Under the pieces are notes generated by a model that saw only the letters and a program-made list of their open reading frames with translations, had not been told where the DNA came from and did no database searches. A stretch of 64,000 nucleotides of DNA. It comes from a bacterium (GTDB lineage Bacteria; Pseudomonadota; Alphaproteobacteria; Rhodobacterales; Rhodobacteraceae). The position numbers and the translations under genes are program-made. Where the stretch lies: NCBI GenBank assembly GCA_016124195.1, contig WGOE01000003.1, positions 124,001 through 188,000 of the forward strand, given 5' to 3'. Shown in pieces: positions 1-64,000 of this stretch (position 1 is its first letter; each line of letters begins with the position of its first letter).

Positions 1-1111
1 GATCCGAGATCCCCACGCCGATCAGCCGGAACGGACCCTTGGCGCCGGCATGGGCAAACAGGTCGCGGGCCGCGCGATAGATGCGGTCGGTCAACTGGGT
101 CGGATCAGACAGGGCGTGGCGCCGTGTGACCAGCTGGAAATCGCCGCGCTTCAGCTTCAGCGTCACGGTACGGCCGGACAGTTGCCTCGCCTTTGCGCGG
201 TCGGCCACTTGTTCGGACAGGCGCCAGATGTGGCCATCCAGCAGATCGGGGTCAGAGGTGTCCTCGAAGAAGGTGGTCTCCTTGGAGATCGACTTCAGCT
301 TGTCGTCGCGGCTGACGCGGCGGTGATCCTCGCCGCGCGCCAGATGATAAAGCCTTTCGCCCATCTGACCGAAGCGGGCGGACAGATCGCCCCGGTCCCA
401 TCTGAGCAGATCGGCAATGGTGCGGATGCCGGCCAGTTCCAGCGCGGCCTGGGTGGCCGTGCCCACGCCCCAGATGATGCGCACCGGCTTCGGGCGGAGG
501 AAATCGGCCGTCTCAGCCCGGCCGATCACCGAAAAGCCGCGCGGCTTGTCGAGGTCAGAAGCAATCTTGGCCAGAAACTTGTTGTGTGACAGACCGATGG
601 AGCCGGTGACGCCGATCTGGTCCTCCATCTGTTTCAACAGACCGGCCAGCATCACGGCCGGCGGGTGGCCGTGCAGGCGGGCGGTGCCGGTCAGGTCCAG
701 AAAGGCCTCGTCCAGCGACAGGGGTTCGATGGCCGGGGTCAGACCCTCCATCAAGGCGCGGATCTGGCGCGAGACATCGACATAGACCGACATCCGGGGT
801 TTGACGACGACCGCCTGCGGGCACAGTTTGAGCGCCTGAAACATCGGCATGGCCGAGCGCACCCCATGGATGCGCGCCAGATAGCAGCAGGTCGAAACCA
901 CCCCGCGCGAGCCGCCCCCCACGATGACAGGATGGTCGCGCAGGTCGGGATTGTCGCGCTTTTCGACCGAGGCATAGAAGGCGTCGCAATCCATATGGGC
1001 GATGGACAACGCGTCAAGCTCCGGATGGCTGGTCACACGCGGACTGCGGCAGGCCGGACAGCGCGGGCCGGCTGAAAACGGGGTAAGGCAGTCGCGGCAG
1101 AGCGAGGGCAT
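1..1111 (-). CDS. dinB: DNA polymerase IV (Y-family), 3' end cut by window
   Basis: Error-prone Y-family translesion polymerase. The start at 1111 is followed by a cysteine-rich leader: C5-x2-C8-x9-C18-x2-C21, a probable small zinc site often seen on alphaproteobacterial DinB. The palm begins near residue 39 with MDCDAFYASVE and continues through the second acidic motif SLDEAFLDLTG. These supply the catalytic Asp and Asp/Glu that bind metal. The thumb has helix-hairpin-helix-like sequence around IIWGVGTATQAALELAG, and the little finger starts before the window edge, so the C-terminus and stop are missing. It lies downstream of the Nudix gene on the same strand. The enzyme identity is secure; the zinc role is inferred. 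Confidence 0.95.
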   Translation of the reverse strand, partial: MPSLCRDCLTPFSAGPRCPACRSPRVTSHPELDALSIAHMDCDAFYASVEKRDNPDLRDHPVIVGGGSRGVVSTCCYLARIHGVRSAMPMFQALKLCPQAVVVKPRMSVYVDVSRQIRALMEGLTPAIEPLSLDEAFLDLTGTARLHGHPPAVMLAGLLKQMEDQIGVTGSIGLSHNKFLAKIASDLDKPRGFSVIGRAETADFLRPKPVRIIWGVGTATQAALELAGIRTIADLLRWDRGDLSARFGQMGERLYHLARGEDHRRVSRDDKLKSISKETTFFEDTSDPDLLDGHIWRLSEQVADRAKARQLSGRTVTLKLKRGDFQLVTRRHALSDPTQLTDRIYRAARDLFAHAGAKGPFRLIGVGISD

Positions 1112-1165
1112 GATGCCGGTAAACTAGCATGGCCGGCGGGCCATGGGGAAGGATCGTTTGGACGC

Positions 1166-1597
1166 TCAGCCGAGCCAGCCAAGCGCGGTCAGAGCCTGGC
1201 GGGTCCGGTCCTGCAGGGCGGGAATGACCTTGGGATGGGACAGAAAGCCTCTGACCGGCATCAAGCGCCAGAACTGTCCCTCATTGCCGAAACGTATCGA
1301 ATCGACCTCGGCTGCCGTGATGCGACCGGCAAAGAACCACGACACTTGCAAAGGGTCCAGCATGGCCGGCAGGGCGGCCCGCCAGACCAGACGTTCGGCG
1401 GGCAGGTCCAGGCCGAACTCTTCGTGCAATTCACGCAGGACGCAGGTTTCGGGGCTCTCTTTGCCCTCGCGTCCGCCGCCGGGCAGATCCCACATGCCCG
1501 GCCAGGGGATATGCGCGAAATCATCGCGCAGATAGGTCAGAATCATATCACCGGCCACAAGGGCCAGCTTGGCGCCAAGGAAGCCCGGATCAGCCAA
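1166..1597 (-). CDS. Nudix hydrolase
   Basis: Small (143 aa) pyrophosphohydrolase of the Nudix superfamily. The Nudix box is complete: G-x5-E-x7-REL-x-EE-x-GL, reading GGREGKE, then SPETCVL, then RELHEEFGL, at roughly residues 41-63. The glutamates bind the catalytic Mg ions. The best in-frame start is TTG at 1597, which overlaps the stop of the upstream GST gene by 8 bases, so translation is probably coupled. A later ATG (near 1546) would remove part of the first beta-strand. The substrate cannot be told from sequence; house-cleaning of nucleotide derivatives is the usual role. Confidence 0.88.
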   Translation of the reverse strand: MADPGFLGAKLALVAGDMILTYLRDDFAHIPWPGMWDLPGGGREGKESPETCVLRELHEEFGLDLPAERLVWRAALPAMLDPLQVSWFFAGRITAAEVDSIRFGNEGQFWRLMPVRGFLSHPKVIPALQDRTRQALTALGWLG

Positions 1598-2219
1598 AAT
1601 TGCGCTTGTAGGCCGCTGCCACCTGGGGCAGGGCCGAAACCGTTTCGGCAGCGCGCCAGAGGTTGGGCGTCTCGGCCTTGAACCAATCCTCCCGCGGGCG
1701 CCAATGCACCATGCAGGCGAGGAAAAAATCGATCGCCGTCATACGTTTGCCCAGAAAGAACGGACCGCCGCGCCGAGCGCATTCGGCCTCCATCACCTTC
1801 CACATGGATTTGCGATGTTCGATCACGTTCAACTGGTATGTTTCCCCGCCATTACCGGGCACGAAGCGTTCGGGCGCGTCGGAATAGACGAAGCTGGGAT
1901 AGATCGATGCGACAAGGAAGATCAGCCAGCGGAAGAAGGCGGCGCGGTCCTTGGCCCGGGCCCGGGGCACCAGCGCGTCGCTTTTGGCAAGATCGGCCAG
2001 AAGCAGCGTCATGGCGGCGCTTTCGGTCATGACCTCGCCATTCGGCAACACCATGGTCGGAACCTGGATCAGCGGATTGACCCGGCCAAGAGCCGCCCGC
2101 GCAATCGGGTCCTGATGCACGTTACCCGCCGTGATCAGGCTGTAGGGCAGCCCGTAGAACGCGAGTTGCAGTTCGACGATCGCCGAGCCCCAGCCGGGGT
2201 TTTCGTACAGCTGGATCAA
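1590..2219 (-). CDS. Glutathione S-transferase family protein
   Basis: 209-aa GST-fold protein. An N-terminal thioredoxin-like domain (about residues 1-80) carries NPLIQVPTMVLPNG (cis-Pro loop) and TESAAM (gamma-glutamyl binding). An all-helical C-terminal domain follows. The start codon is TTG at 2219, supported by a full AGGAGG Shine-Dalgarno five bases upstream; no in-frame ATG fits better. It is the upstream partner of the Nudix gene (overlapping ends) and lies 61 bases after the NfeD gene on the same strand. Substrate unknown. The N-terminal residues ENPGWGSA have no obvious catalytic Cys, so a Ser- or Tyr-type mechanism or a non-enzymatic role is possible. Confidence 0.85.
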   Translation of the reverse strand: MIQLYENPGWGSAIVELQLAFYGLPYSLITAGNVHQDPIARAALGRVNPLIQVPTMVLPNGEVMTESAAMTLLLADLAKSDALVPRARAKDRAAFFRWLIFLVASIYPSFVYSDAPERFVPGNGGETYQLNVIEHRKSMWKVMEAECARRGGPFFLGKRMTAIDFFLACMVHWRPREDWFKAETPNLWRAAETVSALPQVAAAYKRNFG

Positions 2220-2280
2220 ATGAGCCTCCTGATTTTGCTTGGGCAGAGACTAAGGCGCCAAGATGAATCGCGGGTTAAGC

Positions 2281-2556
2281 TCAAAGGTCGTTGATGTCGT
2301 CCTTCCAGACCTTGACCTGGGATTTCGTAACCCCAACCGCCCTGCGCAGCACGATCCAGGCGATCAGCGACAAGACGGCAAACACCAGCGCAAGCAGCGC
2401 CACATTGCCGGGTGCCGCCCCGACCAGCACCAGAACGCCGGTCAGCGCGGCCCCGATGGCAAAGCCCAGGAACACAAAGCCCGGCACCACGATCTCGAGC
2501 ACGCCAAGGATCACGCCGGCGACCACCCAGATCCACCAGATCGTCCAGATCTCCAT
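2281..2556 (-). CDS. NfeD-like membrane protein
   Basis: 91-aa protein with an N-terminal cytosolic or periplasmic tip, then three closely spaced hydrophobic segments (about residues 5-25, 28-48 and 52-70), ending in a short charged tail, KVWKDDINDL. This is the membrane core of the short NfeD type that lacks the OB-fold domain. The SPFH-protein stop (TAG, 2557-2559) is immediately followed by this ATG (2556), so the two are certainly co-translated. NfeD proteins pair with SPFH proteins in membrane microdomain organisation and protein quality control. The pair here is classical. Confidence 0.85.
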   Translation of the reverse strand: MEIWTIWWIWVVAGVILGVLEIVVPGFVFLGFAIGAALTGVLVLVGAAPGNVALLALVFAVLSLIAWIVLRRAVGVTKSQVKVWKDDINDL

Positions 2557-3420
2557 CTAGCGCCCCTTCAGCATGGCAAAGGCGTTGGCGAAGGCATCGA
2601 GCGCCGACGCCGGCACGATCACCGTCTGCTTGCCCTCGCCCTTGCCCACCGCAGTCAGCGCCTCGACCTGTTTCAGCGCGACCTGGTACTGCGCCGCCTC
2701 GATCCCGTTGGCCTGGATCGCCGAGGCGATGACCGTGGTCGCATAGGCATCGGCATCAGCCTGGATGCGGCGGGCCTTGGCGGCCTGTTCGGCGGCGTAA
2801 AGTTCGGCGTCGGCGTTCAGTTCGACCGCGCGCTTCTTGCCCTCGGCCTCGGTCACCTGGGCGCGGCGCGCGCGCTCGGCGTTCAACTGCTGCAACATGG
2901 CGTGACGCGTGGCATCATCCAGCGCCACGTCGAGGATTTCGGCCCTTGTCACCTCGATGCCCCAGTCATCGACCATGGCCTTCACATGCTCGCGGATGTT
3001 GGCGGTGAGGGCGTTGCGGTTGGACTGGACCTGGTCAAGCTCCATCTTGCCAATTTCGCTGCGCACGATGCCGGCCACCGTGGTGGCGATGGCAGCATCC
3101 ACGTCCTTGATGCGGTAGACGGTCTTTTCCGGCTCGGTCACGCGGTAGAACACGCTCGTTTCCACCTGCAACAGCACGTTGTCGGTGGTGATGGCATCCT
3201 GGCGCGCCGTGGGCAGCTGCCGTTCCAGCACCGAGACCTTGTGGGCCACTCGGTCGAGGAAGGGCACGGTGAAGTTGATCCCCGGCCCAAGAACCGCGTG
3301 CAGGCGGCCAAAGCGTTCGACCACATATTTCATGCTTTGCGGGACGATCCGCACCGCCTTGGACACGGCGATGACGATAAGCGCCGCAAGGGCCAGAAAA
3401 ACGATGCTGCCGCCGTTCAT
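2557..3420 (-). CDS. SPFH/stomatin-like protein (QmcA-like paraslipin)
   Basis: 287-aa membrane-anchored SPFH protein. It has one N-terminal hydrophobic segment (about residues 5-22), then the SPFH domain with IVPQSMKYVVERFGR and GPGINFTVPFLDRVAHKVS, then an alanine/glutamate-rich coiled-coil region (EGKKRAVELNADAE). The start at 3420 was chosen because GGGAGG lies seven bases upstream; the open frame extends further but without a ribosome site. It forms a two-gene unit with the NfeD gene, with no gap. Such proteins oligomerise on the inner membrane and interact with FtsH or act in membrane domain formation. The specific partner here is not visible. Confidence 0.92.
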   Translation of the reverse strand: MNGGSIVFLALAALIVIAVSKAVRIVPQSMKYVVERFGRLHAVLGPGINFTVPFLDRVAHKVSVLERQLPTARQDAITTDNVLLQVETSVFYRVTEPEKTVYRIKDVDAAIATTVAGIVRSEIGKMELDQVQSNRNALTANIREHVKAMVDDWGIEVTRAEILDVALDDATRHAMLQQLNAERARRAQVTEAEGKKRAVELNADAELYAAEQAAKARRIQADADAYATTVIASAIQANGIEAAQYQVALKQVEALTAVGKGEGKQTVIVPASALDAFANAFAMLKGR

Positions 3421-3511
3421 GAAAGCCTCCCTCAAATTCAGGAACAGCCTGCCTGCATTGCGCCCGCTTCGCAACACCCTGATGAAGCAGTTGGCGCGTC
3501 GCCGGTCGCGG

Positions 3512-4207
3512 TCAGAGCGCCGCGAGTTCCGCCACGATGGCGCGGGCCGCGGCGGCCGGATCGACGGCCTGCCAGATCGGGCGCCCGACGACGATGTGAT
3601 CGGCGCCGTCCCTGATGGCACGCGCCGGGGTGGCAACCCGCTTCTGGTCGCCCTTGGCCGCGCCTGCCGGACGCACGCCGGGTGTCACGATCAGCTTGCC
3701 GTGCGCCTGCGGCAGGGCGCGGATCAGTGCCGCCTCTTCCGGCGAGGTGATGACGCCATCCGCCTCGGCCTCCAGCGCGCGCACGGCGCGTTCGACCGTG
3801 ATGGCATGGATATCGCCGGGCTGGATCAGGTTCGCATCCAGATCGGCCCGGTCCAGCGAGGTCAGCACCGTGACGGCCAGAATCTTCAGCCCGCTGGCGC
3901 CCTTGCCCTCGGCCGCGGCGCGCACCACCTGCGGATCGCCATGCACCGTCAGGAAGTCGAGGTCGTATTCCGCCAGCCCGCGCACCGCCGCCTCGATCGT
4001 GGCGCCGATGTCGAACAGCTTCATGTCCAGAAACACCCGCTTGCCGCGTTCATGCTTCAACTCGTTGGCCAGCGCGAGCCCGCCGCCGGTCAGCATCCCC
4101 AGACCGATCTTGTAAAAGCTGACGGCGTCGCCCAGCCGGTCGGCCATCGCAAGGCCCTGAATGAGGTTGGGCACATCCAGGGCAAGGATCAAACGGTCAT
4201 CTGACAT
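3512..4207 (-). CDS. pyrF: Orotidine 5'-phosphate decarboxylase
   Basis: Last step of de novo UMP synthesis (OMP to UMP + CO2), cytosolic TIM barrel. The 231-aa length is normal. Catalytic residues are visible: D11 in ILALDV, K33 in FYKIGLGM, and the D61-x-K63-x-x-D66 array in DMKLFDIGAT. The phosphate-binding loop is TPGVRP (residues about 179-184) and GADHIVVGRPI near the C-terminus. It sits upstream of the SPFH/NfeD pair with about 90 bases between them and may share their transcript. Confidence 0.98.
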   Translation of the reverse strand: MSDDRLILALDVPNLIQGLAMADRLGDAVSFYKIGLGMLTGGGLALANELKHERGKRVFLDMKLFDIGATIEAAVRGLAEYDLDFLTVHGDPQVVRAAAEGKGASGLKILAVTVLTSLDRADLDANLIQPGDIHAITVERAVRALEAEADGVITSPEEAALIRALPQAHGKLIVTPGVRPAGAAKGDQKRVATPARAIRDGADHIVVGRPIWQAVDPAAAARAIVAELAAL

Positions 4208-4309
4208 GGCATCCTCCGATTTTGCGGTCTGTTGCAGGGCGAGACCCGTGATGTCAAGCCTTCCCTTCTCTGCGGTTCCGTCCTAGCCATCTGCCAAAGG
4301 GAGACCCGG

Positions 4310-5167
4310 ATGATCCTTGCTTTCGATATCGGCGCCCTGCGGATCAAGGCCGCGCGGGGCGGAGTGGCCTTGGGCGAGGTGCCGACCCCGCTGCACGACG
4401 CGCAGGCCTTTGTCGAGGCGCTGCACGGGTTTGTGCAGGGCGATGAGGCGGGTGTGGCCATTGCGCTGGCCGGTCATGTCGATCCGGACAGCGGGCGGGT
4501 CAGGATCGGCGCCATCCCCTGCATCAACGGTCGCGCCCTGGCACGCGAGTTGCAGGGCGCGCTTGGCCTGCCTGTGGTGGCGGTCAAGGATGCAGACTGC
4601 CTTGCGCTGGCAGAGACCGCGGTCGGGACGGCGCGCGGCCATCGCAATGTCCTTGCGCTGATCCTGGGCGAGGGCTTGGCCGGCGGGCTGGTGATCGACG
4701 GCCGGCTCGTGCAGGGCGAAGGCGGTTACGCCGGCGACTGGGGCCATGGCCCGGTGATCCGCAGCCCGCTGTTCGATTGCGCCTGCGGGTTGAAGGGCTG
4801 TCTTGAGACGGTCGCCTCGGCCCGCGGCATCGAACGCCTGCACCATCATCTGACCGGGCAAGCCATCGGCTCGGTCGAGGTGATCCGCCGCTGGCGCGCT
4901 GGCGAGCCTTCGCCCGCCGTGACGCTGTGGCTCGACCTGGTCAGCGCGCAACTGGCCATGGTGCTGAACGTGGTCGGCGCCTCGATCGTGCCGGTGGGCG
5001 GCGGGCTGGCCAATGACCGGGCGCTGATCGCCGCCCTTGACCGGGCGGTGCGCGCCCGCCTTCTGCGCAAGGCCGACCGCCCGCTTGTCGTGGTGGCCCA
5101 ATCCGGCGCGGAGGCCTTTCTGATCGGCGCCGCCATCGCCTTCGGCGGCGGTCAGACCCAGACCTGA
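4310..5167 (+). CDS. ROK-family sugar kinase
   Basis: 285-aa ROK protein of the kinase type (no N-terminal DNA-binding domain). It begins with the ATP phosphate-1 motif LAFDIGALRIKAA. It carries the ROK signature GEGGYAGDWGHGPV, whose His is a zinc ligand, and the zinc cluster CACGLKGCLE around residues 158-167. The acidic catalytic residue is probably the Asp of KDADCLAL. The start at 4310 has AAGGGAG upstream. It is the only plus-strand gene here, and its last 16 bases overlap the 3' end of the convergent ABC ATPase gene. The likely substrate is a hexose or N-acyl-hexosamine; not determinable. Confidence 0.9.
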   Translation: MILAFDIGALRIKAARGGVALGEVPTPLHDAQAFVEALHGFVQGDEAGVAIALAGHVDPDSGRVRIGAIPCINGRALARELQGALGLPVVAVKDADCLALAETAVGTARGHRNVLALILGEGLAGGLVIDGRLVQGEGGYAGDWGHGPVIRSPLFDCACGLKGCLETVASARGIERLHHHLTGQAIGSVEVIRRWRAGEPSPAVTLWLDLVSAQLAMVLNVVGASIVPVGGGLANDRALIAALDRAVRARLLRKADRPLVVVAQSGAEAFLIGAAIAFGGGQTQT

Positions 5168-5952
5168 GCCGGATCAGGCAGCGGAATGGCCTCCAGCAGG
5201 GTCCTTGTGTAGTCCGCCTCAGGGGCTGCAAAAAGCTCGGCGGTCGGGCGGTTTTCCACGATCCGTCCCTGTTGCAGCACCATCACGCGGGCACACAGCC
5301 TGCGCACCACGCTCAGGTCATGGCTGATGAAGGCGAGGGTCAGGCCCAGGTCGCGCACCAGGCCCTCCAGTAGGTTCAGGACCTGCGCCTGGGACGAGAC
5401 GTCAAGGCCCGAGACGATCTCGTCCGCAAGGATGAAGTCCGGCTCCAGTGCGATGGCGCGGGCGATGCCCACGCGCTGGCGCTGGCCCCCCGACAGCTCG
5501 TGCGGGTAGCGCGTCGCAAAGGTCTTGGGCAGGCCGACATGGTCCAGCGCGCGGTTGATCCGCGCCGGGATGCCATCGAACCCATGCAGATGCAGGGGCG
5601 CTGCAATGATCGTGCCCACGCGGTGGCGCGGGTTCAGGCTGCTCATCGGGTCCTGAAAGATCATCTGAAAGCGCCGGCGCAGCGGTCGCAGATCGGCATC
5701 GGACAGATGGGTGATGTCGGTGCCATCAAAGCTGATCCGCCCGCCCGAGGGCTGCAACAGGCGGACCAGCGCCCGGCCCAGCGTCGATTTACCCGATCCC
5801 GACCCGCCGACGATGCCGATCACCTCGCCCTTCGGTATGGCAAAGTTGAGCCCCTTGAGGATCTCCAGCCGGGGCGCCGTTCCGAACAGGGGTTTTCGGG
5901 TCATGTCGGCCAAAGACAGGCTGAGGTCGGTGACGGTGTAGAGGTCAGCCAT
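5152..5952 (-). CDS. Dipeptide/oligopeptide-type ABC transporter ATP-binding protein (DppF-like)
   Basis: 266-aa nucleotide-binding subunit of a PepT-family importer. Walker A is GGSGSGKST, the Q-loop follows in MIFQDPMSSLNPR, the signature is LSGGQRQRVGIARA, Walker B is FILADEIVSGLD and the H-loop is FISHDLS. It is shorter than typical DppF because the C-terminal oligopeptide domain is abbreviated. It is the last gene of the five-gene importer unit, with its start overlapping the stop of the other ATPase by 8 bases. It probably heterodimerises with that ATPase beneath the two permeases. Confidence 0.93.
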   Translation of the reverse strand: MADLYTVTDLSLSLADMTRKPLFGTAPRLEILKGLNFAIPKGEVIGIVGGSGSGKSTLGRALVRLLQPSGGRISFDGTDITHLSDADLRPLRRRFQMIFQDPMSSLNPRHRVGTIIAAPLHLHGFDGIPARINRALDHVGLPKTFATRYPHELSGGQRQRVGIARAIALEPDFILADEIVSGLDVSSQAQVLNLLEGLVRDLGLTLAFISHDLSVVRRLCARVMVLQQGRIVENRPTAELFAAPEADYTRTLLEAIPLPDPAQVWV

Positions 5953-6793
5953 TCTCCACCTCCGCCCGGACCGCGGCGATCACCGCCTCGGGCACCGGGT
6001 TCAGACCTGCGGTGGGATCGGTGTATTTCGGCGTCGCGGCCAGCAAGGCCGCCGAATAAGGATGCGCGGGGCCGGCAAAGAAGCGCGCGACATCGGTATC
6101 CTCGACCACCTTGCCGGAATAAAGCACCGACAGGCTTTGGCAGACCTTGCTGACGACGCCCAGATCATGCGTGACGAACAACAGCGCCGTGCCATGGCGC
6201 GCCTGCAAACCGGCGATCAGCTTCAGGATCTGCTTTTGCACCGTCACATCTAGCGCGGTCGTGGGCTCATCCGCCACGATCAGACGGGGTTCGGCCGCGA
6301 AGGCCGAGGCAATCAGGATGCGCTGCCGCATGCCGCCCGACAATTCGTGCGGATACTGGCGCAGCACGCGGTCGGGGTCGGCGATCTGCACCTCATGCAG
6401 CAGGGCCCGGGCGCGGGCTTCGGCCTCGGCGCGCTTCCAGCCCAGAATATCGACCAACCGGTCGGTGATCTGCGGCCCGATCCGGCGCGAGGGGTTGAGC
6501 GCTGTCAGCGGGTCCTGCGGGATCAGGGCGCAGGTGGCCCCGACCCTTTGCCGGCGCATGGCCGGCGGCAGGGTTAAAAGGTCCGTCCCATCCAGCACGA
6601 TCGCGCCAGAGGAAATCTCGACCGAACGCGGCAGGATGCCGAGGATCGCCTTTCCGATCATCGACTTGCCCGCACCGCTTTCACCGACCAGCCCGCGCAC
6701 CTCGCCAGCCGCCACCGTGAGCGAGACATTCCGCAGCAGGGGCCCGCCGCCCTTCAGCCGCACCGACAGATCGCGCACCTCAAGAAAGCTCAT
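5945..6793 (-). CDS. Dipeptide/oligopeptide-type ABC transporter ATP-binding protein (DppD-like)
   Basis: 282-aa ATPase subunit of the same importer. Walker A is GESGAGKSM, the Q-loop region ALIPQDPLTALNPSR is typical of the Opp/Dpp group, the signature is LSGGMRQRILIAS, Walker B is LIVADEPTTALD and the H-loop FVTHDLG. A short C-terminal tail (HPYSAALLAATPKY) is the remnant of the oligopeptide/dipeptide C-terminal region. The start at 6793 overlaps the permease stop as ATGA. The operon order SBP, permease, permease, ATPase, ATPase matches dppABCDF. Confidence 0.93.
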   Translation of the reverse strand: MSFLEVRDLSVRLKGGGPLLRNVSLTVAAGEVRGLVGESGAGKSMIGKAILGILPRSVEISSGAIVLDGTDLLTLPPAMRRQRVGATCALIPQDPLTALNPSRRIGPQITDRLVDILGWKRAEAEARARALLHEVQIADPDRVLRQYPHELSGGMRQRILIASAFAAEPRLIVADEPTTALDVTVQKQILKLIAGLQARHGTALLFVTHDLGVVSKVCQSLSVLYSGKVVEDTDVARFFAGPAHPYSAALLAATPKYTDPTAGLNPVPEAVIAAVRAEVENG

Positions 6794-7641
6794 CGCAGCA
6801 CCGGGTCGAAGCGGTCCTTCAACCCCTCGCCCAACTGGCTGAAGGACAGGACGGTGAGGAACAGCGTGATCAGAGGAAAGACCAGCACCCACCAGGCCTG
6901 ATGGATCGAGGTGCGGCCCTCGCTGATCATCCCGCCCCAGGTCGGGTCGTCGGTCGAAATCGACAGGTTCACGAAAGACAGGATCGCCTCGACGATGACG
7001 GCGATCCCCATCTCCAAAGTCAGCAGGACCACGATGATCGGCAGCACGTTGGGCAGGATCTCGCGCAGCATGGTGCTGAACCGGCCGCGCCCGGCCACCC
7101 GGGCCGAGGCCACATAGTCCATCGCCCCCTGCGCCATCGCCTCGGCCCGCACGACCCGGGCAAAGCGGGTCCAGTCGATCACCACGATGGCAAGGATGAT
7201 GGAAAACAGCCCCGGCCCGATGACCGCGATCAACAGGATGGAAAACAGGACCGGCGGAAAAGCCATCCAGATGTCGATGAAGCGCGAGATGACGATATCC
7301 ACCCAGCCCCGGTAAAACCCGGCCAAAAGCCCGAGGCTTGCCCCGATCACACAGGTCAGCGTGCCCGAAATCAACGCCACCGCCAGCGCGATGCGGGTGC
7401 CAAAGATGATCCGGCTGAGCACGTCGCGGCCCAGACTGTCGGTGCCCAGAAGGAACGCGGGATCCGCACCATGCACCCAGAAGGGCGGCAACCGGCCCGA
7501 GAAGAGATCTTGCTCCAACGGGTTCTTCGGCGCGACCCAGGGCGCCAGAACGGCGACCACCACCAAAAGCGCCAACCAGCCCAGCGACAGCCAAAGCCGT
7601 AAGCCGGCGCGGCGGCAGATCAGCGCACGTCCGTCAGCCAT
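6790..7641 (-). CDS. ABC transporter permease (DppC-like)
   Basis: 283-aa inner-membrane permease. It has one N-terminal helix (about residues 14-33), the characteristic periplasmic stretch GTDSLGRDVLSRIIFGTRI, then a five-helix BPD_transp_1 core. The EAA loop (ARVVRAEAMAQGAMDYVASAR) contacts the ATPases. Its start overlaps the end of the DppB-like gene by 8 bases and its stop overlaps the DppD-like start as ATGA, so it is tightly co-translated with both. Confidence 0.93.
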   Translation of the reverse strand: MADGRALICRRAGLRLWLSLGWLALLVVVAVLAPWVAPKNPLEQDLFSGRLPPFWVHGADPAFLLGTDSLGRDVLSRIIFGTRIALAVALISGTLTCVIGASLGLLAGFYRGWVDIVISRFIDIWMAFPPVLFSILLIAVIGPGLFSIILAIVVIDWTRFARVVRAEAMAQGAMDYVASARVAGRGRFSTMLREILPNVLPIIVVLLTLEMGIAVIVEAILSFVNLSISTDDPTWGGMISEGRTSIHQAWWVLVFPLITLFLTVLSFSQLGEGLKDRFDPVLR

Positions 7642-8644
7642 GGCGCAACCTCGGGTTCAGGGCGGCATAGGTCAGATCCACCACCAGATTGACCCCGGTG
7701 AAGATCACGGCAAACAGGATGACGATCCCCTGTATAAGCGGCAAATCCCGGTTGATCACCGCGTCGATCGCCATGTTGCCCAGGCCTTCATAGGAAAACA
7801 GCCGCTCGATGATCACCGTGCCGCCGATCAGAAAGGTGAACTGCACGCCGACCAAAGTCAGCGTCGGCAGGATCGCATTGGGCAATGCCTCGCGCCAGAT
7901 CACCCGCGCCTCGGAATAGCCCTGGGTTCGGGCCAAGGTCACGTAATCCAGATGCATCGTCTCCTTCAGGCTTTGCTTCAGCAACTGCCCGATTATTGCC
8001 GCCAGCGGAATGGCCAGCGCGAATGCCGGCAGGAACATATGCGCCAGCAGATCCCGCGTCAGGTCGAACCGCAGCCGCACCAGGCTTTCCACCAGGTAAA
8101 AGTTGGTGACAAACGGCAAATGCAGCGAAGGCGTCACCCGGCCCGAAATCTGGAACACCGGCAGCAGCACGCCGAACACCAGGATCAGCACCAGGCCCCA
8201 CAGGAAATCGGGCACCGACAGCGCCATGCCATTGGCCACGTCGATCCCGCCCTCGACCCGCGTCTCGCGCAGCCGCGTGCCGGTCAGCGCCGCGGCCCCG
8301 CCCATCAGCACCGCCATGACAAGCGCCAGCACCGAAAGCTCCAGCGTCGCCGGCAACCGCCCCAGCACCAGCGCCAGCACAGGCTGGCGCAGGGTGATCG
8401 AGGTGCCGAAGTCGCCATGCAGCACCCCGGCGCCCCAGATGACGAACTGCTGCGGGATCGACTTGTCCAATCCGTAAAGCGCGGTCAGCCGCGCGACATC
8501 CTCCGCAGTCGCCCCCGGCGGCAGCATCATCGCCACCGGATTGCCGGGCACCACGCGGATGACAAAGAACACGATCACCGCCACGCCGAACAGCGTGACC
8601 GCCGTGGTCATCAGCCGCAACAGAAGGGTCCGTACCAGGGTCAT
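7634..8644 (-). CDS. ABC transporter permease (DppB-like)
   Basis: 336-aa inner-membrane permease of the DppB group. The N-terminal helix is followed by VVPGNPVAMMLPPGA, the family's FxxxxxxPGDP-like region, and by LYGLDKSIPQQFVIW. Six predicted membrane helices follow, with the EAA loop LARTQGYSEARVIWREALPNAILP. The ATG at 8644 is preferred, with GAGAGG just upstream. An in-frame ATG at 8674 would start inside the conserved tail of the upstream intergenic repeat and add ten residues (RGARPPER...) unlike a permease N-terminus. It is separated from the solute-binding gene by a hairpin-rich gap. Confidence 0.92.
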   Translation of the reverse strand: MTLVRTLLLRLMTTAVTLFGVAVIVFFVIRVVPGNPVAMMLPPGATAEDVARLTALYGLDKSIPQQFVIWGAGVLHGDFGTSITLRQPVLALVLGRLPATLELSVLALVMAVLMGGAAALTGTRLRETRVEGGIDVANGMALSVPDFLWGLVLILVFGVLLPVFQISGRVTPSLHLPFVTNFYLVESLVRLRFDLTRDLLAHMFLPAFALAIPLAAIIGQLLKQSLKETMHLDYVTLARTQGYSEARVIWREALPNAILPTLTLVGVQFTFLIGGTVIIERLFSYEGLGNMAIDAVINRDLPLIQGIVILFAVIFTGVNLVVDLTYAALNPRLRHG

Positions 8645-8669
8645 GCGCCTCTCGGGGGGCCGCGCGCCC

Positions 8670-8796
8670 CTCATTCATCTGTTCGAAAATATCCCACAGG
8701 GGGTCTGGGGGACGTGACGTCCCCCGGCAGAGGGGTCCGGGGGGACATCACGTCCCTCCGGCGCAGGGGGCTTGGGGGGCAGCGTTGCCCCCCAAG
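8670..8796 (-). repeat. Hairpin-rich intergenic element with GGGATATTT...GAACAGATGAA tail
   Basis: Gap between the solute-binding protein gene and the first permease gene. It holds several GC palindromes: a perfect 19-bp one at 8707-8725 (GGGGGACGTGACGTCCCCC), a related imperfect copy near 8737-8757, and a nine-bp-arm stem at 8771-8796 (CTTGGGGGG/CCCCCCAAG). Read on the minus strand the block ends in GGGATATTTTCGAACAGATGAA, the tail shared with three other gaps of this window. Stems here could stabilise the upstream solute-binding-protein mRNA or attenuate the permease part. That function is inferred; the repeats are seen directly. Confidence 0.75.
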
Positions 8797-8815
8797 CCCT
8801 GGGCCCGGCGCGCGG

Positions 8816-10333
8816 TTACGCCCGCTTCATCAGATGCGGCAGCAAGGCGCCCGAATGATGCGGCGTCACCACCACACCCTTGGCCGCCAGGATCGGCTGC
8901 ACATATTGCAGCAGCGGGATGACATAGGCGTTCTCGGCGATATAGCGGTCGACATCTTTCCAGCCCTGGATGCGCTTGGCCTCGTCCTTCTCGCCCCAGA
9001 GCGGGTTGATCTTGTCGATCAGGTCCTGGCTGTCCCAGACCGAATGCGGGCTTGGCCCATACATGGCAAAGCCGGTCGAGGTCGTGGGGTCCCCCACCGA
9101 ATTGCCCCAGTTGTAGAACGCCGCCGGCGCCAGCTTGTCGGCCGCGCGCAACTCGTAATGCTTGGCGATTTCATAGACTTCGATATTGGCCTCGATGCCC
9201 ACCTTGCGCCACAGGCCGACGATGGCCTGGATCATCTCGTAGTCCTTGGGCATGTAACCCTTGGTGGTCTGGATGGTGAACTTGACCGGCTTGTCCACCG
9301 AATAGCCCGAGGCCGCGAGCAGTTTCTTGGCCAGCTCCGGGTCATGAGGAGTCTTGATCGTCGGATCATAGGCGTCGTAATCCGGCGTCTCCAGGGTGTC
9401 GATCGGCACGCCATAGCCCGACAGCAGCCGGTCGACGATGGCCTGCTTGTCGATGGCGGCAACGGCGGCCTTGCGCACATTGGGGTCCAGCATCACCTCG
9501 ATATCGTTGAGGAAGATCATCCCGATGTTCGATACCGGTGTCGCATAGCCGTTCATGCCACCCTTGAGACGGTCGAACTCCTCATAGGGCATTTCCAGCG
9601 TGACATGGGACGAGCCCGATTCCACCTCGGCCACCCGGGCTGCGGCATCGGTCACGAATTTGATGGTGACGGTGTCGAAATCCGGCTTGCCGCCCCAGTA
9701 ATTGGCATTGGCCTTCAGCCGCACGAAGGCGTTCTGTTCGAACTTGTCGACCATGTACGGGCCGGTGCCGATCGGCGCCTTCTCGAACCCGGCAGCGCCC
9801 ACCTTGGTGTAATAGGCCTTGGGCAGGACGTAGCCCGTCAGGAAATACATCCATTTGAAGATGGTCGGGTCGAACTGCTTGACATCGGCCGTGACCTTGT
9901 TGCCCTCGGCCTTGAAATTGGTCAGCGTGCCCCAGACGAACTGGATCGGGTTGCCGGTGTCGGGATTGGCCGCGCGTTCCAGGCTCCACGCCACATCCTC
10001 GGCGGTGAAGGGGCTGCCGTCGTGCCAGGTCACCCCATCGCGCACCGTCATGTGGACCTGGGTCTTGTCGTCATTCCAGCCCCACTCGGTCAAGAGGCCG
10101 GGGGCGGGCTTCAGGTCGGGCTGTTGCAGGATGTATTGGTCGAAGACCGACTGGTAGAGGCCCTGGATCGTCGGGTTCACCGCCGAAGGTCCCACGGTCG
10201 GGTCCCAGGACGGCAGGGTGACGTTATAGGCGATCACCAATTCGTCGATGGCCTGGGCGAAACTTGGAAGCGCGACCGAGGTCGCCACCGCCGCCGCCGA
10301 CAGCTTCAATAGGCTGCGTCTGTTGAGGTTCAT
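8816..10333 (-). CDS. ABC transporter substrate-binding protein, family 5 (DppA-like), Tat signal
   Basis: 505-aa periplasmic solute-binding protein for a peptide/nickel-class (SBP_bac_5) importer. The N-terminus NLNRRSLLKLSAAAVATSVA is a twin-arginine signal, with cleavage likely after FAQA. Typical lobes follow, including VTWHDGSPFTAEDVAWSLER and APIGTGPYMVDKFEQN. The start at 10333 has AGGGA eight bases upstream; an ATG at 10354 gives seven extra residues before the signal. It lies just behind a FAD oxidoreductase gene and ahead of the permeases. The ligand is unknown. The neighbours suggest it is a catabolic substrate rather than a nutrient peptide. Confidence 0.93.
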   Translation of the reverse strand: MNLNRRSLLKLSAAAVATSVALPSFAQAIDELVIAYNVTLPSWDPTVGPSAVNPTIQGLYQSVFDQYILQQPDLKPAPGLLTEWGWNDDKTQVHMTVRDGVTWHDGSPFTAEDVAWSLERAANPDTGNPIQFVWGTLTNFKAEGNKVTADVKQFDPTIFKWMYFLTGYVLPKAYYTKVGAAGFEKAPIGTGPYMVDKFEQNAFVRLKANANYWGGKPDFDTVTIKFVTDAAARVAEVESGSSHVTLEMPYEEFDRLKGGMNGYATPVSNIGMIFLNDIEVMLDPNVRKAAVAAIDKQAIVDRLLSGYGVPIDTLETPDYDAYDPTIKTPHDPELAKKLLAASGYSVDKPVKFTIQTTKGYMPKDYEMIQAIVGLWRKVGIEANIEVYEIAKHYELRAADKLAPAAFYNWGNSVGDPTTSTGFAMYGPSPHSVWDSQDLIDKINPLWGEKDEAKRIQGWKDVDRYIAENAYVIPLLQYVQPILAAKGVVVTPHHSGALLPHLMKRA

Positions 10334-10361
10334 GATTTTGGTCCCTGTTGTCATTTTTCTG

Positions 10362-11936
10362 TCAGTTTCCAGCCAGTTGCCGGGCCAGCAGATATCCCGG
10401 CCCCGCCCCTGTCCCCGCGCCGGGCCAGACAGCGGCGCCGGTCAGGTGCAGGTTGCGGATCGGGGTAGAGCCGTCCGCATGGCCGCGCATGGGACGGAAA
10501 AGGAAATGTTGCGCCAGATGATGCGAGCCGCAGACCTGATCGCCGCCGACGAGGTTGGGGTTCTCGTGCTCCAGTTCGGCCGGAGAGACGATGCGGCGAC
10601 CAAGGATGCGCGACCTGATGCCCGGCGCATGGGCGTCGAGGATGTCAAGCGCGCGCTCGGCAAAGGGTTCGGCAGCCTCGTGCCAGTCGGTCGCGGCAAT
10701 CTCGCCCTTGGCATCGCCGCGGATCGTGCCAGGCGCCATGCGCACCTGCAGCCAGAGGGCATGCTTGCCCTCCGGCGCGCGCGAGGGGTCAAAGACGGTC
10801 GGCTGCCCCACCACGAGGATCGGCTCCTCCGGCAAGAGCCCCGCCTTGGCCTGGGCATAGGTCCGCGCCATCTGGTCGAGGCTGGGGGCGATATGGACGT
10901 AGGCGAAGGATTTCAGCGCCTTGGCCCGCCAGTCGGGCAGGTCCGACAGCGCCAGATGGATCATCATCGTGCCCGGCGCATGGGCAAAGCGGGTCATGCC
11001 GGCATCAAAGCCGGGCGTCGTGCCGCCGGTCAGCCGCGGCAGCGCGCCGGGGGCCACACCCGCGATCACCGCCTTGTTGGCCACGATCCTGCGGCCGTCC
11101 TGCAGTTCTATCCCGCGGGCCGTGCCGGTGTCATGCAGGATGCGGGCGACCGGGGCGCTGGTTTCGACCACCCCGCCACGCGCCCTGATGGCGGCGACAA
11201 GCGCCTTGACGATGGTATCCGCGCCCCCTTTGCCGATCACCATGCCGAAGGCCTGCCCCGCCATGCCCTCAAGGTAGGGAAACATCGCCCCGCCGGCGAC
11301 ATCGGGGGCGAAATCCAGATGCATGCCCCAAGCCCCCAGCATGGCCTGCACACCGGGATGGCGGAAGGTTTCGGTCAGCCAACCACGCGGCGATTGCAGC
11401 AAAAACCGGGTGAAATCCAGCGTGCCGGCAATTCCCTTCGCCCGCAGTGTTTTGAACATGAAATATGCGAGCGCACGAAATTTCATCGGGCTGCCCAAGA
11501 GGCCGAAGAGATGCGGCGCCTCGGCGCCAAAGCCGCCGACCAGCGCCCGCCAGGTCGCGGCATCTTCGGGCGACAGGGCTTCGATCATGGCCAAAGTCTC
11601 GGCCATGTCGGTCGAGACGCCGACGTGGCTGCCGTCGGCAAACGACGAGGCGAAGGGGCGGGAGACCGGCACGAAGGCGCAGCCGTGCCGGGTCAGTTCC
11701 TGACCATAAACCTTGAAAAACGGGCTTCCGGCGAACAAGGACAGGTTCATCGCGGCCCAGTCGTGGCGGAAGCCGGGCAGCGTATATTCCCCGGTCTTGA
11801 CCGCGCCGCCCGCTGAGGGGGCCGCCTCGAACACCCCCACCTTCCAGCCGCGCGCTGCCAGATGCAGGGCGGCGGCCAGCGTGTTGTGGCCCGCCCCGAT
11901 CAGCACGGCGTCAAAGGCGCGATCAACCTCGGGCAA
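10362..11936 (-). CDS. CrtI-like NAD(P)/FAD-dependent oxidoreductase (copy 1)
   Basis: 524-aa flavoprotein of the phytoene-desaturase/PYROXD2-like group. The dinucleotide-binding motif is VLIGAGHNTLAAALHLAARG near the N-terminus, followed by FEAAPSAGGAVKT. The C-terminal FAD motif is NLHLTGAAVWPGAGTGAGPG. The only reasonable start is TTG at 11936, with GGGGGA upstream. It is paralogous to the protein at 12910-14460: both share GEIAATDW and NLVGGD blocks. It is first in the minus-strand importer operon, so its substrate may be what the importer brings in. No carotenoid genes are nearby, so a role in pigment synthesis is unlikely. Confidence 0.88.
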   Translation of the reverse strand: MPEVDRAFDAVLIGAGHNTLAAALHLAARGWKVGVFEAAPSAGGAVKTGEYTLPGFRHDWAAMNLSLFAGSPFFKVYGQELTRHGCAFVPVSRPFASSFADGSHVGVSTDMAETLAMIEALSPEDAATWRALVGGFGAEAPHLFGLLGSPMKFRALAYFMFKTLRAKGIAGTLDFTRFLLQSPRGWLTETFRHPGVQAMLGAWGMHLDFAPDVAGGAMFPYLEGMAGQAFGMVIGKGGADTIVKALVAAIRARGGVVETSAPVARILHDTGTARGIELQDGRRIVANKAVIAGVAPGALPRLTGGTTPGFDAGMTRFAHAPGTMMIHLALSDLPDWRAKALKSFAYVHIAPSLDQMARTYAQAKAGLLPEEPILVVGQPTVFDPSRAPEGKHALWLQVRMAPGTIRGDAKGEIAATDWHEAAEPFAERALDILDAHAPGIRSRILGRRIVSPAELEHENPNLVGGDQVCGSHHLAQHFLFRPMRGHADGSTPIRNLHLTGAAVWPGAGTGAGPGYLLARQLAGN

Positions 11937-12033
11937 GCGATTGTCCCCCGTTCATACCCGAAGGATATTTGCAAACGCATTTAAATCTGTCTAGCATGAT
12001 TCTCGTTGGCAAAGGTAAAGACGGCAGATGGGC
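11937..12033. promoter_or_regulatory. Divergent promoter region of the importer and cyclase operons
   Basis: AT-richer stretch in an otherwise GC-rich window, between two operons that start in opposite directions. The segment around 11965-11998 (ATTTGCAAACGCATTTAAAT and CTAGCATGAT) is where promoters and a MarR operator would be expected. I see no clean long palindrome, so the exact boxes are not assigned. Confidence 0.35.
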
Positions 12034-12084
12034 GGCGTCTTCTTTCCGTCTTCCTTCCGTCTTCCTTTGGTGAAGACAAACGCC
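12034..12084 (+). repeat. GAAGAC-rich inverted repeat, copy 1
   Basis: Imperfect palindrome in the leader of the cyclase gene. The left arm begins GGCGTCTTC and the right arm ends GAAGAC-AAA-CGCC. The inner part contains TTCCGTCTTCC twice in tandem (11-bp unit). The core matches, on the opposite strand, the element at 51201-51268, which has only one copy of the 11-bp unit. It lies 33 bases upstream of the ATG, so it would form a stem in the 5' untranslated RNA. Confidence 0.7.
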
Positions 12085-12116
12085 GCGTTCCGCGCGCGAC
12101 AGATGGGGAGAATGAC

Positions 12117-12908
12117 ATGACAGCTGCGAATGTGCTGGCCGGTCTGGCCGGGATGCTGGCCTCGGGCGGGGTCGAGGTGGTGGATTGCACCGGGGTGCTG
12201 GGGCCGGACACGCCCTTGCTGAAACTGCCGCCGGATTTCGCCAAGGACACGCCCAAGATCGAGATCCACACCATTTCGAACTATGACCAGAACGGGCCGT
12301 TCTGGGCGTGGAACTGGCTGAAAGTGGGCGAACATTCCGGCACCCATTTCGACGCGCCGCACCACTGGATCACCGGCAAGGATTATGCCGACGGCTACAC
12401 CGACACGCTTGCCGTGCAGCGGCTGATCGCCCCGGTCAATGTGCTGGACTTTGCCGCCGAATGCAGCGCCAACCCGGATTTTCTGCTGACCATCGACCAC
12501 GTCAAGGCCTGGGAGGCCAAGCACGGCGCGATCAACGCGGGCGAATGGGTCGTCCTGCGCAGCGACTGGGACAGCCGCGCCCATGACGAAAACCTGTTCC
12601 TGAACGCCGATGCCACCGGCCCGCATACGCCGGGGCCGACCGCAGAGGTCATCGAATACCTGATCGGCAAGGGCATCGTGGGCTGGGGCAGCCAGTGCAT
12701 CGGCACCGATGCGGGCCAGGCCGGCGGCATGACGCCGCCCTTCCCGGCGCATAACCTCCTGCACAAGAACAACCGCTTCGGGCTTGCCTCGCTTGCCAAC
12801 CTCGACAAGCTGCCGGCAAAGGGGGCGATCCTGATTGCGGCGCCGCTCAAGATCAAGAACGGCACGGGCTCGCCGATCCGGGCGCTGGCGCTGGTGCCGC
12901 GAGGCTAG
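12117..12908 (+). CDS. Cyclase-family metal-dependent hydrolase (kynurenine formamidase / isatin hydrolase type)
   Basis: 263-aa member of the PF04199 cyclase family, which contains bacterial kynurenine formamidase KynB and isatin hydrolase. The metal signature H73-SGT-H77-F-D79-A-P-H82 is intact. Later conserved parts are VGWGSQCIGTDAGQA and FPAHNLLHKNNRF. The start at 12117 follows GGGGAG by six bases. It opens the rightward operon, one base before the second CrtI-like gene. Both named activities lead toward anthranilate, which the island at 20641-28158 appears to consume, so either fits. I see no sequence feature that decides between them. Confidence 0.85.
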   Translation: MTAANVLAGLAGMLASGGVEVVDCTGVLGPDTPLLKLPPDFAKDTPKIEIHTISNYDQNGPFWAWNWLKVGEHSGTHFDAPHHWITGKDYADGYTDTLAVQRLIAPVNVLDFAAECSANPDFLLTIDHVKAWEAKHGAINAGEWVVLRSDWDSRAHDENLFLNADATGPHTPGPTAEVIEYLIGKGIVGWGSQCIGTDAGQAGGMTPPFPAHNLLHKNNRFGLASLANLDKLPAKGAILIAAPLKIKNGTGSPIRALALVPRG

Positions 12909-12909
12909 G

Positions 12910-14460
12910 ATGCGGCCCGATCACGTCATCATCGGCAGCGGGATCAATGCCCTTGTGGCCGGCGCGATGCTGGCCCTGAAGGGCCGGCGCGTGCTGCTGC
13001 TGGAGCGGTCGGACCGCATCGGCGGCTGCCTGCGGACGGAAGAGATCACCCTGCCGGGCTTTCAGCATGACGTGATGGCCGCGACCTTCGTTCTGTTCAT
13101 GACCGGGCCGGCGGGGGCCGCCCTTGGGCCCCACCTGGCCCGGCATGGCTTTGACTATTGCCATTCGCCGCATCCGACCGCCGTCTTGCGGCCGGATGGG
13201 CAGGCCCTGGTGTTGACGATGGACCGGGCCGCCAATATTGCAGCCTTCAATGCCCTGGCGCCGGGCGATGGAGAGGCCCATGCCGCGGTGGTGGGCGCGG
13301 TCGAGGCGGATGCGCCCTTCCTGTTCGCGCTGCTGGGCGGCAACCTCTGGTCCTGGGGCACCGCGAAGCTGTTGTTCGGCCAGGCGCGCAAGCGCGGTCT
13401 GCGCGGGCTGGCGGCCTGGTTCGGGAAGGCGCTGGCCCCCGCGCGCGGCTGGCTTGAGACCGAATTTGCCAGCCCGACCGTACAGGCGCTGTTCGCGCCT
13501 TGGGTCCTGCACTGCGGGCTGACGCCGGAAAGCGCCTATTCCGGGCAGATGGGCCGGGTGATCGCCTTTGCCTTGGAGGCTGCGGGGGCGCCCATCGCCA
13601 AGGGCGGCGCCGGCAGGGCGGCGGAGGCCTTTCGCCGCTTGATCGAGGAACATGGCGGCCAGATCCGCACCGGCGCCGATGTCGACCGGATCACGCTGCG
13701 GGGCGGCAGGGTGTCGGGCGTGGTGCTGGCCTCGGGGGAGGAAATCGGCTGCGGATCGGTCCTCGCCTCGGTCGCGCCGGGGCAGTTGATCGGGCGGCTG
13801 CTGCGTGAGGCCGACCTGCCGGCCGAGAAGGCGGCGGCCTCGGCGTTCCGCCACGGCAGGGGGAATTTCCAGCTGCATTACGCGCTGGACCGGCCGCCGG
13901 AATGGCTGACGCCGGGGCTGGACGATGTGGCGCTGATCCATCTGTCGGACGGCATCGACGCCGTGTCGAAATCGGCCAACGAGGCCGAGCGGGGGATGCT
14001 GCCGGCCACGCCCACGATCTGTGTCGGCCAGCCGCACCGGCTGGACGCGTCGCGCTGCCCCGATGGCAAGGCGATCCTCTGGCTGCAGATCCCCGATGCG
14101 CCGAGGGTGATCAAGGGCGATGCCGGGGGCGAGATTGCCGCGACCGATTGGGACGTGGCGCGCGAGGCCTTTGCCGACCGGATCGAGGCGATCCTGTCGC
14201 GCCACATCCGGGATTTCGACAAGATCAAGCTGGCGCGGCGGGCCTATTCGCCCGCGGACCTTGCGGCGCTGAATGTCAATCTGGTGGGGGGCGATCCTTA
14301 CGGCGGGCTTTGCACGATCGACCAGTTCTTTGTCTGGCGGCCCTTTGCGCGGGGGCCGGTGGGCCTGCGCGGGCTGGTACAGATCGGCGCCTCGACCCAT
14401 CCGGGGCCGGGTCTGGGCGGCGGATCGGGGTTCAACGCGGCGAAGGGGCTTGGGGCATGA
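12910..14460 (+). CDS. CrtI-like NAD(P)/FAD-dependent oxidoreductase (copy 2)
   Basis: 516-aa paralogue of the protein at 10362-11936. The N-terminal Rossmann motif is VIIGSGINALVAGAMLALKG, followed by LERSDRIGGCLRTEE. The C-terminal FAD motif is VQIGASTHPGPGLGGGSG. Shared blocks with copy 1 include GDAGGEIAATDWD and LNVNLVGGDPYGG. It starts one base after the cyclase stop, and its TGA overlaps the MarR start. The reaction is unknown: the family includes desaturases and amine or alcohol oxidases. Two copies flanking the cyclase suggest sequential oxidation of one substrate or a heteromeric enzyme. Confidence 0.88.
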   Translation: MRPDHVIIGSGINALVAGAMLALKGRRVLLLERSDRIGGCLRTEEITLPGFQHDVMAATFVLFMTGPAGAALGPHLARHGFDYCHSPHPTAVLRPDGQALVLTMDRAANIAAFNALAPGDGEAHAAVVGAVEADAPFLFALLGGNLWSWGTAKLLFGQARKRGLRGLAAWFGKALAPARGWLETEFASPTVQALFAPWVLHCGLTPESAYSGQMGRVIAFALEAAGAPIAKGGAGRAAEAFRRLIEEHGGQIRTGADVDRITLRGGRVSGVVLASGEEIGCGSVLASVAPGQLIGRLLREADLPAEKAAASAFRHGRGNFQLHYALDRPPEWLTPGLDDVALIHLSDGIDAVSKSANEAERGMLPATPTICVGQPHRLDASRCPDGKAILWLQIPDAPRVIKGDAGGEIAATDWDVAREAFADRIEAILSRHIRDFDKIKLARRAYSPADLAALNVNLVGGDPYGGLCTIDQFFVWRPFARGPVGLRGLVQIGASTHPGPGLGGGSGFNAAKGLGA

Positions 14461-14918
14461 AGGATCTGCTGCCTCGGCTGGGCGAGATCGGGCTGGCGAA
14501 TTACCCGCCTTACCTGATGAACCGCATCATGGGACGCTATAACGCCGCGATCCGGGCCGAGATGGCCAAGCTGGGCCTGACCACGCCCAAGATGCGGGCG
14601 CTGGCGGTTCTGTCGGTGATGGACGGGCTCTTGATCGGGCAATTGGCGGTCCATGCCATCGTGGAACAATCCACCCTGTCGCGCGCCGTCGATGCCCTGC
14701 GGGCCGAGGGGCTGGTGCGGCGCGAGACCGATGCTGCCGACAGCCGCGCCGTCCGGGTCTTCATCACCGAGGCCGGGCGGGGGGCGTTCGAGACTTTGTG
14801 GCCGCATATGGCCGAGACCTACCGCGACATGTTCCGCGGCATCGACGAGGCCGAACAGCGCGCCTTCGTCGCCACTCTGCAAAAGATCCACACCAACATC
14901 CGCAAGCACGATTTCTAA
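14457..14918 (+). CDS. MarR-family transcriptional regulator
   Basis: 153-aa winged-helix regulator. The recognition helix region reads AIVEQSTLSRAVDALRAEGLV and the wing RRETDAADSRAVRVFITEAG, the MarR hallmark D-x-R. N- and C-terminal helices form the dimer. It is co-translated with the preceding oxidoreductase (ATGA) and lies 18 bases ahead of iorA, so it is embedded in the operon it probably controls. The likely ligand is a pathway intermediate or CoA thioester (inference). Confidence 0.92.
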   Translation: MKDLLPRLGEIGLANYPPYLMNRIMGRYNAAIRAEMAKLGLTTPKMRALAVLSVMDGLLIGQLAVHAIVEQSTLSRAVDALRAEGLVRRETDAADSRAVRVFITEAGRGAFETLWPHMAETYRDMFRGIDEAEQRAFVATLQKIHTNIRKHDF

Positions 14919-14936
14919 GGGCACTCCGGGGGCATC

Positions 14937-17084
14937 ATGGCAGAACGCAGCTTCAAGGCAGAGGTCGAACATCTGCGGCTGGGCGAAGGCGATACCTTCA
15001 CCGGCGAGGGGATATTGGCGATCACCAAGGCTTTGCTGGAAAATGGCGTGGGCTATGTCGGCGGCTATCAGGGCGCGCCGATCAGTCATCTGATGGATGT
15101 GCTGGCCGATGCCGAGGAATTGCTGGGCGAGTTGGGCGTGCGCTTTGAGGCCAATGCCAACGAGGCGGCGGCGGCGGCGATGCTGGCAGCCTCGGTTCAT
15201 TACCCCATTCGGGGCGCGGTGACGTTCAAGGGGCCGGTGGGCGTCAATGTCGCCTCGGATGCCCTGGCGAACCTGGCCTCTTCTGGGGTGACGGGCGGTG
15301 CCCTGATCATCCTGGGCGAGGATTACGGCGAAGGGTCCTCGATCATGCAGGAACGGAGCCACGCCTTCGCGATGAAGTCGCAGTTCTGGCTTCTGGATCC
15401 GCGGCCCAACCTGACCTCGATCACCAAGGCGGTGGCGGATGGGTTCGAACTGTCCGAGGCGTCGAACTCTCCGGTCATGCTGATGGTGCGGATCCGGTCC
15501 TGCCACGTGACGGGCAGCTTTGCCACCAAGGCCAACCGCAAGCCGACCCTGTCGGTGCGGGAGGCACTGGAGGCGCCGCAGTCGGATTTCGCCGGCGTCG
15601 TGCTGCCGCCGATGTCCTATGCGCATGAGCAGGACAAGATCAGGAACCGCTGGCCGGCGGCCGAGAAGTTCATCCTCGAACGCGGGTTGAACGAGGTCTT
15701 CGGCCCGAAGGAGGCGCCGGTCGGCCTGGTCATTCAGGGCGGCATGTACAACGGGGTGATCCGCGCGCTGCAACGGCTGGGGCTGGCGGATATCTACGGC
15801 GCCTCTCAGGTGCCGATCTATGTGCTGAACGTGACCTATCCGTTGATCGCGTCGGAGTTCCTGGACTTCTGCCAGGGCAAGGAACAGGTGCTGGTGGTCG
15901 AGGAGGGCCAGCCCGAGTTCATCGAGCAGACGCTGGCGACCTATCTTTACCGGGCGGGTTCGACGGTGAAGCTTTGCGGCAAGGACATCCTGCCGATGGC
16001 GGGGGAATATACCGGGCAGGTGTTGCTGGCCGGGATCACGGATTTTCTGCGAAAATCCGCGCCGGGCCTGCTGCCGGCGCCGGTGCGCGCGCCCAATCAG
16101 GACCGGCCCAAGGTGCCGGATCTGTCGCGGGTGGTGCCGATCCGGCCTCCGGGGTTTTGCGTGGGCTGCCCGGAGCGGCCGATCTTTGCCGCGATGAAGC
16201 TGGTGCAGAAAGAGACCGGCAAGCTGCAGATCACGGCGGATATCGGCTGCCATCTGTTCGGGTCCTTGCCGCCGTTCGAGGTGGGCGGGGCGACGATGGG
16301 CTATGGCTTGGGGCCTGCGGCCAATGCAGCCTTTGACGGCGGGGGCGCACGGCGACCGATCAGCATCATCGGGGATGGCGGGTTCTGGCACAACGGCCTG
16401 TCCAGCAGTTTCGGCAACATGGCCTTCAACAAGTCGGATTCGGTCGCCGTCATCGTCGACAACTATTATTCGGCGGCAACCGGGGGTCAGGACGTGATGT
16501 CGTCCCGTGCCGAGAATGCCACCAAGGCGACCAAGCATCCGATCCGCAAGGCCTTGCGCGGCATCGGGATCGACTGGGTCCGACAGATCGACCGCACCTA
16601 TGACGTGGGCCACATGCGCGACGTGCTGCGCGAGGCTTTGACCACCGACAAGCCGGGGCCCAAGGTCATCGTCGCCTCGTCGGAATGCATGCTCAACAAG
16701 CAGCGGCGCGAGAAGCCTTTGGCGCAGGCCGCGATCAGGGAGGGCCGCCGGGTCGAGGCGCCGCGCTTTGGCGTGGATGAAGAGATATGCACCGGCGATC
16801 ACGCTTGCATGCGGCTGTCGGGCTGCCCGTCGCTGGGGTTGAAAGTGCTGGACGATCCGTTGCGCGACGATCCGGTGGCCTCGATCGACCAGGCCTGCGT
16901 GGGCTGCGGCAACTGCGGCGAGGTGGCGGATGCGGCCGTTCTGTGCCCGAGCTTCTACCGGGCCGATGTGGTGCATAACCCAACGCCGTTCGAGGCGCGG
17001 TTCGCGGCGTTCCGGGCCCGGGTGATCGGCTGGCTGCAGGCGCGCCGCGCAAGGCGGCATCTGGTCTTCGAGGTGGCGTCATGA
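14937..17084 (+). CDS. iorA: Indolepyruvate ferredoxin oxidoreductase, alpha subunit
   Basis: 715-aa thiamine-diphosphate subunit that oxidatively decarboxylates aryl pyruvates to aryl-acetyl-CoA, reducing ferredoxin. The N-terminal pyrimidine-binding domain contains GYVGGYQGAPISHLMDVL and FEANANEAAAAAML. The TPP domain carries CVGCPERPIFAAMK and GDGGFWHNGL followed by NYYSAATGGQD. A C-terminal iron-sulfur segment has the cysteines of CTGDHACMRLSGCPS and CVGCGNCGE. The length is normal for the long IorA type. Its stop overlaps the iorB start. A perfect hairpin-repeat copy lies inside the reading frame (16039-16059). Confidence 0.95.
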   Translation: MAERSFKAEVEHLRLGEGDTFTGEGILAITKALLENGVGYVGGYQGAPISHLMDVLADAEELLGELGVRFEANANEAAAAAMLAASVHYPIRGAVTFKGPVGVNVASDALANLASSGVTGGALIILGEDYGEGSSIMQERSHAFAMKSQFWLLDPRPNLTSITKAVADGFELSEASNSPVMLMVRIRSCHVTGSFATKANRKPTLSVREALEAPQSDFAGVVLPPMSYAHEQDKIRNRWPAAEKFILERGLNEVFGPKEAPVGLVIQGGMYNGVIRALQRLGLADIYGASQVPIYVLNVTYPLIASEFLDFCQGKEQVLVVEEGQPEFIEQTLATYLYRAGSTVKLCGKDILPMAGEYTGQVLLAGITDFLRKSAPGLLPAPVRAPNQDRPKVPDLSRVVPIRPPGFCVGCPERPIFAAMKLVQKETGKLQITADIGCHLFGSLPPFEVGGATMGYGLGPAANAAFDGGGARRPISIIGDGGFWHNGLSSSFGNMAFNKSDSVAVIVDNYYSAATGGQDVMSSRAENATKATKHPIRKALRGIGIDWVRQIDRTYDVGHMRDVLREALTTDKPGPKVIVASSECMLNKQRREKPLAQAAIREGRRVEAPRFGVDEEICTGDHACMRLSGCPSLGLKVLDDPLRDDPVASIDQACVGCGNCGEVADAAVLCPSFYRADVVHNPTPFEARFAAFRARVIGWLQARRARRHLVFEVAS
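16039..16059 (+). repeat. GATTTTCTGCGAAAATC palindrome inside iorA
   Basis: A perfect palindrome with nine-base arms and the loop CTG, encoding the residues DFLRKS of IorA. It is the same sequence type as the intergenic hairpins at 24892, 28166, 34260 and 42755. Its presence in a coding frame is seen directly; whether it came from insertion of the repeat or from chance is open. Confidence 0.6.
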
Positions 17085-18610
17085 CCATGCTGACAGCACA
17101 ACCGATGGACCCCAAGCTGGGGTCGATCATCAAGCTGGCCGTGCTGGCCGTGGGCGGTCAGGGTGGGGGCGTCCTGACCGGCTGGATCGAGGATGTCGCC
17201 CGCGCCAATGGCTATGCCGCGCAGGCGACCAGCGTGGCGGGCGTGTCGCAACGCACCGGCGCCACGGTCTATTATGTCGAGATGGCACCGGCCGCGGGCG
17301 GCGTGCCGATCTTTTCGCTGATGCCCGCCGCCGGCGACGTGGACATCATGATCGCGGCCGAGATGATGGAGGCGGGCCGTGCCATGCTGCGCGGCTTTGT
17401 CACGCAAGAGCGGACAACGCTGATCGCCTCGACCCACCGGGCACTGGCGGTGTCCGAAAAGGTCGAGCCGGGCAACGGCATCGCCAATTCGGACGAGGTG
17501 ATGGCGGCGGCCGGGCTGACCGCGAAACGTTTTATCGCGGCGGATTTCGACGCCTTGGCGGTGCGGAACGGATCAGTGATTTCGGCGGCGCTTTTCGGGG
17601 CGCTGGCGGGGTCGGGGGCGCTGCCCTTCCCGCGTGAGGCGTTCGAGGCGGCGATCCGGGCCAGCGGCAAGGGGGTGGACGGCTCGCTCAGGGCCTTTGC
17701 CGCGGCGTTCGAGGCCGCGACGGCGCCCCGGGTGCCGGCGGGCACCGAGAAGAAGCCCGGTGCCCTGATGGCGCGCGGCCCGGCGAAGATGGTGGCCGAA
17801 TGGCACCGGCTGACCGCGCGGGCCGAGGCCCTGCCCGCGCCGGTGGCCGAGATGGCCCTGCCCGGCCTGCGCAAGGTGGTGGAGTTTCAGGACCTGGCCT
17901 ATGGCGCCGAATATCTGGACCGTCTGGGGCAGGTGCTGGGCCGCGACGATGCAGGCCACGGCTTTGCCCTGTCGCGCGAGGCGGCCAAATATATCGCCAA
18001 TGCGATGGCCTATGACGATGTGATTCGGGTGGCCGACCTGAAGACCCGCGGAGATCGGTTCGACCGGATCGCGGCCGAGATGCGGGTGAAGGACGGCAAC
18101 CTGATGCACCTGACCGAATTCATGCATCCGCGGGCCGAGGAGATCGCAGGGATGCTGCCGGCGCGGCTGGGGGCGAGGGTTCAGGCCAGCCCGGAGTGGA
18201 TGGGGCGGCTGGAGCGGTGGTTTGCAAAGGGACGGAGGCTGAGGACCGACGGGCTTTGGTCCTTTGGCCTGTTGCATCTGCTGGGCGGGCTGAAGTTCTG
18301 GCGCAGGCGCACGCTGCGGCACGCGCAGGAGGTGGCGCATCTGGAAGCCTGGCTGGCCACCGCTTTGGGCTATCTGCCGAAGTATGACCTGGCGGTCGAG
18401 GTGGTAAAGTGCCGGCGGCTGGTGAAGGGCTATTCCGATACCCATGCGCGCGGCCTGTCGAAGTTCGACCGGGTGCTGGCCGGGGTGACGCTGGTGGCCG
18501 GGCGCGACGATGCCGCCGACTGGGCGCGGCGGCTGCGCGAGGCGGCGCTGAAGGATGAAGAGGGCAAGGCGCTGGACGGTGCCCTTGCGACGATCCGCAG
18601 TTTTGTCTGA
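17081..18610 (+). CDS. iorB: Indolepyruvate oxidoreductase subunit beta with long C-terminal region
   Basis: 509-aa gamma-type 2-oxoacid:acceptor oxidoreductase subunit. The N-terminal domain shows AVLAVGGQGGGVLTGWIEDVA and TSVAGVSQRTGATVYYVE, typical of IorB. It is far longer than the roughly 200-aa archaeal IorB. Residues from about 230 onward form a conserved helical extension (DUF6537 type) seen in proteobacterial forms. It is translationally coupled to iorA by an ATGA overlap. It ends the rightward operon and faces the convergent 3-hydroxyacyl-CoA dehydrogenase gene across a short hairpin element. Confidence 0.92.
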   Translation: MTMLTAQPMDPKLGSIIKLAVLAVGGQGGGVLTGWIEDVARANGYAAQATSVAGVSQRTGATVYYVEMAPAAGGVPIFSLMPAAGDVDIMIAAEMMEAGRAMLRGFVTQERTTLIASTHRALAVSEKVEPGNGIANSDEVMAAAGLTAKRFIAADFDALAVRNGSVISAALFGALAGSGALPFPREAFEAAIRASGKGVDGSLRAFAAAFEAATAPRVPAGTEKKPGALMARGPAKMVAEWHRLTARAEALPAPVAEMALPGLRKVVEFQDLAYGAEYLDRLGQVLGRDDAGHGFALSREAAKYIANAMAYDDVIRVADLKTRGDRFDRIAAEMRVKDGNLMHLTEFMHPRAEEIAGMLPARLGARVQASPEWMGRLERWFAKGRRLRTDGLWSFGLLHLLGGLKFWRRRTLRHAQEVAHLEAWLATALGYLPKYDLAVEVVKCRRLVKGYSDTHARGLSKFDRVLAGVTLVAGRDDAADWARRLREAALKDEEGKALDGALATIRSFV

Positions 18611-18620
18611 CCGGAGGGAA

Positions 18621-18664
18621 GCGGGGCTCTGCCCCGCGCCCCGGGATATATGAGAACAAATGAA
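18621..18664 (+). repeat. GC hairpin plus conserved tail between convergent genes
   Basis: The hairpin GCGGGGCTCTGCCCCGC (18621-18637) is followed by CCCCGGGATATATGAGAACA and AATGAAA. It is the plus-strand copy of the tail element also seen at 8670, 24953 and 38789. It sits between the stops of iorB and the 3-hydroxyacyl-CoA dehydrogenase, where it could end transcripts. Here the ATGAA of the tail begins no gene. Confidence 0.7.
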
Positions 18665-18665
18665 A

Positions 18666-19772
18666 TCAGAAGGGCAGGCCCGGGGCGGGCAGGTAGCGCG
18701 TCTTCAGATGCGGGGGGGCCTTGGCTTCGAGAGCTTCGAGGATGGCGCGGATTTTTTCGGGGCCCTGAAGACGTGACATCTCGAAGGGGCCGCGCGGGAA
18801 GTTGAGGCCGAGCCTCAAAGCCTGGTCGATGCCTTCGGCGGTGACGCCGCCTTCGGACAAGAGCCAGGCGGCCTCGTTGACGAGGGTGGCCTCGATGCGC
18901 AGGGCGAGGGCGGCGGCATCGGCGGGGGCCGGGCCGGGCGTTGCGGGGAAGAGGAAGCCCTGCCCCGATTTGCGGCCGAGGCGGCCTGCGGCGACCTGGC
19001 GCCTGAGGCTGTCGAAGACGTGATAGCGCGGGTGGTGGAGGGCCGCCTGCAGGCCTTCGGTCGCGGCGAGGTTGATGTCGGCGCCGATCAGGTCGATCAG
19101 CGACAGGGGGCCGATCCGGTAGCCGACGGCCAGCATGGCGGCGTCGATGTCGGAGGCGGAGCGCCCCTCTTCCAGAAGGGCGAGAGCTTCGCCGTAGAAG
19201 GGGCGCGCGCAGCGGTTGACGATGAAACCGGGACGGTCGGGGCAGGCGATCACGGTCTTGCCGGCGGCCTCGGTCAGTTGGCGCGCGAGGGTCAGGGGCT
19301 CGGGCGCGGTGCCGGGATGGGCCACCAGTTCGACCAGTTTCAGCACCGGCGCCGGGTTGAAGAAATGCAGGCCCAGCAGGCGGGTGGGGTGGCGCAGCGT
19401 CGCGGCCATGGCGCTAACCGAAAGCGAGGAGGTGTTGGTGGCCAGCACCGCCTGCGGGCTGAGGATGTCTTCAAGGGCGGCGAAAAGCTCCTGCTTGGCG
19501 GGCAGGGTCTCGATGATCGCCTCGATCACGAGGCCGGCGGGGGCGAGGTCTGCCAGCGTTTCGACCACCTGGAACCGCGAGAGGGTGGCCTGCATCGCCT
19601 CGGGGCTGAGGCCCTTGGCAAGGCGTGGCTCAAGTGCGGCGCGCAGGCGTTCGGGTGCGGAGGCGCGGGCCGGCGCCAGCGCATCGGTCGCCAGAACGGT
19701 GCAGCCCGATGCCGCAAAGACCTGTGCGATGCCCAGACCCATGGTTCCCAGACCCACCACACCGATGATCAT
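18666..19772 (-). CDS. 3-hydroxyacyl-CoA dehydrogenase
   Basis: 368-aa NAD-dependent dehydrogenase acting on 3-hydroxyacyl-CoA. The N-terminal Rossmann motif is GVVGLGTMGLGIAQVFAASG. The catalytic His is in LLGLHFFNPAPVLKLVE. The 3HCDH C-terminal dimerisation domain is present, with a second half-repeat (LRIEATLVNEAAWLLSEGG) as in PaaH-type proteins. The ATG at 19772 shares one base with the stop of the upstream enoyl-CoA hydratase (TGATG); a GTG one codon earlier is less likely. In the 2-aminobenzoyl-CoA pathway a beta-oxidation-like set is expected, and this gene fits it. Confidence 0.93.
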   Translation of the reverse strand: MIIGVVGLGTMGLGIAQVFAASGCTVLATDALAPARASAPERLRAALEPRLAKGLSPEAMQATLSRFQVVETLADLAPAGLVIEAIIETLPAKQELFAALEDILSPQAVLATNTSSLSVSAMAATLRHPTRLLGLHFFNPAPVLKLVELVAHPGTAPEPLTLARQLTEAAGKTVIACPDRPGFIVNRCARPFYGEALALLEEGRSASDIDAAMLAVGYRIGPLSLIDLIGADINLAATEGLQAALHHPRYHVFDSLRRQVAAGRLGRKSGQGFLFPATPGPAPADAAALALRIEATLVNEAAWLLSEGGVTAEGIDQALRLGLNFPRGPFEMSRLQGPEKIRAILEALEAKAPPHLKTRYLPAPGLPF

Positions 19773-20521
19773 CACTGCCCCCGGAACTCTGGTTTGCGTT
19801 TTTCAAGGAAGGCGCGGATGCCTTCGGATTTGTCGGCACTGTCGAGAAGCGCCTCGAAGGCCGCGCGTTCGGGGGCGAGCGCCAGAGCAGCCTCGGCCGC
19901 AACCAGCGCCTTTTTGGCCGCCATCAGGGCAAGCGGTGCCCGGCCCGCCAGCCGGGCGGCCAGAGCCTCGGCCTCGGGCAGGGCGGGGCCTTGCGACCGG
20001 TAGGCCGCGATGCCCCAGGCGAGCGCAGTTTCGGCGTCGATGATCTCGCCGGTCAGAATCATGCGCGACGCCCGGGCGCGGCCGATGAGCGCCATCAGAC
20101 GCTGGCCACCACCCGCGCCGGGAATGAGCCCCAGGTTGGTTTCCGGCAATCCGAGCCGCGCCGTGGGCCCCAGCACGATCATGTCGGCCATCAGCGCGAG
20201 TTCGAACCCACCGCCCAAGGCAAAGCCGTCAACCGCGGCGATCAGGGGTTTCGGGAAGGCGCGGATCGCGGCCCAATGGGCCTTGCGCGGGTCCGCGGCG
20301 CCTTCGGCAGAGGTCTTGGTCGCGATCTCGGCAATGTCGGCGCCGGCGGCAAAGTTGCCCTCGGCTCCGGTCAGCACGACGGCGCGGCAGGGGCCGGCGG
20401 CCAGGTCGGTCAAAGCCGCCGCCAGATGCGCCAGCAGGGCGGTGTTCAGCGCATTGCGCGCCTCTGGCCGGTGGAGAGTCAGCCGCGACCAACCCGGCCC
20501 ATGGTCGATGATCAGGTCCAT
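19772..20521 (-). CDS. Enoyl-CoA hydratase/isomerase family protein
   Basis: 249-aa crotonase. The oxyanion-hole segments are FAAGADIAEI and DGFALGGGFELALMADM. The catalytic-Glu region is LPETNLGLIPGAGGGQRL, the canonical hydratase pattern. The ATG at 20521 was preferred over an in-frame GTG at 20539, because GGTGGAGG lies just upstream of the ATG. It is first in the short leftward unit and divergent from the monooxygenase/reductase gene. A strong inverted repeat in the gap probably regulates both directions. Confidence 0.93.
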   Translation of the reverse strand: MDLIIDHGPGWSRLTLHRPEARNALNTALLAHLAAALTDLAAGPCRAVVLTGAEGNFAAGADIAEIATKTSAEGAADPRKAHWAAIRAFPKPLIAAVDGFALGGGFELALMADMIVLGPTARLGLPETNLGLIPGAGGGQRLMALIGRARASRMILTGEIIDAETALAWGIAAYRSQGPALPEAEALAARLAGRAPLALMAAKKALVAAEAALALAPERAAFEALLDSADKSEGIRAFLEKRKPEFRGQ

Positions 20522-20546
20522 GGCTGCACTATCCTCCACCCGATCA

Positions 20547-20581
20547 AAATTTCAAGTTGGAAAGTTTTAAGCTTGAAATTT
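20547..20581. promoter_or_regulatory. Inverted-repeat operator, AAATTTCAAG-N15-CTTGAAATTT
   Basis: Perfect 10-bp arms at 20547-20556 and 20572-20581 in the 119-base gap between two divergent catabolic operons. The sequence is strikingly AT-rich against its surroundings. This is the size and placement of an operator for a dimeric winged-helix repressor. The MarR encoded at 23651-24085, inside the rightward operon, is the obvious candidate. The repeat is observed; the regulator assignment is inferred. Confidence 0.65.
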
Positions 20582-20640
20582 ATTCGGACTGGTGCATCCT
20601 AGGGTAATCCAATGAAGGGAACGACCATGAAGGTCTTGTC

Positions 20641-22923
20641 ATGAAGGTCCTGTGCCTTGGCGGCGGCCCCGCCGGTCTGTATTTCGCCATTTCGATGAAG
20701 CTGCGCGACCCGGCGCATCAGGTCACCGTGCTGGAACGCAACCGCGCCAACGACACCTTCGGCTGGGGCGTCGTGCTGTCGGATGACGCGCTGAGCCGGA
20801 TGCAGAAGAACGACCCGGTCTCGACCGAGGCGATCCGCAGCAATTTCGCCTATTGGGACGACATCGCCGTCGTGCACAATGGCCACCGAACCGTCTCGGG
20901 CGGGCATGGCTTTGCCGGGATCGGGCGCAAGACCATGCTGATCCTGTTGCAGGCCCGGGCCCGCGAACTGGGCGTCGATCTGCGCTTTGAGACCGAGTTC
21001 AAGACTGCCGAGGAATACCGGCGCGACTATGATCTGGTGGTGGCAACCGACGGGATCAACTCGGTCGTGCGGCGTGAATATGCTGAAGTCTTCCAGCCCG
21101 ACATCGACATTCGCAAATGCAAGTTCGTCTGGCTGGGCACCCATGCCAAGTTCGACGACGCCTTCACCTTCATCTTCGAGAAGACCGAACATGGCTGGGT
21201 CTGGGCCCATGTCTATCAGTTTGACAAGGACACCGCGACCTTCATCGTGGAATGCCTGCCCGAAACCTGGGACCGCTGGGGCTTTGCCGCCATGTCCAAG
21301 GAAGAGACCATTGCCGTTTGTGAACGTATATTCGCCAAATACCTGAACGGCCATTCGCTTATGTCGAACGCGGCGCATCTGCGCGGCTCGGCGGTGTGGA
21401 TGCAATTCCCCCGGGTGATCTGCAACACCTGGTATCACGAGAATGTCGTGCTGATGGGCGATGCGGCGGCGACCGGACATTTCTCGATCGGGTCGGGGTC
21501 TCGGCTGGCCTTTGACAGCGCGATTGCCCTGGCCGAATACCTGCATTCGGAGCCCACGATGCAGGGCGCCTTCCAGCGCTATCAGGACGAACGCCGGGTC
21601 GAGGTCTTGCGGCTGCAATCGGCGGCGCGCAACTCGCTGGAATGGTTCGAAGAGGTGGAACGCTACCTCGACATGCCGCCTTTGCAGTTCGCCTATTCGC
21701 TTCTGACCCGCAGCCAACGGATTTCGCACGAGAATTTGCGCCAGCGCGACCCGGCCTGGCTGCGCCACGCAGAGGATTGGTTTCAGGAACAGGCGGGCGG
21801 GGAACCGGGCCGGCTGCCGATGTTCGCCCCCTTCCGCCTGCGCGACATGGCCTTGCAGAACCGCATCGTCGTCTCGCCCATGGCGCAATACAAGGCGGTG
21901 GATGGCGTGCCGGGTGACTGGCATTTCATCCATCTGGCCGAGCGCGCCAAGGGCGGTGCAGGGCTGGTCTATACCGAGATGACCTGCGTGTCGGCCCAGG
22001 GCCGCATCACGCCCGGCTGTCCCGGGCTTTATTCGGCCAAACACGAGGCAGGCTGGAAGCGGGTGGTCGATTTCATCCATGCCGAGACCAACGCCAAGAT
22101 CTGTTGCCAGATCGGCCATTCCGGCCGCAAGGGCTCGACCCAGGTGGGCTGGCAGGACAGTGACATGCCGCTGCCAGAGGGCAACTGGCCGGTGTTGAGC
22201 GCCTCTGCCATCCCGTGGTCGCCCGCCCATCAGGTGCCCAAGGAGATGGACCGCGCCGACATGGACAAGGTCCTGATGCAGTTCGTCAAGGCGACCGAGA
22301 TGGCCAAGCGGGCGGGCTTTGACATGATCGAACTGCATGCGGCGCATGGCTATCTGATCTCGTCCTTCATCAGTCCGGTGTCGAATGTGCGGACCGATGC
22401 CTATGGCGGCAGCCTGGAAAACCGGATGCGCTATCCCTTGGAGGTTTTCGCCGCGATGCGCGCGGAATGGCCGGGGTCAAAGCCGATGTCGGTGCGGATT
22501 TCGGCCAACGACTGGGTCGGACCGGAGGGCGTCACCCCTGCCGAAGCCGTTGAGATTGCGGCGATGTTCGCGGCCGCAGGTGCGGATATCATCGACGTGT
22601 CGGCCGGGCAGACCACGCCCGATGCGCGGCCGATCTATGGCCGGATGTTCCAGACTCCGTTCAGCGACCGTATCCGGAATGAGGCGGGGCTCGCCACGAT
22701 GGCGGTGGGCAACATCACCGAGGCCGAGCAGGTCAACCAGATCCTCCTCGCCGGGCGGGCCGACCTTGTGTGCCTGGCGCGGCCGCATCTGGCCGACCCC
22801 TACTGGACCCTGCACCAGGCCGTGAAGGCCGGCGATCCGACAGCCTGGCCCCTGCCCTATCTGGCCGGGCGCGATCAGGCGATCCGGCTGTTGGGCAAGG
22901 CAACGGAGGTTCTGCGGGCATGA
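20641..22923 (+). CDS. Bifunctional 2-aminobenzoyl-CoA monooxygenase/reductase-type flavoprotein
   Basis: 760-aa fusion. Residues about 1-385 form a salicylate-hydroxylase-like FAD monooxygenase with [32 protein letters not shown] and [19 protein letters not shown]. Residues about 395-760 form an Old Yellow Enzyme/NADH:flavin oxidoreductase with [36 protein letters not shown] and [14 protein letters not shown]. This domain pair is that of anthraniloyl-CoA monooxygenase/reductase and of proteins annotated salicylyl-CoA 5-hydroxylase. The enzyme hydroxylates and then reduces the ring of the CoA thioester. The CoA ligase, RidA-like and beta-oxidation genes in the operon favour 2-aminobenzoyl-CoA as the substrate. 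Confidence 0.9.
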
Positions 22924-23654
22924 AGGGCAAACGGGTTCTGGTCACCGGCGGCGGGTCGGGCGCGGGGGCGGATCTGGCGCTTGGCTTTGCCGAGGCAGGC
23001 GCCGAGGTGGTGATCTGCGGGCGCAGGCTTGAAGCCCTGACCGCGGTTGCTGGCCGTCACCCCTCGATTCGGGCGCTGCATTGTGACGTGACGAACGAAG
23101 ATTCGGTAATGGGCCTTTACGCGGCGGCCGGCCCGGTGGACATCGTGATCGCCAATGCCGGGCAGGCGGATTCGGCGCCGTTCCACAAGACCTCGCTCGA
23201 CAACTGGAACAGAATGCTGGCGGTCAATCTGACCGGGGTTTTCCTGACCTTCCGCGAGGGGCTGCGGCAGATGAACGGATGGGGCCGGCTGGTGGCGGTG
23301 GCCTCGACCGCGGGGCTCAAGGGCTATGCCAAGGTCGCGCCCTATGCGGCGGCCAAGCACGGGGTCCTGGGCATCGTGCGGTCCCTGGCACTGGAGGTGG
23401 CGCGGCGGCCGATCACGGTGAACGCGATCTGCCCGGGGTTTCTGGACACCGAGATGACCGCGCATTCGATCAAGGTGATCAGCGAAAAGACCGGACGCTC
23501 GCCCGCCGAGGCCCGGGCGGTGCTGGAGGGGCTGAACCCGCAGGGGCGGCTGTTTCAGCCCTCTGAAGTGACCGCGGCGGCGCTTTATCTCTGCGGCGCG
23601 GGGGCCGAGGGCGTGAACGGCCAAAGCCTGACCATCGCAGGCGGAGAGCTATGA
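22920..23654 (+). CDS. Short-chain dehydrogenase/reductase
   Basis: 244-aa classical SDR. The cofactor motif is [20 protein letters not shown], with IANAG in beta-4. The catalytic Ser is in [10 protein letters not shown] and the Y-x3-K pair in [11 protein letters not shown]. It starts inside the stop of the monooxygenase/reductase gene and ends inside the start of the MarR gene. It probably oxidises or reduces a hydroxy/keto CoA intermediate of the ring-degradation path; the exact step is unknown. Confidence 0.93.
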
Positions 23655-24085
23655 GCGACCCTTTGTCCAAGCGGCGGCTCAAGATGTGGATCCGGCTTCT
23701 GGGTGTGACCCGCGCGGCCGAGGCCGAACTGCGCGAGTTCCTGCGGGTACGCCATGAGACCACCCTGCCGCGCTTTGACGTGATGGCCGCCCTGTACCGC
23801 CGGCGCGAGGCAGTTTCGATGTCAGACCTGTCGCGCATGCTGTTGGTGTCGAACGGCAATGCCACCACCGTGGTCGACCGGCTGGAGGCCGATGGTCTGG
23901 TGCGGCGCACGCCTTCGGAGACCGACCGGCGCACGGTCTATGTCGCCCTGACGCCGGAAGGGCTGAGCCAGTTCGAAGGTCTTGCCGCACAGCACGAGGC
24001 CGAGGTCAGCCGGGTATTCGGCGGCCTTTCGGAAGGCGATCTGGACCAGTTGACCGACATTCTCAAACGCATGGGGACCAAATGA
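23651..24085 (+). CDS. MarR-family transcriptional regulator
   Basis: 144-aa MarR protein. The DNA-binding region runs through [20 protein letters not shown] and [20 protein letters not shown], followed by [10 protein letters not shown]. It is coupled on both sides by ATGA overlaps, so it is made together with the enzymes. Autoregulation through the inverted repeat at 20547-20581 is likely. CoA thioesters are common inducers for regulators embedded in aryl-CoA operons (family knowledge). Confidence 0.93.
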
Positions 24086-24891
24086 AACTGAGCGGACGCA
24101 TGCCGGAACACTTCCTGTGGCAGGTCGCGGATCGGGTGGGAACGGTGCGGTTGAACCAGCCCGACCGCAAGAACCCGCTGACCTTCGACAGCTATGCCGA
24201 GTTGCGCGACCTGTTCCGCGATCTGGTCTATGCCGAGGATGTCGACGTGGTGATCTTTGCCTCGACCGAGGGGAATTTCTGTTCGGGCGGCGATGTGCAT
24301 GACATCATCGGGCCGCTGATCGGGCTGCCGATGAAGGACCTTTTGGCCTTTACCCGGATGACCGGCGATCTGGTCAAGGCGATGTTGGGCTGTGGCAAGC
24401 CGATCATCGCGGCGGTCGAAGGTGTGGCGGTGGGGGCGGGGGCGATCATCGCGATGGCCTCGGACCTGCGGTTGGCGACGCCGGAGGCGAAATGCGCCTT
24501 CCTGTTCACCCGGGTCGGACTGGCGGGCTGCGACATGGGCGCCTGTGCCATGCTGCCGCGGATCATAGGCCAGGGGCGGGCGGCGGAGTTGCTTTACACC
24601 GGGCGGGTGATGACTGCTGCCGAGGGCGAGCGTTGGGGGTTCTGGAATGCCCTGCATCCCTCCGCGACGCTGCTGGCCGAGGCGCAGGCCTTGGCGAGCC
24701 GGCTCGCCTCGGGGCCGACCTTTGCGCATGGCATGACGAAGACACAGTTGAACCACGAGTGGAACATGGGGCTGGACCAGGCGATCGAGGCCGAGGCGCA
24801 GGCCCAGGCGATCTGCATGCAGACCAAGGACTTCGAGCGGGCTTACCGGGCCTTCGTGGCAAAGGAGCGGCCCGTGTTTGCCGGGGACTGA
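24082..24891 (+). CDS. Crotonase-fold protein with atypical active-site loop
   Basis: 269-aa enoyl-CoA hydratase/isomerase superfamily protein. The oxyanion-hole parts are [11 protein letters not shown] and [20 protein letters not shown]. Where ordinary hydratases carry the Glu of PExxLGxxPGxGG, this one reads [20 protein letters not shown]. The second catalytic Glu is therefore not in its usual place and an Asp sits nearby. This suggests a different chemistry, for example C-C hydrolysis or ring opening, rather than plain hydration. Hairpin repeats follow immediately after the stop. Confidence 0.88.
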
Positions 24892-24951
24892 CGAATTTTC
24901 TGCGAAAATTCGGGCTTCATCTGAAGTGAATTGAATTTTCGCCGAAAATTC
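24892..24951 (+). repeat. Two GAATTTTC...GAAAATTC hairpins
   Basis: Stem one at 24892-24912 has the loop TCTGCGA and overlaps the crotonase stop region. Stem two at 24933-24951 has the loop TCGCCGA. Both belong to the window-wide GATTTTTCTGCGAAAAATC family. They lie mid-operon before the acyl-CoA dehydrogenase gene, so they may lower expression of the distal genes or protect the proximal mRNA. Confidence 0.75.
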
Positions 24952-24952
24952 G

Positions 24953-24999
24953 CGGGGGCGCTGCCCCCGAAACCCCCGGGAATATTTGGGAACAGATGA
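24953..24999 (+). repeat. GC hairpin plus GGGAATATTTGGGAACAGATGAA tail
   Basis: The hairpin CGGGGGCGCTGCCCCCG (24953-24969) is followed by AACCCCCGGGAATATTTGGG and AACAGATGAAG. In this copy the ATG of the tail is also the start codon of the acyl-CoA dehydrogenase gene, so the element may supply its initiation region. Confidence 0.75.
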
Positions 25000-26135
25000 A
25001 GATGGATCGGACTTTTCTGGAGTGGCCTTTCCTTGAACCTCGGCATCGTGCGTTGGCAGACGCGCTTGAGGCGTGGTGCCTGGCGCATCTGCCGGTGGAT
25101 CATGGCGATGTGGACGCGGCCTGTCGCGGGCTGGTGGCGATATTGGGGGCCGGGGGCTGGCTGCAGCATTCGGGCGGAAGTCTGGATGTCCGCACGCTGT
25201 GTCTGATCCGCGAGACCTTGGCGCGCCATGACGGGCTTGCGGATTTTGCCTTTGCGATGCAGGGGCTTGGGATGGGTGCGGTATCGCTGTTCGGTACGGA
25301 TGAGCAGCGCGCCTGGCTGGAGAAGACCCGGGCCGGATCGGCGATTGCGGCTTTTGCGCTGACCGAGCCGGGGTCAGGGTCCGATGTGGCCGCGACCTCG
25401 ACCATGGCCGAGCGGGTGCAGGGCGGATGGCGGATCTCGGGGGAGAAGACCTGGATTTCGAACGGCGGGATCGCGGATGTCTATGTGGTGTTCGCGCGGA
25501 CCGGCGAGGCGCCGGGGGCGCGGGGCCTTTCGGCGTTTCTGATGCCCGCGGACACGAAAGGGCTGGAGGTGGTCGAGCGGCTGGAGGTGATTGCGCCGCA
25601 TCCTTTGGCGCATTTGCGGCTGGACGGGGTCGAACTGCCGGAGGCGGCCTTGATCGGCAAGGCTGGCGAGGGGTTCAAGCTGGCGATGGCGGTGCTGGAC
25701 GTATTCCGTTCGACCGTGGGGGCGGCCGCCTTGGGCTTTGCGCGGCGGGCTTTGGACGAAAGTCTGGCCAGGGTATCGGCGCGGCGCATTCAGGGGCAGC
25801 CCCTGGCCGAGTTGCAGATGGTGCAGGGCCATCTTGCGGATATGGCGCTTGAGGTCGATACGGCTGCCCTGCTGGTCTATCGGGCGGCCTGGACGAAGGA
25901 TATGGGCGCCGCGCGGGTGACGCGCGAGGCTGCGATGGCGAAACTGCATGCGACCGAGGCGGCTCAGCGGGTGATCGACATGGCGGTGCAGTTGCATGGC
26001 GGCGACGGCGTCCGGCACGGGTCGGTCGTCGAGCGGCTTTACCGGGAGATCCGCGCCTTGCGCATTTATGAGGGGGCAAGCGATGTTCAGCGCGTGGTGA
26101 TCGCGCGGGCGATTTTGCCAAAGGAGGGGAAATGA
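24996..26135 (+). CDS. Acyl-CoA dehydrogenase
   Basis: 379-aa FAD acyl-CoA dehydrogenase. Middle-domain motifs are [20 protein letters not shown] and [20 protein letters not shown]. The C-terminal domain ends with [20 protein letters not shown], whose Glu in YEG is the usual catalytic base. The start is ATG 24996, or ATG 25002 two codons later; both lie in the end of the repeat tail with no conventional Shine-Dalgarno. The next gene overlaps by ATGA. It fits an oxidation step on a ring-derived or ring-opened CoA ester. Confidence 0.93.
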
Positions 26136-26536
26136 CATCTCCACATGAATTTCTGCACCCGGCGCATTGGAAGAAGGCGGTGGGCTATTCCAACGGCGTT
26201 TCGGCACGCGGGCGGCTGGTGGTGACTGGCGGCATCATCGGGTGGAACGCCGATCAGCAGTTCGAGACGGATGATTTCGCAGGCCAGGCCGCGCAGGCCC
26301 TGCGCTCGATCGTCGAGGTTCTGGCCTGCGGCAGAGCGCGACCCGAACATCTGGTGCGGCTGACCTGGTATGTCACGGACAAGCGGGAATATCTCGCCAG
26401 CCTGAAGGACCTGGGGCAGGCCTACCGGCAGGTGATTGGCAAGCACTTCCCGGCGATGGCTCTGGTCCAGGTGGTGGCGCTGGTCGAGGACCGGGCCAAG
26501 GTGGAAATCGAGGCGACGGCGGTGGTGCCGGAATGA
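26132..26536 (+). CDS. RidA-family (YjgF/UK114) protein lacking the canonical arginine
   Basis: 134-aa RidA-fold protein: [20 protein letters not shown], then [13 protein letters not shown], then [11 protein letters not shown]. Archetypal RidA has an Arg in the FPxRS loop that binds the imine carboxylate. Here the loop reads [11 protein letters not shown], with Met at that place, while the Glu of VEIEA is kept. It is therefore probably not a 2-aminoacrylate deaminase of the standard type. In this operon it may hydrolyse an imine or enamine derived from the amino group of the aminobenzoyl-CoA product (inference). Confidence 0.88.
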
Positions 26537-26547
26537 GGGGGGCAAGC

Positions 26548-28158
26548 ATGTTGGGACCGACAGGCCATGTGGACAGCTTCACGCGCGACAGGTTGCCCGC
26601 ACCGCAGGACTGGCCCGAGATCAAGGCGACATTCCATTACCCGGAGTGGCTGAATGCCGGGGTCGAATTGTGCGACCGGATGGTCGAGCGCGGCTTTGGC
26701 GACAATGTGGCCCTGATCGGCAATGGGCGGCAGCGCACCTACAAGGAACTGACCGACTGGTCGAACCGCATCGCCCATGCCCTTGTCGAGGTCTATGGCG
26801 TGAAGCCGGGCAACCGCGTGCTGATCCGGTCGGCCAACAATCCCGCGATGGTGGCCTGCTGGCTGGCGGCCACCAAGGCGGGGGCGGTCGTGGTCAATAC
26901 GATGCCGATGCTGCGGTCGGGTGAATTGACCGCCATCGTCGACAAGGCCGAAATCAGCCACGCCCTGTGCGACACGCGCCTGATGGAGGAACTGGTCACC
27001 TGCGCCAAGGGATCGCGACATCTGAAAACCGTGATCGGCTTTGACGGCACCGCCAACCATGATGCGGAACTGGACCGGATTGCCCTGTCCAAGCCAGTGC
27101 GCTTTGCGGCAGTCAGGACCGGGCGCGACGACGTGGCCCTGCTGGGCTTTACCAGCGGCACGACGGGCGAGCCCAAGGCCACCATGCATTTCCACCGCGA
27201 CCTTCTGATCATAGCCGATGGCTATGCGGCCGAAGTGTTGAAGGTCACGCCGGAAGATATCTTCGTGGGCTCTCCACCCCTGGCCTTCACCTTCGGCCTG
27301 GGCGGGCTTGCGATCTTTCCCCTGCGGTTTGGCGCCGCGGCCGCCCTTCTGGAACAGGCAAGCCCGGCCAACATGATCTCGCTGATCCAGGAACACAGGG
27401 CGACAGTCTGCTTCACGGCGCCAACCGCCTACCGCGCGATGCTGAAGGCGATGCAGGAGGGTGCCGACCTGTCGAGCCTGCGTGCCGCGGTCAGCGCCGG
27501 CGAGACCCTGCCCGCGCCAGTCTATCAGGAATGGATGGAGCGCACCGGCAAGCCGATGCTGGATGGCATCGGCGCGACCGAGATGCTGCATATCTTCATC
27601 ACCAACCGCTTCGAGGATCACAGGCCTGGCTGTACCGGGCGTCCTGTCGGCGGCTATGAGGCGCGGATCGTGGCCGAGGACATGAGCGAACTGCCGCGCG
27701 GCGAGGTGGGGCGGCTGGCGGTGCGCGGCCCGACCGGCTGCCGCTACATGGCCGATGACCGGCAGAAGAACTATGTGCGCAACGGCTGGAACCTGACTGG
27801 CGACAGTTTCTGGCAGGATGAAGAGGGCCGCTTTCATTTTGCCGCGCGGTCCGATGACATGATCGTCTCGGCCGGGTACAACATCGCCGGCCCGGAGGTC
27901 GAGGCGGCCTTGCTGTCCCATCCCGCCGTGCTGGAATGCGCCGTGGTGGGCGCGCCCGATGAAGAGCGCGGCCATGTCGTCGAGGCGCATGTGGTATTGG
28001 CCGCCGGGCATTCGGGTGACGCGCTGATGGTCAAGCTGCTGCAAGACCATGTCAAGGCGGTGATCGCGCCCTACAAATACCCGCGCCGGATCGTCTTTGC
28101 CACCGGCCTGCCCAAGACACAGACCGGCAAGATCCAGCGCTTTCGCCTCAAGACCTGA
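26548..28158 (+). CDS. Benzoate-CoA ligase family AMP-forming enzyme, probable 2-aminobenzoate-CoA ligase
   Basis: 536-aa adenylate-forming acyl-CoA synthetase. The P-loop is LLGFTSGTTGEPKATMHFHR, A5 is GIGATEMLHIF, A8 is GRFHFAARSDDMIVSAGYNI and the catalytic Lys is in LPKTQTGKIQR. The overall sequence is of the benzoate-CoA ligase group. The start at 26548 follows AGGGGGG by five bases; an ATG at 26533 overlapping the RidA stop is the alternative. It makes the CoA thioester at the start of the pathway. Specificity for anthranilate rests on the monooxygenase/reductase in the operon. Confidence 0.9.
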   Translation: MLGPTGHVDSFTRDRLPAPQDWPEIKATFHYPEWLNAGVELCDRMVERGFGDNVALIGNGRQRTYKELTDWSNRIAHALVEVYGVKPGNRVLIRSANNPAMVACWLAATKAGAVVVNTMPMLRSGELTAIVDKAEISHALCDTRLMEELVTCAKGSRHLKTVIGFDGTANHDAELDRIALSKPVRFAAVRTGRDDVALLGFTSGTTGEPKATMHFHRDLLIIADGYAAEVLKVTPEDIFVGSPPLAFTFGLGGLAIFPLRFGAAAALLEQASPANMISLIQEHRATVCFTAPTAYRAMLKAMQEGADLSSLRAAVSAGETLPAPVYQEWMERTGKPMLDGIGATEMLHIFITNRFEDHRPGCTGRPVGGYEARIVAEDMSELPRGEVGRLAVRGPTGCRYMADDRQKNYVRNGWNLTGDSFWQDEEGRFHFAARSDDMIVSAGYNIAGPEVEAALLSHPAVLECAVVGAPDEERGHVVEAHVVLAAGHSGDALMVKLLQDHVKAVIAPYKYPRRIVFATGLPKTQTGKIQRFRLKT

Positions 28159-28165
28159 GGCGCCA

Positions 28166-28186
28166 CGATTTTTCGGCGAAAAATCG
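28166..28186. terminator. Bidirectional hairpin terminator (GATTTTTCGGCGAAAAATC)
   Basis: Perfect stem with AT-rich arms between the stops of the convergent CoA ligase and histidine kinase genes, six bases from the latter. The A and T runs are at the arms themselves, so it works in both directions as an intrinsic terminator-like structure. It belongs to the dispersed hairpin family. Confidence 0.75.
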
Positions 28187-28191
28187 GTTCC

Positions 28192-29505
28192 TTACGTCAG
28201 CTGAAGCGCCACTTGAAAGCCGCGGTTGCGCGCGACCGGCGATCGCAGGATAAGGTCGTGACCGAGGCCCCGCGCGATGCCGGCCGCGATGGCGAGGCCA
28301 AGGCCGGACCCGCCGCTGCGCGCGCCGGCGCGTTCAAACCGCATGGTCAGGGTGGACAGAACCTCTGGCGCGATCGGGGCACAGTCGTTCGTGACCGAGA
28401 ACAGGCCATCGGCGCCAAGCGCCACGGTGATCGGGGCCGGCGTGCCATGCAGGATGGCGTTTTCGATCAGATTGCGCGCCAGAACCGCAAAGGCATCGGG
28501 ATCAAGCCGCGAGGGCACGGCGACGCAGGCGATCTGGGACTTGATCCGGCCCGGGTAGGCGCGGGCGAAATCGGTCAGGACGACCTGCAGGATCGGGACC
28601 AGATCGGCATGTTCGGTGCTGATCATGGCGCCGCCTTCGGCACGGGCCAGTTGCATCAGCTTTTCGGCCAGGCGCGACAGGCGCTTGAGTTCGGCCTCGA
28701 CCTGGCCCGCTCTTTGGCGCAGCGGGCCTTCCGGGCTTTCGGCGACCAGACGCTGGGTCTGCGCCAGGGTGGCGGCAATGGGCGTGCGCAGTTCATGGGC
28801 CGCATTGGCGGCAAAGCTGCGTTCGGCCTCGAGCGCGCGGTTCAGTCGGGCCATCAGTCGGTTGGCGGCCTGCTGGATCGGGATCAGTTCGGTGCGCAGC
28901 CCCGTGAGGTTCAGCGGAGTCAGGTCATCGGCCCCCTTAAGCCGCAGCGCGACCGACAGATGCGACAGGGGCTGCAAGCCCCGGCTGACCCAAAGCGCCA
29001 CGCCGAACAGCGACAGCGGCAGCAAAACGCCCAGAGGCACAAGCATGGCCAGGACCGTCTCGCGCAGGGCCCTTTCGCGGTGGATCAGCGGTTCGGCAAT
29101 CTGGATGGTGTATTGGCCTGACACCGCCGACCGGCTGTAGACCCGGTGCTGGGCTGTGGTGAAAAAGCCCTCGCCCTTGATGTTCTCGAACACCTTGGGA
29201 TCGGCGTCGTGCGAATAAAGCAGCACGCGCCCGCCGGCATCGCGCACGTCATAGGTGATGGTCTCGTCATGCTGGGCGATCGGCAGGATGCGCAGGGCGG
29301 CGCTGTTTTCGCCGGCGCCGATCAGTTCCACCACGGCCAGCGGCAAGAGCCGGTTGCCGGTTTCCTGCAACGCCGCATCGAAGCTTTCGTTGATCTCGCG
29401 CCGCACGACATAGCCGCTGGCCAGAACGGCCCCGAGCCACAATACGACCAGAATGGCCGATACGCCGATGGCCAGCTGGCCGCGCAGGGACTGCATCAGC
29501 CTCAT
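28192..29505 (-). CDS. Sensor histidine kinase (QseC/PmrB-like)
   Basis: 437-aa inner-membrane kinase. TM1 is at about residues 9-31. A periplasmic sensor region of about 120 residues follows, then TM2 (LAMLVPLGVLLPLSLFGVAL). The HisKA dimerisation helix has the phospho-His in FAANAAHELRTPIAATLAQT. The HATPase N box is NLIENAILHG and the G2 box GGSGLGLAI. Its start overlaps the response-regulator stop (ATGA). The G1 box is degenerate (VTNDCAPI in place of DxGxG), which is unusual and may lower activity. It probably senses a periplasmic redox or metal signal for the flavin operon. Confidence 0.92.
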   Translation of the reverse strand: MRLMQSLRGQLAIGVSAILVVLWLGAVLASGYVVRREINESFDAALQETGNRLLPLAVVELIGAGENSAALRILPIAQHDETITYDVRDAGGRVLLYSHDADPKVFENIKGEGFFTTAQHRVYSRSAVSGQYTIQIAEPLIHRERALRETVLAMLVPLGVLLPLSLFGVALWVSRGLQPLSHLSVALRLKGADDLTPLNLTGLRTELIPIQQAANRLMARLNRALEAERSFAANAAHELRTPIAATLAQTQRLVAESPEGPLRQRAGQVEAELKRLSRLAEKLMQLARAEGGAMISTEHADLVPILQVVLTDFARAYPGRIKSQIACVAVPSRLDPDAFAVLARNLIENAILHGTPAPITVALGADGLFSVTNDCAPIAPEVLSTLTMRFERAGARSGGSGLGLAIAAGIARGLGHDLILRSPVARNRGFQVALQLT

Positions 29506-30161
29506 GGCGTGCCCAGGCGATACCCAAGGCCCCGGATTGTCTGCACCACGTCCTTCCCCAGTTTCTTGCGCAAGCGGCTGACGTAAACCTCGATCGTGTT
29601 GCTTTCGACCTCGGCATCGAAGGAATAAAGCTGATCCTCGATCTGACTTTTCGACACGATCTGACCGGGACGCTGCAACAATGCCTCGAAGATGATCCAT
29701 TCGCGTTGCGACAGATCAATCTGGCCGTCGGCCCCGTGGATGGCATGCGAGGCCAGATCGATTTCCAGCGATCCCAGCGTGATCAGCGGATTGGGGTTGC
29801 CGGCATAGCGGCGGGCAACGGCGCTGATGCGGGCCGAAAGCTCGGCGAGGTCGAAGGGCTTGACGATGTAGTCATCCGCCCCGGCGTTCAGCCCCTCGAT
29901 CCGTTCGGTGATGCGGTCATGTGCCGTCAGGATCATCACCGGCGTCACCGCCCCCTTGCTGCGCAGCGCCTTGAGGAAATCGAGCCCGCGCCCGTCGGGC
30001 AGGCCAAGGTCCAGAAGGATCAGGTCATAGGACATGGTGGACATCAGATCGCGGGCATAGGCCAGATCCGGCGCGAGATCCGGCAGGTGGCCCTCGGCCG
30101 AGATCTGGTCTCGTACGGCAGAGCCGAGACCTGGGTCGTCTTCGATCAACAGAATGCGCAT
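29502..30161 (-). CDS. OmpR/PhoB-family response regulator
   Basis: 219-aa regulator. The receiver domain has acidic pocket E7/D8/D9 (LLIEDDPG), phospho-acceptor D51 in LILLDLGLPDG and the conserved Lys in DYIVKPFD. The winged-helix domain ends SNTIEVYVSRLRKKLG and VQTIRGLGYRL. It is transcribed with the kinase and divergent from the PepSY/DUF2271/ApbE operon. Two matching direct-repeat sites in the shared upstream region are good candidates for its binding, so autoregulation is likely. Confidence 0.94.
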   Translation of the reverse strand: MRILLIEDDPGLGSAVRDQISAEGHLPDLAPDLAYARDLMSTMSYDLILLDLGLPDGRGLDFLKALRSKGAVTPVMILTAHDRITERIEGLNAGADDYIVKPFDLAELSARISAVARRYAGNPNPLITLGSLEIDLASHAIHGADGQIDLSQREWIIFEALLQRPGQIVSKSQIEDQLYSFDAEVESNTIEVYVSRLRKKLGKDVVQTIRGLGYRLGTP

Positions 30162-30216
30162 GCGTCCTCTTCGATGCGGGCGAAGCTGCGTCCCGCGCGC
30201 CACCAAGGCAGGATCA

Positions 30217-30237
30217 TGCTGACACCAAGCTGAACAG
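30217..30237 (+). promoter_or_regulatory. Response-regulator operator, copy 1 (CTGACA-N5-CTGAAC)
   Basis: Direct repeat of CTGA half-sites with 11-bp periodicity, the arrangement bound by tandem OmpR/PhoB-type dimers. The same pattern occurs inverted at 30250-30270. It is placed nearer the response-regulator gene. Confidence 0.6.
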
Positions 30238-30249
30238 GGGCGCAAGGTG

Positions 30250-30270
30250 GCGTTCAGGTCGCTGTCAGGT
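30250..30270 (-). promoter_or_regulatory. Response-regulator operator, copy 2 (inverted)
   Basis: On the minus strand this reads CCTGACA, four bases, then ACCTGAAC. It matches copy 1 at most positions, including the 11-bp spacing. A small palindrome, TCAAAGTGCCTTTGA, follows at 30271-30285, next to the likely promoter of the PepSY operon. Confidence 0.6.
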
Positions 30271-30311
30271 TCAAAGTGCCTTTGACCAATGACGCAAGGA
30301 ACTTCCCAGCC

Positions 30312-30626
30312 ATGAGCCGAATCATTCTTCTCAGCCTCATCGCCAGCCTGGCCTTCTCTGCGGCGCGAGCCGAGATCGAATGCACGGCCGGCATGGCCAA
30401 CTGGAAACCCGTGGCCGATCTTGTGGCCGCGGCAGAACAACTGGGGTGGACCGTCACGAAAGTGCGGGCCGACGACGGCTGCTACCACGTCAGGGCGACG
30501 GACAGGAACGGGCGTGCCGTTCAAGCCGTATTCGACCCCGAGACGCTGAAGCTGCTGGGCCGGTCCGGCGACGACAACGAAGGAAAGGGCGATCACGACA
30601 CGCCCGTCAAAGGCAGCTCTGAATGA
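30312..30626 (+). CDS. PepSY-domain periplasmic protein
   Basis: 104-aa secreted protein. A signal peptide (residues 1-20, cut after AARA) precedes one PepSY-type domain: KPVADLVAAAEQLGWTVTKV, DDGCYHVRATDRNGRAVQAV, FDPETLKLLG. Two cysteines (about C23 and C60) could form a disulfide. The start at 30312 was chosen because the signal peptide begins there. It is first in the periplasmic redox operon. Small PepSY proteins commonly accompany cytochromes and flavin reductases; their exact role is unknown. Confidence 0.88.
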   Translation: MSRIILLSLIASLAFSAARAEIECTAGMANWKPVADLVAAAEQLGWTVTKVRADDGCYHVRATDRNGRAVQAVFDPETLKLLGRSGDDNEGKGDHDTPVKGSSE

Positions 30627-30653
30627 GTGCCTCAATATAGATCTGGAGCCACC

Positions 30654-31118
30654 ATGTACCGTACGTCCACCGCCTTGATCCTGTCGCTTGCCTCCCTGGC
30701 GCCTATCGCCGCCGAGGCCGCGCCCGTGCATTTCAGCGTCACTATCGCCCAGTACTACGGACCGAACACGTTTCTCGCGATGTATCTGACCGATGCGGCA
30801 GGCAATTACAAAAGCACGGTCTGGGTGGCGGGCGGGCGCACCAGCTATTGGCGCCACCTGCGCACCTGGTATCGCGCCACGGGCGGCGCCGGTGCCGATG
30901 GCGTGACCGGGGCCAGCGTGGGCGCGGGCCGCACCCTGACCGTGACGCATGACATCTCTGCCGCGATGATGGATGCCGGCTACGTCCTGCACATCGACGC
31001 CGCCGCCGAAGGCATCGGCGAAAGCCCGGACGAGATTTCGATTCCGATCACCAAGGCCGGTGCCGGACAGGACATTCCGGGCAACGGCTTCATCGCGAAT
31101 TTCAAGTACAGAATGTAA
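30654..31118 (+). CDS. DUF2271 periplasmic protein with flavinylation motif
   Basis: 154-aa secreted DUF2271 protein. The signal peptide spans residues 1-22 (cleavage after AEAA). Residues 82-88 read DGVTGAS, a match to the ApbE target D-x-x-T/S-G-A-T/S, so FMN is probably attached to Ser88. The rest is beta-rich (YYGPNTFLAMYLTDAAG; FIANFKYRM). The neighbouring apbE and flavin reductase genes support this. It probably works as a periplasmic electron carrier or electron-accepting protein. The start at 30654 has CTGGAG upstream. Confidence 0.9.
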   Translation: MYRTSTALILSLASLAPIAAEAAPVHFSVTIAQYYGPNTFLAMYLTDAAGNYKSTVWVAGGRTSYWRHLRTWYRATGGAGADGVTGASVGAGRTLTVTHDISAAMMDAGYVLHIDAAAEGIGESPDEISIPITKAGAGQDIPGNGFIANFKYRM

Positions 31119-31128
31119 GGACGGGCCC

Positions 31129-33318
31129 ATGCTGCGCCGTTTGCACTCGCTTCCCGGGCTGATCTTCGGGCTTGTCCTTATCGTCCTGGCCTCATCGGGT
31201 GCGCTCTTGTCGCTCGCCCCCGTCATGGACCGCGTACAGGCGCCCGCCGTGGCCGGCCTGAACGTGGCAGAGGTCGCAGCCCGGGCGGCCGAGGCAAACC
31301 CCGGCCTGACCAAGCTGCACCGCAGCCCGAACGGCACGATCTCTGCCTCGGTCAAGGCCAAGCTGGGCTTTCAGACCGTGATAATCGACCCGGCGACGGG
31401 CAAGGCCATCGGCGCCACCAGCACGGGCGGCTTTCTGGACTGGGTGAAAGAGCTGCACCGGTCGTTCTTTGCCGATATGGCCGGCCATGCCGTGTCGGGG
31501 ATCAGCGCGGGCTTCATGGTGCTGATCGCCGCCTCGGGCCTGTTCCTGCTGGCCATGGCGATGGGCGGATTGCGGCGGATCACGCGGCGGGTGCGTTCGA
31601 CCGGCTCGCGCGGCTGGCACGCCCGGGTGGCGCGGCTGGCGGCGGCGGGGCTGTTCGTTTCGGCGCTGACCGGCAGCTACATGTCGCTGGCGACCTTTGG
31701 CGTCCTGAATGACGGCCGCGCGATCGAGGCCAGCTTTCCCGACAAGGTCGCCGAAGGCACGGCCCTGCCGGTCAACCAGCTGGCCGCGCTGCAAGCGATT
31801 CCGCTGCAGAACCTGCGCGACCTGACCTTCCCGGCCAAGGGCGATCCGACCGACGCTTTCCTCGTCTCGACCGCGACGGGCGAAGGCTATGTCGATCAGG
31901 TCAGCGGCAAGATGCTGAACTGGATGGACTACGGCCTGGCCCGCCGCGTGTGGGAGTTCATCTACATGCTGCACACCGGGCAGGGCCTGTGGATGATAGG
32001 CCTGGTCCTGGGTCTGTCGGCGCTGAGCGTGCCGGTCCTGTCGGTCACCGGCGCCGCGATCTGGTGGGGCCGCCGGCGAGCAAGGCCGCATCTGCGCCAC
32101 AATGCCCGCGCCTCGGTCGCCGATCTGGTGATCCTGGTCGGCTCGGAAGGCGGGACGACCTGGGGCTTTGCCGGCTCGCTTCTGGATGCGCTGCACAAGC
32201 ACGGGCTCAAGGTCCATGTCGCGGCAATGAACGACCTGCAGCACTATCCGCAGGCCGGCGGCATGATCCTGATGACCGCGACCTATGGCGATGGCGAGGC
32301 GCCCTCTTCGGCCAGCCGCTTCATCGACAAGCTGGCGCAGTCGCAGCAAAGGCTTCCGATCGCGTTGCTGGCTTTTGGCGACCGGATGTTCCCGGCCTAT
32401 TGCGGCTATGCCGAAAAGCTGGGCCGCGTGCTGGAAGAGGGCGGCTGGCAGGCCTTTTTGCCATTTGCCCGCGTCGACCGCCAGTCCAACGCCGATTTCA
32501 ACGCCTGGGTGCAGGAACTCGGCAACCTGCTGAGCCTGAAGCTGGAGCCCGAGCATCACGCCAACATCCCGCCCACCACCGAACTGGAGCTGATCTCGCG
32601 CGAGGATTACGGCGCGCAGGTTCAGGCGCCGACGGCCATCCTGCGGTTCAAAGCCGTGCGCAAGCCGGGCTGGCGTGGCTATCTGACCCAAGGCCTGCGC
32701 TATCAGGCCGGCGATCTTCTGGGCATCGTGGCGCCCGGCAGCGATCTGCCCCGGCTTTATTCGCTGGCCTCGTCACGGCGCGACGGGTTCATCGAGATCG
32801 CGGTGCGCAAGATGCCGGGGGGCCTGTGTTCGGGTTGGTTGAACGATATGGAACCGGGCACCCGCATCAAGGCCTTCGTCCGGCTGAACCCGGCCTTCCG
32901 GCCGCAGGCCAAGGGCCCGGTGATCATGATCGCGGCAGGCACCGGCGTCGGGCCGATGGTCGGGTTCCTTCGCACACTGCGGCGCGGACGTCAGGCGGTG
33001 CTTTACTTCGGCGCGCGCGATCCGATCTCGGATTTCCTTTACGAAGGCTATCTGCGCGACTGCCTGCTTGAAGGCCGCCTGGCGCGCCTGGTGCCGGCCT
33101 TCAGCCGGGTGCGCGACCGGGCCTATGTCCAGGGCCGGGTGCGCCATGACGCGGCCCATCTGCGCGACCAGATCCTGCGCGGCGGTCAGGTGCTGGTCTG
33201 TGGCAGCATCGCCATGGCCCGCGCCGTCGCCGACGAGGTCGAGGCCGCCCTGGCGCCCATCGGCCTGTCGGTCGCCGGTCTGCGTGCCGAGGGCCGCTAT
33301 CTCGAGGATGTGTACTGA
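31129..33318 (+). CDS. PepSY-TM flavoreductase (sulfite reductase flavoprotein-like)
   Basis: 729-aa membrane flavoprotein that carries electrons from NAD(P)H across the inner membrane. Residues 1-330 are a PepSY_TM unit with about four helices and conserved His in LHRSFFADMAGH and YMLHTGQG. Residues about 330-470 are flavodoxin-like (LVILVGSEGGTTWGFAGSLL; TATYGDGEAP). Residues about 500-729 are ferredoxin-reductase-like with RLYSLASSRRDG (FAD), MIAAGTGVGPMVGFLR and the terminal GRYLEDVY. It probably passes electrons to the flavinylated DUF2271 protein. The start at 31129 gives an immediate transmembrane helix. Confidence 0.9.
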   Translation: MLRRLHSLPGLIFGLVLIVLASSGALLSLAPVMDRVQAPAVAGLNVAEVAARAAEANPGLTKLHRSPNGTISASVKAKLGFQTVIIDPATGKAIGATSTGGFLDWVKELHRSFFADMAGHAVSGISAGFMVLIAASGLFLLAMAMGGLRRITRRVRSTGSRGWHARVARLAAAGLFVSALTGSYMSLATFGVLNDGRAIEASFPDKVAEGTALPVNQLAALQAIPLQNLRDLTFPAKGDPTDAFLVSTATGEGYVDQVSGKMLNWMDYGLARRVWEFIYMLHTGQGLWMIGLVLGLSALSVPVLSVTGAAIWWGRRRARPHLRHNARASVADLVILVGSEGGTTWGFAGSLLDALHKHGLKVHVAAMNDLQHYPQAGGMILMTATYGDGEAPSSASRFIDKLAQSQQRLPIALLAFGDRMFPAYCGYAEKLGRVLEEGGWQAFLPFARVDRQSNADFNAWVQELGNLLSLKLEPEHHANIPPTTELELISREDYGAQVQAPTAILRFKAVRKPGWRGYLTQGLRYQAGDLLGIVAPGSDLPRLYSLASSRRDGFIEIAVRKMPGGLCSGWLNDMEPGTRIKAFVRLNPAFRPQAKGPVIMIAAGTGVGPMVGFLRTLRRGRQAVLYFGARDPISDFLYEGYLRDCLLEGRLARLVPAFSRVRDRAYVQGRVRHDAAHLRDQILRGGQVLVCGSIAMARAVADEVEAALAPIGLSVAGLRAEGRYLEDVY

Positions 33319-34242
33319 ATGTTGCGCACCCTTTCCGGCCCGGCGATGGGCAGCCGCTGGACGGCGCGGCTCGACTGCGAGGCCGATCTGGCGGCCGAAC
33401 TGACCGAGGCCTGCGCCGCCGCCGTCGAACGGGTCGAGTCGCAGTGCAGCAACTGGCGCACCGACAGCGACCTCAGCCGTGTCAACGCCGCCCCGGTCGG
33501 TGACTGGGTGCCGGTCCCGGCCCATCTGATGAGGGTGCTGACCAAGGCGCTGGACATCGGCCGCGCCTCGGACGGGCTTTTCGACATCGCGGTCGGGGCC
33601 CTGGTCGGCGCTTGGGGCTTCGGCCCGGCAGAAGGACGGGCAGACCCTGCCGCCATCGCAGCCCATCTGGGCAAGCCCCTGCGCAGCTTTGACACGCTGG
33701 ATCTTGACCACAGCCGCCAGCTTGCACGCAAGCGGGTGCCGATGACGCTCGATCTGTCGGGCATCGCCAAGGGCTACGGCGTCGATGTCCTGATGCAAAC
33801 CCTGCGCGATCGTGGCGTGACCGACAGCCTCTGCGGTCTGGACGGCGAGCTTTCGGCCCAAGGCCAACGCCCCGATGGCCGCCCCTGGGCCGTGGCGCTT
33901 GAAGAACCCGACAGCACGCGGCGCAGCGGGCGCAGCCTGTTCGAACTATCGGACCGCGCCATCGCCACTTCTGGCAGCTATCGCCATTTCGTCACCCTGG
34001 GCCACCTGCGCGTCTCGCATACAATGAACCCGCGCACCGGCGGGCCGGCGGTGAACGCGCTGGTCTCGGTCTCGGTCCTGCACGACACCTGCATGGAGGC
34101 AGACGCCTGGGCCACGGTGCTGATGGTCCTGGGCGAGGCCGCCGGACCGGACTTCGCCCGCGCCCACGGGCTGCAGGCGATCTTCCTCAGCGAGGCCCAG
34201 GGCGAAATCCGCGAGACGCTGACCGGCTTCGTCCCCGCCTGA
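33319..34242 (+). CDS. apbE: FAD:protein FMN transferase
   Basis: 307-aa ApbE. Family motifs are GPAMGSRWTARL, SNWRTDSDLSRVN, LDLSGIAKGYGVDVLM and SYRHFV, then HTMNPRTGG and MEADAWATVLMVLG (Mg and FAD sites). It transfers FMN from FAD to Thr/Ser of target proteins, here most likely the DUF2271 protein. It begins directly after the flavoreductase stop (TGA-ATG). Oddly, no signal peptide or lipobox is visible, while its presumed target is exported. A cytoplasmic location or a non-classical route is possible. Confidence 0.92.
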   Translation: MLRTLSGPAMGSRWTARLDCEADLAAELTEACAAAVERVESQCSNWRTDSDLSRVNAAPVGDWVPVPAHLMRVLTKALDIGRASDGLFDIAVGALVGAWGFGPAEGRADPAAIAAHLGKPLRSFDTLDLDHSRQLARKRVPMTLDLSGIAKGYGVDVLMQTLRDRGVTDSLCGLDGELSAQGQRPDGRPWAVALEEPDSTRRSGRSLFELSDRAIATSGSYRHFVTLGHLRVSHTMNPRTGGPAVNALVSVSVLHDTCMEADAWATVLMVLGEAAGPDFARAHGLQAIFLSEAQGEIRETLTGFVPA

Positions 34243-34259
34243 CGACGCCCCCGGACCCT

Positions 34260-34278
34260 GATTTTTCGCAGAAAAATC
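34260..34278. terminator. Hairpin terminator GATTTTTCGCAGAAAAATC
   Basis: Perfect palindromic arms with a CGCAG loop between the convergent apbE and glycerate kinase genes, a few bases from each stop. Same family as 28166-28186, with the loop in the opposite orientation to 42755-42775. Confidence 0.75.
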
Positions 34279-34283
34279 GTGGC

Positions 34284-35522
34284 TCAGGGCAGGACGAGAA
34301 TTGCGCGGAAATCGTTGACATTGGTCAGGGTCGGTCCCGTCACCACCTGATCGCCAATTGCACCAAAAAAGCCATGCGCATCGTTGCGGGCAAGTGAGGC
34401 TTCCGCGTCGATCCCTGCCGCCCTGGCCTTGGCCAGCGTGTCGGGTCCGATCACCGCCCCGGCCACCTCGGCCGCGCCATCCACCCCATCGGTGTCGCAG
34501 GCAATCGCATGGATGCCGGGCGCCCCCTGCAGGGCAAGCGCCAGGGCCAGGCAAAACTCGGCGTTCGGCCCGCCGCTGCCCGAACCGCGCCGGGTGACGG
34601 TCAACTCCCCGCCCGACAGCAGCAGAACCGGCTCCGGTCCCCGCGCCGCGACTGCCTCTTGCGCCATGCGCGCGGCCACATCGCGCGCCTCGCCTTCCAG
34701 CGCGTCGCCCAGCATCACCACCTTGATCCCAGCCGCTTCGGCCACCGCTTGCGCGGCCGCCAGCGACTGGGCGGGGGCCGCATAAATGCGGTTTTCCGTG
34801 CGGGACAGGCGAGGATCGCCAGGCGGGATGACCCGGCTCTTGCCATTGAGCGCGCGGATCACCGAGGCTGGCACCTCGGCCTTCCACTGCCGCAGGATCT
34901 CCAGCGCCTCCTGCGGGGTCGAGGCATCGCCAACCGTGGGACCAGAGCCGATGAAGGCCATGTCATCGCCCGGCACATCCGAAATCATCAGCGCCAGCAT
35001 CCGTGCCGGCCAGGCGGCGGCAGCCAGCTGCCCGCCCTTCACCCGGCTCAGATGCTTGCGCACCGTGTTCATCCGGGCGATCGGCGCGCCGCAGGCCAGC
35101 AAGGCCGCGTTCACCGCCTGCTTCTCGGCCAGGGTCACCCCCTCGACCGGAGCCACCAAAAGGGCCGAGGCGCCGCCCGAAATCAGCGCCAGAACGAAGT
35201 CCCCCTCGCCCAGCCCGTCCAGAAGATCCAGCATCTGCGCGGTCGCCTCGGCTCCGGCGCGGTCGGGCACCGGATGGGCGGCCTCGACGATCCTGATACC
35301 CTTGCAGGGCCGGCCATAGCCATAGCGGGTGATCACCAGACCTTCGCAGGGGCCCCAGACCGCCTCGACCGCCTCTGCCATCCGGGCCGAGGCCTTGCCG
35401 GCCCCCACCACCACGACCCGGCCCGCCGGTTTCGGCGGCAACTGCGCCGCAAGCGACCGCATCGGGTCCGCCACCTCGACCGCCTTGTCAAACAGGCGCC
35501 GCAACAGGTCTTCTGGGTTCAT
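34284..35522 (-). CDS. Glycerate 2-kinase (MOFRL/TtuD/GckA family)
   Basis: 412-aa kinase phosphorylating D-glycerate to 2-phosphoglycerate. The N-terminal DUF4147 domain shows VVVVGAGKASARMAEAVE, AAHPVPD, ALISGGASALLVAP and LMISDVPGDDMAFIGSGPT. The C-terminal MOFRL domain shows LLSGGELTVTRRGSGSGGPN and ACDTDGVDGAAEVAGAVI. It is last in a minus-strand set with DUF993, Dabb and GMC genes, so it probably channels a C3 product of that pathway into glycolysis. The 118 bases between it and the upstream gene show no clear signal. Confidence 0.93.
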   Translation of the reverse strand: MNPEDLLRRLFDKAVEVADPMRSLAAQLPPKPAGRVVVVGAGKASARMAEAVEAVWGPCEGLVITRYGYGRPCKGIRIVEAAHPVPDRAGAEATAQMLDLLDGLGEGDFVLALISGGASALLVAPVEGVTLAEKQAVNAALLACGAPIARMNTVRKHLSRVKGGQLAAAAWPARMLALMISDVPGDDMAFIGSGPTVGDASTPQEALEILRQWKAEVPASVIRALNGKSRVIPPGDPRLSRTENRIYAAPAQSLAAAQAVAEAAGIKVVMLGDALEGEARDVAARMAQEAVAARGPEPVLLLSGGELTVTRRGSGSGGPNAEFCLALALALQGAPGIHAIACDTDGVDGAAEVAGAVIGPDTLAKARAAGIDAEASLARNDAHGFFGAIGDQVVTGPTLTNVNDFRAILVLP

Positions 35523-35640
35523 CCCGTTTCTCCGCTTGAAACACGCGCCGCCGGAGGCGCGGGCATGTGTATGCTGGCCGCTGGCAAGGCGCCAGCCGCC
35601 ATGCCATCAGGGCCCGTCGCACAGCGCCGCAAGCCGTGCC

Positions 35641-36810
35641 TCATTTCTGTTCGATGCCGTGCAGCGACAACAGCGTCGCCATCCGCCGCTCGGCCAACCC
35701 CGGCTGCGCCAGAAGCCCGGCCTGATCGGCCAGCCGGAACACCTGCGCGTAATGGGTGATATCGCGCGAGGATTGAAACCCGGCCGGCATGACGAAATGG
35801 CCCTGATAGCCGTTGAGCCAGGACAGGAAGGCGATACCGGCTTTGTAGAACCGCGTCGGCGCGCGAAAGATTTCACGGCTCAGCGGCACGGTCGGGGCCA
35901 GCAGCCGGTGATAGGTCGCCCCGTCGCCAAGCGCCAGCGCCTCCAGCGCCTGGCTGGCCGCCGGGGCTATGGCGGCAAAGATGCCCAGCAAGGCATGCGA
36001 AAAATGCCTGCCATCCCCCTCGATCAGCGGCGTGTAGTTGAAGTCATCCCCGGTATAAAGCCGCACCCCTTTGGGCAGAAAGGCGCGAAATGCCTCTTCA
36101 TGGCTTTGGTCCAGAAGGGAAATCTTGATGCCATCCACCTTGGCAGGGTTTTCGGCGATCAGGCTCATGACGAAATCCGACGCCTGCGCGAGGTTCGAGG
36201 TGCCCCAATAGCCGGCCAGCGCCGGATCGAACATCTCGCCCAGCCAATGCAGGATGACCGGCTCTTTCGCCCCGTCGATCAGCCAGCGATAGACCTTGCG
36301 ATAGGTCGCCTGATCCGCCCCGATGGCGGGAAAGGCGCGGCTGGCCATCAGGATCAACTGCCCGCCTGCCGCCTCGATCGCCTCGGCCTGGGTTTCATAG
36401 GCGTTGGCGATCGATTCGGCGTCGGTCAGTTCGGCCAGGGGCACGTGATCGGTCCCCGCCCCGCAGGCGACACGCGGTTTCAACGGATGCGCCTTGGCTT
36501 CCTTCATCGTACGCTGGATCAGTTCCAGCGCGGTCTGCCAATCGACCCCCATGCCACGCTGCGCCGTGTCCATCGCCTCGGCCAGGGCCAGACCCTGATC
36601 CCACAGGCCCTGCCGAAAGGCGAGCGTCGCATCCCAATCGACGGCGGGCCGGGCATCCCAGGGGCTGCGTTCGCGCACCGGGTCCGAGATCACATGCGCC
36701 GCGGCAAAGCCTGTGCGGGTCAGTGCGACCTTGGGCGCACGCGGCACCAAAGGCTCGCCAGTCAGCAGATAGGGCTCCAGCGTCTGGGCGGCGGTCGGCA
36801 GGATCAGCAT
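35641..36810 (-). CDS. DUF993 family protein (dihydrodipicolinate-synthase-like)
   Basis: 389-aa protein of the DUF993 group, distantly related to DapA/NAL class I aldolases. The barrel parts include QLILMASRAFPAIGADQATY, EPVILHWLGEMFDPALAGYW and VDGIKISLLDQSHEE, where the Lys of GIKIS is at the Schiff-base position of the fold. RLYTGDDFNYTPLIEGDG follows. It starts three bases after the Dabb stop. The family is tied to sugar and polyol catabolism; no substrate is proven here. An aldol cleavage of a keto-sugar acid is a reasonable guess. Confidence 0.85.
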   Translation of the reverse strand: MLILPTAAQTLEPYLLTGEPLVPRAPKVALTRTGFAAAHVISDPVRERSPWDARPAVDWDATLAFRQGLWDQGLALAEAMDTAQRGMGVDWQTALELIQRTMKEAKAHPLKPRVACGAGTDHVPLAELTDAESIANAYETQAEAIEAAGGQLILMASRAFPAIGADQATYRKVYRWLIDGAKEPVILHWLGEMFDPALAGYWGTSNLAQASDFVMSLIAENPAKVDGIKISLLDQSHEEAFRAFLPKGVRLYTGDDFNYTPLIEGDGRHFSHALLGIFAAIAPAASQALEALALGDGATYHRLLAPTVPLSREIFRAPTRFYKAGIAFLSWLNGYQGHFVMPAGFQSSRDITHYAQVFRLADQAGLLAQPGLAERRMATLLSLHGIEQK

Positions 36811-36813
36811 GGC

Positions 36814-37122
36814 TCACCCCACGGCAAGGTCAAAGACCAGGATGCCGTCGATCCCGCCCTCGGCATGGGCGACCAGCTGGCCACCGAATTCCTTGTGGTC
36901 GGGGTCATCGGCATAGGCTTGCAGCGCCTCCCAACTGGCGAAGTCAATCGTGAAGCCGTGCTTGTAGCCGCGCTCGATCTGTTCCGGGCTTTCGCTGCGG
37001 CCACAGGCAAAGCCCAGCACGCCCAGCTTGGCAGCCAGCTTCGGCAAAGCCTGAAACATAGTGGCAATCTCTGCCTCGGTCACTTGGCGCTGAAAGCGGA
37101 TCAGAACGATATGGCGGATCAT
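36814..37122 (-). CDS. Dabb-family (stress-responsive alpha/beta barrel) protein
   Basis: 102-aa Dabb protein: MIRHIVLIRF at the N-terminus, CGRSESPEQIERGYKHGFTI in the middle, and ALQAYADDPDHKEF, the family signature including Y and DPxH. It forms a dimeric ferredoxin-like barrel. Some members are cyclases or epimerase-like enzymes of sugar or polyketide pathways; most are uncharacterised. It is co-translated with the DUF993 gene (3-base gap). Confidence 0.87.
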   Translation of the reverse strand: MIRHIVLIRFQRQVTEAEIATMFQALPKLAAKLGVLGFACGRSESPEQIERGYKHGFTIDFASWEALQAYADDPDHKEFGGQLVAHAEGGIDGILVFDLAVG

Positions 37123-37258
37123 GGCTTATCCCTCGCGGATCGGATCGGCGGTCTTTTTCCGCGATCCTGATGGTGGCGGCAATGGTGTTCGACGACACCG
37201 CTCAAGGCATGATCGAGCCATCGCCGAAGCGCAAGCCCTCGATCCCGTTTCAGCATGG

Positions 37259-37278
37259 GCCCCGGTCGTTGCCGGGGC
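37259..37278. other. GC hairpin (GCCCCGG/CCGGGGC) after the GMC gene
   Basis: Stem GCCCCGG with loop TCGTTG, nine bases past the GMC oxidoreductase stop in its own direction. There is no T-run, so it is more likely an mRNA 3'-end stabiliser or pause site than a full terminator. The remaining bases up to the Dabb start (37123-37258) show nothing further. Confidence 0.4.
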
Positions 37279-37286
37279 ACCCCATC

Positions 37287-38774
37287 TTACAGCGCCGCCC
37301 GCAGGATGTGATCGCCCGCCCTCAGCGCCAGCGCCGCGATGGTCAACGATGGGTTGACCGCCGCCGAGGTCGGCAGGACCGAGGCATCGACGATGTAAAG
37401 ATTGTCCAGATCATGCGCCTTGAGGTTGGCATCCACCACCGAACGTGCCGGATCCAGCCCCATCCGCGCCGTTCCGCATTGATGGCTTGGCGTCTTCTTC
37501 TCGAAGGTCTTCGAGACGACCAGCGGCCAGCCCGCCCGGCGCAGGGCCGTCTTCAGCCTGGCGGTCAGGATCCGGTGCGCCCGGAAATTGCTGCGCTGCC
37601 AATGCAGGACGATCTTGCCGTCGCGCAGCATGACGCGGCTCTCAGGATTGGGCAGATCCTCGGACATCGTCATCAGGTGCATGGAATGATCGGCCACATA
37701 GCGCGCCAGGGCCAGGGGCCAGCCCGTCTCGGCCGCGAGGATATCTCCGGTCACGCGGCCCAACATCTGCACATTGCCCAGCGGCAGGTCGTCCGGCCCG
37801 CCCTGCAGGTACCAATCGTTGAACTGGATCGTCTTTTCATAGACCGAAGTGTTGCGCCGGAACGGGCTGAAGGCCAGCACGGCCGAGATATTGTGGTTCA
37901 TGAAGTTGCGCCCGACCTGGTCAGACGCGTTGGCCAAGCCCGCCGGATGGTCGGCATTGGCCGAGCCCAGCAGCAGCGCCGCCGACTTCACCGCCCCCAT
38001 CGACAGGCAGATCACCGGGGCGCTGACCCGTTCCGCCCTGCCGTTCGACCGATACTCCACCGCCGTCACCCGCCGCCCTTCGGCATGCAGCCGCACCACC
38101 TCGGCATTGCACAGCAGGGTGACATTGGGATGTTTCAGCGCCTCGGCCAGACCGCAGGTCTCGGCGTCCATCTTGCCGCCACGCGTGTTGGGAAAGCCGT
38201 CGAAGGTCTGCGGCCCGCCCGCGAGCCATTTCTCGATATCCACGCCCAAAGGCACCGGCCCGACCCGCAGGCCCTGCCGGCGCAAGCGCGCGGCCAGATC
38301 GGCCACCACGGGCTCGTCCGGCACTGGAGGAAACGGATAGGGCCCGGCATGCGGCGGCTCGGTCGGATCATGACCCAAAGCGCCGCGCACCTTGTACAGT
38401 TCTTCGGCCCGGCCATACCACGGCTCCAGCGCGTCATAGGAAATCGGCCAGCCCGGCGTGGTGCCCTCGATATGCCGCAAGGGCGCGAAGTCCTCGGCAC
38501 GATAGCGCAGCAGCACCGCGCCATAGAATTTCGTGTTGCCGCCCGGATAATAGTAATTGCCGGGATGAAACGGCTTGCCCGCCTGATCGAGCCAGGTCTC
38601 GTCCGACCGGAAATAGCCACCGAAGATCGCCGCACCGTCCCGCGCCTGCGGGCTGTCCTGCATCCGGTCGCCACGTTCCAGGATCAGGATCCGCCGCCCC
38701 GAGGGCGCCAGCGCCGCCGCGAGGCTCGCCCCGCCCATCCCCGATCCGATGATGATGATATCCGGCTCTGCCAT
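37287..38774 (-). CDS. GMC family oxidoreductase
   Basis: 495-aa FAD enzyme oxidising an alcohol or sugar. The N-terminal motif is IIIIGSGMGGASLAAALAPSG with LERGD. The active-site region has GGNTKFYGAVLLRYRAEDF. The C-terminal GMC signature is HQCGTARMGLDP, then LYIVDASVLPTSAAVNPSLT. A candidate start at 38774 matches the conserved beginning; an in-frame ATG at 38792 inside the repeat tail would add six residues. No signal peptide. It is the first gene of a unit leading to the Dabb, DUF993 and glycerate kinase genes. Confidence 0.9.
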   Translation of the reverse strand: MAEPDIIIIGSGMGGASLAAALAPSGRRILILERGDRMQDSPQARDGAAIFGGYFRSDETWLDQAGKPFHPGNYYYPGGNTKFYGAVLLRYRAEDFAPLRHIEGTTPGWPISYDALEPWYGRAEELYKVRGALGHDPTEPPHAGPYPFPPVPDEPVVADLAARLRRQGLRVGPVPLGVDIEKWLAGGPQTFDGFPNTRGGKMDAETCGLAEALKHPNVTLLCNAEVVRLHAEGRRVTAVEYRSNGRAERVSAPVICLSMGAVKSAALLLGSANADHPAGLANASDQVGRNFMNHNISAVLAFSPFRRNTSVYEKTIQFNDWYLQGGPDDLPLGNVQMLGRVTGDILAAETGWPLALARYVADHSMHLMTMSEDLPNPESRVMLRDGKIVLHWQRSNFRAHRILTARLKTALRRAGWPLVVSKTFEKKTPSHQCGTARMGLDPARSVVDANLKAHDLDNLYIVDASVLPTSAAVNPSLTIAALALRAGDHILRAAL

Positions 38775-38788
38775 GCCCAAATCTGCTT

Positions 38789-38840
38789 TCATCTGTTCCC
38801 AAATATCCCACGGGGGTGCAGGGGGTGTGAAACCCCCTGC
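38789..38840 (-). repeat. GC hairpin plus GGGATATTTGGGAACAGATGAA tail
   Basis: Minus-strand copy of the recurrent element just upstream of the GMC gene. The hairpin GCAGGGGGT/ACCCCCTGC lies at 38818-38840. Then ACCCCCGTGGGATATTTGGG and AACAGATGAA follow, read leftward to 38789. The tail is nearly identical to the copy at 24953-24999. Confidence 0.75.
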
Positions 38841-39155
38841 TTGCGCCGCCCGCCCCACGCGGTATGCGCCCGGGCCATCCAGCCATAAGCCCCGGTTTCA
38901 TGCCGCGCGCCAGTGCCTTTCCCGTTGCCAAAAACCGATTCGGACGCCCCTGCCCCGCCTCTGGCCGAAACCATGTCACAAGCGTCAGACCCTGGGCCAT
39001 TCGACACCCACCCGCCTGACAAGGACCCCCAAGCGCCCAGTGGCCCAAGCTTTCGCGCTTGCAGCCCCGGACCACCGCACAAAGCGGTGAAGGCGCCGTG
39101 GCCCAAGGCAATCTGCAACCCGGTTTGATCCCACTGCATGGCAGGCCTTTCGATA
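38841..39155. other. Intergenic stretch without a supported gene
   Basis: About 315 bases between the repeat element and the MFS operators. Short open frames exist on both strands (for example a proline-rich 71-codon frame at 38913-39128), but none has family resemblance or a clear ribosome site. I see no strong stem or promoter. It may be a decayed gene, perhaps the missing regulator of the adjacent palindromes. Confidence 0.4.
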
Positions 39156-39189
39156 ATGGAACGTTCCATACACATACTGGAACGCTCCA
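39156..39189. promoter_or_regulatory. Twin TetR-like operators (TGGAACGTTCCA and TGGAACGCTCCA)
   Basis: A perfect 14-bp palindrome, ATGGAACGTTCCAT, at 39156-39169 and a near-perfect second copy at 39178-39189. The centres are 21 bp apart, two helical turns. It lies 83 bases upstream of the MFS transporter start. Such paired sites are typical for TetR-family repressors of efflux genes. No TetR gene is present in this window. Confidence 0.7.
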
Positions 39190-39271
39190 TAACCTTCAAT
39201 CCGTTTTTCGCCCCGCAGCGGGGCACGAATCCCCCTCTTGCGCAGCGCGAGGGCTCGCGACAAGAAAGCGC

Positions 39272-40687
39272 ATGGCATTCGTCACCCTCACAACCCCGAG
39301 CCTGACCAGAGTTGTTCCGCTGATCGTGGCGGTCGCTCTGTTGATGGAAAACATCGACAGTTCGGTCTTGGCGACCTCCTTGCCAGAGATGGCGCGCGAC
39401 CTCGCCTCGGACCCGATCCACCTGAAACTTGTGCTGACGAGCTATCTTCTGGCATTGGCGGTCTTCATTCCGGCTTCGGGCTGGGCGGCCGACCGGTTTG
39501 GCGCGCGCACGGTGTTCCGGGCGGCGATCGCGGTCTTTGCCTTTGGTTCGATCGCCTGCGGCATGTCGCAGAACCTGTGGGAGCTGGTGATCGCGCGCAC
39601 CCTGCAGGGCATCGGCGGGTCGATGATGGTGCCGGTCGGACGGCTGATCGTGTTGCGCAGCGTGCCACGCGACGGGTTGGTGGGCGCGCTGGCCTGGCTG
39701 ACGGTGCCGGCGCTGCTGGGGCCGGTCATGGGGCCGCCGCTGGGCGGCTTCATCACCACCTATTACCATTGGCGCTGGATCTTCTGGATCAACATTCCCC
39801 TGGCGGTGCTGGGCATCGTTCTGGCCACGATCCTGATCCCGAACATCCGCGAAGAGGTGGTGTCGCGCTTTGACGGCAAGGGCTTCTTCCTGGCTGGACC
39901 GGGGCTTGCCGCCTTTCTGACCGGCGTGACCCTGGCCGGGCTGAACCTTGCGCCGCTCTGGCTCGTGGTACTGCTGATCGGCGGCGGGCTGGCGCTGACC
40001 ACGGCCTTCGTCTTTCACGCGCTGAAGGTGGACCAACCCCTGGTGGACCTGCGCCTGCTGACGCTGCCGACCTTCCGCGTCTCGGTCACCGCGGGCACCC
40101 TGTTCCGCATCGGTGTCGGGGCGCTGCCCTTCCTGCTGCCCCTGATGTTCCAGTTCGGCTTCGGGCTGAGCGCATTTCGGTCCGGCATGCTGACCTTCGT
40201 CTCGGGCATGGGGGCGATGATGATGAAGTTCGCAGCACAACCCTTGCTGCGCCGCTTTGGCTTCCGCGGGGTGCTGACCGGCAATGCCTTCATCGCGGCG
40301 GTCTTTCTGGCCGGACCGGCGCTGTTCACGCCCAGCACGCCGTCGGTGGTGATCCTGGGCGTGCTGCTGGTGGGCGGGCTGACCCGGTCCTTGCAGTTCA
40401 CCGCGGTCAACGCCATCGCCTATGCTGAAGTCTCGTCGGCGCGGCTATCCTCGGCCACCTCGTTCACGGCGGTCCTGCAACAGCTGTCGGGGTCGGTGGG
40501 CATCACCATCGCCGCCATGGCGCTGGAACTGACCGGCGCGCTGCGCGGCACATCGGCAACCGACCTTGGCAATTTTCCCTATGTTTTCGGCATCGTCACC
40601 CTGATGGCCCTGAGTTCGGCCCTGCTCTTCGCGCGGCTGAGCCCCAGCGCCGGTGTCACGCTGGTGCAAAGGAAAGCCACCCGTTGA
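39272..40687 (+). CDS. MFS transporter, DHA2 (EmrB/QacA-like) family
   Basis: 471-aa drug:proton antiporter-like permease with about 14 hydrophobic segments. Motifs are the D1-type acidic residue in LLMENIDSSVLATSLPEMA, loop 2-3 motif A in GWAADRFGARTVFRA and motif C in ALLGPVMGPPLGGFI. The start at 39272 puts the first helix at residues 10-30; the frame is open further upstream but overlaps the operator region. It probably exports a toxic organic compound. The twin palindromes upstream imply repression until an inducer arrives. Confidence 0.9.
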   Translation: MAFVTLTTPSLTRVVPLIVAVALLMENIDSSVLATSLPEMARDLASDPIHLKLVLTSYLLALAVFIPASGWAADRFGARTVFRAAIAVFAFGSIACGMSQNLWELVIARTLQGIGGSMMVPVGRLIVLRSVPRDGLVGALAWLTVPALLGPVMGPPLGGFITTYYHWRWIFWINIPLAVLGIVLATILIPNIREEVVSRFDGKGFFLAGPGLAAFLTGVTLAGLNLAPLWLVVLLIGGGLALTTAFVFHALKVDQPLVDLRLLTLPTFRVSVTAGTLFRIGVGALPFLLPLMFQFGFGLSAFRSGMLTFVSGMGAMMMKFAAQPLLRRFGFRGVLTGNAFIAAVFLAGPALFTPSTPSVVILGVLLVGGLTRSLQFTAVNAIAYAEVSSARLSSATSFTAVLQQLSGSVGITIAAMALELTGALRGTSATDLGNFPYVFGIVTLMALSSALLFARLSPSAGVTLVQRKATR

Positions 40688-40735
40688 CAGCCGCCGCGCG
40701 GGGCGCAACTGTCTGGCCATATCAAGGGGGCGTTC

Positions 40736-41509
40736 ATGGAAATTACCGTTGCATTTGACCGGCCTGACGAGGGGCCAAAGGCGGGTCCGGTCACCGTGGG
40801 CTGGTTTCTGACCGCCGACAAGGGTGCCGTCCTGTTCGACCCGCCAGAGCGGCTGATCTTCCGCCAGACCAACAAGGCCCATGCCAAAAGCGCCAGCCGC
40901 TGCCCGGCGGTGATCCAGATGGAAAGCCGCTATTTCGTTGTCAAATGCCCCTATGACCTGCATCTGGGCTTTGGCCGCGACGACAAGGGCAAGGCGCATC
41001 TGGTCAACCGGCAGGGTGCGGCCTCGAGCGTGCGGGGCAACAAGCTCAACGAGCTTCTGACCATGGTCAACGAAGCTGAATGGCGCTATCCCGACCGGCC
41101 CACCATCCAGCTGACCCTGCCCTACTGCTTCATTGCCGACGAGTTGGTCTATGTCACCCAGATCGGCACCTTCGCGCATTACCGGCCCAACCCGCTGCCC
41201 GGCACGATCTTTGGCGGCCGTTTCCCGCTGAACGCCTGGCCGCGCCCGCTGATGTGGGCCTTTGAATGGCATGAACCGGCGAAAGACATCGTCCTGCGCC
41301 GGGGCGAGCCCTTGTTCTATTGCCAGTTCGAAGCCGAAGGCCCAGAACGTCCGATCCAGGTGGTCGAGGCCGAGCGCACGCCGGAACTCAGCAAATACAT
41401 GGAGCAGATCAGTGGCGTGGTGAACTATGTCAACCAGACCTTCGGTCTGTTCAAGGCCGCCGAGGCGCTGCGCCCGGCCAAACTGCTGACCCCGAAGACC
41501 AGGGATTGA
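40736..41509 (+). CDS. Conserved protein of unknown function (possibly DUF6065-like)
   Basis: 257-aa soluble protein without signal peptide or membrane helix. It is rich in aromatic residues and prolines (LPYCFIADELVYVTQIGTFA; FPLNAWPRPLMWAFEWHEPA; RGEPLFYCQF). These segments resemble DUF6065 proteins in my reading, but the assignment is weak. The start has AAGGGGGC upstream. It lies 48 bases after the MFS gene and 3 bases before the propeller gene, so it belongs to that operon. Function unknown. Confidence 0.75.
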   Translation: MEITVAFDRPDEGPKAGPVTVGWFLTADKGAVLFDPPERLIFRQTNKAHAKSASRCPAVIQMESRYFVVKCPYDLHLGFGRDDKGKAHLVNRQGAASSVRGNKLNELLTMVNEAEWRYPDRPTIQLTLPYCFIADELVYVTQIGTFAHYRPNPLPGTIFGGRFPLNAWPRPLMWAFEWHEPAKDIVLRRGEPLFYCQFEAEGPERPIQVVEAERTPELSKYMEQISGVVNYVNQTFGLFKAAEALRPAKLLTPKTRD

Positions 41510-41512
41510 CCC

Positions 41513-42337
41513 GTGAAAAGCCTGCTGGAAATTTATGACATGGCAACCGGCCGCTCTCGGCTGGTGCTGCAGGCCGACCATGTGATCGAGGCGCCGAACT
41601 GGGACCCTTCGGGCAAGAGCCTTCTGGTCAACGGCGGCGGGCGGCTGTTCCGCGTGGACCTGAGCGCACCGGACCTCGTGCCGGTCGACACCGGCTTTGC
41701 GACCCGCTGCAACAACGATCACGGCATCAGCCCGGATGGCAAGACCATCGTGATCTCCAGCCACCGCGACCGCGGGTCGGAGATTTTCCTGATCCCGGCC
41801 GAAGGCGGCACACCGCGCCTGATCTCACCCGACGCGCCAAGCTGGTGGCACGGCTGGTCACCAGACGGGCGCAGGCTGGCCTATGTGGCGGCGCGCGGCA
41901 GCCGGATCATCGATGTCTATACCATCGGTATCGACGGCGGGTCCGAGACGCGTCTGACGATGGGCGAGGGCCATTGCGACGGCCCAGATTATTCCGCCGA
42001 CGGAACGAGGATCTATTACAACTGCGACCGCGACGGCCATGCCCAGATCTGGGTGATGAACGCCGACGGCTCGGACCAGCGCAAGCTTTTCGCCGATGAT
42101 CATGTGAACTGGTTCCCGCATCCCTCGCCGGATGGCCGGCATCTTTTGTACCTGGCCTATCCGCCCGGGACGCTGGGCCACCCGGCCAACCTGCCCGTGG
42201 CGCTGTGCCTGGCCACGCCGGACGGAGAAAACCGCCGCCGCGTCCTTGAATTCACCGGCGGACAAGGCACAATCAATGTGCCGTGCTGGGCACCCGACTC
42301 GTCTGCCTTCGCCTATATGCGCTACGCGCCCGATTGA
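41513..42337 (+). CDS. TolB-like beta-propeller (PD40/WD40-like) protein
   Basis: 274-aa protein made of repeated propeller blades with the PD40 pattern: PNWDPSGKSLLVNGGGRLFR, HGISPDGKTIVISSHRDRGS, HGWSPDGRRLAYVAARGSR and DYSADGTRIYYNCDRDGHAQ, then IWVMNADGSDQ and HPSPDGRHLLYLAYP. The start is GTG at 41513. No signal peptide is visible, unlike true TolB, so it is probably cytoplasmic and not part of the Tol-Pal complex. Its role with the MFS and rhodanese neighbours is unknown. Confidence 0.85.
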   Translation: MKSLLEIYDMATGRSRLVLQADHVIEAPNWDPSGKSLLVNGGGRLFRVDLSAPDLVPVDTGFATRCNNDHGISPDGKTIVISSHRDRGSEIFLIPAEGGTPRLISPDAPSWWHGWSPDGRRLAYVAARGSRIIDVYTIGIDGGSETRLTMGEGHCDGPDYSADGTRIYYNCDRDGHAQIWVMNADGSDQRKLFADDHVNWFPHPSPDGRHLLYLAYPPGTLGHPANLPVALCLATPDGENRRRVLEFTGGQGTINVPCWAPDSSAFAYMRYAPD

Positions 42338-42357
42338 CCCTTGAAAGGCTTGCCAGA

Positions 42358-42750
42358 ATGCCCGTGACCGCCAAAGACCTGCTCGCCGCTGCGAATGCCG
42401 AAGTGCCGCGTGTGACAATCGCCGAGGCGCAAGAGATGATCGCGAAGGGCGCGCTCTTGCTGGATGTGCGCGATGCCCCCGAACTGGAGGCGGCCGGCCG
42501 CGCCGTAGGCTCGCACCATATCCCGCGCGGCATGCTGGAGTTTCGCGCCGATGCCACGACCCCCTATCACGACCCCGAACTGCGCCAGGACCGCCCGGTG
42601 ATCCTGCATTGCGCCAGCGGCGGAAGATCGGCCCTGGCCGGCAAGCTGTTGAAAGACATGGGCTACACCCAAGTCTACAACCTTGGCGGATTCAAGGACT
42701 GGAAAGAGGCAGGCGGCCCGGTGGAAGAACCGGTCGACAAGGGGATGTGA
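42358..42750 (+). CDS. Rhodanese-like domain protein
   Basis: 130-aa single-domain rhodanese. The first strand is GALLLDVRDAPELEAAG, the active loop is HCASGGRSA with Cys85, and the C-terminal part is YTQVYNLGGFKDWKEAGGPV. The six-residue loop fits sulfur-transfer or redox roles. The start at 42358 follows AAAGG. It is last in the MFS operon and is closed by twin hairpins. Sulfur acceptor unknown. Confidence 0.92.
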   Translation: MPVTAKDLLAAANAEVPRVTIAEAQEMIAKGALLLDVRDAPELEAAGRAVGSHHIPRGMLEFRADATTPYHDPELRQDRPVILHCASGGRSALAGKLLKDMGYTQVYNLGGFKDWKEAGGPVEEPVDKGM

Positions 42751-42754
42751 CGCC

Positions 42755-42775
42755 CGATTTTTCTGCGAAAAATCG
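42755..42775. terminator. Hairpin terminator GATTTTTCTGCGAAAAATC
   Basis: Perfect stem five bases past the rhodanese stop. It is followed 19 bases later by a second stem with the mirror loop, so the two together form a double terminator between convergent genes. Confidence 0.78.
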
Positions 42776-42794
42776 TTCTGAACCTTCGGAACTT

Positions 42795-42813
42795 GATTTT
42801 TCGCAGAAAAATC
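42795..42813. terminator. Hairpin terminator GATTTTTCGCAGAAAAATC
   Basis: Second stem of the pair, with the loop as reverse complement of the first. It serves the leftward FzlA-like GST gene, whose stop is at 42850. Confidence 0.78.
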
Positions 42814-42849
42814 GAGGCCTCGGCCCTGCGGCCCCGGATCTCTGCGCCC

Positions 42850-43515
42850 TCAGAAATCCAGATCGGCGTAATGCGCTGGCGGTGGAAAGCCCGGGATCTG
42901 ATCCGACAGCAAGGGCCGGAATGAGGGCCGCGACTTGATCTTGGCGTACCAGTCCTTCACCGCCGGATTGCGGTTCCAGTCAACGTCCGAGATATAATCG
43001 AGCGAGGACAGATGCGCCGCCGCCGAAAAATCGGCCAGCGTCATGATGTCTCCGGCCAGCCAGCGCCGCTGCTCCAACAGCCAGCCCAGATAGTCGATGT
43101 GGTATTTGATCCGCGCGGCGCCCGATTTCACATTCTTGGAATCCGGATAGCCCTGACCCATGATCTTCTTGTGCACCCGCTCGTACAGGAGCTTCGAGGT
43201 CACCTCGCTGTGGAACTTGTCATCGAACCAGGCGCAAAGCCTGCGCACCTCGTAGCGCGTGTCGATGTCGCGCGGCATCAGGCTCGGGCTGGGATAGGCC
43301 TCTTCGAGGTATTCGCAGATCGCCTGGCTTTCCGACAAGAGCTTGGCATCGATCTTCAGGACCGGCACCTTGCCCGCCGGGTTGCGCCGCAGGAACTCGG
43401 CGCTTTGCTCCCAATAGCGTTCTTCGACCAGTTCGACCTCCAGCCGCTTTTCGGCAAGCGTCAGCCGGACCTTGCGGCAATAGGGCGACAGCGGGAAGTG
43501 ATAGAGGCGGATCAT
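42850..43515 (-). CDS. GST-fold protein, probable FzlA-type cell-division factor
   Basis: 221-aa GST-like protein. The N-terminal thioredoxin fold is YHFPLSPYCRKVRLTLAEKR, then RRNPAGKVPVLKID and ESQAICEYLEEAYP. A helical domain follows (RWLAGDIMTLADFSAAAHLS). The extreme C-terminus PPPAHYADLDF resembles the conserved tail of alphaproteobacterial FzlA, a GST homologue that binds FtsZ filaments. The start at 43515 begins the fold; a frame ten codons longer lacks support. mtgA, another envelope-growth gene, lies directly upstream. If not FzlA it is a glutathione S-transferase of unknown substrate. Confidence 0.85.
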   Translation of the reverse strand: MIRLYHFPLSPYCRKVRLTLAEKRLEVELVEERYWEQSAEFLRRNPAGKVPVLKIDAKLLSESQAICEYLEEAYPSPSLMPRDIDTRYEVRRLCAWFDDKFHSEVTSKLLYERVHKKIMGQGYPDSKNVKSGAARIKYHIDYLGWLLEQRRWLAGDIMTLADFSAAAHLSSLDYISDVDWNRNPAVKDWYAKIKSRPSFRPLLSDQIPGFPPPAHYADLDF

Positions 43516-43594
43516 GGGCACCCGGAATGCAAGATTGCCCTTCAATGCATCGCCTGCGCGGGGAATTCAACCACGAAGGGGTCAATCCGGGCGG

Positions 43595-44329
43595 TCAGTC
43601 GGCGGTTTCAAAACAGGCGGCGCGGCCATCCGCCTCGATCGTGTCGGCACCGGACTGGATCTCGGCCGCATGCGACCGCACGAAGGCCGAGGGTTTGGCG
43701 GCGTGGCGGTTCTTGGGGTCGGGCAGCACCGCCGCCAGCCGCGCCGCCTGCACCGGCGTCAGATGCGCGGCATCGGTCTTGAACAGAACTTCGGCGGCGG
43801 CCTGCACGCCAAAGACGCCCTCGGCAAACTCGGCCTCGTTGAGATAGACCTCCAGGATGCGCTGCTTGGACCACATCAGCTCGATGACCGGGGTCAGCAC
43901 CGCCTCCATCGCCTTGCGCACATAGGACCGGCCCTGCCAGAGAAACACATTCTTGGCGACCTGCTGGCTGATGGTCGAGGCGCCGCGCCGGCTGCCTCGT
44001 GCGATGGCGTCGCGGATCTGGGCCATGTCGAAACCCCAGTGCAGGCAGAAATTCGCATCTTCCCCTGCTACGGCAGAGCGCCCCATCTCGGGCGCGATCT
44101 TGTCCCAGCTGACCCATTGCCGCTGAATGCCGCCCAGCCGCCAGCTTTCCTGCCATTGATAGATATTGCCCGGCGGCGGCAGGAACGAAAACAGGAAGAT
44201 CAGCAAGAGGTAAAGGGCCGCCACCACCCCCAGGCCGCGCCCCAACCAGCGCAGGCCCCACCGCCACAAGGGACGTGAGGTCAGGGTCGAGCCAGCGGAT
44301 TTCTTCGTGCGCGGTTTCTTCACAGCCAT
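43595..44329 (-). CDS. mtgA: Monofunctional biosynthetic peptidoglycan transglycosylase
   Basis: 244-aa GT51 glycosyltransferase polymerising lipid II into glycan strands. One N-terminal transmembrane helix (about residues 33-51) follows a basic cytoplasmic tail. The catalytic Glu90 is in SAVAGEDANFCLHWGFD, with RGASTISQQVAKNVFLWQGR, RKAMEAVLTPVIELMWSKQR and ILEVYLNEAEF as the next conserved motifs. No transpeptidase domain. It lies 79 bases before the FzlA-like gene. Confidence 0.96.
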   Translation of the reverse strand: MAVKKPRTKKSAGSTLTSRPLWRWGLRWLGRGLGVVAALYLLLIFLFSFLPPPGNIYQWQESWRLGGIQRQWVSWDKIAPEMGRSAVAGEDANFCLHWGFDMAQIRDAIARGSRRGASTISQQVAKNVFLWQGRSYVRKAMEAVLTPVIELMWSKQRILEVYLNEAEFAEGVFGVQAAAEVLFKTDAAHLTPVQAARLAAVLPDPKNRHAAKPSAFVRSHAAEIQSGADTIEADGRAACFETAD

Positions 44330-44391
44330 GCCGCACCATAGGCCTCAGCGGCAAAGCGCGGTCAAGCCGGGTCGTCGGCCAAATCGACGCG

Positions 44392-44889
44392 TCAGACTGG
44401 CTTGGCCTCCAGCGCCGCGCGCAGGCTCGCCTCGTCGTCATGGCCGAGCGAGGTCTGCAGCACCTGCCCCTTGGCGCGGAAATCGCCCAGACGTTCCACG
44501 ACCTTCTCGGCATTGAACTTGCGCGCCAGCACGAAAACCGCCGCGGTCCCCGGCTTCAGCCGCCGGCCCAGTTCCTTCATGAAATCGTCGTTGATCCCCA
44601 CGTCCGACAGGCGACCCGACAGCGCCCCGGCCCCGGCACCCAGCACCGCACCCGCCAGCGGGTTGAGGAAGATCAGCCCGATCAGCATGCCCCAGAAACC
44701 GCCGCCCACCGCCCCCATCGCCGTCAGGTTCGACGCCTGATGCAGCTGCACCTTCATGTCCTCGCTGCGGGTGACGACGACGACATCCTCCATCTCCAGC
44801 AGATATTCCTTCTGCAGCTTGATCAACTCGGACCGCAGTTCAAAGGCGGTGGATTCATTTTCAAACGAGATGACGATAAGATCGGACAT
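44392..44889 (-). CDS. DUF1269 membrane-associated protein
   Basis: 165-aa DUF1269 protein. The N-terminal soluble region is DLIVISFENESTAFELRSEL. The central glycine-zipper hydrophobic hairpin is GAVGGGFWGMLIGLIFLNPL and AGAVLGAGAGALSGRL. A soluble C-terminus follows with LKPGTAAVFVLARKF. It probably inserts into or associates with the inner membrane; function unknown, sometimes linked to general stress. The start has AGGGAGAA upstream. Confidence 0.88.
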   Translation of the reverse strand: MSDLIVISFENESTAFELRSELIKLQKEYLLEMEDVVVVTRSEDMKVQLHQASNLTAMGAVGGGFWGMLIGLIFLNPLAGAVLGAGAGALSGRLSDVGINDDFMKELGRRLKPGTAAVFVLARKFNAEKVVERLGDFRAKGQVLQTSLGHDDEASLRAALEAKPV

Positions 44890-44970
44890 GATGTTCTCCC
44901 TTTTTGGTCAAGCCTGGCAGGATTGCGCCGGACAGACCTTGATACAGGTCAGATAGGCATGGCTTGTGAC

Positions 44971-45007
44971 AAAAACCCCCGCTGCGGCGGGCGCAACGGG
45001 GGTTTTT
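44971..45007 (-). terminator. Intrinsic terminator of gltB
   Basis: Stem AAAAACCCCCG / CGGGGGTTTTT with a GC-rich loop, 23 bases past the gltB stop. On the minus strand the stem ends in a five-T run. It separates gltB from the DUF1269 gene. Confidence 0.88.
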
Positions 45008-45029
45008 CGTAGTTTCGGCAGAAACTGGC

Positions 45030-49568
<4,539 letters not shown>

Positions 49569-49697
49569 GGCGTCTTTCCTTTCAGTCGAAGAGGTGGCCC
49601 GAAACCGCAAGGGGCTTCGCAGGAGGTCTCACTGGCGCCTTCAGGCGTTGAACTGTCTTCATGGTCCGGCTCGGGCGGCATCGCGTCACCTTGCCCA

Positions 49698-50408
49698 TCA
49701 TTTCTTCAAAGAGGTCGGCGTGACGGAAAGGCCGCCCGGCAGGGAGGACATCTGATCATCGCATTCAAACAACGGCAGGGTCGCCCCGAAACCGGGCTTG
49801 CCCGGGCGGATGAACTTGACCGGCGCATTGTCACCCGGAGTCCAGCTGCCATCTTCATTTTCATACTCCGAATGGCCCGAAAAGAAAGTGCGCCATTCTT
49901 CCGAGATATATTCATGCCCGCGCGAATGCCGCATCACCGTGCCGTTGTCGTCGGTCTGGGTGTATTCGTATTCGGTCTGCTTCAGCGTCACCCCGTCGAT
50001 CACGGCAGTCTGGCCGGTCAGCTTGTCAAAGCCCTTGACGGTGGAATGCGTGCCATCGCTTTTCGACAGCGAAAAATTGAACGTATCCAGCCCCTTGGCC
50101 AGCAGCTCTGAAAAAGAGGCCGGGTCCGGCGGATTTGCGTCCATCGTTTCCTTGGTCTGCGGGTCGAATTCGTAGCTTTCCAGCCATTGCGCCTCGGCAT
50201 CGATCTTGGACAGGAAGAACGGCCCGTTGCCGCCGAAATCCGCACGCCACTGATCGCCCGGGGCGTCGGCCTCGCAGGTGTAGAATTGGGATACGATGCA
50301 GCCGCGCGATTGGACGGTCAGCTTGGTGGTACAACCGCTGGGCGGCGTGAAGGTGCCGGCAAAGGCCGGCGCGGCCAGCATCAGCAGCGGAAGGGCAAGG
50401 CACTTCAT
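49698..50408 (-). CDS. Secreted protein of unknown function, paralogue 1 (between gltD and gltB)
   Basis: 236-aa periplasmic protein. The signal peptide covers residues 1-17 (ends APAFAG). Cysteines occur early (SGCTTKLTVQSRGCIVSQFY, then TCEAD) and one near the end (FECDD). The C-terminal motif RPGKPGFGATLPLFEC resembles the end of the adjacent upstream protein (MPGQPGFETTKPGTC), so the two are paralogues. Its start overlaps the paralogue's stop (ATGA). No family recognised; a soluble, disulfide-bonded beta-rich protein is likely. The link to glutamate synthesis is unexplained. Confidence 0.85.
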   Translation of the reverse strand: MKCLALPLLMLAAPAFAGTFTPPSGCTTKLTVQSRGCIVSQFYTCEADAPGDQWRADFGGNGPFFLSKIDAEAQWLESYEFDPQTKETMDANPPDPASFSELLAKGLDTFNFSLSKSDGTHSTVKGFDKLTGQTAVIDGVTLKQTEYEYTQTDDNGTVMRHSRGHEYISEEWRTFFSGHSEYENEDGSWTPGDNAPVKFIRPGKPGFGATLPLFECDDQMSSLPGGLSVTPTSLKK

Positions 50409-51151
50409 GACGGCACTCCTTGGGGAACCCAGCGTTCAGGGGATATGGGGCGGTCCAGCCGGCTGAGGCTTCCGCCGCAGGTGCCGGGTTTTGTGGTCTC
50501 GAAACCGGGCTGACCCGGCATCGAGATCAGGGTCGGCCGGTGCGGCGTCTTTTCGGCGCTGTAGAAAGTGCCCGACGTCTCTTCGCCCGACAGATATAGC
50601 CCGAGGCTCGGCACCAGATAGGCCTTTGACACCGACGTGATCGGCCCCATCGGCTTGGGCACGTCCAGCGCCACGGCGGCGTCAAACACGATGGTTTCGA
50701 TGCCGCTGAAGATCTGCTTTTCGCCGGTCGCCACGATCTGGACCCGCTGCGCCGACGGCTTGCGCAGGCCCATCATGCTGACCGTCGCTTTCGAGGAAAA
50801 GGCCCCCTTGCCGGTGCGGATCGTCTCGGCCAGCGGGGTTTCGACCAGGGTCGCCGCATCGGCCTGCACCACGAAATTGCCCTTCACATCGCCCGCCACC
50901 AGCATTGCGCCATTGGCGGTATCAACCTCCATCCCGGAATAGCCGGTTTCGTCATAGACCTCTTCGCGCATCAGGGGACCGGCCAGCCCATCGGCGGCCG
51001 GGCAGGTGAATTGCCACTGCACCTGACAATCCAGATACTGCACCGTCGCGATATGGGTGCAGGCCGGATCGCGCTGCATCAGGTCGGTCGCCGCAGCCGC
51101 TGCCATGGCCGAAACGCCCAAGGGCAAGGCCAGCAGAACTGATTTGAGCAT
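50405..51151 (-). CDS. Secreted protein of unknown function, paralogue 2 (between gltD and gltB)
   Basis: 248-aa periplasmic protein. The signal peptide ends near MAAAAA at residue 20. Cysteines occur in DPACTHIATVQYLDCQVQWQ, then FTCPAAD, and near the C-terminus (GTCGGSL), spaced like those of paralogue 1. The middle part is beta-rich (ANGAMLVAGDVKGNFVVQAD). The start at 51151 has GGAGAGGA upstream; four more codons to 51163 lack support. It follows gltD and the GAAGAC repeat. Function unknown. Confidence 0.85.
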   Translation of the reverse strand: MLKSVLLALPLGVSAMAAAAATDLMQRDPACTHIATVQYLDCQVQWQFTCPAADGLAGPLMREEVYDETGYSGMEVDTANGAMLVAGDVKGNFVVQADAATLVETPLAETIRTGKGAFSSKATVSMMGLRKPSAQRVQIVATGEKQIFSGIETIVFDAAVALDVPKPMGPITSVSKAYLVPSLGLYLSGEETSGTFYSAEKTPHRPTLISMPGQPGFETTKPGTCGGSLSRLDRPISPERWVPQGVPS

Positions 51152-51200
51152 CGTCCTCTCCACCTTAAAGGGTCACAGACCCTGACCAAGTTGCCGGTAT

Positions 51201-51268
51201 GCTGTCTCTTGTGTCTTCCGTTTTGTCTTCATCAAAGGAAGACGGAAAGAAGACACCGGCAAGACAGC
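51201..51268. repeat. GAAGAC-rich inverted repeat, copy 2
   Basis: Long imperfect stem with outer arms GCTGTCTCTTGTGTCTTCC and GGCAAGACAGC, inner GTCTTC/GAAGAC pairs and the loop ATCAAAG. It begins one base past the gltD stop. Its minus-strand core (GTGTCTTCTTTCCGTCTTCC then TTTGATGAAGACAAA) equals copy 1 at 12034-12084 apart from one missing 11-bp unit. A transcription or mRNA-processing role between gltD and the next gene is possible. Confidence 0.72.
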
Positions 51269-52705
51269 CTATTCTGCCGCAACACAGGCCGGCTGAGCCA
51301 GATAGGACAGGATCGCGTCGGCTGCTTCACGCCCATCGCGGATCGCCCAGACCACCAAAGAGGCACCCCGCACGATATCGCCCGCCGCATAGACGCCCGG
51401 CAAACTGGTGGCATGGCTGCGGAAGTCCGCCTTGATCGTGCCCCAGCGCGTGACCGCCAATTCGGGCACGCCCCAAAGCTTGGGCAGCGCCTCGGGCTCA
51501 AATCCAAGGGCCTGGACCACCAGATCGGCGGGCTCGACATAATCGGCATCCTCGATCACCTCGGGCATCTGCCGGCCGGTGCTGTCGGGCGCGCCCAGCC
51601 GCATCCGCTGCACGACGACGCCTTCGACCACCGTGCCGCCGGTGAAGCCCTTCGGCGCGGAAAGCCACACGAATTCAACGCCTTCTTCCTCGGCATTCTG
51701 CACTTCGCGCTGGCTGCCCGGCATATTCGCCTTGTCGCGCCGATAAAGACATTTGACCGAAGTCGCGCCCTGCCGGATCGCCGTGCGCACGCAGTCCATC
51801 GCCGTATCGCCGCCGCCGATCACGACCACCCGCTTGCCGGCCGCGTTGAGCAGGCCCGAATCGAACTCGGCCACCTCGTCACCAAAGCTCTTGCGGTTGC
51901 TGGCGGTCAGATAGTCCAGCGCCTTCACGATGCCTTCGGCGCCGACGCCCGGCGCCTGAATGTCGCGAGATTTGTAGACGCCGGTGGCGATCAGCACCGC
52001 GTCATGCCGGCCGCGGATCGCGTCAAACGACAGGTCCTGTCCGACCGTGCAATTGAGCACGAACTGCACGCCCGCCGTTTCCAACTGTTCAATCCGTTGC
52101 ATCACAACGGGTTTTTCCAGCTTGAAGCCGGGAATCCCATAGGTCAGCAGCCCGCCGGCCCGGTCATAGCGGTCATAGACGGTGACCTGTACGCCCGCAC
52201 GCCGCAGCACATCAGCCGCGGCCAGACCGCCCGGTCCCGCGCCAATGATCCCCACCGATTCCGCCCGGTCGACGCCCGGCTTGATCGGCGCGACCCAGCC
52301 GTTTTCCCAGGCGAGGTCGGTCAGATACTTTTCAACCGACCCGATCGTGACCGTACCATGGCCCGATTGTTCGATGACGCAGTTGCCCTCGCACAGTCGG
52401 TCCTGCGGGCAGATCCGGCCGCAGATTTCGGGGAAGGTGTTGGTGGCCTGGCTCAGCTCGTAAGCCTCTTGCAGGCGGCCCTCGGCGGTCAGGCGCAACC
52501 AGTCGGGGATGTTGTTGTGCAGCGGACAATGGGTCTGGCAATAGGGCACGCCGCATTGGCTGCAGCGGCTGGCCTGCTCGGCAGCCTTGCTGGCGGCGAA
52601 CTGGCGGTAAATCTCGTGGAAATCTTCGGCGCGCAGATTGGCCGGGCGCTTCTCGGGCATCTCCTTGCCCAAGGTCACGAATTTCAGCATCCGTTGAACG
52701 GCCAT
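51269..52705 (-). CDS. gltD: Glutamate synthase (NADPH) small subunit
   Basis: 478-aa GOGAT beta subunit passing electrons from NADPH through FAD and 4Fe-4S clusters to GltB. N-terminal cluster cysteines are in CSQCGVPYCQTHCPLHNN and CGRICPQDRLCEGNCVIEQ. The FAD motif is VGIIGAGPGGLAAADVLRRA and the NADPH motif VVVIGGGDTAMDCVRTAIRQ. The C-terminus has GVYAAGDIVRG. The start MAVQRMLKF at 52705 has GGGAG eight bases upstream; ATGs at 52711 and 52720 overlap that site. Confidence 0.95.
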   Translation of the reverse strand: MAVQRMLKFVTLGKEMPEKRPANLRAEDFHEIYRQFAASKAAEQASRCSQCGVPYCQTHCPLHNNIPDWLRLTAEGRLQEAYELSQATNTFPEICGRICPQDRLCEGNCVIEQSGHGTVTIGSVEKYLTDLAWENGWVAPIKPGVDRAESVGIIGAGPGGLAAADVLRRAGVQVTVYDRYDRAGGLLTYGIPGFKLEKPVVMQRIEQLETAGVQFVLNCTVGQDLSFDAIRGRHDAVLIATGVYKSRDIQAPGVGAEGIVKALDYLTASNRKSFGDEVAEFDSGLLNAAGKRVVVIGGGDTAMDCVRTAIRQGATSVKCLYRRDKANMPGSQREVQNAEEEGVEFVWLSAPKGFTGGTVVEGVVVQRMRLGAPDSTGRQMPEVIEDADYVEPADLVVQALGFEPEALPKLWGVPELAVTRWGTIKADFRSHATSLPGVYAAGDIVRGASLVVWAIRDGREAADAILSYLAQPACVAAE

Positions 52706-52768
52706 ACGCATAACTCCCATATTCCACGGCGGGTCAGGGTTCATACCCCGGGGCAGCGGGAAATAAAA

Positions 52769-52860
52769 GTCAGCAATACTGACCTATAAAAGCATTTTCG
52801 ATAAGAATTGACGCCTGCGCCCATAATTTATGCGACGAATAGGTCATACAGAGTTACCTA
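52769..52860. promoter_or_regulatory. AT-rich upstream region of gltD with paired palindromes
   Basis: Contains GTCAG-N5-CTGAC (52769-52783) and TAGGT-N11-ACCTA (52840-52860). GACCTAT and its inverse ATAGGTC lie 51 bases apart, at 52781-52787 and 52839-52845. The enclosed segment is AT-rich and is the likely gltD promoter. Nitrogen- or amino-acid-responsive control would be expected; the regulator is not assigned. Confidence 0.4.
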
Positions 52861-52911
52861 TCACGTCGGAAAGCTTGCTGGCGAGCGAGATCAGGCCCCG
52901 ATTCGGCTTGG

Positions 52912-53706
52912 TCAAGCAATCGTCCCATTCGCCGTCAACACCAGCAAGGCCCCGCCAAGCAGGATGCGATAGACGGCAAAAGCGGTGAAGCGATGGCTGC
53001 GGATATAGCTGAGCAGCCATTTCACCGCGATGAAGGCCGTAATGGTCGAGACGACAAAGGCGATGCCCAGCGCGGTCCAGTCGCCCCCCGCGCCGCCGCC
53101 CTTGATCTGTTTGAGCAGCTCATAGCCGCTGGCGGCGTACATCGTTGGAATCCCGACAAGAAAGGCGAATTCGGTCGCTGCGGCGCGGTTCGACGTGCCC
53201 ACCAGCATGGCCACGAAGATCGTCGCCGCCGAACGCGAAGTGCCGGGGAAGACGCCGGCAACCACCTGCGCCAGCCCCACGGCAATCGCCACGCGCAGGG
53301 TGATGGCGCTGCGGTCCTGCTGCCTGGCGGCAAGCGCCTCGGCCGCAATCATCCAGATGCCGCCGATCACGAGGGCCCAGGCCACCGGCTGGATCGTGGT
53401 GGGCAGTTCGACGCCCAGTTTCTTCGCCACCAGCCCCAGGACGGCTGTGATCAGAAAGGCAATGATCAGCTTGATCAGGTAGTCGCGGTTCTTCGGATCG
53501 CTCCAGTCGAACAACAGGCTGACGATGCGGCGCCAGTAGATCAGCGTCACAGCCAGAATGGCGCCGGCCTGGATGACGATGTTGTACATCTCTGACCGGG
53601 TTCCCAGCCAATGTTCGGCCAGCAACAGATGGCCCGTGCTGGAGATCGGCAGGAATTCGGTGATGCCTTCGATCACCCCCAGGAGAACATCGTTCAGATA
53701 ATTCAC
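52912..53706 (-). CDS. uppP: Undecaprenyl-diphosphatase
   Basis: 264-aa integral membrane phosphatase recycling the undecaprenyl carrier for cell-wall synthesis and giving bacitracin tolerance. Family motifs are GVIEGITEFLPISSTGHLLL (with the catalytic Glu) and FPGTSRSAATIFVAMLVG (the PGxSRS motif), among about eight hydrophobic segments. The start is GTG at 53706, with GAGGGG seven bases upstream. It follows the NDUFA9-like gene by 39 bases on the same strand. Confidence 0.96.
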   Translation of the reverse strand: MNYLNDVLLGVIEGITEFLPISSTGHLLLAEHWLGTRSEMYNIVIQAGAILAVTLIYWRRIVSLLFDWSDPKNRDYLIKLIIAFLITAVLGLVAKKLGVELPTTIQPVAWALVIGGIWMIAAEALAARQQDRSAITLRVAIAVGLAQVVAGVFPGTSRSAATIFVAMLVGTSNRAAATEFAFLVGIPTMYAASGYELLKQIKGGGAGGDWTALGIAFVVSTITAFIAVKWLLSYIRSHRFTAFAVYRILLGGALLVLTANGTIA

Positions 53707-53745
53707 GTCAATCCCCTCGAGGTGCCCAGGATTTTCAGCGCGATC

Positions 53746-54729
53746 TCAGACCTTTGGCAAATTCTTGGCCGAATCGCGGATGGCGGCGAACTGGCCGGCC
53801 TTGCGATAGCTCCACAGATATTCCGGGATCACCGAACCGAGGTTGGTCGCTTCGATCCCCAGATCCGCCAGCGTCCGGGCGCCGGGTGCCACCACATTGT
53901 CCTGCCGCAACTGGCGCACCTGATCCAGAGTGATCAGCTTGTTCTTGAACAGGCCCAGGGTGATGGCCGAGGCAAAGCCAAGCACGCCCCCCATGGCAGA
54001 GCCCACGAAGAACGGCAGGTTGATCACGGCGCGGCGGCGCTGGATGACGCCAAGCATCTGATGGATCAGCGCTTTCAGCGATTTCACATCCGGCCCGCCC
54101 AATTCGTAGATGCCAGAGGCCTGACCCAGAACGCCCTTGACAGCGGCCCGCGCCACATCCTCGACATAGACCGGCTGGAATTTCGTGTTGCCGCCGACCA
54201 GCGGCAGGATCGGCCCCATCCGGCTCATCGCGGCGAAACGGTTGAAGAAGCCGTCCTCGTTGCCGAAAATCACCGAGGGCCGCAGGATCAGCGCGCCCGG
54301 GAAGGCGGCCAGAACCAGCGCCTCGCCCTCGCCCTTGGATCGGGCATAGTCCGAGGCGCCCTTCGGGTCAGCCCCGATGGCCGACAGATGCACCAGCGTG
54401 CCAAGCCCGGCCGCAGCCGCCAGCCGCGCGATCCGCCCCGCACCCTCGGCCTGCACAGCGTTGAAATTGTTGGCGCCCGAAGAGTCGAAGGTGCCTACGC
54501 AATTCACCGCCGCATCCGCGCCGGCGAGCGCATTGGCAACCGAGGCATCGTCACGGATGTTGCAGAAGATCGGCTCGACCTGGCCGACAGCGCCATAGCC
54601 GCGCACGAAGATCGCCTCGTTCGGGCGACGGACGGCCACGCGCACACGCCAGCCTTCGCGCGCCATGCGTCGCGCGATGTAGCGGCCGACAAAACCGGAT
54701 CCGCCGAAGATCGTGACCAATTTGCTCAT
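53746..54729 (-). CDS. NDUFA9-like atypical SDR (complex I NAD(P)H-binding subunit family)
   Basis: 327-aa NAD(P)-binding protein. The Rossmann motif is VTIFGGSGFVGRYIARRMAR, followed by LVHLSAIGADPKGASDYARS (atypical SDR active region), PSVIFGNEDGFFNRFA and FQPVYVEDVARA. The sequence fits the NDUFA9/39-kDa complex I accessory subunit family common in alphaproteobacteria. No complex I operon is nearby, so an assembly or ubiquinone-related role is inferred. The start at 54729 has GAGGG four bases upstream. Confidence 0.9.
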   Translation of the reverse strand: MSKLVTIFGGSGFVGRYIARRMAREGWRVRVAVRRPNEAIFVRGYGAVGQVEPIFCNIRDDASVANALAGADAAVNCVGTFDSSGANNFNAVQAEGAGRIARLAAAAGLGTLVHLSAIGADPKGASDYARSKGEGEALVLAAFPGALILRPSVIFGNEDGFFNRFAAMSRMGPILPLVGGNTKFQPVYVEDVARAAVKGVLGQASGIYELGGPDVKSLKALIHQMLGVIQRRRAVINLPFFVGSAMGGVLGFASAITLGLFKNKLITLDQVRQLRQDNVVAPGARTLADLGIEATNLGSVIPEYLWSYRKAGQFAAIRDSAKNLPKV

Positions 54730-54895
54730 GTGACCCTCGTGAATTCTGACTGTTCCGGCGCCCGGGCGACGCCTCGGGCAGCGCGCCCTGAATACAGGCG
54801 CCACGATCTGCCAGCAAGACCAAAGGCGGGCGCGATTTTTTCGATTCCTCCCCGTTGACACCCCTGCCAACCACAGCTAAACCGCCTCGCACGAT

Positions 54896-54980
54896 GCCCA
54901 GATGGCGGAATTGGTAGACGCGCTGGTTTCAGGTACCAGTGTCGCAAGACGTGGAGGTTCGAGTCCTCTTCTGGGCACCA
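54896..54980 (+). tRNA. tRNA-Leu (anticodon CAG)
   Basis: Acceptor GCCCAGA pairs with TCTGGGC, and CCA is encoded after the discriminator A. The D-arm contains GGCGGAATTGGTAGACGC. The anticodon loop TTCAGGT gives CAG, reading CUG. There is a long variable arm (TGTCGCAAGACGT) as in class II tRNAs, and the T-arm has GGTTCGAGTCC. Length 85 with CCA. A strong terminator follows. Confidence 0.97.
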
Positions 54981-54988
54981 ATATAACG

Positions 54989-55028
54989 AAAAGTCCTGCA
55001 ATCTGAAAAGATTGCGGGACTTTTTGTT
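54989..55028 (+). terminator. Intrinsic terminator after tRNA-Leu
   Basis: Sixteen-base stem AAAAGTCCTGCAATCT / AGATTGCGGGACTTTT (one G-T pair) with a GAAA loop and a trailing T-run. Starts nine bases past the tRNA. Confidence 0.92.
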
Positions 55029-55159
55029 TGTGGCGTCCTGCTTCTGCGTGCCACGAAGCGCCAATGCGGGCTGGTCAAGGGGCGAAGCCCGGGCGTGGCA
55101 ACACCGGGTCGGGCAAGTCCCTGGCGGGGCACGGAACGCAGACAGCGCCCGGCGCGGGC

Positions 55160-55675
55160 CTAATTCCTCGCCTGAGCGGCCTCGAACAGGAACCAGCGTC
55201 GGCCCTCGGCCTCGTCGATCAGCGTCTCAATCAGGCTCGTGCTGGCGATGTCGCTGTATTCCGAGCAAAGCGCATGCAGGCTGCGCATCCGCTCGATCAG
55301 GGTGCCATTGTCGTCGCGCAACTCGGCCAGCATGTCCTGGGGGTCCACGTAATCGGCCTCGTTGTCGAGGATGGTCTGGTGGCTCGCGATCTCGGAGATC
55401 GAGTGCAGCGCGAGCCCGCCCAGTTTGCGCGCCCTTTCGGCAATCGGATCGGCCGCCGCAAGAATCTGCGTGGCCTGTTCGTCGAACATCAGGTGATAGT
55501 CGCGGAAATGCGCGCCCGAGACATGCCAGTGAAAGTTCTTCGTCTTGATGTAAAGCGCGAAAATGTCGGCCAGCACGCCCTTGAGCGCGCCAGAGATCTC
55601 GGATGCCGCCTCGGCGCCAAACTCGCTTTTCGTCTTCAGATGCGCAAGGCGGCTCGATTTCAGACGATCTGTCAC
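55160..55675 (-). CDS. dps: Dps-family DNA-binding/ferritin-like protein
   Basis: 171-aa miniferritin storing iron with peroxide and protecting DNA. The ferroxidase segment is [20 protein letters not shown] followed by FDEQ. A four-helix bundle is evident, with the last helix [16 protein letters not shown]. The start is GTG at 55675 with AAGGAA five bases upstream; the frame is open further without a ribosome site. The gap to the divergent hydrolase contains the palindrome-like TCTGAT-N4-ATCAGA (55800-55815), a possible stress-regulator site. Confidence 0.93.
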
Positions 55676-55908
55676 GGGATTTCCTTTCGTGCGCTGCGTC
55701 GGGTGAATGCCACCCGACCTTTTCCGCACAGGCTCGCATATCGAGGCGCGCCGATCTTGTAGTATCCTCCGGTTTTGAGCGCACCCGAGCATCCCCAACT
55801 CTGATCAGTATCAGACAAATTGCGTCAGCCCTGTCGAATACCGGCGATCCTTGGGTCGTGCAGGGTCGGTGCCGGCAGAACCATGCTGACCAGAAAGGAT
55901 GCCAGGAA

Positions 55909-56961
55909 ATGACACCACCGTCGTGTCCGGACGAAACCGGACATCACCCCGCTTCGGCCTTGCGGGCCCCTGACCCCGGCAGCGCCGGCATTTCGCTTTC
56001 CGCAACCCGACGGACCTTCCTGGCCGGGGCCGCGGCAACGACGGCCCTGGGTTTCGCAGGGTCCTCGTTCGGCCAGACCCAGCCCCCCAGTTCCGACACG
56101 ACCCCAAAAACAGGAGAATTCGCCATGGGTTACGTCAAGACCAAAGACGGCACGGAGATCTTTTACAAGGATTGGGGTCCCAAGGACGCTCAGCCGATCA
56201 TGTTCCACCACGGCTGGCCCCTGTCGAGCGACGACTGGGATGCGCAGATGCTGTTCTTCGTGGCCAACGGTTACCGTGTGGTGGCGCATGACCGGCGCGG
56301 GCATGGCCGCTCGACCCAGGTCAGCGAAGGCCATGACATGGATCACTACGCCGCCGATGCCTTTGCCGTGGTCGAACACCTCGACCTGAAGAAAGCCGTG
56401 CACATCGGCCATTCAACCGGAGGCGGCGAGGTGACGCGCTATGTCGCCAGACACGGCGAGCCTTCGGGTCGCGTGGCCAAGGCGGTGCTGGTCAGCGCGG
56501 TGCCGCCGATCATGCTGGCGACCAAGGCCTATCCGGGTGGCCTGCCGATCGAGGTCTTTGACGGCTTCCGCAAAGGCGTGGCGGACAACCGCGCGCAGAT
56601 GTACCTCGACGTGGCGTCAGGGCCGTTCTACGGCTTCAACCGCGACGGGGCCAAGGTCTATCCCGGGGTCATCCAGAACTGGTGGCGTCAGGGCATGATC
56701 GGCAGCGCCAAGGCCCATTACGACGGGATCAAGGCCTTTTCAGAGACCGACCAGACCGAGGATCTGAAGGCAATCTCGGTCCCCACCCTCGTGATGCATG
56801 GCGACGACGACCAGATCGTGCCGATCTCGAATTCGGCGCTGCTGTCGTCCAAGCTTTTGAAGAACGGTACGCTCAAGGTCTACAAGGGCTATCCGCATGG
56901 CATGCTGACGACCCATGCCGATGTGATCAACCCCGACCTGCTGGCCTTCATCAAGGCCTGA
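55909..56961 (+). CDS. Alpha/beta hydrolase (non-heme chloroperoxidase/arylesterase-like) with Tat leader
   Basis: 350-aa protein. Residues about 25-50 read [20 protein letters not shown], a twin-arginine signal. The enzyme proper begins near residue 73 with [18 protein letters not shown], the usual start of the cofactor-free haloperoxidase family. The catalytic triad is Ser in GHSTGGGEV, Asp in [10 protein letters not shown] and His in GYPHGML. A second ATG at 56125 has AGGAG eight bases upstream, so a short cytoplasmic form may also be made. Substrate unknown; esterase or perhydrolase activity is likely. Confidence 0.88.
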
Positions 56962-57003
56962 TCCCGGATCGGCGCAGAGCCCGCCACAATCGCCCGGACG
57001 TGC

Positions 57004-57381
57004 TCAGGCCTTGGGTTTGAGCACGCTCCGCAAGGCATCAAGCAGATCCTCACTGCGGAACGGCTTGCCCAGCACCGCGACGTCGGGGCCGGTCACCTCT
57101 CTCAATCGGGTCGGAGAGAACGCCGTGACAAAGATCATGGGGATGCGGAACCCGCGCGTGCAGAGAATCTCGAAGAGGTCCATGCCGGACAGGCCGGGCA
57201 TCTGCACGTCGCAGATCAGGCAATCGGGCGCCGGCGGCCCCGCCTCAAGAAAAGCCTCCGCCGATGGGAAGGATTGCACCTTGAACCCAAGGGACGCCAA
57301 CAGATTTCCGGTGGACCACAGCACAGAGGTGTCGTCGTCAAGGATGCAGATCAACTGGCGTTCGGAGCGAGACAGGGGCAT
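57004..57381 (-). CDS. Single-domain response regulator (FixJ-type receiver)
   Basis: 125-aa receiver without output domain. Acidic pocket in ICILDDDTSV, phospho-acceptor D58 in CLICDVQMPGLSG, conserved Thr/Lys in IFVTAFS and VLGKPFRSEDLL. It is last in the AraC/kinase/regulator unit. It may act as a phosphate sink, or interact with the LuxR-type regulator or the kinase. Confidence 0.92.
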   Translation of the reverse strand: MPLSRSERQLICILDDDTSVLWSTGNLLASLGFKVQSFPSAEAFLEAGPPAPDCLICDVQMPGLSGMDLFEILCTRGFRIPMIFVTAFSPTRLREVTGPDVAVLGKPFRSEDLLDALRSVLKPKA

Positions 57382-57454
57382 TCAAGTCACAGGGTCCGCG
57401 TGAATCTCAATCCCAACCTAGCGCGCCAATTCCATTTAGAAATCATACATCGGT

Positions 57455-58108
57455 TTAGGTTTTCTCGTCGATGACCCCCAGCGTCTCGGCTGCCCGCACC
57501 AGATCCGCAAGAGTCGAGACCCCCATCTTGCGCATGACCTTGCCGCGATGGATCTTGATCGTGATCTCGCTGAGGCCAAGCGCATAGGCGACCTCCTTGT
57601 TCATCATGCCCGAGGTGACAAGCTTCATCACCTGCTGTTCGCGTTCGCTCAGGCTGGCATGGGCCCGCAGAAGAGCGGTCCGTGCATCGGATTCGGCGCG
57701 GCGCCGGCGGTCGGTCTGGACGGCTGCGGCCACCGCATCCAGCAGATCCTGATCGCGGAACGGCTTGGCCAGAAAATCGACCGCCCCCGCCTTCATCGCG
57801 CGCACCGACATCGGGATGTCGCCATGCCCGGTGATGAAGATCACCGGCGCGTTGATTCCGGCCTCGCCCAAAGCGGCCTGCAGATCGAAGCCGCTGGCCA
57901 TCGGCAGGCGCACATCCAGAATGAGACAGTTGGCCGAGGCGGCCTTGGCACTTTGCAGAAAATCGCGCGGCGAACCAAAGGCATCCACGATCAGGTCGAC
58001 AGAAGTCAGCAGGTTGATCAGCGCCTCGCGGATCGAGGCGTCATCATCGACGACGATCACCCGCGGTCTGGGGTCGTGTTCCGCATCGGTCTTCATGTTC
58101 CTGGCCAT
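57455..58108 (-). CDS. LuxR/FixJ-family response regulator
   Basis: 217-aa regulator. The receiver has DDD at 21-23, D65 in CLILDVRLPMASG and the Lys in DFLAKPFRDQDLL. The C-terminal LuxR-type HTH is LSEREQQVMKLVTSGMMNKE, then EITIKIHRGKVMRKMGV. Most similar in style to FixJ/TodT/StyR regulators. It lies 81 bases after the large sensor kinase gene, its probable partner. The ATG at 58096 is an alternative start. Confidence 0.93.
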   Translation of the reverse strand: MARNMKTDAEHDPRPRVIVVDDDASIREALINLLTSVDLIVDAFGSPRDFLQSAKAASANCLILDVRLPMASGFDLQAALGEAGINAPVIFITGHGDIPMSVRAMKAGAVDFLAKPFRDQDLLDAVAAAVQTDRRRRAESDARTALLRAHASLSEREQQVMKLVTSGMMNKEVAYALGLSEITIKIHRGKVMRKMGVSTLADLVRAAETLGVIDEKT

Positions 58109-58189
58109 CTTCCCGGATTCTGTCGATCGGCCTGCTGAATATGCGCGTGTCGTGGCAAAAGTCCAATCAGTGCCGCATGACCGCGCCGC

Positions 58190-61100
58190 TCAGGCGGCTG
58201 CCACCGGAAAACGGATATGGAACACCGTGCCTTTGGGGGTATTGGGTGTTGACCAAAGCGCGCCGCGATGGGCCAGCATGATTGACCGGCTGATCGTCAG
58301 GCCCATGCCCATGCCCTGCGGTTTGGTGGTGAAGAAGGCTTCGAACACATCCCCGCCATCAGGGCGGGCAAGGCCCGGCCCGGTGTCGGCAATCGTCACC
58401 TCGACCTGATCGCCGGAATGCAGGGCGCCGACCGTGATCCGCCGAGCCCCCTCGGCGACCTCGGTCAGGGCTTCGGCGGCATTCTTGAGGATGTTGAGGA
58501 AGACCTGCTGGATCTGCACCTGATCGCCCTGCACCACGGGCAGATCGGCCCCAAGGTCAAGGCGCAGGTCGATTGCGCCCCGCTTCAGCGCGCCTTCGAC
58601 CAGGGGCACGATTTCAAGGATCGCGTCGTGCAGGTTGACGGACTGTTTCTGCATGTCGACCCGGCGCACCATATTGCGGATGCGGTCGATAATCGCGGCG
58701 GCACGGCGTCCATCCTGCACCACCCGCACGATGGAGGCCGCCACCTGCGGCAGTTCCGGCGGGTCGCGTTGCAGCCAGCGTTGCGCCGCCTCGCCATTCG
58801 TGACGATGGCGGTCAGCGGCTGGTTGATCTCATGCGCGATCGAGGTGGTCAGTTCGCTGACGGCGACCACCCGGGTCAGATGGGCCAGATCGGCCTCGGA
58901 CTTGCGCAGGGCGGCATCGGATCTGATCCGCGCGGTGATATCGCGCGCGATGACCAGGATCGTGCGTTCGCTTTGGGTGCGCGCCGGTTCGGCCACCACC
59001 CGGCATTCCAGCGAGACCACGCCTTCGGGCCGGTCAAGTTCGATCTCTTCGGATATGGCCTGGCCCGAGCGGAGCGCCTCTTCGATCATCGAAATGCGCA
59101 CGGGCAGCATCGTGGGCGGCAGCGCGGTCAGCCCGACGCCGTTCAGCGCCCCCGATGGCCGGCCCAGAAAGGCCTCGGCGGCGGGATTGGCGTAGCACAG
59201 CCGCAAATCGGGATAGATGCGCATCACCATGTCGGGCGAGTTCTCGGCCAGTTTTCGGAAATTGCTCTCGCGTTCCTCGATCTGCGTGACACGGATCCTG
59301 TAGGCCGCATAGACAAGGCCCAGGGTCATGACAGCCACGGCGGCGCGAAACCACCAGGTGCTCCACCATTCGGGCAGCACGCGGATCCCGAGCGCGGCGC
59401 CCGGTTCGCCCCAACCGCCGCGGGCGCTCGCGCCCTCGACCCGAAAGACGTAATGGCCGGGGGGCAGCGTCGTGTAGGTCGCGCTGCGTTGATGAAGTCC
59501 CGCCTCGCGCCAGCGGTCATCTAGCCCTTCCAGTCTGAAACGGTAGCGGTTGGCCTCGGGGTTCAGAAAGCTCAGGGCCGCGAAATCGATCACGAAACTG
59601 TTGGCCGAGGCGGGCAAAGTCAGATCATGCAGGAAGTCGGGGGCGGTACCTCCGGTCAGGGCACGCGCCTCGGCATCCGACAGGAACGGAAAGCGCAGAT
59701 CTCCCAGAACCACCGCAGGCGCCGGTGTGTTATCGACCAACTGGTCCGGGAAAAACCCGATGCCGCCAGAGAACCCGCCAAAGAACATCTCTCCGCTTGG
59801 GCTTTGATAGGCGGCAGACCACCCGGTCAAATCATTTCCGGGCAGGCCATCGACGGTGGTGTAGGTGGCAAGCGAGCCGTCCTTGGGATCAAATCGCAAA
59901 AGCCCGTCATTCGAGCTCATCCACAGGCGGCCGGACCGATCTTCGAGGATGCGGCTGATCGTGCGGCCGGTCGCCCCGGAGGCGCTGTCATAGGCGGTGA
60001 AGACCTGCTTGACCGGATCGAAGCTTTGCAGCCCGCCCTGCGTGCCGACCCAGATCTTGCCGGTCGTATCGACATGCACCGCGGGCACCATGTTGTCGCG
60101 CAGACTGCCGGGGGCCTTTGCATCCGCCTTGAAGACCTCGATCTGGCCGGTCCGCGGGTCAAGGCGGTGCAGACCAGAGTAATGGGTGCCCAACCAAAGG
60201 ACGCCCGTGGCATCCTCGGACACCGAGACATAGGCCTGGGCGCGGCTGTCCGCCCCGTTCGCCTTGAAGGTGGTGAAGCGGCCGGTGGCCGCATCGAACC
60301 GGGCGAGACCGTCGTCCGTGCCGGCCCACAGCGTCCCGTCCCGGGTGACGAACAGGCGGTGCACCTGATCGTTGCACAGGCTGGTCGGATCGGCGGGATC
60401 GTGGCGGTAGGTCTGGAACCGCCCCGTCGCCGGGTCCAGCCGGGCCATGCCGTTGCCATAGGTGCCGACCCAGATCGCGCCCGCCGTGTCCTGCACGATG
60501 GTGATGATCATGGGTTTCTGGCCCAGACCTTCCTTGAAGCGGGTGTATTGCCCGGTGTCGCGGTTGATCCGGGTCAGGCTGAAATCGGTGCCGATCCACA
60601 GATCGCCTGACCGATCCTCGAAGATGGCATTGACGAAATTGGTCTCAAGACTGTTCGGGTCGTTGTCGTCATGTCCGAAGGTCTGAAAGACTGGCGGGCT
60701 TGGGTTGAAATGGCTGGGCCCGGTCGAATGATGCCCGGCCCAGATGCTGCCCTCGCGGTCCTTGAACAGGACGATCACCTTGTCTTCCGGCTCGCTGTTG
60801 GGATCCGAGGCGCGGTAGGGGAAATGGCGGAACTGCCCCTTGGCCTTGTCAAACTGCAACAACCCAAGCCCCGGCGAGCCGAGCCAGAGCGCCCCGCGGT
60901 CGTCCTCTGTCATGCCCATGACACCAGTCAGTTCGGTGGGCACGGCCGGCGTCGGATAAAAGGAATAGGGCTGGACGGTCGCGGTCTTGCGGTCCAGCAA
61001 GGCCAGCCCATCGCCCGAGGCGTGATAGATCCAGAAGTTGCCCGCCTTGTCTTCGTACAGCGAGATCTGCACAGGGTCGGGCAGCACCACCCGCAACAGA

Positions 61101-61780
61101 ACCCGGCCAGTGCCCGGGTCGATCTGTTCCAGCCCGGCCGTCGTGCCGACCCAGAGGCCGCCCTCGCGGTCTTGCCCCGACCAGCGCACATCATCGCTGC
61201 TCAGACTGTCGGGATCGGCGGGGTCGTGGTGAAACCGGGCGATGCTTGCCGAGTCGGGATCAAAGCGGAACAGCCCCGTCCCGGTGGACAGCCACAGATG
61301 GCCCGCCTTGTCTTGCGAGATGTGGACGATTGTGGGCCGCGCACCGCCCGGCGTGTCCCGACCGATGTCGAAATGGGTGAAGCTTTCGGTCCTTGCGTCA
61401 AAACGGTCCAGCGCCTCTGGAGTACCGACCCAGACGGCGCCCCTGGCATCGGCGAAAAGCGCCGTGACGAACATGCCGCTCAGGCTGTCGGGGCGCGCGG
61501 GATCGTGGGCAAACACCTTGAAGGCATTGCCGTTGTAGCGGTCCAGCCCGAACTGCGTGCCCATCCAGATATAGCCACGGGCGTCCTGAACGATCTGCGC
61601 AACCCGGGTCTGCGACAGGCCATCCTGGGTGGAAAGCCGGGTGACGCGAAGACCCTTGCCGTTCTGAACCGGCAGGCGGATCGTATCCGGCGCGATGGTG
61701 GCGATGATCGGCTGGGCATGGCCCAACCCGGGGCAAAGCAGCAGGAGGCCGATGATCAAGGCTCTGATCCATCGCGTCAT
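58190..61780 (-). CDS. Sensor histidine kinase with periplasmic two-component-regulator propeller
   Basis: 1196-aa membrane kinase. Signal peptide residues 1-23. Residues about 35-690 are Reg_prop beta-propeller repeats (GYIWMGTQFGLDRYNG, GAIWVGTYGNGMARLDP, GKIWVGTQGGLQSFDP and others). A Y_Y_Y domain follows (YRFRLEGLDDRWREAG). One TM lies near 803-823 (WWFRAAVAVMTLGLVYAAYR). The PAS domain is at about 837-945. HisKA has His983 in SIAHEINQPLTAIV and the HATPase has ADTGPGLA and GMGMGLTI. The propeller layout recalls Bacteroides polysaccharide sensors; the kinase core is FixL-like. The start at 61780 gives the signal peptide. Confidence 0.93.
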   Translation of the reverse strand: MTRWIRALIIGLLLLCPGLGHAQPIIATIAPDTIRLPVQNGKGLRVTRLSTQDGLSQTRVAQIVQDARGYIWMGTQFGLDRYNGNAFKVFAHDPARPDSLSGMFVTALFADARGAVWVGTPEALDRFDARTESFTHFDIGRDTPGGARPTIVHISQDKAGHLWLSTGTGLFRFDPDSASIARFHHDPADPDSLSSDDVRWSGQDREGGLWVGTTAGLEQIDPGTGRVLLRVVLPDPVQISLYEDKAGNFWIYHASGDGLALLDRKTATVQPYSFYPTPAVPTELTGVMGMTEDDRGALWLGSPGLGLLQFDKAKGQFRHFPYRASDPNSEPEDKVIVLFKDREGSIWAGHHSTGPSHFNPSPPVFQTFGHDDNDPNSLETNFVNAIFEDRSGDLWIGTDFSLTRINRDTGQYTRFKEGLGQKPMIITIVQDTAGAIWVGTYGNGMARLDPATGRFQTYRHDPADPTSLCNDQVHRLFVTRDGTLWAGTDDGLARFDAATGRFTTFKANGADSRAQAYVSVSEDATGVLWLGTHYSGLHRLDPRTGQIEVFKADAKAPGSLRDNMVPAVHVDTTGKIWVGTQGGLQSFDPVKQVFTAYDSASGATGRTISRILEDRSGRLWMSSNDGLLRFDPKDGSLATYTTVDGLPGNDLTGWSAAYQSPSGEMFFGGFSGGIGFFPDQLVDNTPAPAVVLGDLRFPFLSDAEARALTGGTAPDFLHDLTLPASANSFVIDFAALSFLNPEANRYRFRLEGLDDRWREAGLHQRSATYTTLPPGHYVFRVEGASARGGWGEPGAALGIRVLPEWWSTWWFRAAVAVMTLGLVYAAYRIRVTQIEERESNFRKLAENSPDMVMRIYPDLRLCYANPAAEAFLGRPSGALNGVGLTALPPTMLPVRISMIEEALRSGQAISEEIELDRPEGVVSLECRVVAEPARTQSERTILVIARDITARIRSDAALRKSEADLAHLTRVVAVSELTTSIAHEINQPLTAIVTNGEAAQRWLQRDPPELPQVAASIVRVVQDGRRAAAIIDRIRNMVRRVDMQKQSVNLHDAILEIVPLVEGALKRGAIDLRLDLGADLPVVQGDQVQIQQVFLNILKNAAEALTEVAEGARRITVGALHSGDQVEVTIADTGPGLARPDGGDVFEAFFTTKPQGMGMGLTISRSIMLAHRGALWSTPNTPKGTVFHIRFPVAAA

Positions 61781-61876
61781 GGGAACCCTTGCCCGCCCGT
61801 GTCTCGCTGCAACCCGAACACCCGCATCTAAGACCCTGGGCGCGAGTGTGCGGTCTTCACTCGGGCTTGGCAAGCA

Positions 61877-62482
61877 TCACGCGGTCCTCGACCCGGGTCG
61901 AGCCGGCAGCACGCCCGCAATCTCGCCACGAAATGCCTTGCGCCAGACAAGCGGCGTGCATTTGGCGCCACGGCCAAAGCAGCGCGTCAGATGCGCCTGA
62001 TCGGAAAACCCGCAGAGAATGGCGATCTCCGAGATGGGTTCGTCGGTCGAGGCAAGCAGGATCTGCGCACGCCGCACCCTTTGGCGCAGGATGTGATTGT
62101 GCGGGGTCTCGGAGGTGCTGATCTTGAAGGCGCGCGAAAAGTAACCCGTGCTCAGATTGACCAAAGCCGCGAGCTCGCGCACCTGGATGGCTTGTGACAG
62201 GTTTGCCTCGACAAAGGCCATGACCTTGCGCCGCTGCCATTTCGCAAGCCCGCCCGGGCGGGCCGCCTCGACCATGCCGGGCGCGGGTGGCGGGCTCTGC
62301 ACGGCAGCGGGGCAGGAAATCAGCTCTGCCACGCGATCCAGCAGATCATGCGCGGCATGGGGATCATGCTCCAGAAGGGCCTTGGCCTTCAGCAGATACC
62401 CCAGGGCTGATGGCGTCATGGCCTGCGGCGCCAAAGGCAACGGCGCCGCAGTCGCAAATGTATCTGGTTTGGAATTGAACAT
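61877..62482 (-). CDS. AraC-family transcriptional regulator
   Basis: 201-aa regulator with a short N-terminal region (about 85 residues, no recognised ligand domain) and a C-terminal double HTH: VRELAALVNLSTGYFSRAFK, then SETPHNHILRQRVRRAQ, then ISEIAILCGFSDQAHLTRCF. The start at 62482 has AGGAGG five bases upstream. It lies 96 bases before the propeller kinase on the same strand and probably regulates that unit or its target. The palindrome at 62590-62604 is a candidate binding site. Confidence 0.92.
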   Translation of the reverse strand: MFNSKPDTFATAAPLPLAPQAMTPSALGYLLKAKALLEHDPHAAHDLLDRVAELISCPAAVQSPPPAPGMVEAARPGGLAKWQRRKVMAFVEANLSQAIQVRELAALVNLSTGYFSRAFKISTSETPHNHILRQRVRRAQILLASTDEPISEIAILCGFSDQAHLTRCFGRGAKCTPLVWRKAFRGEIAGVLPARPGSRTA

Positions 62483-62589
62483 CGATGCCTCCTTCCTTGG
62501 TCTGGCAAGGGGAGAGTGCTTCTTTTCAACCTATACGGAAATCGGACGAGGGTTCTTCCGAGCCGCCAAAGCGTATGGCAGCTATAAAC

Positions 62590-62604
62590 CAAGGTTTAAC
62601 CTTG
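62590..62604. promoter_or_regulatory. Perfect palindrome CAAGGTTTAACCTTG
   Basis: Seven-bp arms around a central T, about 110 bases upstream of the AraC start. It lies in the 267-base gap between secA and that gene, otherwise without an open frame of interest. It could be an operator for the AraC operon or for an unlinked regulator. Confidence 0.4.
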
Positions 62605-62650
62605 AGGCGGGTCGAACGCGGATTTGTCCGGTCGCACGTGGAAATAGAAA

Positions 62651-62691
62651 CAGCCGGGGGATTACACACTTTGCGTGTCATCCCCCGGCTG
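62651..62691 (-). terminator. Intrinsic terminator of secA
   Basis: Twelve-base perfect arms CAGCCGGGGGAT / ATCCCCCGGCTG with a 17-base loop, which itself contains ACAC/GTGT pairing. On the minus strand it is followed by TTTCTATTTC. It starts 58 bases past the secA stop. Confidence 0.85.
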
Positions 62692-62749
62692 CAATCAAAG
62701 GGCGCCGTGAATGGGTCGGTCGGTCACCCCGGCCGGCTGTTTTCTCTGA

Positions 62750-64000
62750 TCAGGCAAGCTTGCCGTGGCAATGCTTGAACTTTTCACCCGAACCGCAGGG
62801 GCAGGGATCATTGCGGGACGGATCGCCCCAGGTCGAACGGTCGCCTTCCACAAAGCCCGGGCGCGCCGCGCCGCTTGGCGCGGCGGCAACAGCGGCAGCG
62901 GCAGCCGGGACAGCGACGGCGGCAAGGCCGACCTGGCTTTCACGTTCTGCCGCCGCGCGGGCCGCGTTTTGCTGCGCGACCATCTGCGCGATCATCGCCT
63001 GCTGCTCTTCCTGGGTCATCGGACGCACCAGACCCAGCTTTTGCGTCACCTCTTGCCGAAGCGAGTTCAGCATGGATTCGAAGAGCGCAAAGGCCTCGGT
63101 CTTGTATTCGTTCAGGGGGTCGCGCTGCGCATAGCCGCGAAAGCCCACGACAGTGCGCAGATGTTCCAGCGTCACCAGGTGTTCGCGCCACTTGGCGTCG
63201 ATGGTCTGCAGCAACAACTGCTTTTCCACCGAGCGCATGGTCTCGGGGCCAAAGGCCTCAAGCTTCTGCGCCATGACCTTGTCGCTTTCGGCGATGATGC
63301 GTTCCAGCATCACGCCTTGATCGACGCCCTCTTCGGCGGCCCATTTGATGATGGGCAGGTCCATGTTCATCTTTTCGATGACAGCGGCGTAAAGGCCGGG
63401 CGCATTCCATTGATCGGCATAGGATTTCGGCGGCATGAAGAAATCGACGAGGTCTTCGGCCACCTGATGCCGCATGTCCTGCACGATCTCGCCCAAGTCC
63501 TCGGATTGCATGATTTCCAGGCGCTGGCCGAAGATGGCTTTGCGCTGGTCGTTCATCACGTCGTCAAACTTCAAGAGCTGCTTGCGGATGTCGAAGTTGC
63601 GGCCTTCGACCTTGGCCTGCGCGCGTTCCAGCGATTTGTTGACCCAAGGGTGGACGATGCTTTCGCCCTCTTTAAGGCCCAGAGTCGACAGGACCTTGTC
63701 AAGCCGTTCCGATCCGAAGATCCGCATCAGGTCATCCTCAAGGCTGAGGAAGAACGAAGACCGCCCCGGGTCGCCCTGACGGCCCGACCGGCCGCGCAAC
63801 TGATTGTCGATCCTGCGGCTTTCGTGACGTTCTGTGGCCAGCACGAAAAGCCCGCCAGAGGCGATCACACGGGCCTTTTCCTCGGCATGTTCGGCTTCGA
63901 TCTTGGCGCGCACCTCATCGGGGTGCAGATGCGGGTCGGCGGCGATGGCCTCCAGCACCTTCAGTTCGACATTGCCGCCCAGCTGGATGTCGGTGCCGCG
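62750..64000 (-). CDS. secA: Protein translocase ATPase subunit SecA, 5' part outside window
   Basis: C-terminal 416 codons of SecA, the motor of Sec-dependent export. The visible part begins in the second motor domain ([10 protein letters not shown]), continues with [20 protein letters not shown], the helical scaffold/wing domain ([20 protein letters not shown], then [16 protein letters not shown]) and an alanine-rich linker. It ends with the zinc-binding tail [17 protein letters not shown]. The stop is at 62750-62752, followed by a strong terminator. The N-terminal half and start lie beyond 64000. Confidence 0.97.

Follow-up and report, generated by a model that had tools for sequence, protein, structure and literature searches.

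The window analysed here is a 64,000-nt stretch of a Rhodobacteraceae genome (GCA_016124195.1, contig WGOE01000003.1, positions 124,001-188,000, forward strand), in which a catabolic island spans 5152-28158 between a ROK-family gene on its left flank and a two-component system on its right, both unrelated to it. A preliminary description had pictured a contiguous block with an importer, two CrtI-like FAD proteins, a PF04199 cyclase, iorA/iorB, two MarR regulators, a beta-oxidation-like set, a monooxygenase/reductase fusion and a CoA ligase; every one of these genes is present in the island by NCBIfam and Pfam profiles, and genes for an SDR dehydrogenase (22920-23654) and a RidA-family protein (26132-26536) can be added to that list. 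Of the 19 pairs of neighbouring genes, overlaps of 1-8 bp occur in 11 and gaps of 1-55 bp in four more. The island is not a chance assembly, since a left cassette of the same composition is found elsewhere. The combination of arms is also seen in rhizobia and, in a variant form, on an actinobacterial plasmid; a Tsukamurella plasmid carries ACMR (the fusion gene described below), a cyclase gene, iorAB and a fad2 relative together.

The left arm opens on the minus strand with the Dpp-type importer genes (5152-10354), namely dppF (5152-5952; Pfam ABC_tran, DppF/OppF-like) and dppD (5945-6793) for the ATPases, dppC (6790-7641) and dppB (7634-8674) for the permeases, all four conserved in left-arm loci, and sbp (8816-10354) for a solute-binding protein of the SBP_bac_5 family (Pfam, 250 bits). 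The architecture is that of DppABCDF, but all NCBIfam equivalog models shown score below cut-off. On the same strand, fad1 (10362-11936) encodes a CrtI/CrtO-like FAD oxidoreductase (NCBIfam/Pfam) that misses the curated cut-offs for a carotenoid desaturase or ketolase (CrtI, 123 vs 238 bits; CrtO, 186 vs 1000). It accompanies the importer: in 80 fad2 loci of the rhizobial type, a 60% sbp relative is present in 58, every one of which holds fad1 too, and only L113 and L162 have fad1 without such a relative.

On the plus strand, cyc (12117-12908) is followed by fad2 (12910-14460), whose product has a CrtI/flavin amine oxidase fold and is 38% identical to Fad1. Cyc scores 107.5 bits against PF04199 (cut-off 23.1) and matches the chain of isatin hydrolase B (IHB) from Labrenzia (Roseibium) aggregata, which has isatin hydrolases A and B, at 202 of 262 residues in the solved structure (PDB 4J0N/4M8D); this 77% identity is the ground for assigning it the hydrolysis of isatin to isatinate. 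The metal motif HxG[T/A]HxDxPxH is present as HSGTHFDAPHH at residue 73, as are the isatin hydrolase signatures: GLAS at 222 (the alternative being GLQC), WAW at 63 (WxW/FxW) and, for the aromatic pocket, W84 and F209. These signature motifs come from a paper whose available text mentions neither "operon" nor "gene cluster" (PMC6117287). A kynurenine formamidase (KynB) reading was rejected, the I(L/I)E motif being absent from the protein. Of the two functions previously offered for the PF04199 gene, the isatin hydrolase thus stands and the kynurenine formamidase falls; judged by sequence, cyc is of the isatin kind. Within the order, cyc is 65-88% identical to a first cyclase group, to which left-arm cyclases belong, and 45-50% to a second, found in iad-like loci where inspected; an iad-type operon on a Roseibium aggregatum plasmid contains a cyclase with 49% identity to cyc.

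Between fad2 and the right arm lie, also on the plus strand, iorA (14937-17084), for a 2-oxoacid oxidoreductase alpha subunit with a TPP domain and C-terminal Cys motifs, including a predicted iron-sulphur motif CVGCGNC at residue 654, and iorB (17081-18610), for a POR and DUF6537 fusion subunit (PRK08312, 669 bits, cut-off 348). PF02775 and PF01558 are above cut-off, which places IorAB in the 2-oxoacid:acceptor oxidoreductase superfamily, and the indolepyruvate ferredoxin oxidoreductase equivalogs score far below theirs (TIGR03336, 265 vs 651 bits; TIGR03334, 41 vs 206), so that the earlier view of IorAB as an indolepyruvate oxidiser probably does not hold. In the loci L214, L215 and L222, iorA, iorB and ACMR stand in one row, with iorAB directly before ACMR, and the stretches read around them hold no match to the window ligase; two distant genomes show this arrangement. 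Genes for 4HBT thioesterases adjoin iorB in L215 and L222, as does a thioesterase-family gene in Ruegeria pomeroyi; these enzymes could hydrolyse a CoA ester, which would count against the reading preferred below, as would an IorAB relative in a probably different context, beside an alpha-hydroxy acid oxidase (L104). In an IorB tree, loci with the two cyclase types are intermixed, which speaks for that reading.

The right arm comprises minus-strand genes for a PaaH-like 3-hydroxyacyl-CoA dehydrogenase (18666-19775) and a PaaF-like enoyl-CoA hydratase (19772-20539), followed on the plus strand by ACMR (20641-22923), the SDR gene, a PRK08258 enoyl-CoA hydratase family gene (24082-24891; 469.5 bits, cut-off 330), an acyl-CoA dehydrogenase gene (24996-26135), the gene for the RidA-family enamine/imine deaminase and an aryl-CoA ligase gene (26533-28158); the beta-oxidation-like genes thus fall into two stretches, 18666-20539 and 24082-26135. 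ACMR encodes a full-length fusion of monooxygenase and OYE reductase (PRK08255, 1270.7 bits, cut-off 1078); its putative substrate is 2-aminobenzoyl-CoA, and the model bears the name of salicylyl-CoA. The ligase, of the benzoate-CoA-ligase family, falls just under the TIGR02262 cut-off (355 vs 375 bits) and is probably an anthranilate-CoA ligase, since its best match by sequence among solved structures is that enzyme (287 bits, vs 258 for benzoate-CoA ligase).

The coupling of the arms was examined in 292 genomes of Rhodobacterales, with kinship corrected by a genus tally only. Among the 43 genomes with cyc, 42 hold iorB and all 43 hold ACMR, and, of 113 genera, the 29 with cyc all fall inside the 32 with iorB; fad2 occurs in 24 genomes, every one of which has cyc, iorB and ACMR. 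Distances of at most 20 kb separate cyc from iorB in 38 of 42 genomes and ACMR from iorB in 13 of 44. ACMR itself occurs in 119 genomes, 95 of them without fad2. Three genomes carry iorB without cyc (G089, G184 and G289, of which G184 also lacks ACMR), which counts against the preferred reading. On whether the arms occur independently, a question raised in the preliminary description, the result is favourable for the left arm, given ACMR in all 24 fad2 genomes. The coupling half of its proposal, in which the left arm makes an anthranilate-like acid that the right arm degrades through 2-aminobenzoyl-CoA, is upheld; free anthranilate is probably not the junction. Sequence and conserved context support the family assignments of Cyc and of the monooxygenase/reductase, as well as a left arm that yields a 2-aminobenzoyl compound consumed by the right arm. 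IorAB is probably the joint between them, acting on isatinate rather than indolepyruvate, and what passes from one arm to the other is probably 2-aminobenzoyl-CoA and not free anthranilate, even though the ligase is kept here.

The evidence for fad2 lies in its neighbourhoods. Among 80 fad2 loci from a scan of genome contigs, 67 contain cyc, 66 iorA and 66 iorB, and 38 have an ACMR match of at least 40% over 100 residues. It also occurs in operons with an indole monooxygenase and an SDR, some of which include cyc. In 26 indole-monooxygenase loci, IifA appears without fad2 or cyc in 10, the fad2 route without IifA in 11 and both in none; the 11 are biased upward, because five of them had come from fad2 searches. 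Ten genomes of a 398-genome phylum sample have the monooxygenase, and all four that bear fad2 hold iorB and ACMR, as against one (iorB) and two (ACMR) of the six without it. The window's own genome has no match to the styrene-type indole monooxygenase IifC at E 1e-40.

Several described systems resemble parts of the island, so that the earlier statement that no pathway with the full set had been described holds only in part, related combinations being known from the iad loci and a Providencia indole cluster. The iad auxin loci of Variovorax, Achromobacter and Bradyrhizobium share MarR control, iorA/iorB and a PF04199 hydrolase, IadI, annotated there as kynurenine formamidase; the available parts of the papers on them report a route to anthranilate by way of isatin and isatinic acid and assign no reaction to IadA/IadB (PMC9613470, PMC12633357). 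The iad loci have a Rieske IadDE and a thiolase, in contrast to the two CrtI-like FAD enzymes and the Dpp importer here. Indole is taken to anthranilate by the iif/ipo-dho clusters of Acinetobacter, Burkholderia and P. savastanoi and by the Providencia GS cluster, which in gene-number order comprises an SDR, a monooxygenase, a flavin reductase, a PF04199 cyclase, an oxidoreductase without assigned role and MetA (PMC9871250, available part); its order is that of L208 and L212, whose fifth gene is a fad2 relative. Where the canonical iif cluster has IifA, fad2, isatin hydrolase and IorAB would take its place here. The aerobic 2-aminobenzoyl-CoA pathway of Azoarcus evansii, as outlined in the available part of a review (PMC4539516), has a comparable ligase, monooxygenase/reductase and beta-oxidation-type steps, whereas the island adds an attached isatin module that could by-pass the ligase. 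The quinaldine plasmid pathway of Arthrobacter sp. Rue61a likewise joins an N-heterocycle upper pathway to CoA-dependent anthranilate degradation, but by other ring chemistry and by way of free anthranilate and a ligase; the available part mentions neither isatin hydrolase nor IorAB (PMC3534580).

Taken as a whole, the island quite likely encodes a catabolic pathway through an isatin node. DppBCDF and Sbp would import an indole-derived compound, which Fad1, travelling with the importer, would oxidise; Fad2 would convert 3-hydroxyindolin-2-one (dioxindole) to isatin, and Cyc would open isatin to isatinate (2-aminophenylglyoxylate, an aryl 2-oxo acid). IorAB would then turn isatinate and CoA into 2-aminobenzoyl-CoA, CO2 and reduced acceptor by oxidative decarboxylation, ACMR would dearomatise the CoA ester, and the SDR, RidA, hydratases and dehydrogenases would carry the product through beta-oxidation-like steps, with the ligase admitting free anthranilate, for example from kynurenine, to the same lower pathway. 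More broadly, we lean towards isatin being a shared node of auxin and indole catabolism, with fad2 encoding a dioxindole:isatin oxidoreductase that, together with isatin hydrolase, replaces IifA, and with the DUF6537-fusion IorAB acting as a CoA-acylating isatinate:acceptor oxidoreductase that yields 2-aminobenzoyl-CoA without ATP or free anthranilate.

Isatinate might instead give free anthranilate, by CO2 loss and an aldehyde dehydrogenase or by IorAB and a thioesterase, with the ligase forming the CoA ester and IorAB merely auxiliary. In Variovorax, a deletion strain with iadC-K2 only, which by gene numbering (PMC9613470) lacks iadA/iadB, strongly accumulates C8H7NO3, which speaks for the preferred reading; iadC-K2 also restores anthranilate, with C7H7NO observed (PMC12633357, available part). 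This would make IorAB dispensable in Variovorax, unless decay of isatinate or the action of other enzymes on it accounts for the anthranilate. The thioesterase genes beside iorB and the ligase retained in the window, which counts against a ligase-free junction, point the same way. This route would nonetheless leave iorB dispensable, yet it is kept with isatin hydrolase in nearly all cyc genomes, and the three iorAB-ACMR rows have no ligase match around them; we regard it as unlikely. IorAB might also be a genuine indolepyruvate:acceptor oxidoreductase that uses a 2-oxo acid derived from tryptophan and stands between the arms as a separate tryptophan branch. This agrees with annotation names and with the TPP and POR domains, but is very doubtful given the equivalog scores, the tracking of isatin hydrolase by iorB and the same three rows, indoleacetyl-CoA presumably being unsuited to ACMR.

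Equally doubtful is an iad-type role for the left arm, in which it would degrade the auxin indole-3-acetate. The shared hydrolase, IorAB and MarR control speak for it, and the island contains iorA/iorB, reported as exclusive markers of iad against iac (PMC9613470, available part); against it, the block has no thiolase and the cassette no Rieske gene, the genome's five Rieske-type matches attain at best 34% (206 residues) or 38% (105 residues) against IadD-like proteins, which share 81% identity among themselves, and cyc is closer to the first cyclase group than to the iad-like one. Finally, the fad/importer module might degrade an unrelated N-heterocycle and merely neighbour the isatin genes. 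In Mesorhizobium loti NZP2037 (L099/L105), fad1-like, fad2-like and importer genes lie with molybdenum hydroxylases, a cupin, Ldh, RidA and FAH, and cyc and iorAB are not annotated in the stretches read; the fad1/fad2 pair also lacks cyc in L109 and L169, with the importer, and in L113, without it, and five loci have fad2 without the remaining cassette genes (L106, L107, L108, L112 and L145), all of which counts against the isatin pathway. This is improbable, however, with cyc and iorB in every fad2 genome of the order and fad2 in operons that have an indole monooxygenase but neither fad1 nor importer (L100, L121, L127, L168, L208 and L212).

In work on indole breakdown, isatin has been regarded as an artefact or a dead end, and one review asks what its role is (PMC6221969, available part). 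IorAB as an isatinate oxidoreductase would be one hypothesis covering both that role and IadA/IadB, testable with purified proteins. If correct, the isatin-node pathway would explain enzymes of plant-hormone and indole breakdown that have had no assigned function, IadA/IadB and Providencia GS-O among them, and its reach would extend from roseobacters and rhizobia to other Pseudomonadota and at least one actinobacterium. It would also lead from an N-heterocycle to an aryl-CoA with no need of an ATP-dependent ligase, both in marine roseobacters and in rhizobia, a setting where indole and auxin signals matter.

Control of the island would fall to two MarR regulators, marA (14457-14918, plus strand, Pfam MarR, ATG at 14457) in the left arm and marB (23651-24085, plus strand, by profiles) in the right. 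A palindrome upstream of ACMR (20547-20581) is a probable right-arm operator, and two similar palindromes (24892-24912 and 24932-24952) precede the acyl-CoA dehydrogenase gene; operator-like palindromes differ between the arms, which counts against a single pathway. In the left arm, an 11-locus alignment reveals a conserved divergent-promoter element, TTTGCAAANGCATWTAAATCTGTCTAGCAT (11968-11997, plus strand), probably a MarR operator or promoter, with one match in the window and none in 100 shuffles.

The island (positions 5152-28158) lies in a 4.26 Mb genome of 18 contigs, the window being positions 124001-188000 of contig C9, and each gene that the preliminary description had named there is present where it was placed. 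The left arm comprises a minus-strand row of dppF, dppD, dppC, dppB, sbp (together a Dpp-type importer) and fad1 (a CrtI-like FAD enzyme), and a plus-strand row of cyc (a PF04199 cyclase), fad2 (also CrtI-like), marA, iorA and iorB; a 180-base divergent gap separates fad1 from cyc. In the right arm, a 3-hydroxyacyl-CoA dehydrogenase and a hydratase are encoded on the minus strand. Its plus-strand genes are ACMR (a probable 2-aminobenzoyl-CoA monooxygenase/OYE reductase fusion), an SDR gene and marB, then a further hydratase gene and those for an acyl-CoA dehydrogenase, a RidA protein and a CoA ligase. Adjacent genes overlap by 1-8 bases in 11 of 19 pairs. To the left the island gives way to a ROK-family gene, and to the right to a two-component system; beside the latter, a PepSY/flavodoxin protein and ApbE are encoded at 30973-34242, with no relation to the pathway.

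Among solved structures, the best match of the cyc protein is isatin hydrolase B of Labrenzia aggregata (4J0N/4M8D; 478 bits, full length), with 202 of 262 aligned residues identical (77%), followed by a Ralstonia enzyme and isatin hydrolase A (273-281 bits). Of the motifs considered, which derive from the accessible part of a published study (PMC6117287), the cyc protein has the metal motif, the WxW motif, Trp84, Phe209 and the GLAS signature; a kynurenine-formamidase motif is absent from it. Assignment as a kynurenine formamidase is thus ruled out, both by motif and by the list of structure matches, and since structure match, identity and signature residues all fit, cyc should convert isatin to isatinate. 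The latter is 2-aminophenylglyoxylate, a 2-oxo acid. Five genomes have an extra cyc relative (67-71%; G042:C1:3654902, G171:C72:50794, G155:C4:29215, G098:C104:52745 and G187:C1:155796) within a 688-706-codon open frame that may encode a fusion protein. A plasmid of Roseibium aggregatum, the species whose isatin hydrolases have known structures, carries a cyclase 49% identical to cyc (L227) in an operon of the type found in iad (auxin degradation) loci, with Rieske, AMP-binding, thiolase and SDR genes.

Within the order, a search of 292 genomes with fad2 gave 28 matches at E 1e-30. Scores of at least 570 bits were reached by 24 of them; the weaker ones (G083, G094, G108 and G254) were excluded from the counts. 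A second, fad1-like match is present in all 24 genomes. When stretches from the 23 other fad2 genomes were compared with the window, cyc was found to adjoin fad2 in 22 of the 24, the exceptions (G166 and G105) having cyc and iorAB apart from fad2 on the same contig, and marA was followed by iorA in 20. At thresholds of E 1e-40 for cyc, 300 bits or more for iorB (six more genomes with weaker or partial matches being excluded) and E 1e-150 for ACMR, 43 genomes are positive for cyc, 45 for iorB, 24 for fad2 and 119 for ACMR. Every fad2 genome has cyc, iorB and ACMR; iorB accompanies cyc in 42 of 43 genomes, while G224, the sole one below threshold, shows an incomplete piece of iorB plus a 40% relative; and 44 of the 45 iorB genomes carry ACMR. 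In Fisher tests over the 292 genomes, which are not independent of each other, cyc-iorB reaches 5e-46 and cyc-ACMR 7e-20. When genera are counted instead, the 29 with cyc all fall among the 32 iorB genera of 113 (6.5e-24), and ACMR occurs in all 29 (1.3e-9). The two genes lie within 20 kb of each other in 38 of 42 genomes for cyc-iorB and in 13 of 44 for ACMR-iorB. As these co-occurrence and genus counts show, the isatin module practically requires ACMR, and ACMR itself often stands without the isatin module; the coupling of the two arms originally proposed therefore holds from the side of the isatin module (ACMR in 43/43 cyc genomes) but not from that of ACMR (76/119 without cyc).

The row cyc-marA-iorA-iorB also occurs without fad genes (L079, L082, L083, L085, L086) and with fad remnants (L080, L081). 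In the latter two loci (of G155 and G171), fad2 fragments lie beside a complete cyc-marA-iorAB, L081 having fad1 and importer fragments as well; judging by these loci, the front module seems to be the first to go. The fad1-cyc gap contains an element strongly conserved in an alignment of 11 loci, which occurs only once in the window, and the right arm has palindromes different from it; a single operator for both arms was not found, and each arm probably has its own predicted MarR operator.

By decarboxylating isatinate with CoA, IorAB would supply the substrate of ACMR with no ligase needed. Ten indole-monooxygenase genomes from a 398-genome phylum sample were checked for fad2, iorB and ACMR: the four with fad2 (G478, G481, G507, G573) all have iorB and ACMR, and among the six without it, G647 has both iorB and ACMR, and G480 has ACMR without iorB. 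The best iorB of G647 (L218) is accompanied by a Rieske gene and by a 47% cyclase, an iad-like context. Two of the genomes, G507 and G573, are not members of the window's class; in both, iorA, iorB and ACMR stand in a row on one strand, with no match to the window ligase in the 19.9 kb covered; G573 (L215) has a 4HBT thioesterase between iorB and ACMR. G089, a member of the order, has the row iorA-iorB-thioesterase-ACMR together with more right-arm genes, and this stretch also lacks a match to the window ligase. A second ACMR copy of G507 stands elsewhere with its own ligase (L220). A tree built from 63 IorB proteins intermixes loci that have 45-49% cyclases (the iad kind) with those that have window-type cyclases, as expected if both kinds would use IorAB on the same compound. 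In Variovorax, the accessible part of one study describes iorA and iorB as exclusive markers of iad loci (PMC9613470). In the portion of a newer study that is accessible, the names iadA and iadB (iorA/iorB-type genes) do not appear, and a strain with iadC-K2 only is reported to accumulate C8H7NO3 and C7H7NO strongly (PMC12633357). The gene numbering implies that this strain lacks iadA and iadB. C8H7NO3 is the formula of isatinate. Anthranilate was still formed by the strain, according to the same portion (PMC12633357), which speaks against IorAB being indispensable in Variovorax.

Around these rows, FAH follows iorAB-ACMR in both L214 (G507) and L215 (G573), and the open frames identified downstream of ACMR in L215 include a cupin, FAH, a C-N hydrolase, an Amdase-family protein and a MarR. 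Such genes suggest another lower pathway, perhaps ring cleavage of 5-hydroxyanthranilate leading to maleamate, maleate and fumarate; iorAB of Ruegeria pomeroyi (L103) has similar neighbours. On a Variovorax boronicumulans plasmid (L104), a 43% IorB relative accompanies an alpha-hydroxy acid oxidase and an enolase-like protein, a context suggesting that other members of the IorB family act on aryl glyoxylates.

IifA, a known indole-pathway enzyme, has dioxindole as its substrate. Across 26 indole-monooxygenase loci (16 + 10, including nine of 54 plasmid records with this monooxygenase), IifA is present and fad2/cyc absent in ten (L193, L194, L196, L197, L205, L207, L209, L210, L211, L213), and the fad2 route occurs without IifA in 11, with fad2 inside the locus (L100, L102, L121, L127, L168, L208, L212), with the left arm beside the monooxygenase on the contig (L200, L201, L202), or with iorAB beside it and fad2 on a separate contig (L203). 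Neither is found in five (L195, L198, L199, L204, L206), although the genomes of L204 and L206 have fad2 elsewhere, and none of the 26 has both. The split is affected by selection bias, L100, L102, L121, L127 and L168 having been found through fad2 searches; without these five, ten IifA loci stand against six with the fad2 route, again none with both. The chance of a perfect split, uncorrected for kinship, is 2.8e-6 for 21 loci and 1.2e-4 for 16, and one family (f43) includes both kinds (fad2 in G507, IifA in G647 and G480). This mutual exclusion suggests that fad2 and isatin hydrolase together take the place of IifA, with dioxindole being oxidised to isatin by fad2. IifA/DhoA is described, in the accessible part of the source, as a cofactor-independent oxygenase, with IifB and IifA converting indole dihydrodiol to anthranilate (PMC12538310). 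In Azospirillum thermophilum, an operon of SDR, indole/styrene monooxygenase, flavin reductase and transporter genes ends with fad2 and cyc, and in Alloyangia pacifica this same front set adjoins the importer genes, fad1, cyc, fad2, iorAB and ACMR. The Providencia rettgeri indole cluster, as far as the accessible text describes it, has the same gene set as L208 and L212 and includes an oxidoreductase of about 1.6 kb for which its authors identified no function (PMC9871250); going by position and size only, we infer a fad2 relative. The predicted structure of fad2 (pLDDT 84, pTM 0.86) has a CrtI/flavin-amine-oxidase fold, nearest to gamma-carotene and phytoene desaturases, an uncharacterised oxidoreductase and nicotine oxidoreductases; this modelled fold is compatible with N-heterocycle oxidation and does not name a substrate.

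Beyond the order, named genomes were scanned with the fad2 alignment, and the best 80 of 566 relatives were kept, mostly from Mesorhizobium, Rhizobium and Neorhizobium. Within about 10 kb of fad2 in these best 80 loci, cyc is found in 67, iorA and iorB in 66 each, marA in 68 and fad1 in 61. ACMR matches number 39, of which 38 reach at least 40% over 100 residues, with aligned parts down to 119 residues (L116), and one is weak (L151; 32% over 260 residues). Relatives of sbp at 60% or above are present in 58 of the 80, all 58 with fad1; fad1 occurs without such a relative in two, L113, which has no importer, and L162, a 4.4 kb contig. Eight loci have cyc-fad2-iorAB without fad1 (L116, L118, L120, L122, L128, L130, L140, L161), five of them with a more distant Dpp-type importer (34-47%) instead. 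From these counts, fad1 is tied to its importer and fad2 to the isatin module. Genes sampled around fad2 in L106, L109 and L169 gave no informative context. A Tsukamurella plasmid (Actinomycetota) carries, within 13 kb, ACMR (49% identical to its counterpart in the window), a cyclase (45%), iorA (60%), iorB and two annotated FAD oxidoreductases, the first 40% identical to fad2 and the second (L226) matching neither fad1 nor fad2 at E 1e-10. Among the 51 plasmid records in which iorB has a match, at least 40 also have a cyclase match, counted from the best 60 of 130 cyclase matches.

In relation to known systems, as described in the accessible parts of the sources, the right arm resembles a typical 2-aminobenzoyl-CoA cluster of the Azoarcus kind (PMC4539516), and quinaldine degradation is a precedent for an N-heterocycle upper pathway joined to such a cluster (PMC3534580); the iad loci and iif clusters have parts in common with the left arm. 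What is new is the isatin-hydrolase/IorAB joint, the use of fad2 and isatin hydrolase in place of IifA, and the ligase by-pass, none of which was found described in searches of open-licence literature. No paper found in those searches described this pathway, in keeping with the initial view that none with the full set is known.

As for the input, the window's own genome yielded no indole monooxygenase and no close relative of IadD, so indole as the direct substrate was set aside and an auxin pathway is unlikely there; entry is probably via the importer and fad1, or via an unrecognised gene. Because a tryptophan dioxygenase gene lies elsewhere in the genome, kynurenine could supply free anthranilate as a second input. 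On plasmid pML2037 of M. loti NZP2037 (L099/L105), where no cyclase or iorAB is annotated in the stretches compared, fad-type and importer genes lie beside two molybdenum hydroxylases, with cupin, Ldh, RidA, FAH, FAD monooxygenase and amidohydrolase genes, possibly another N-heterocycle pathway; given this pairing with other ring-cleavage genes, the importer-fad1 module may not be confined to a single N-heterocycle.
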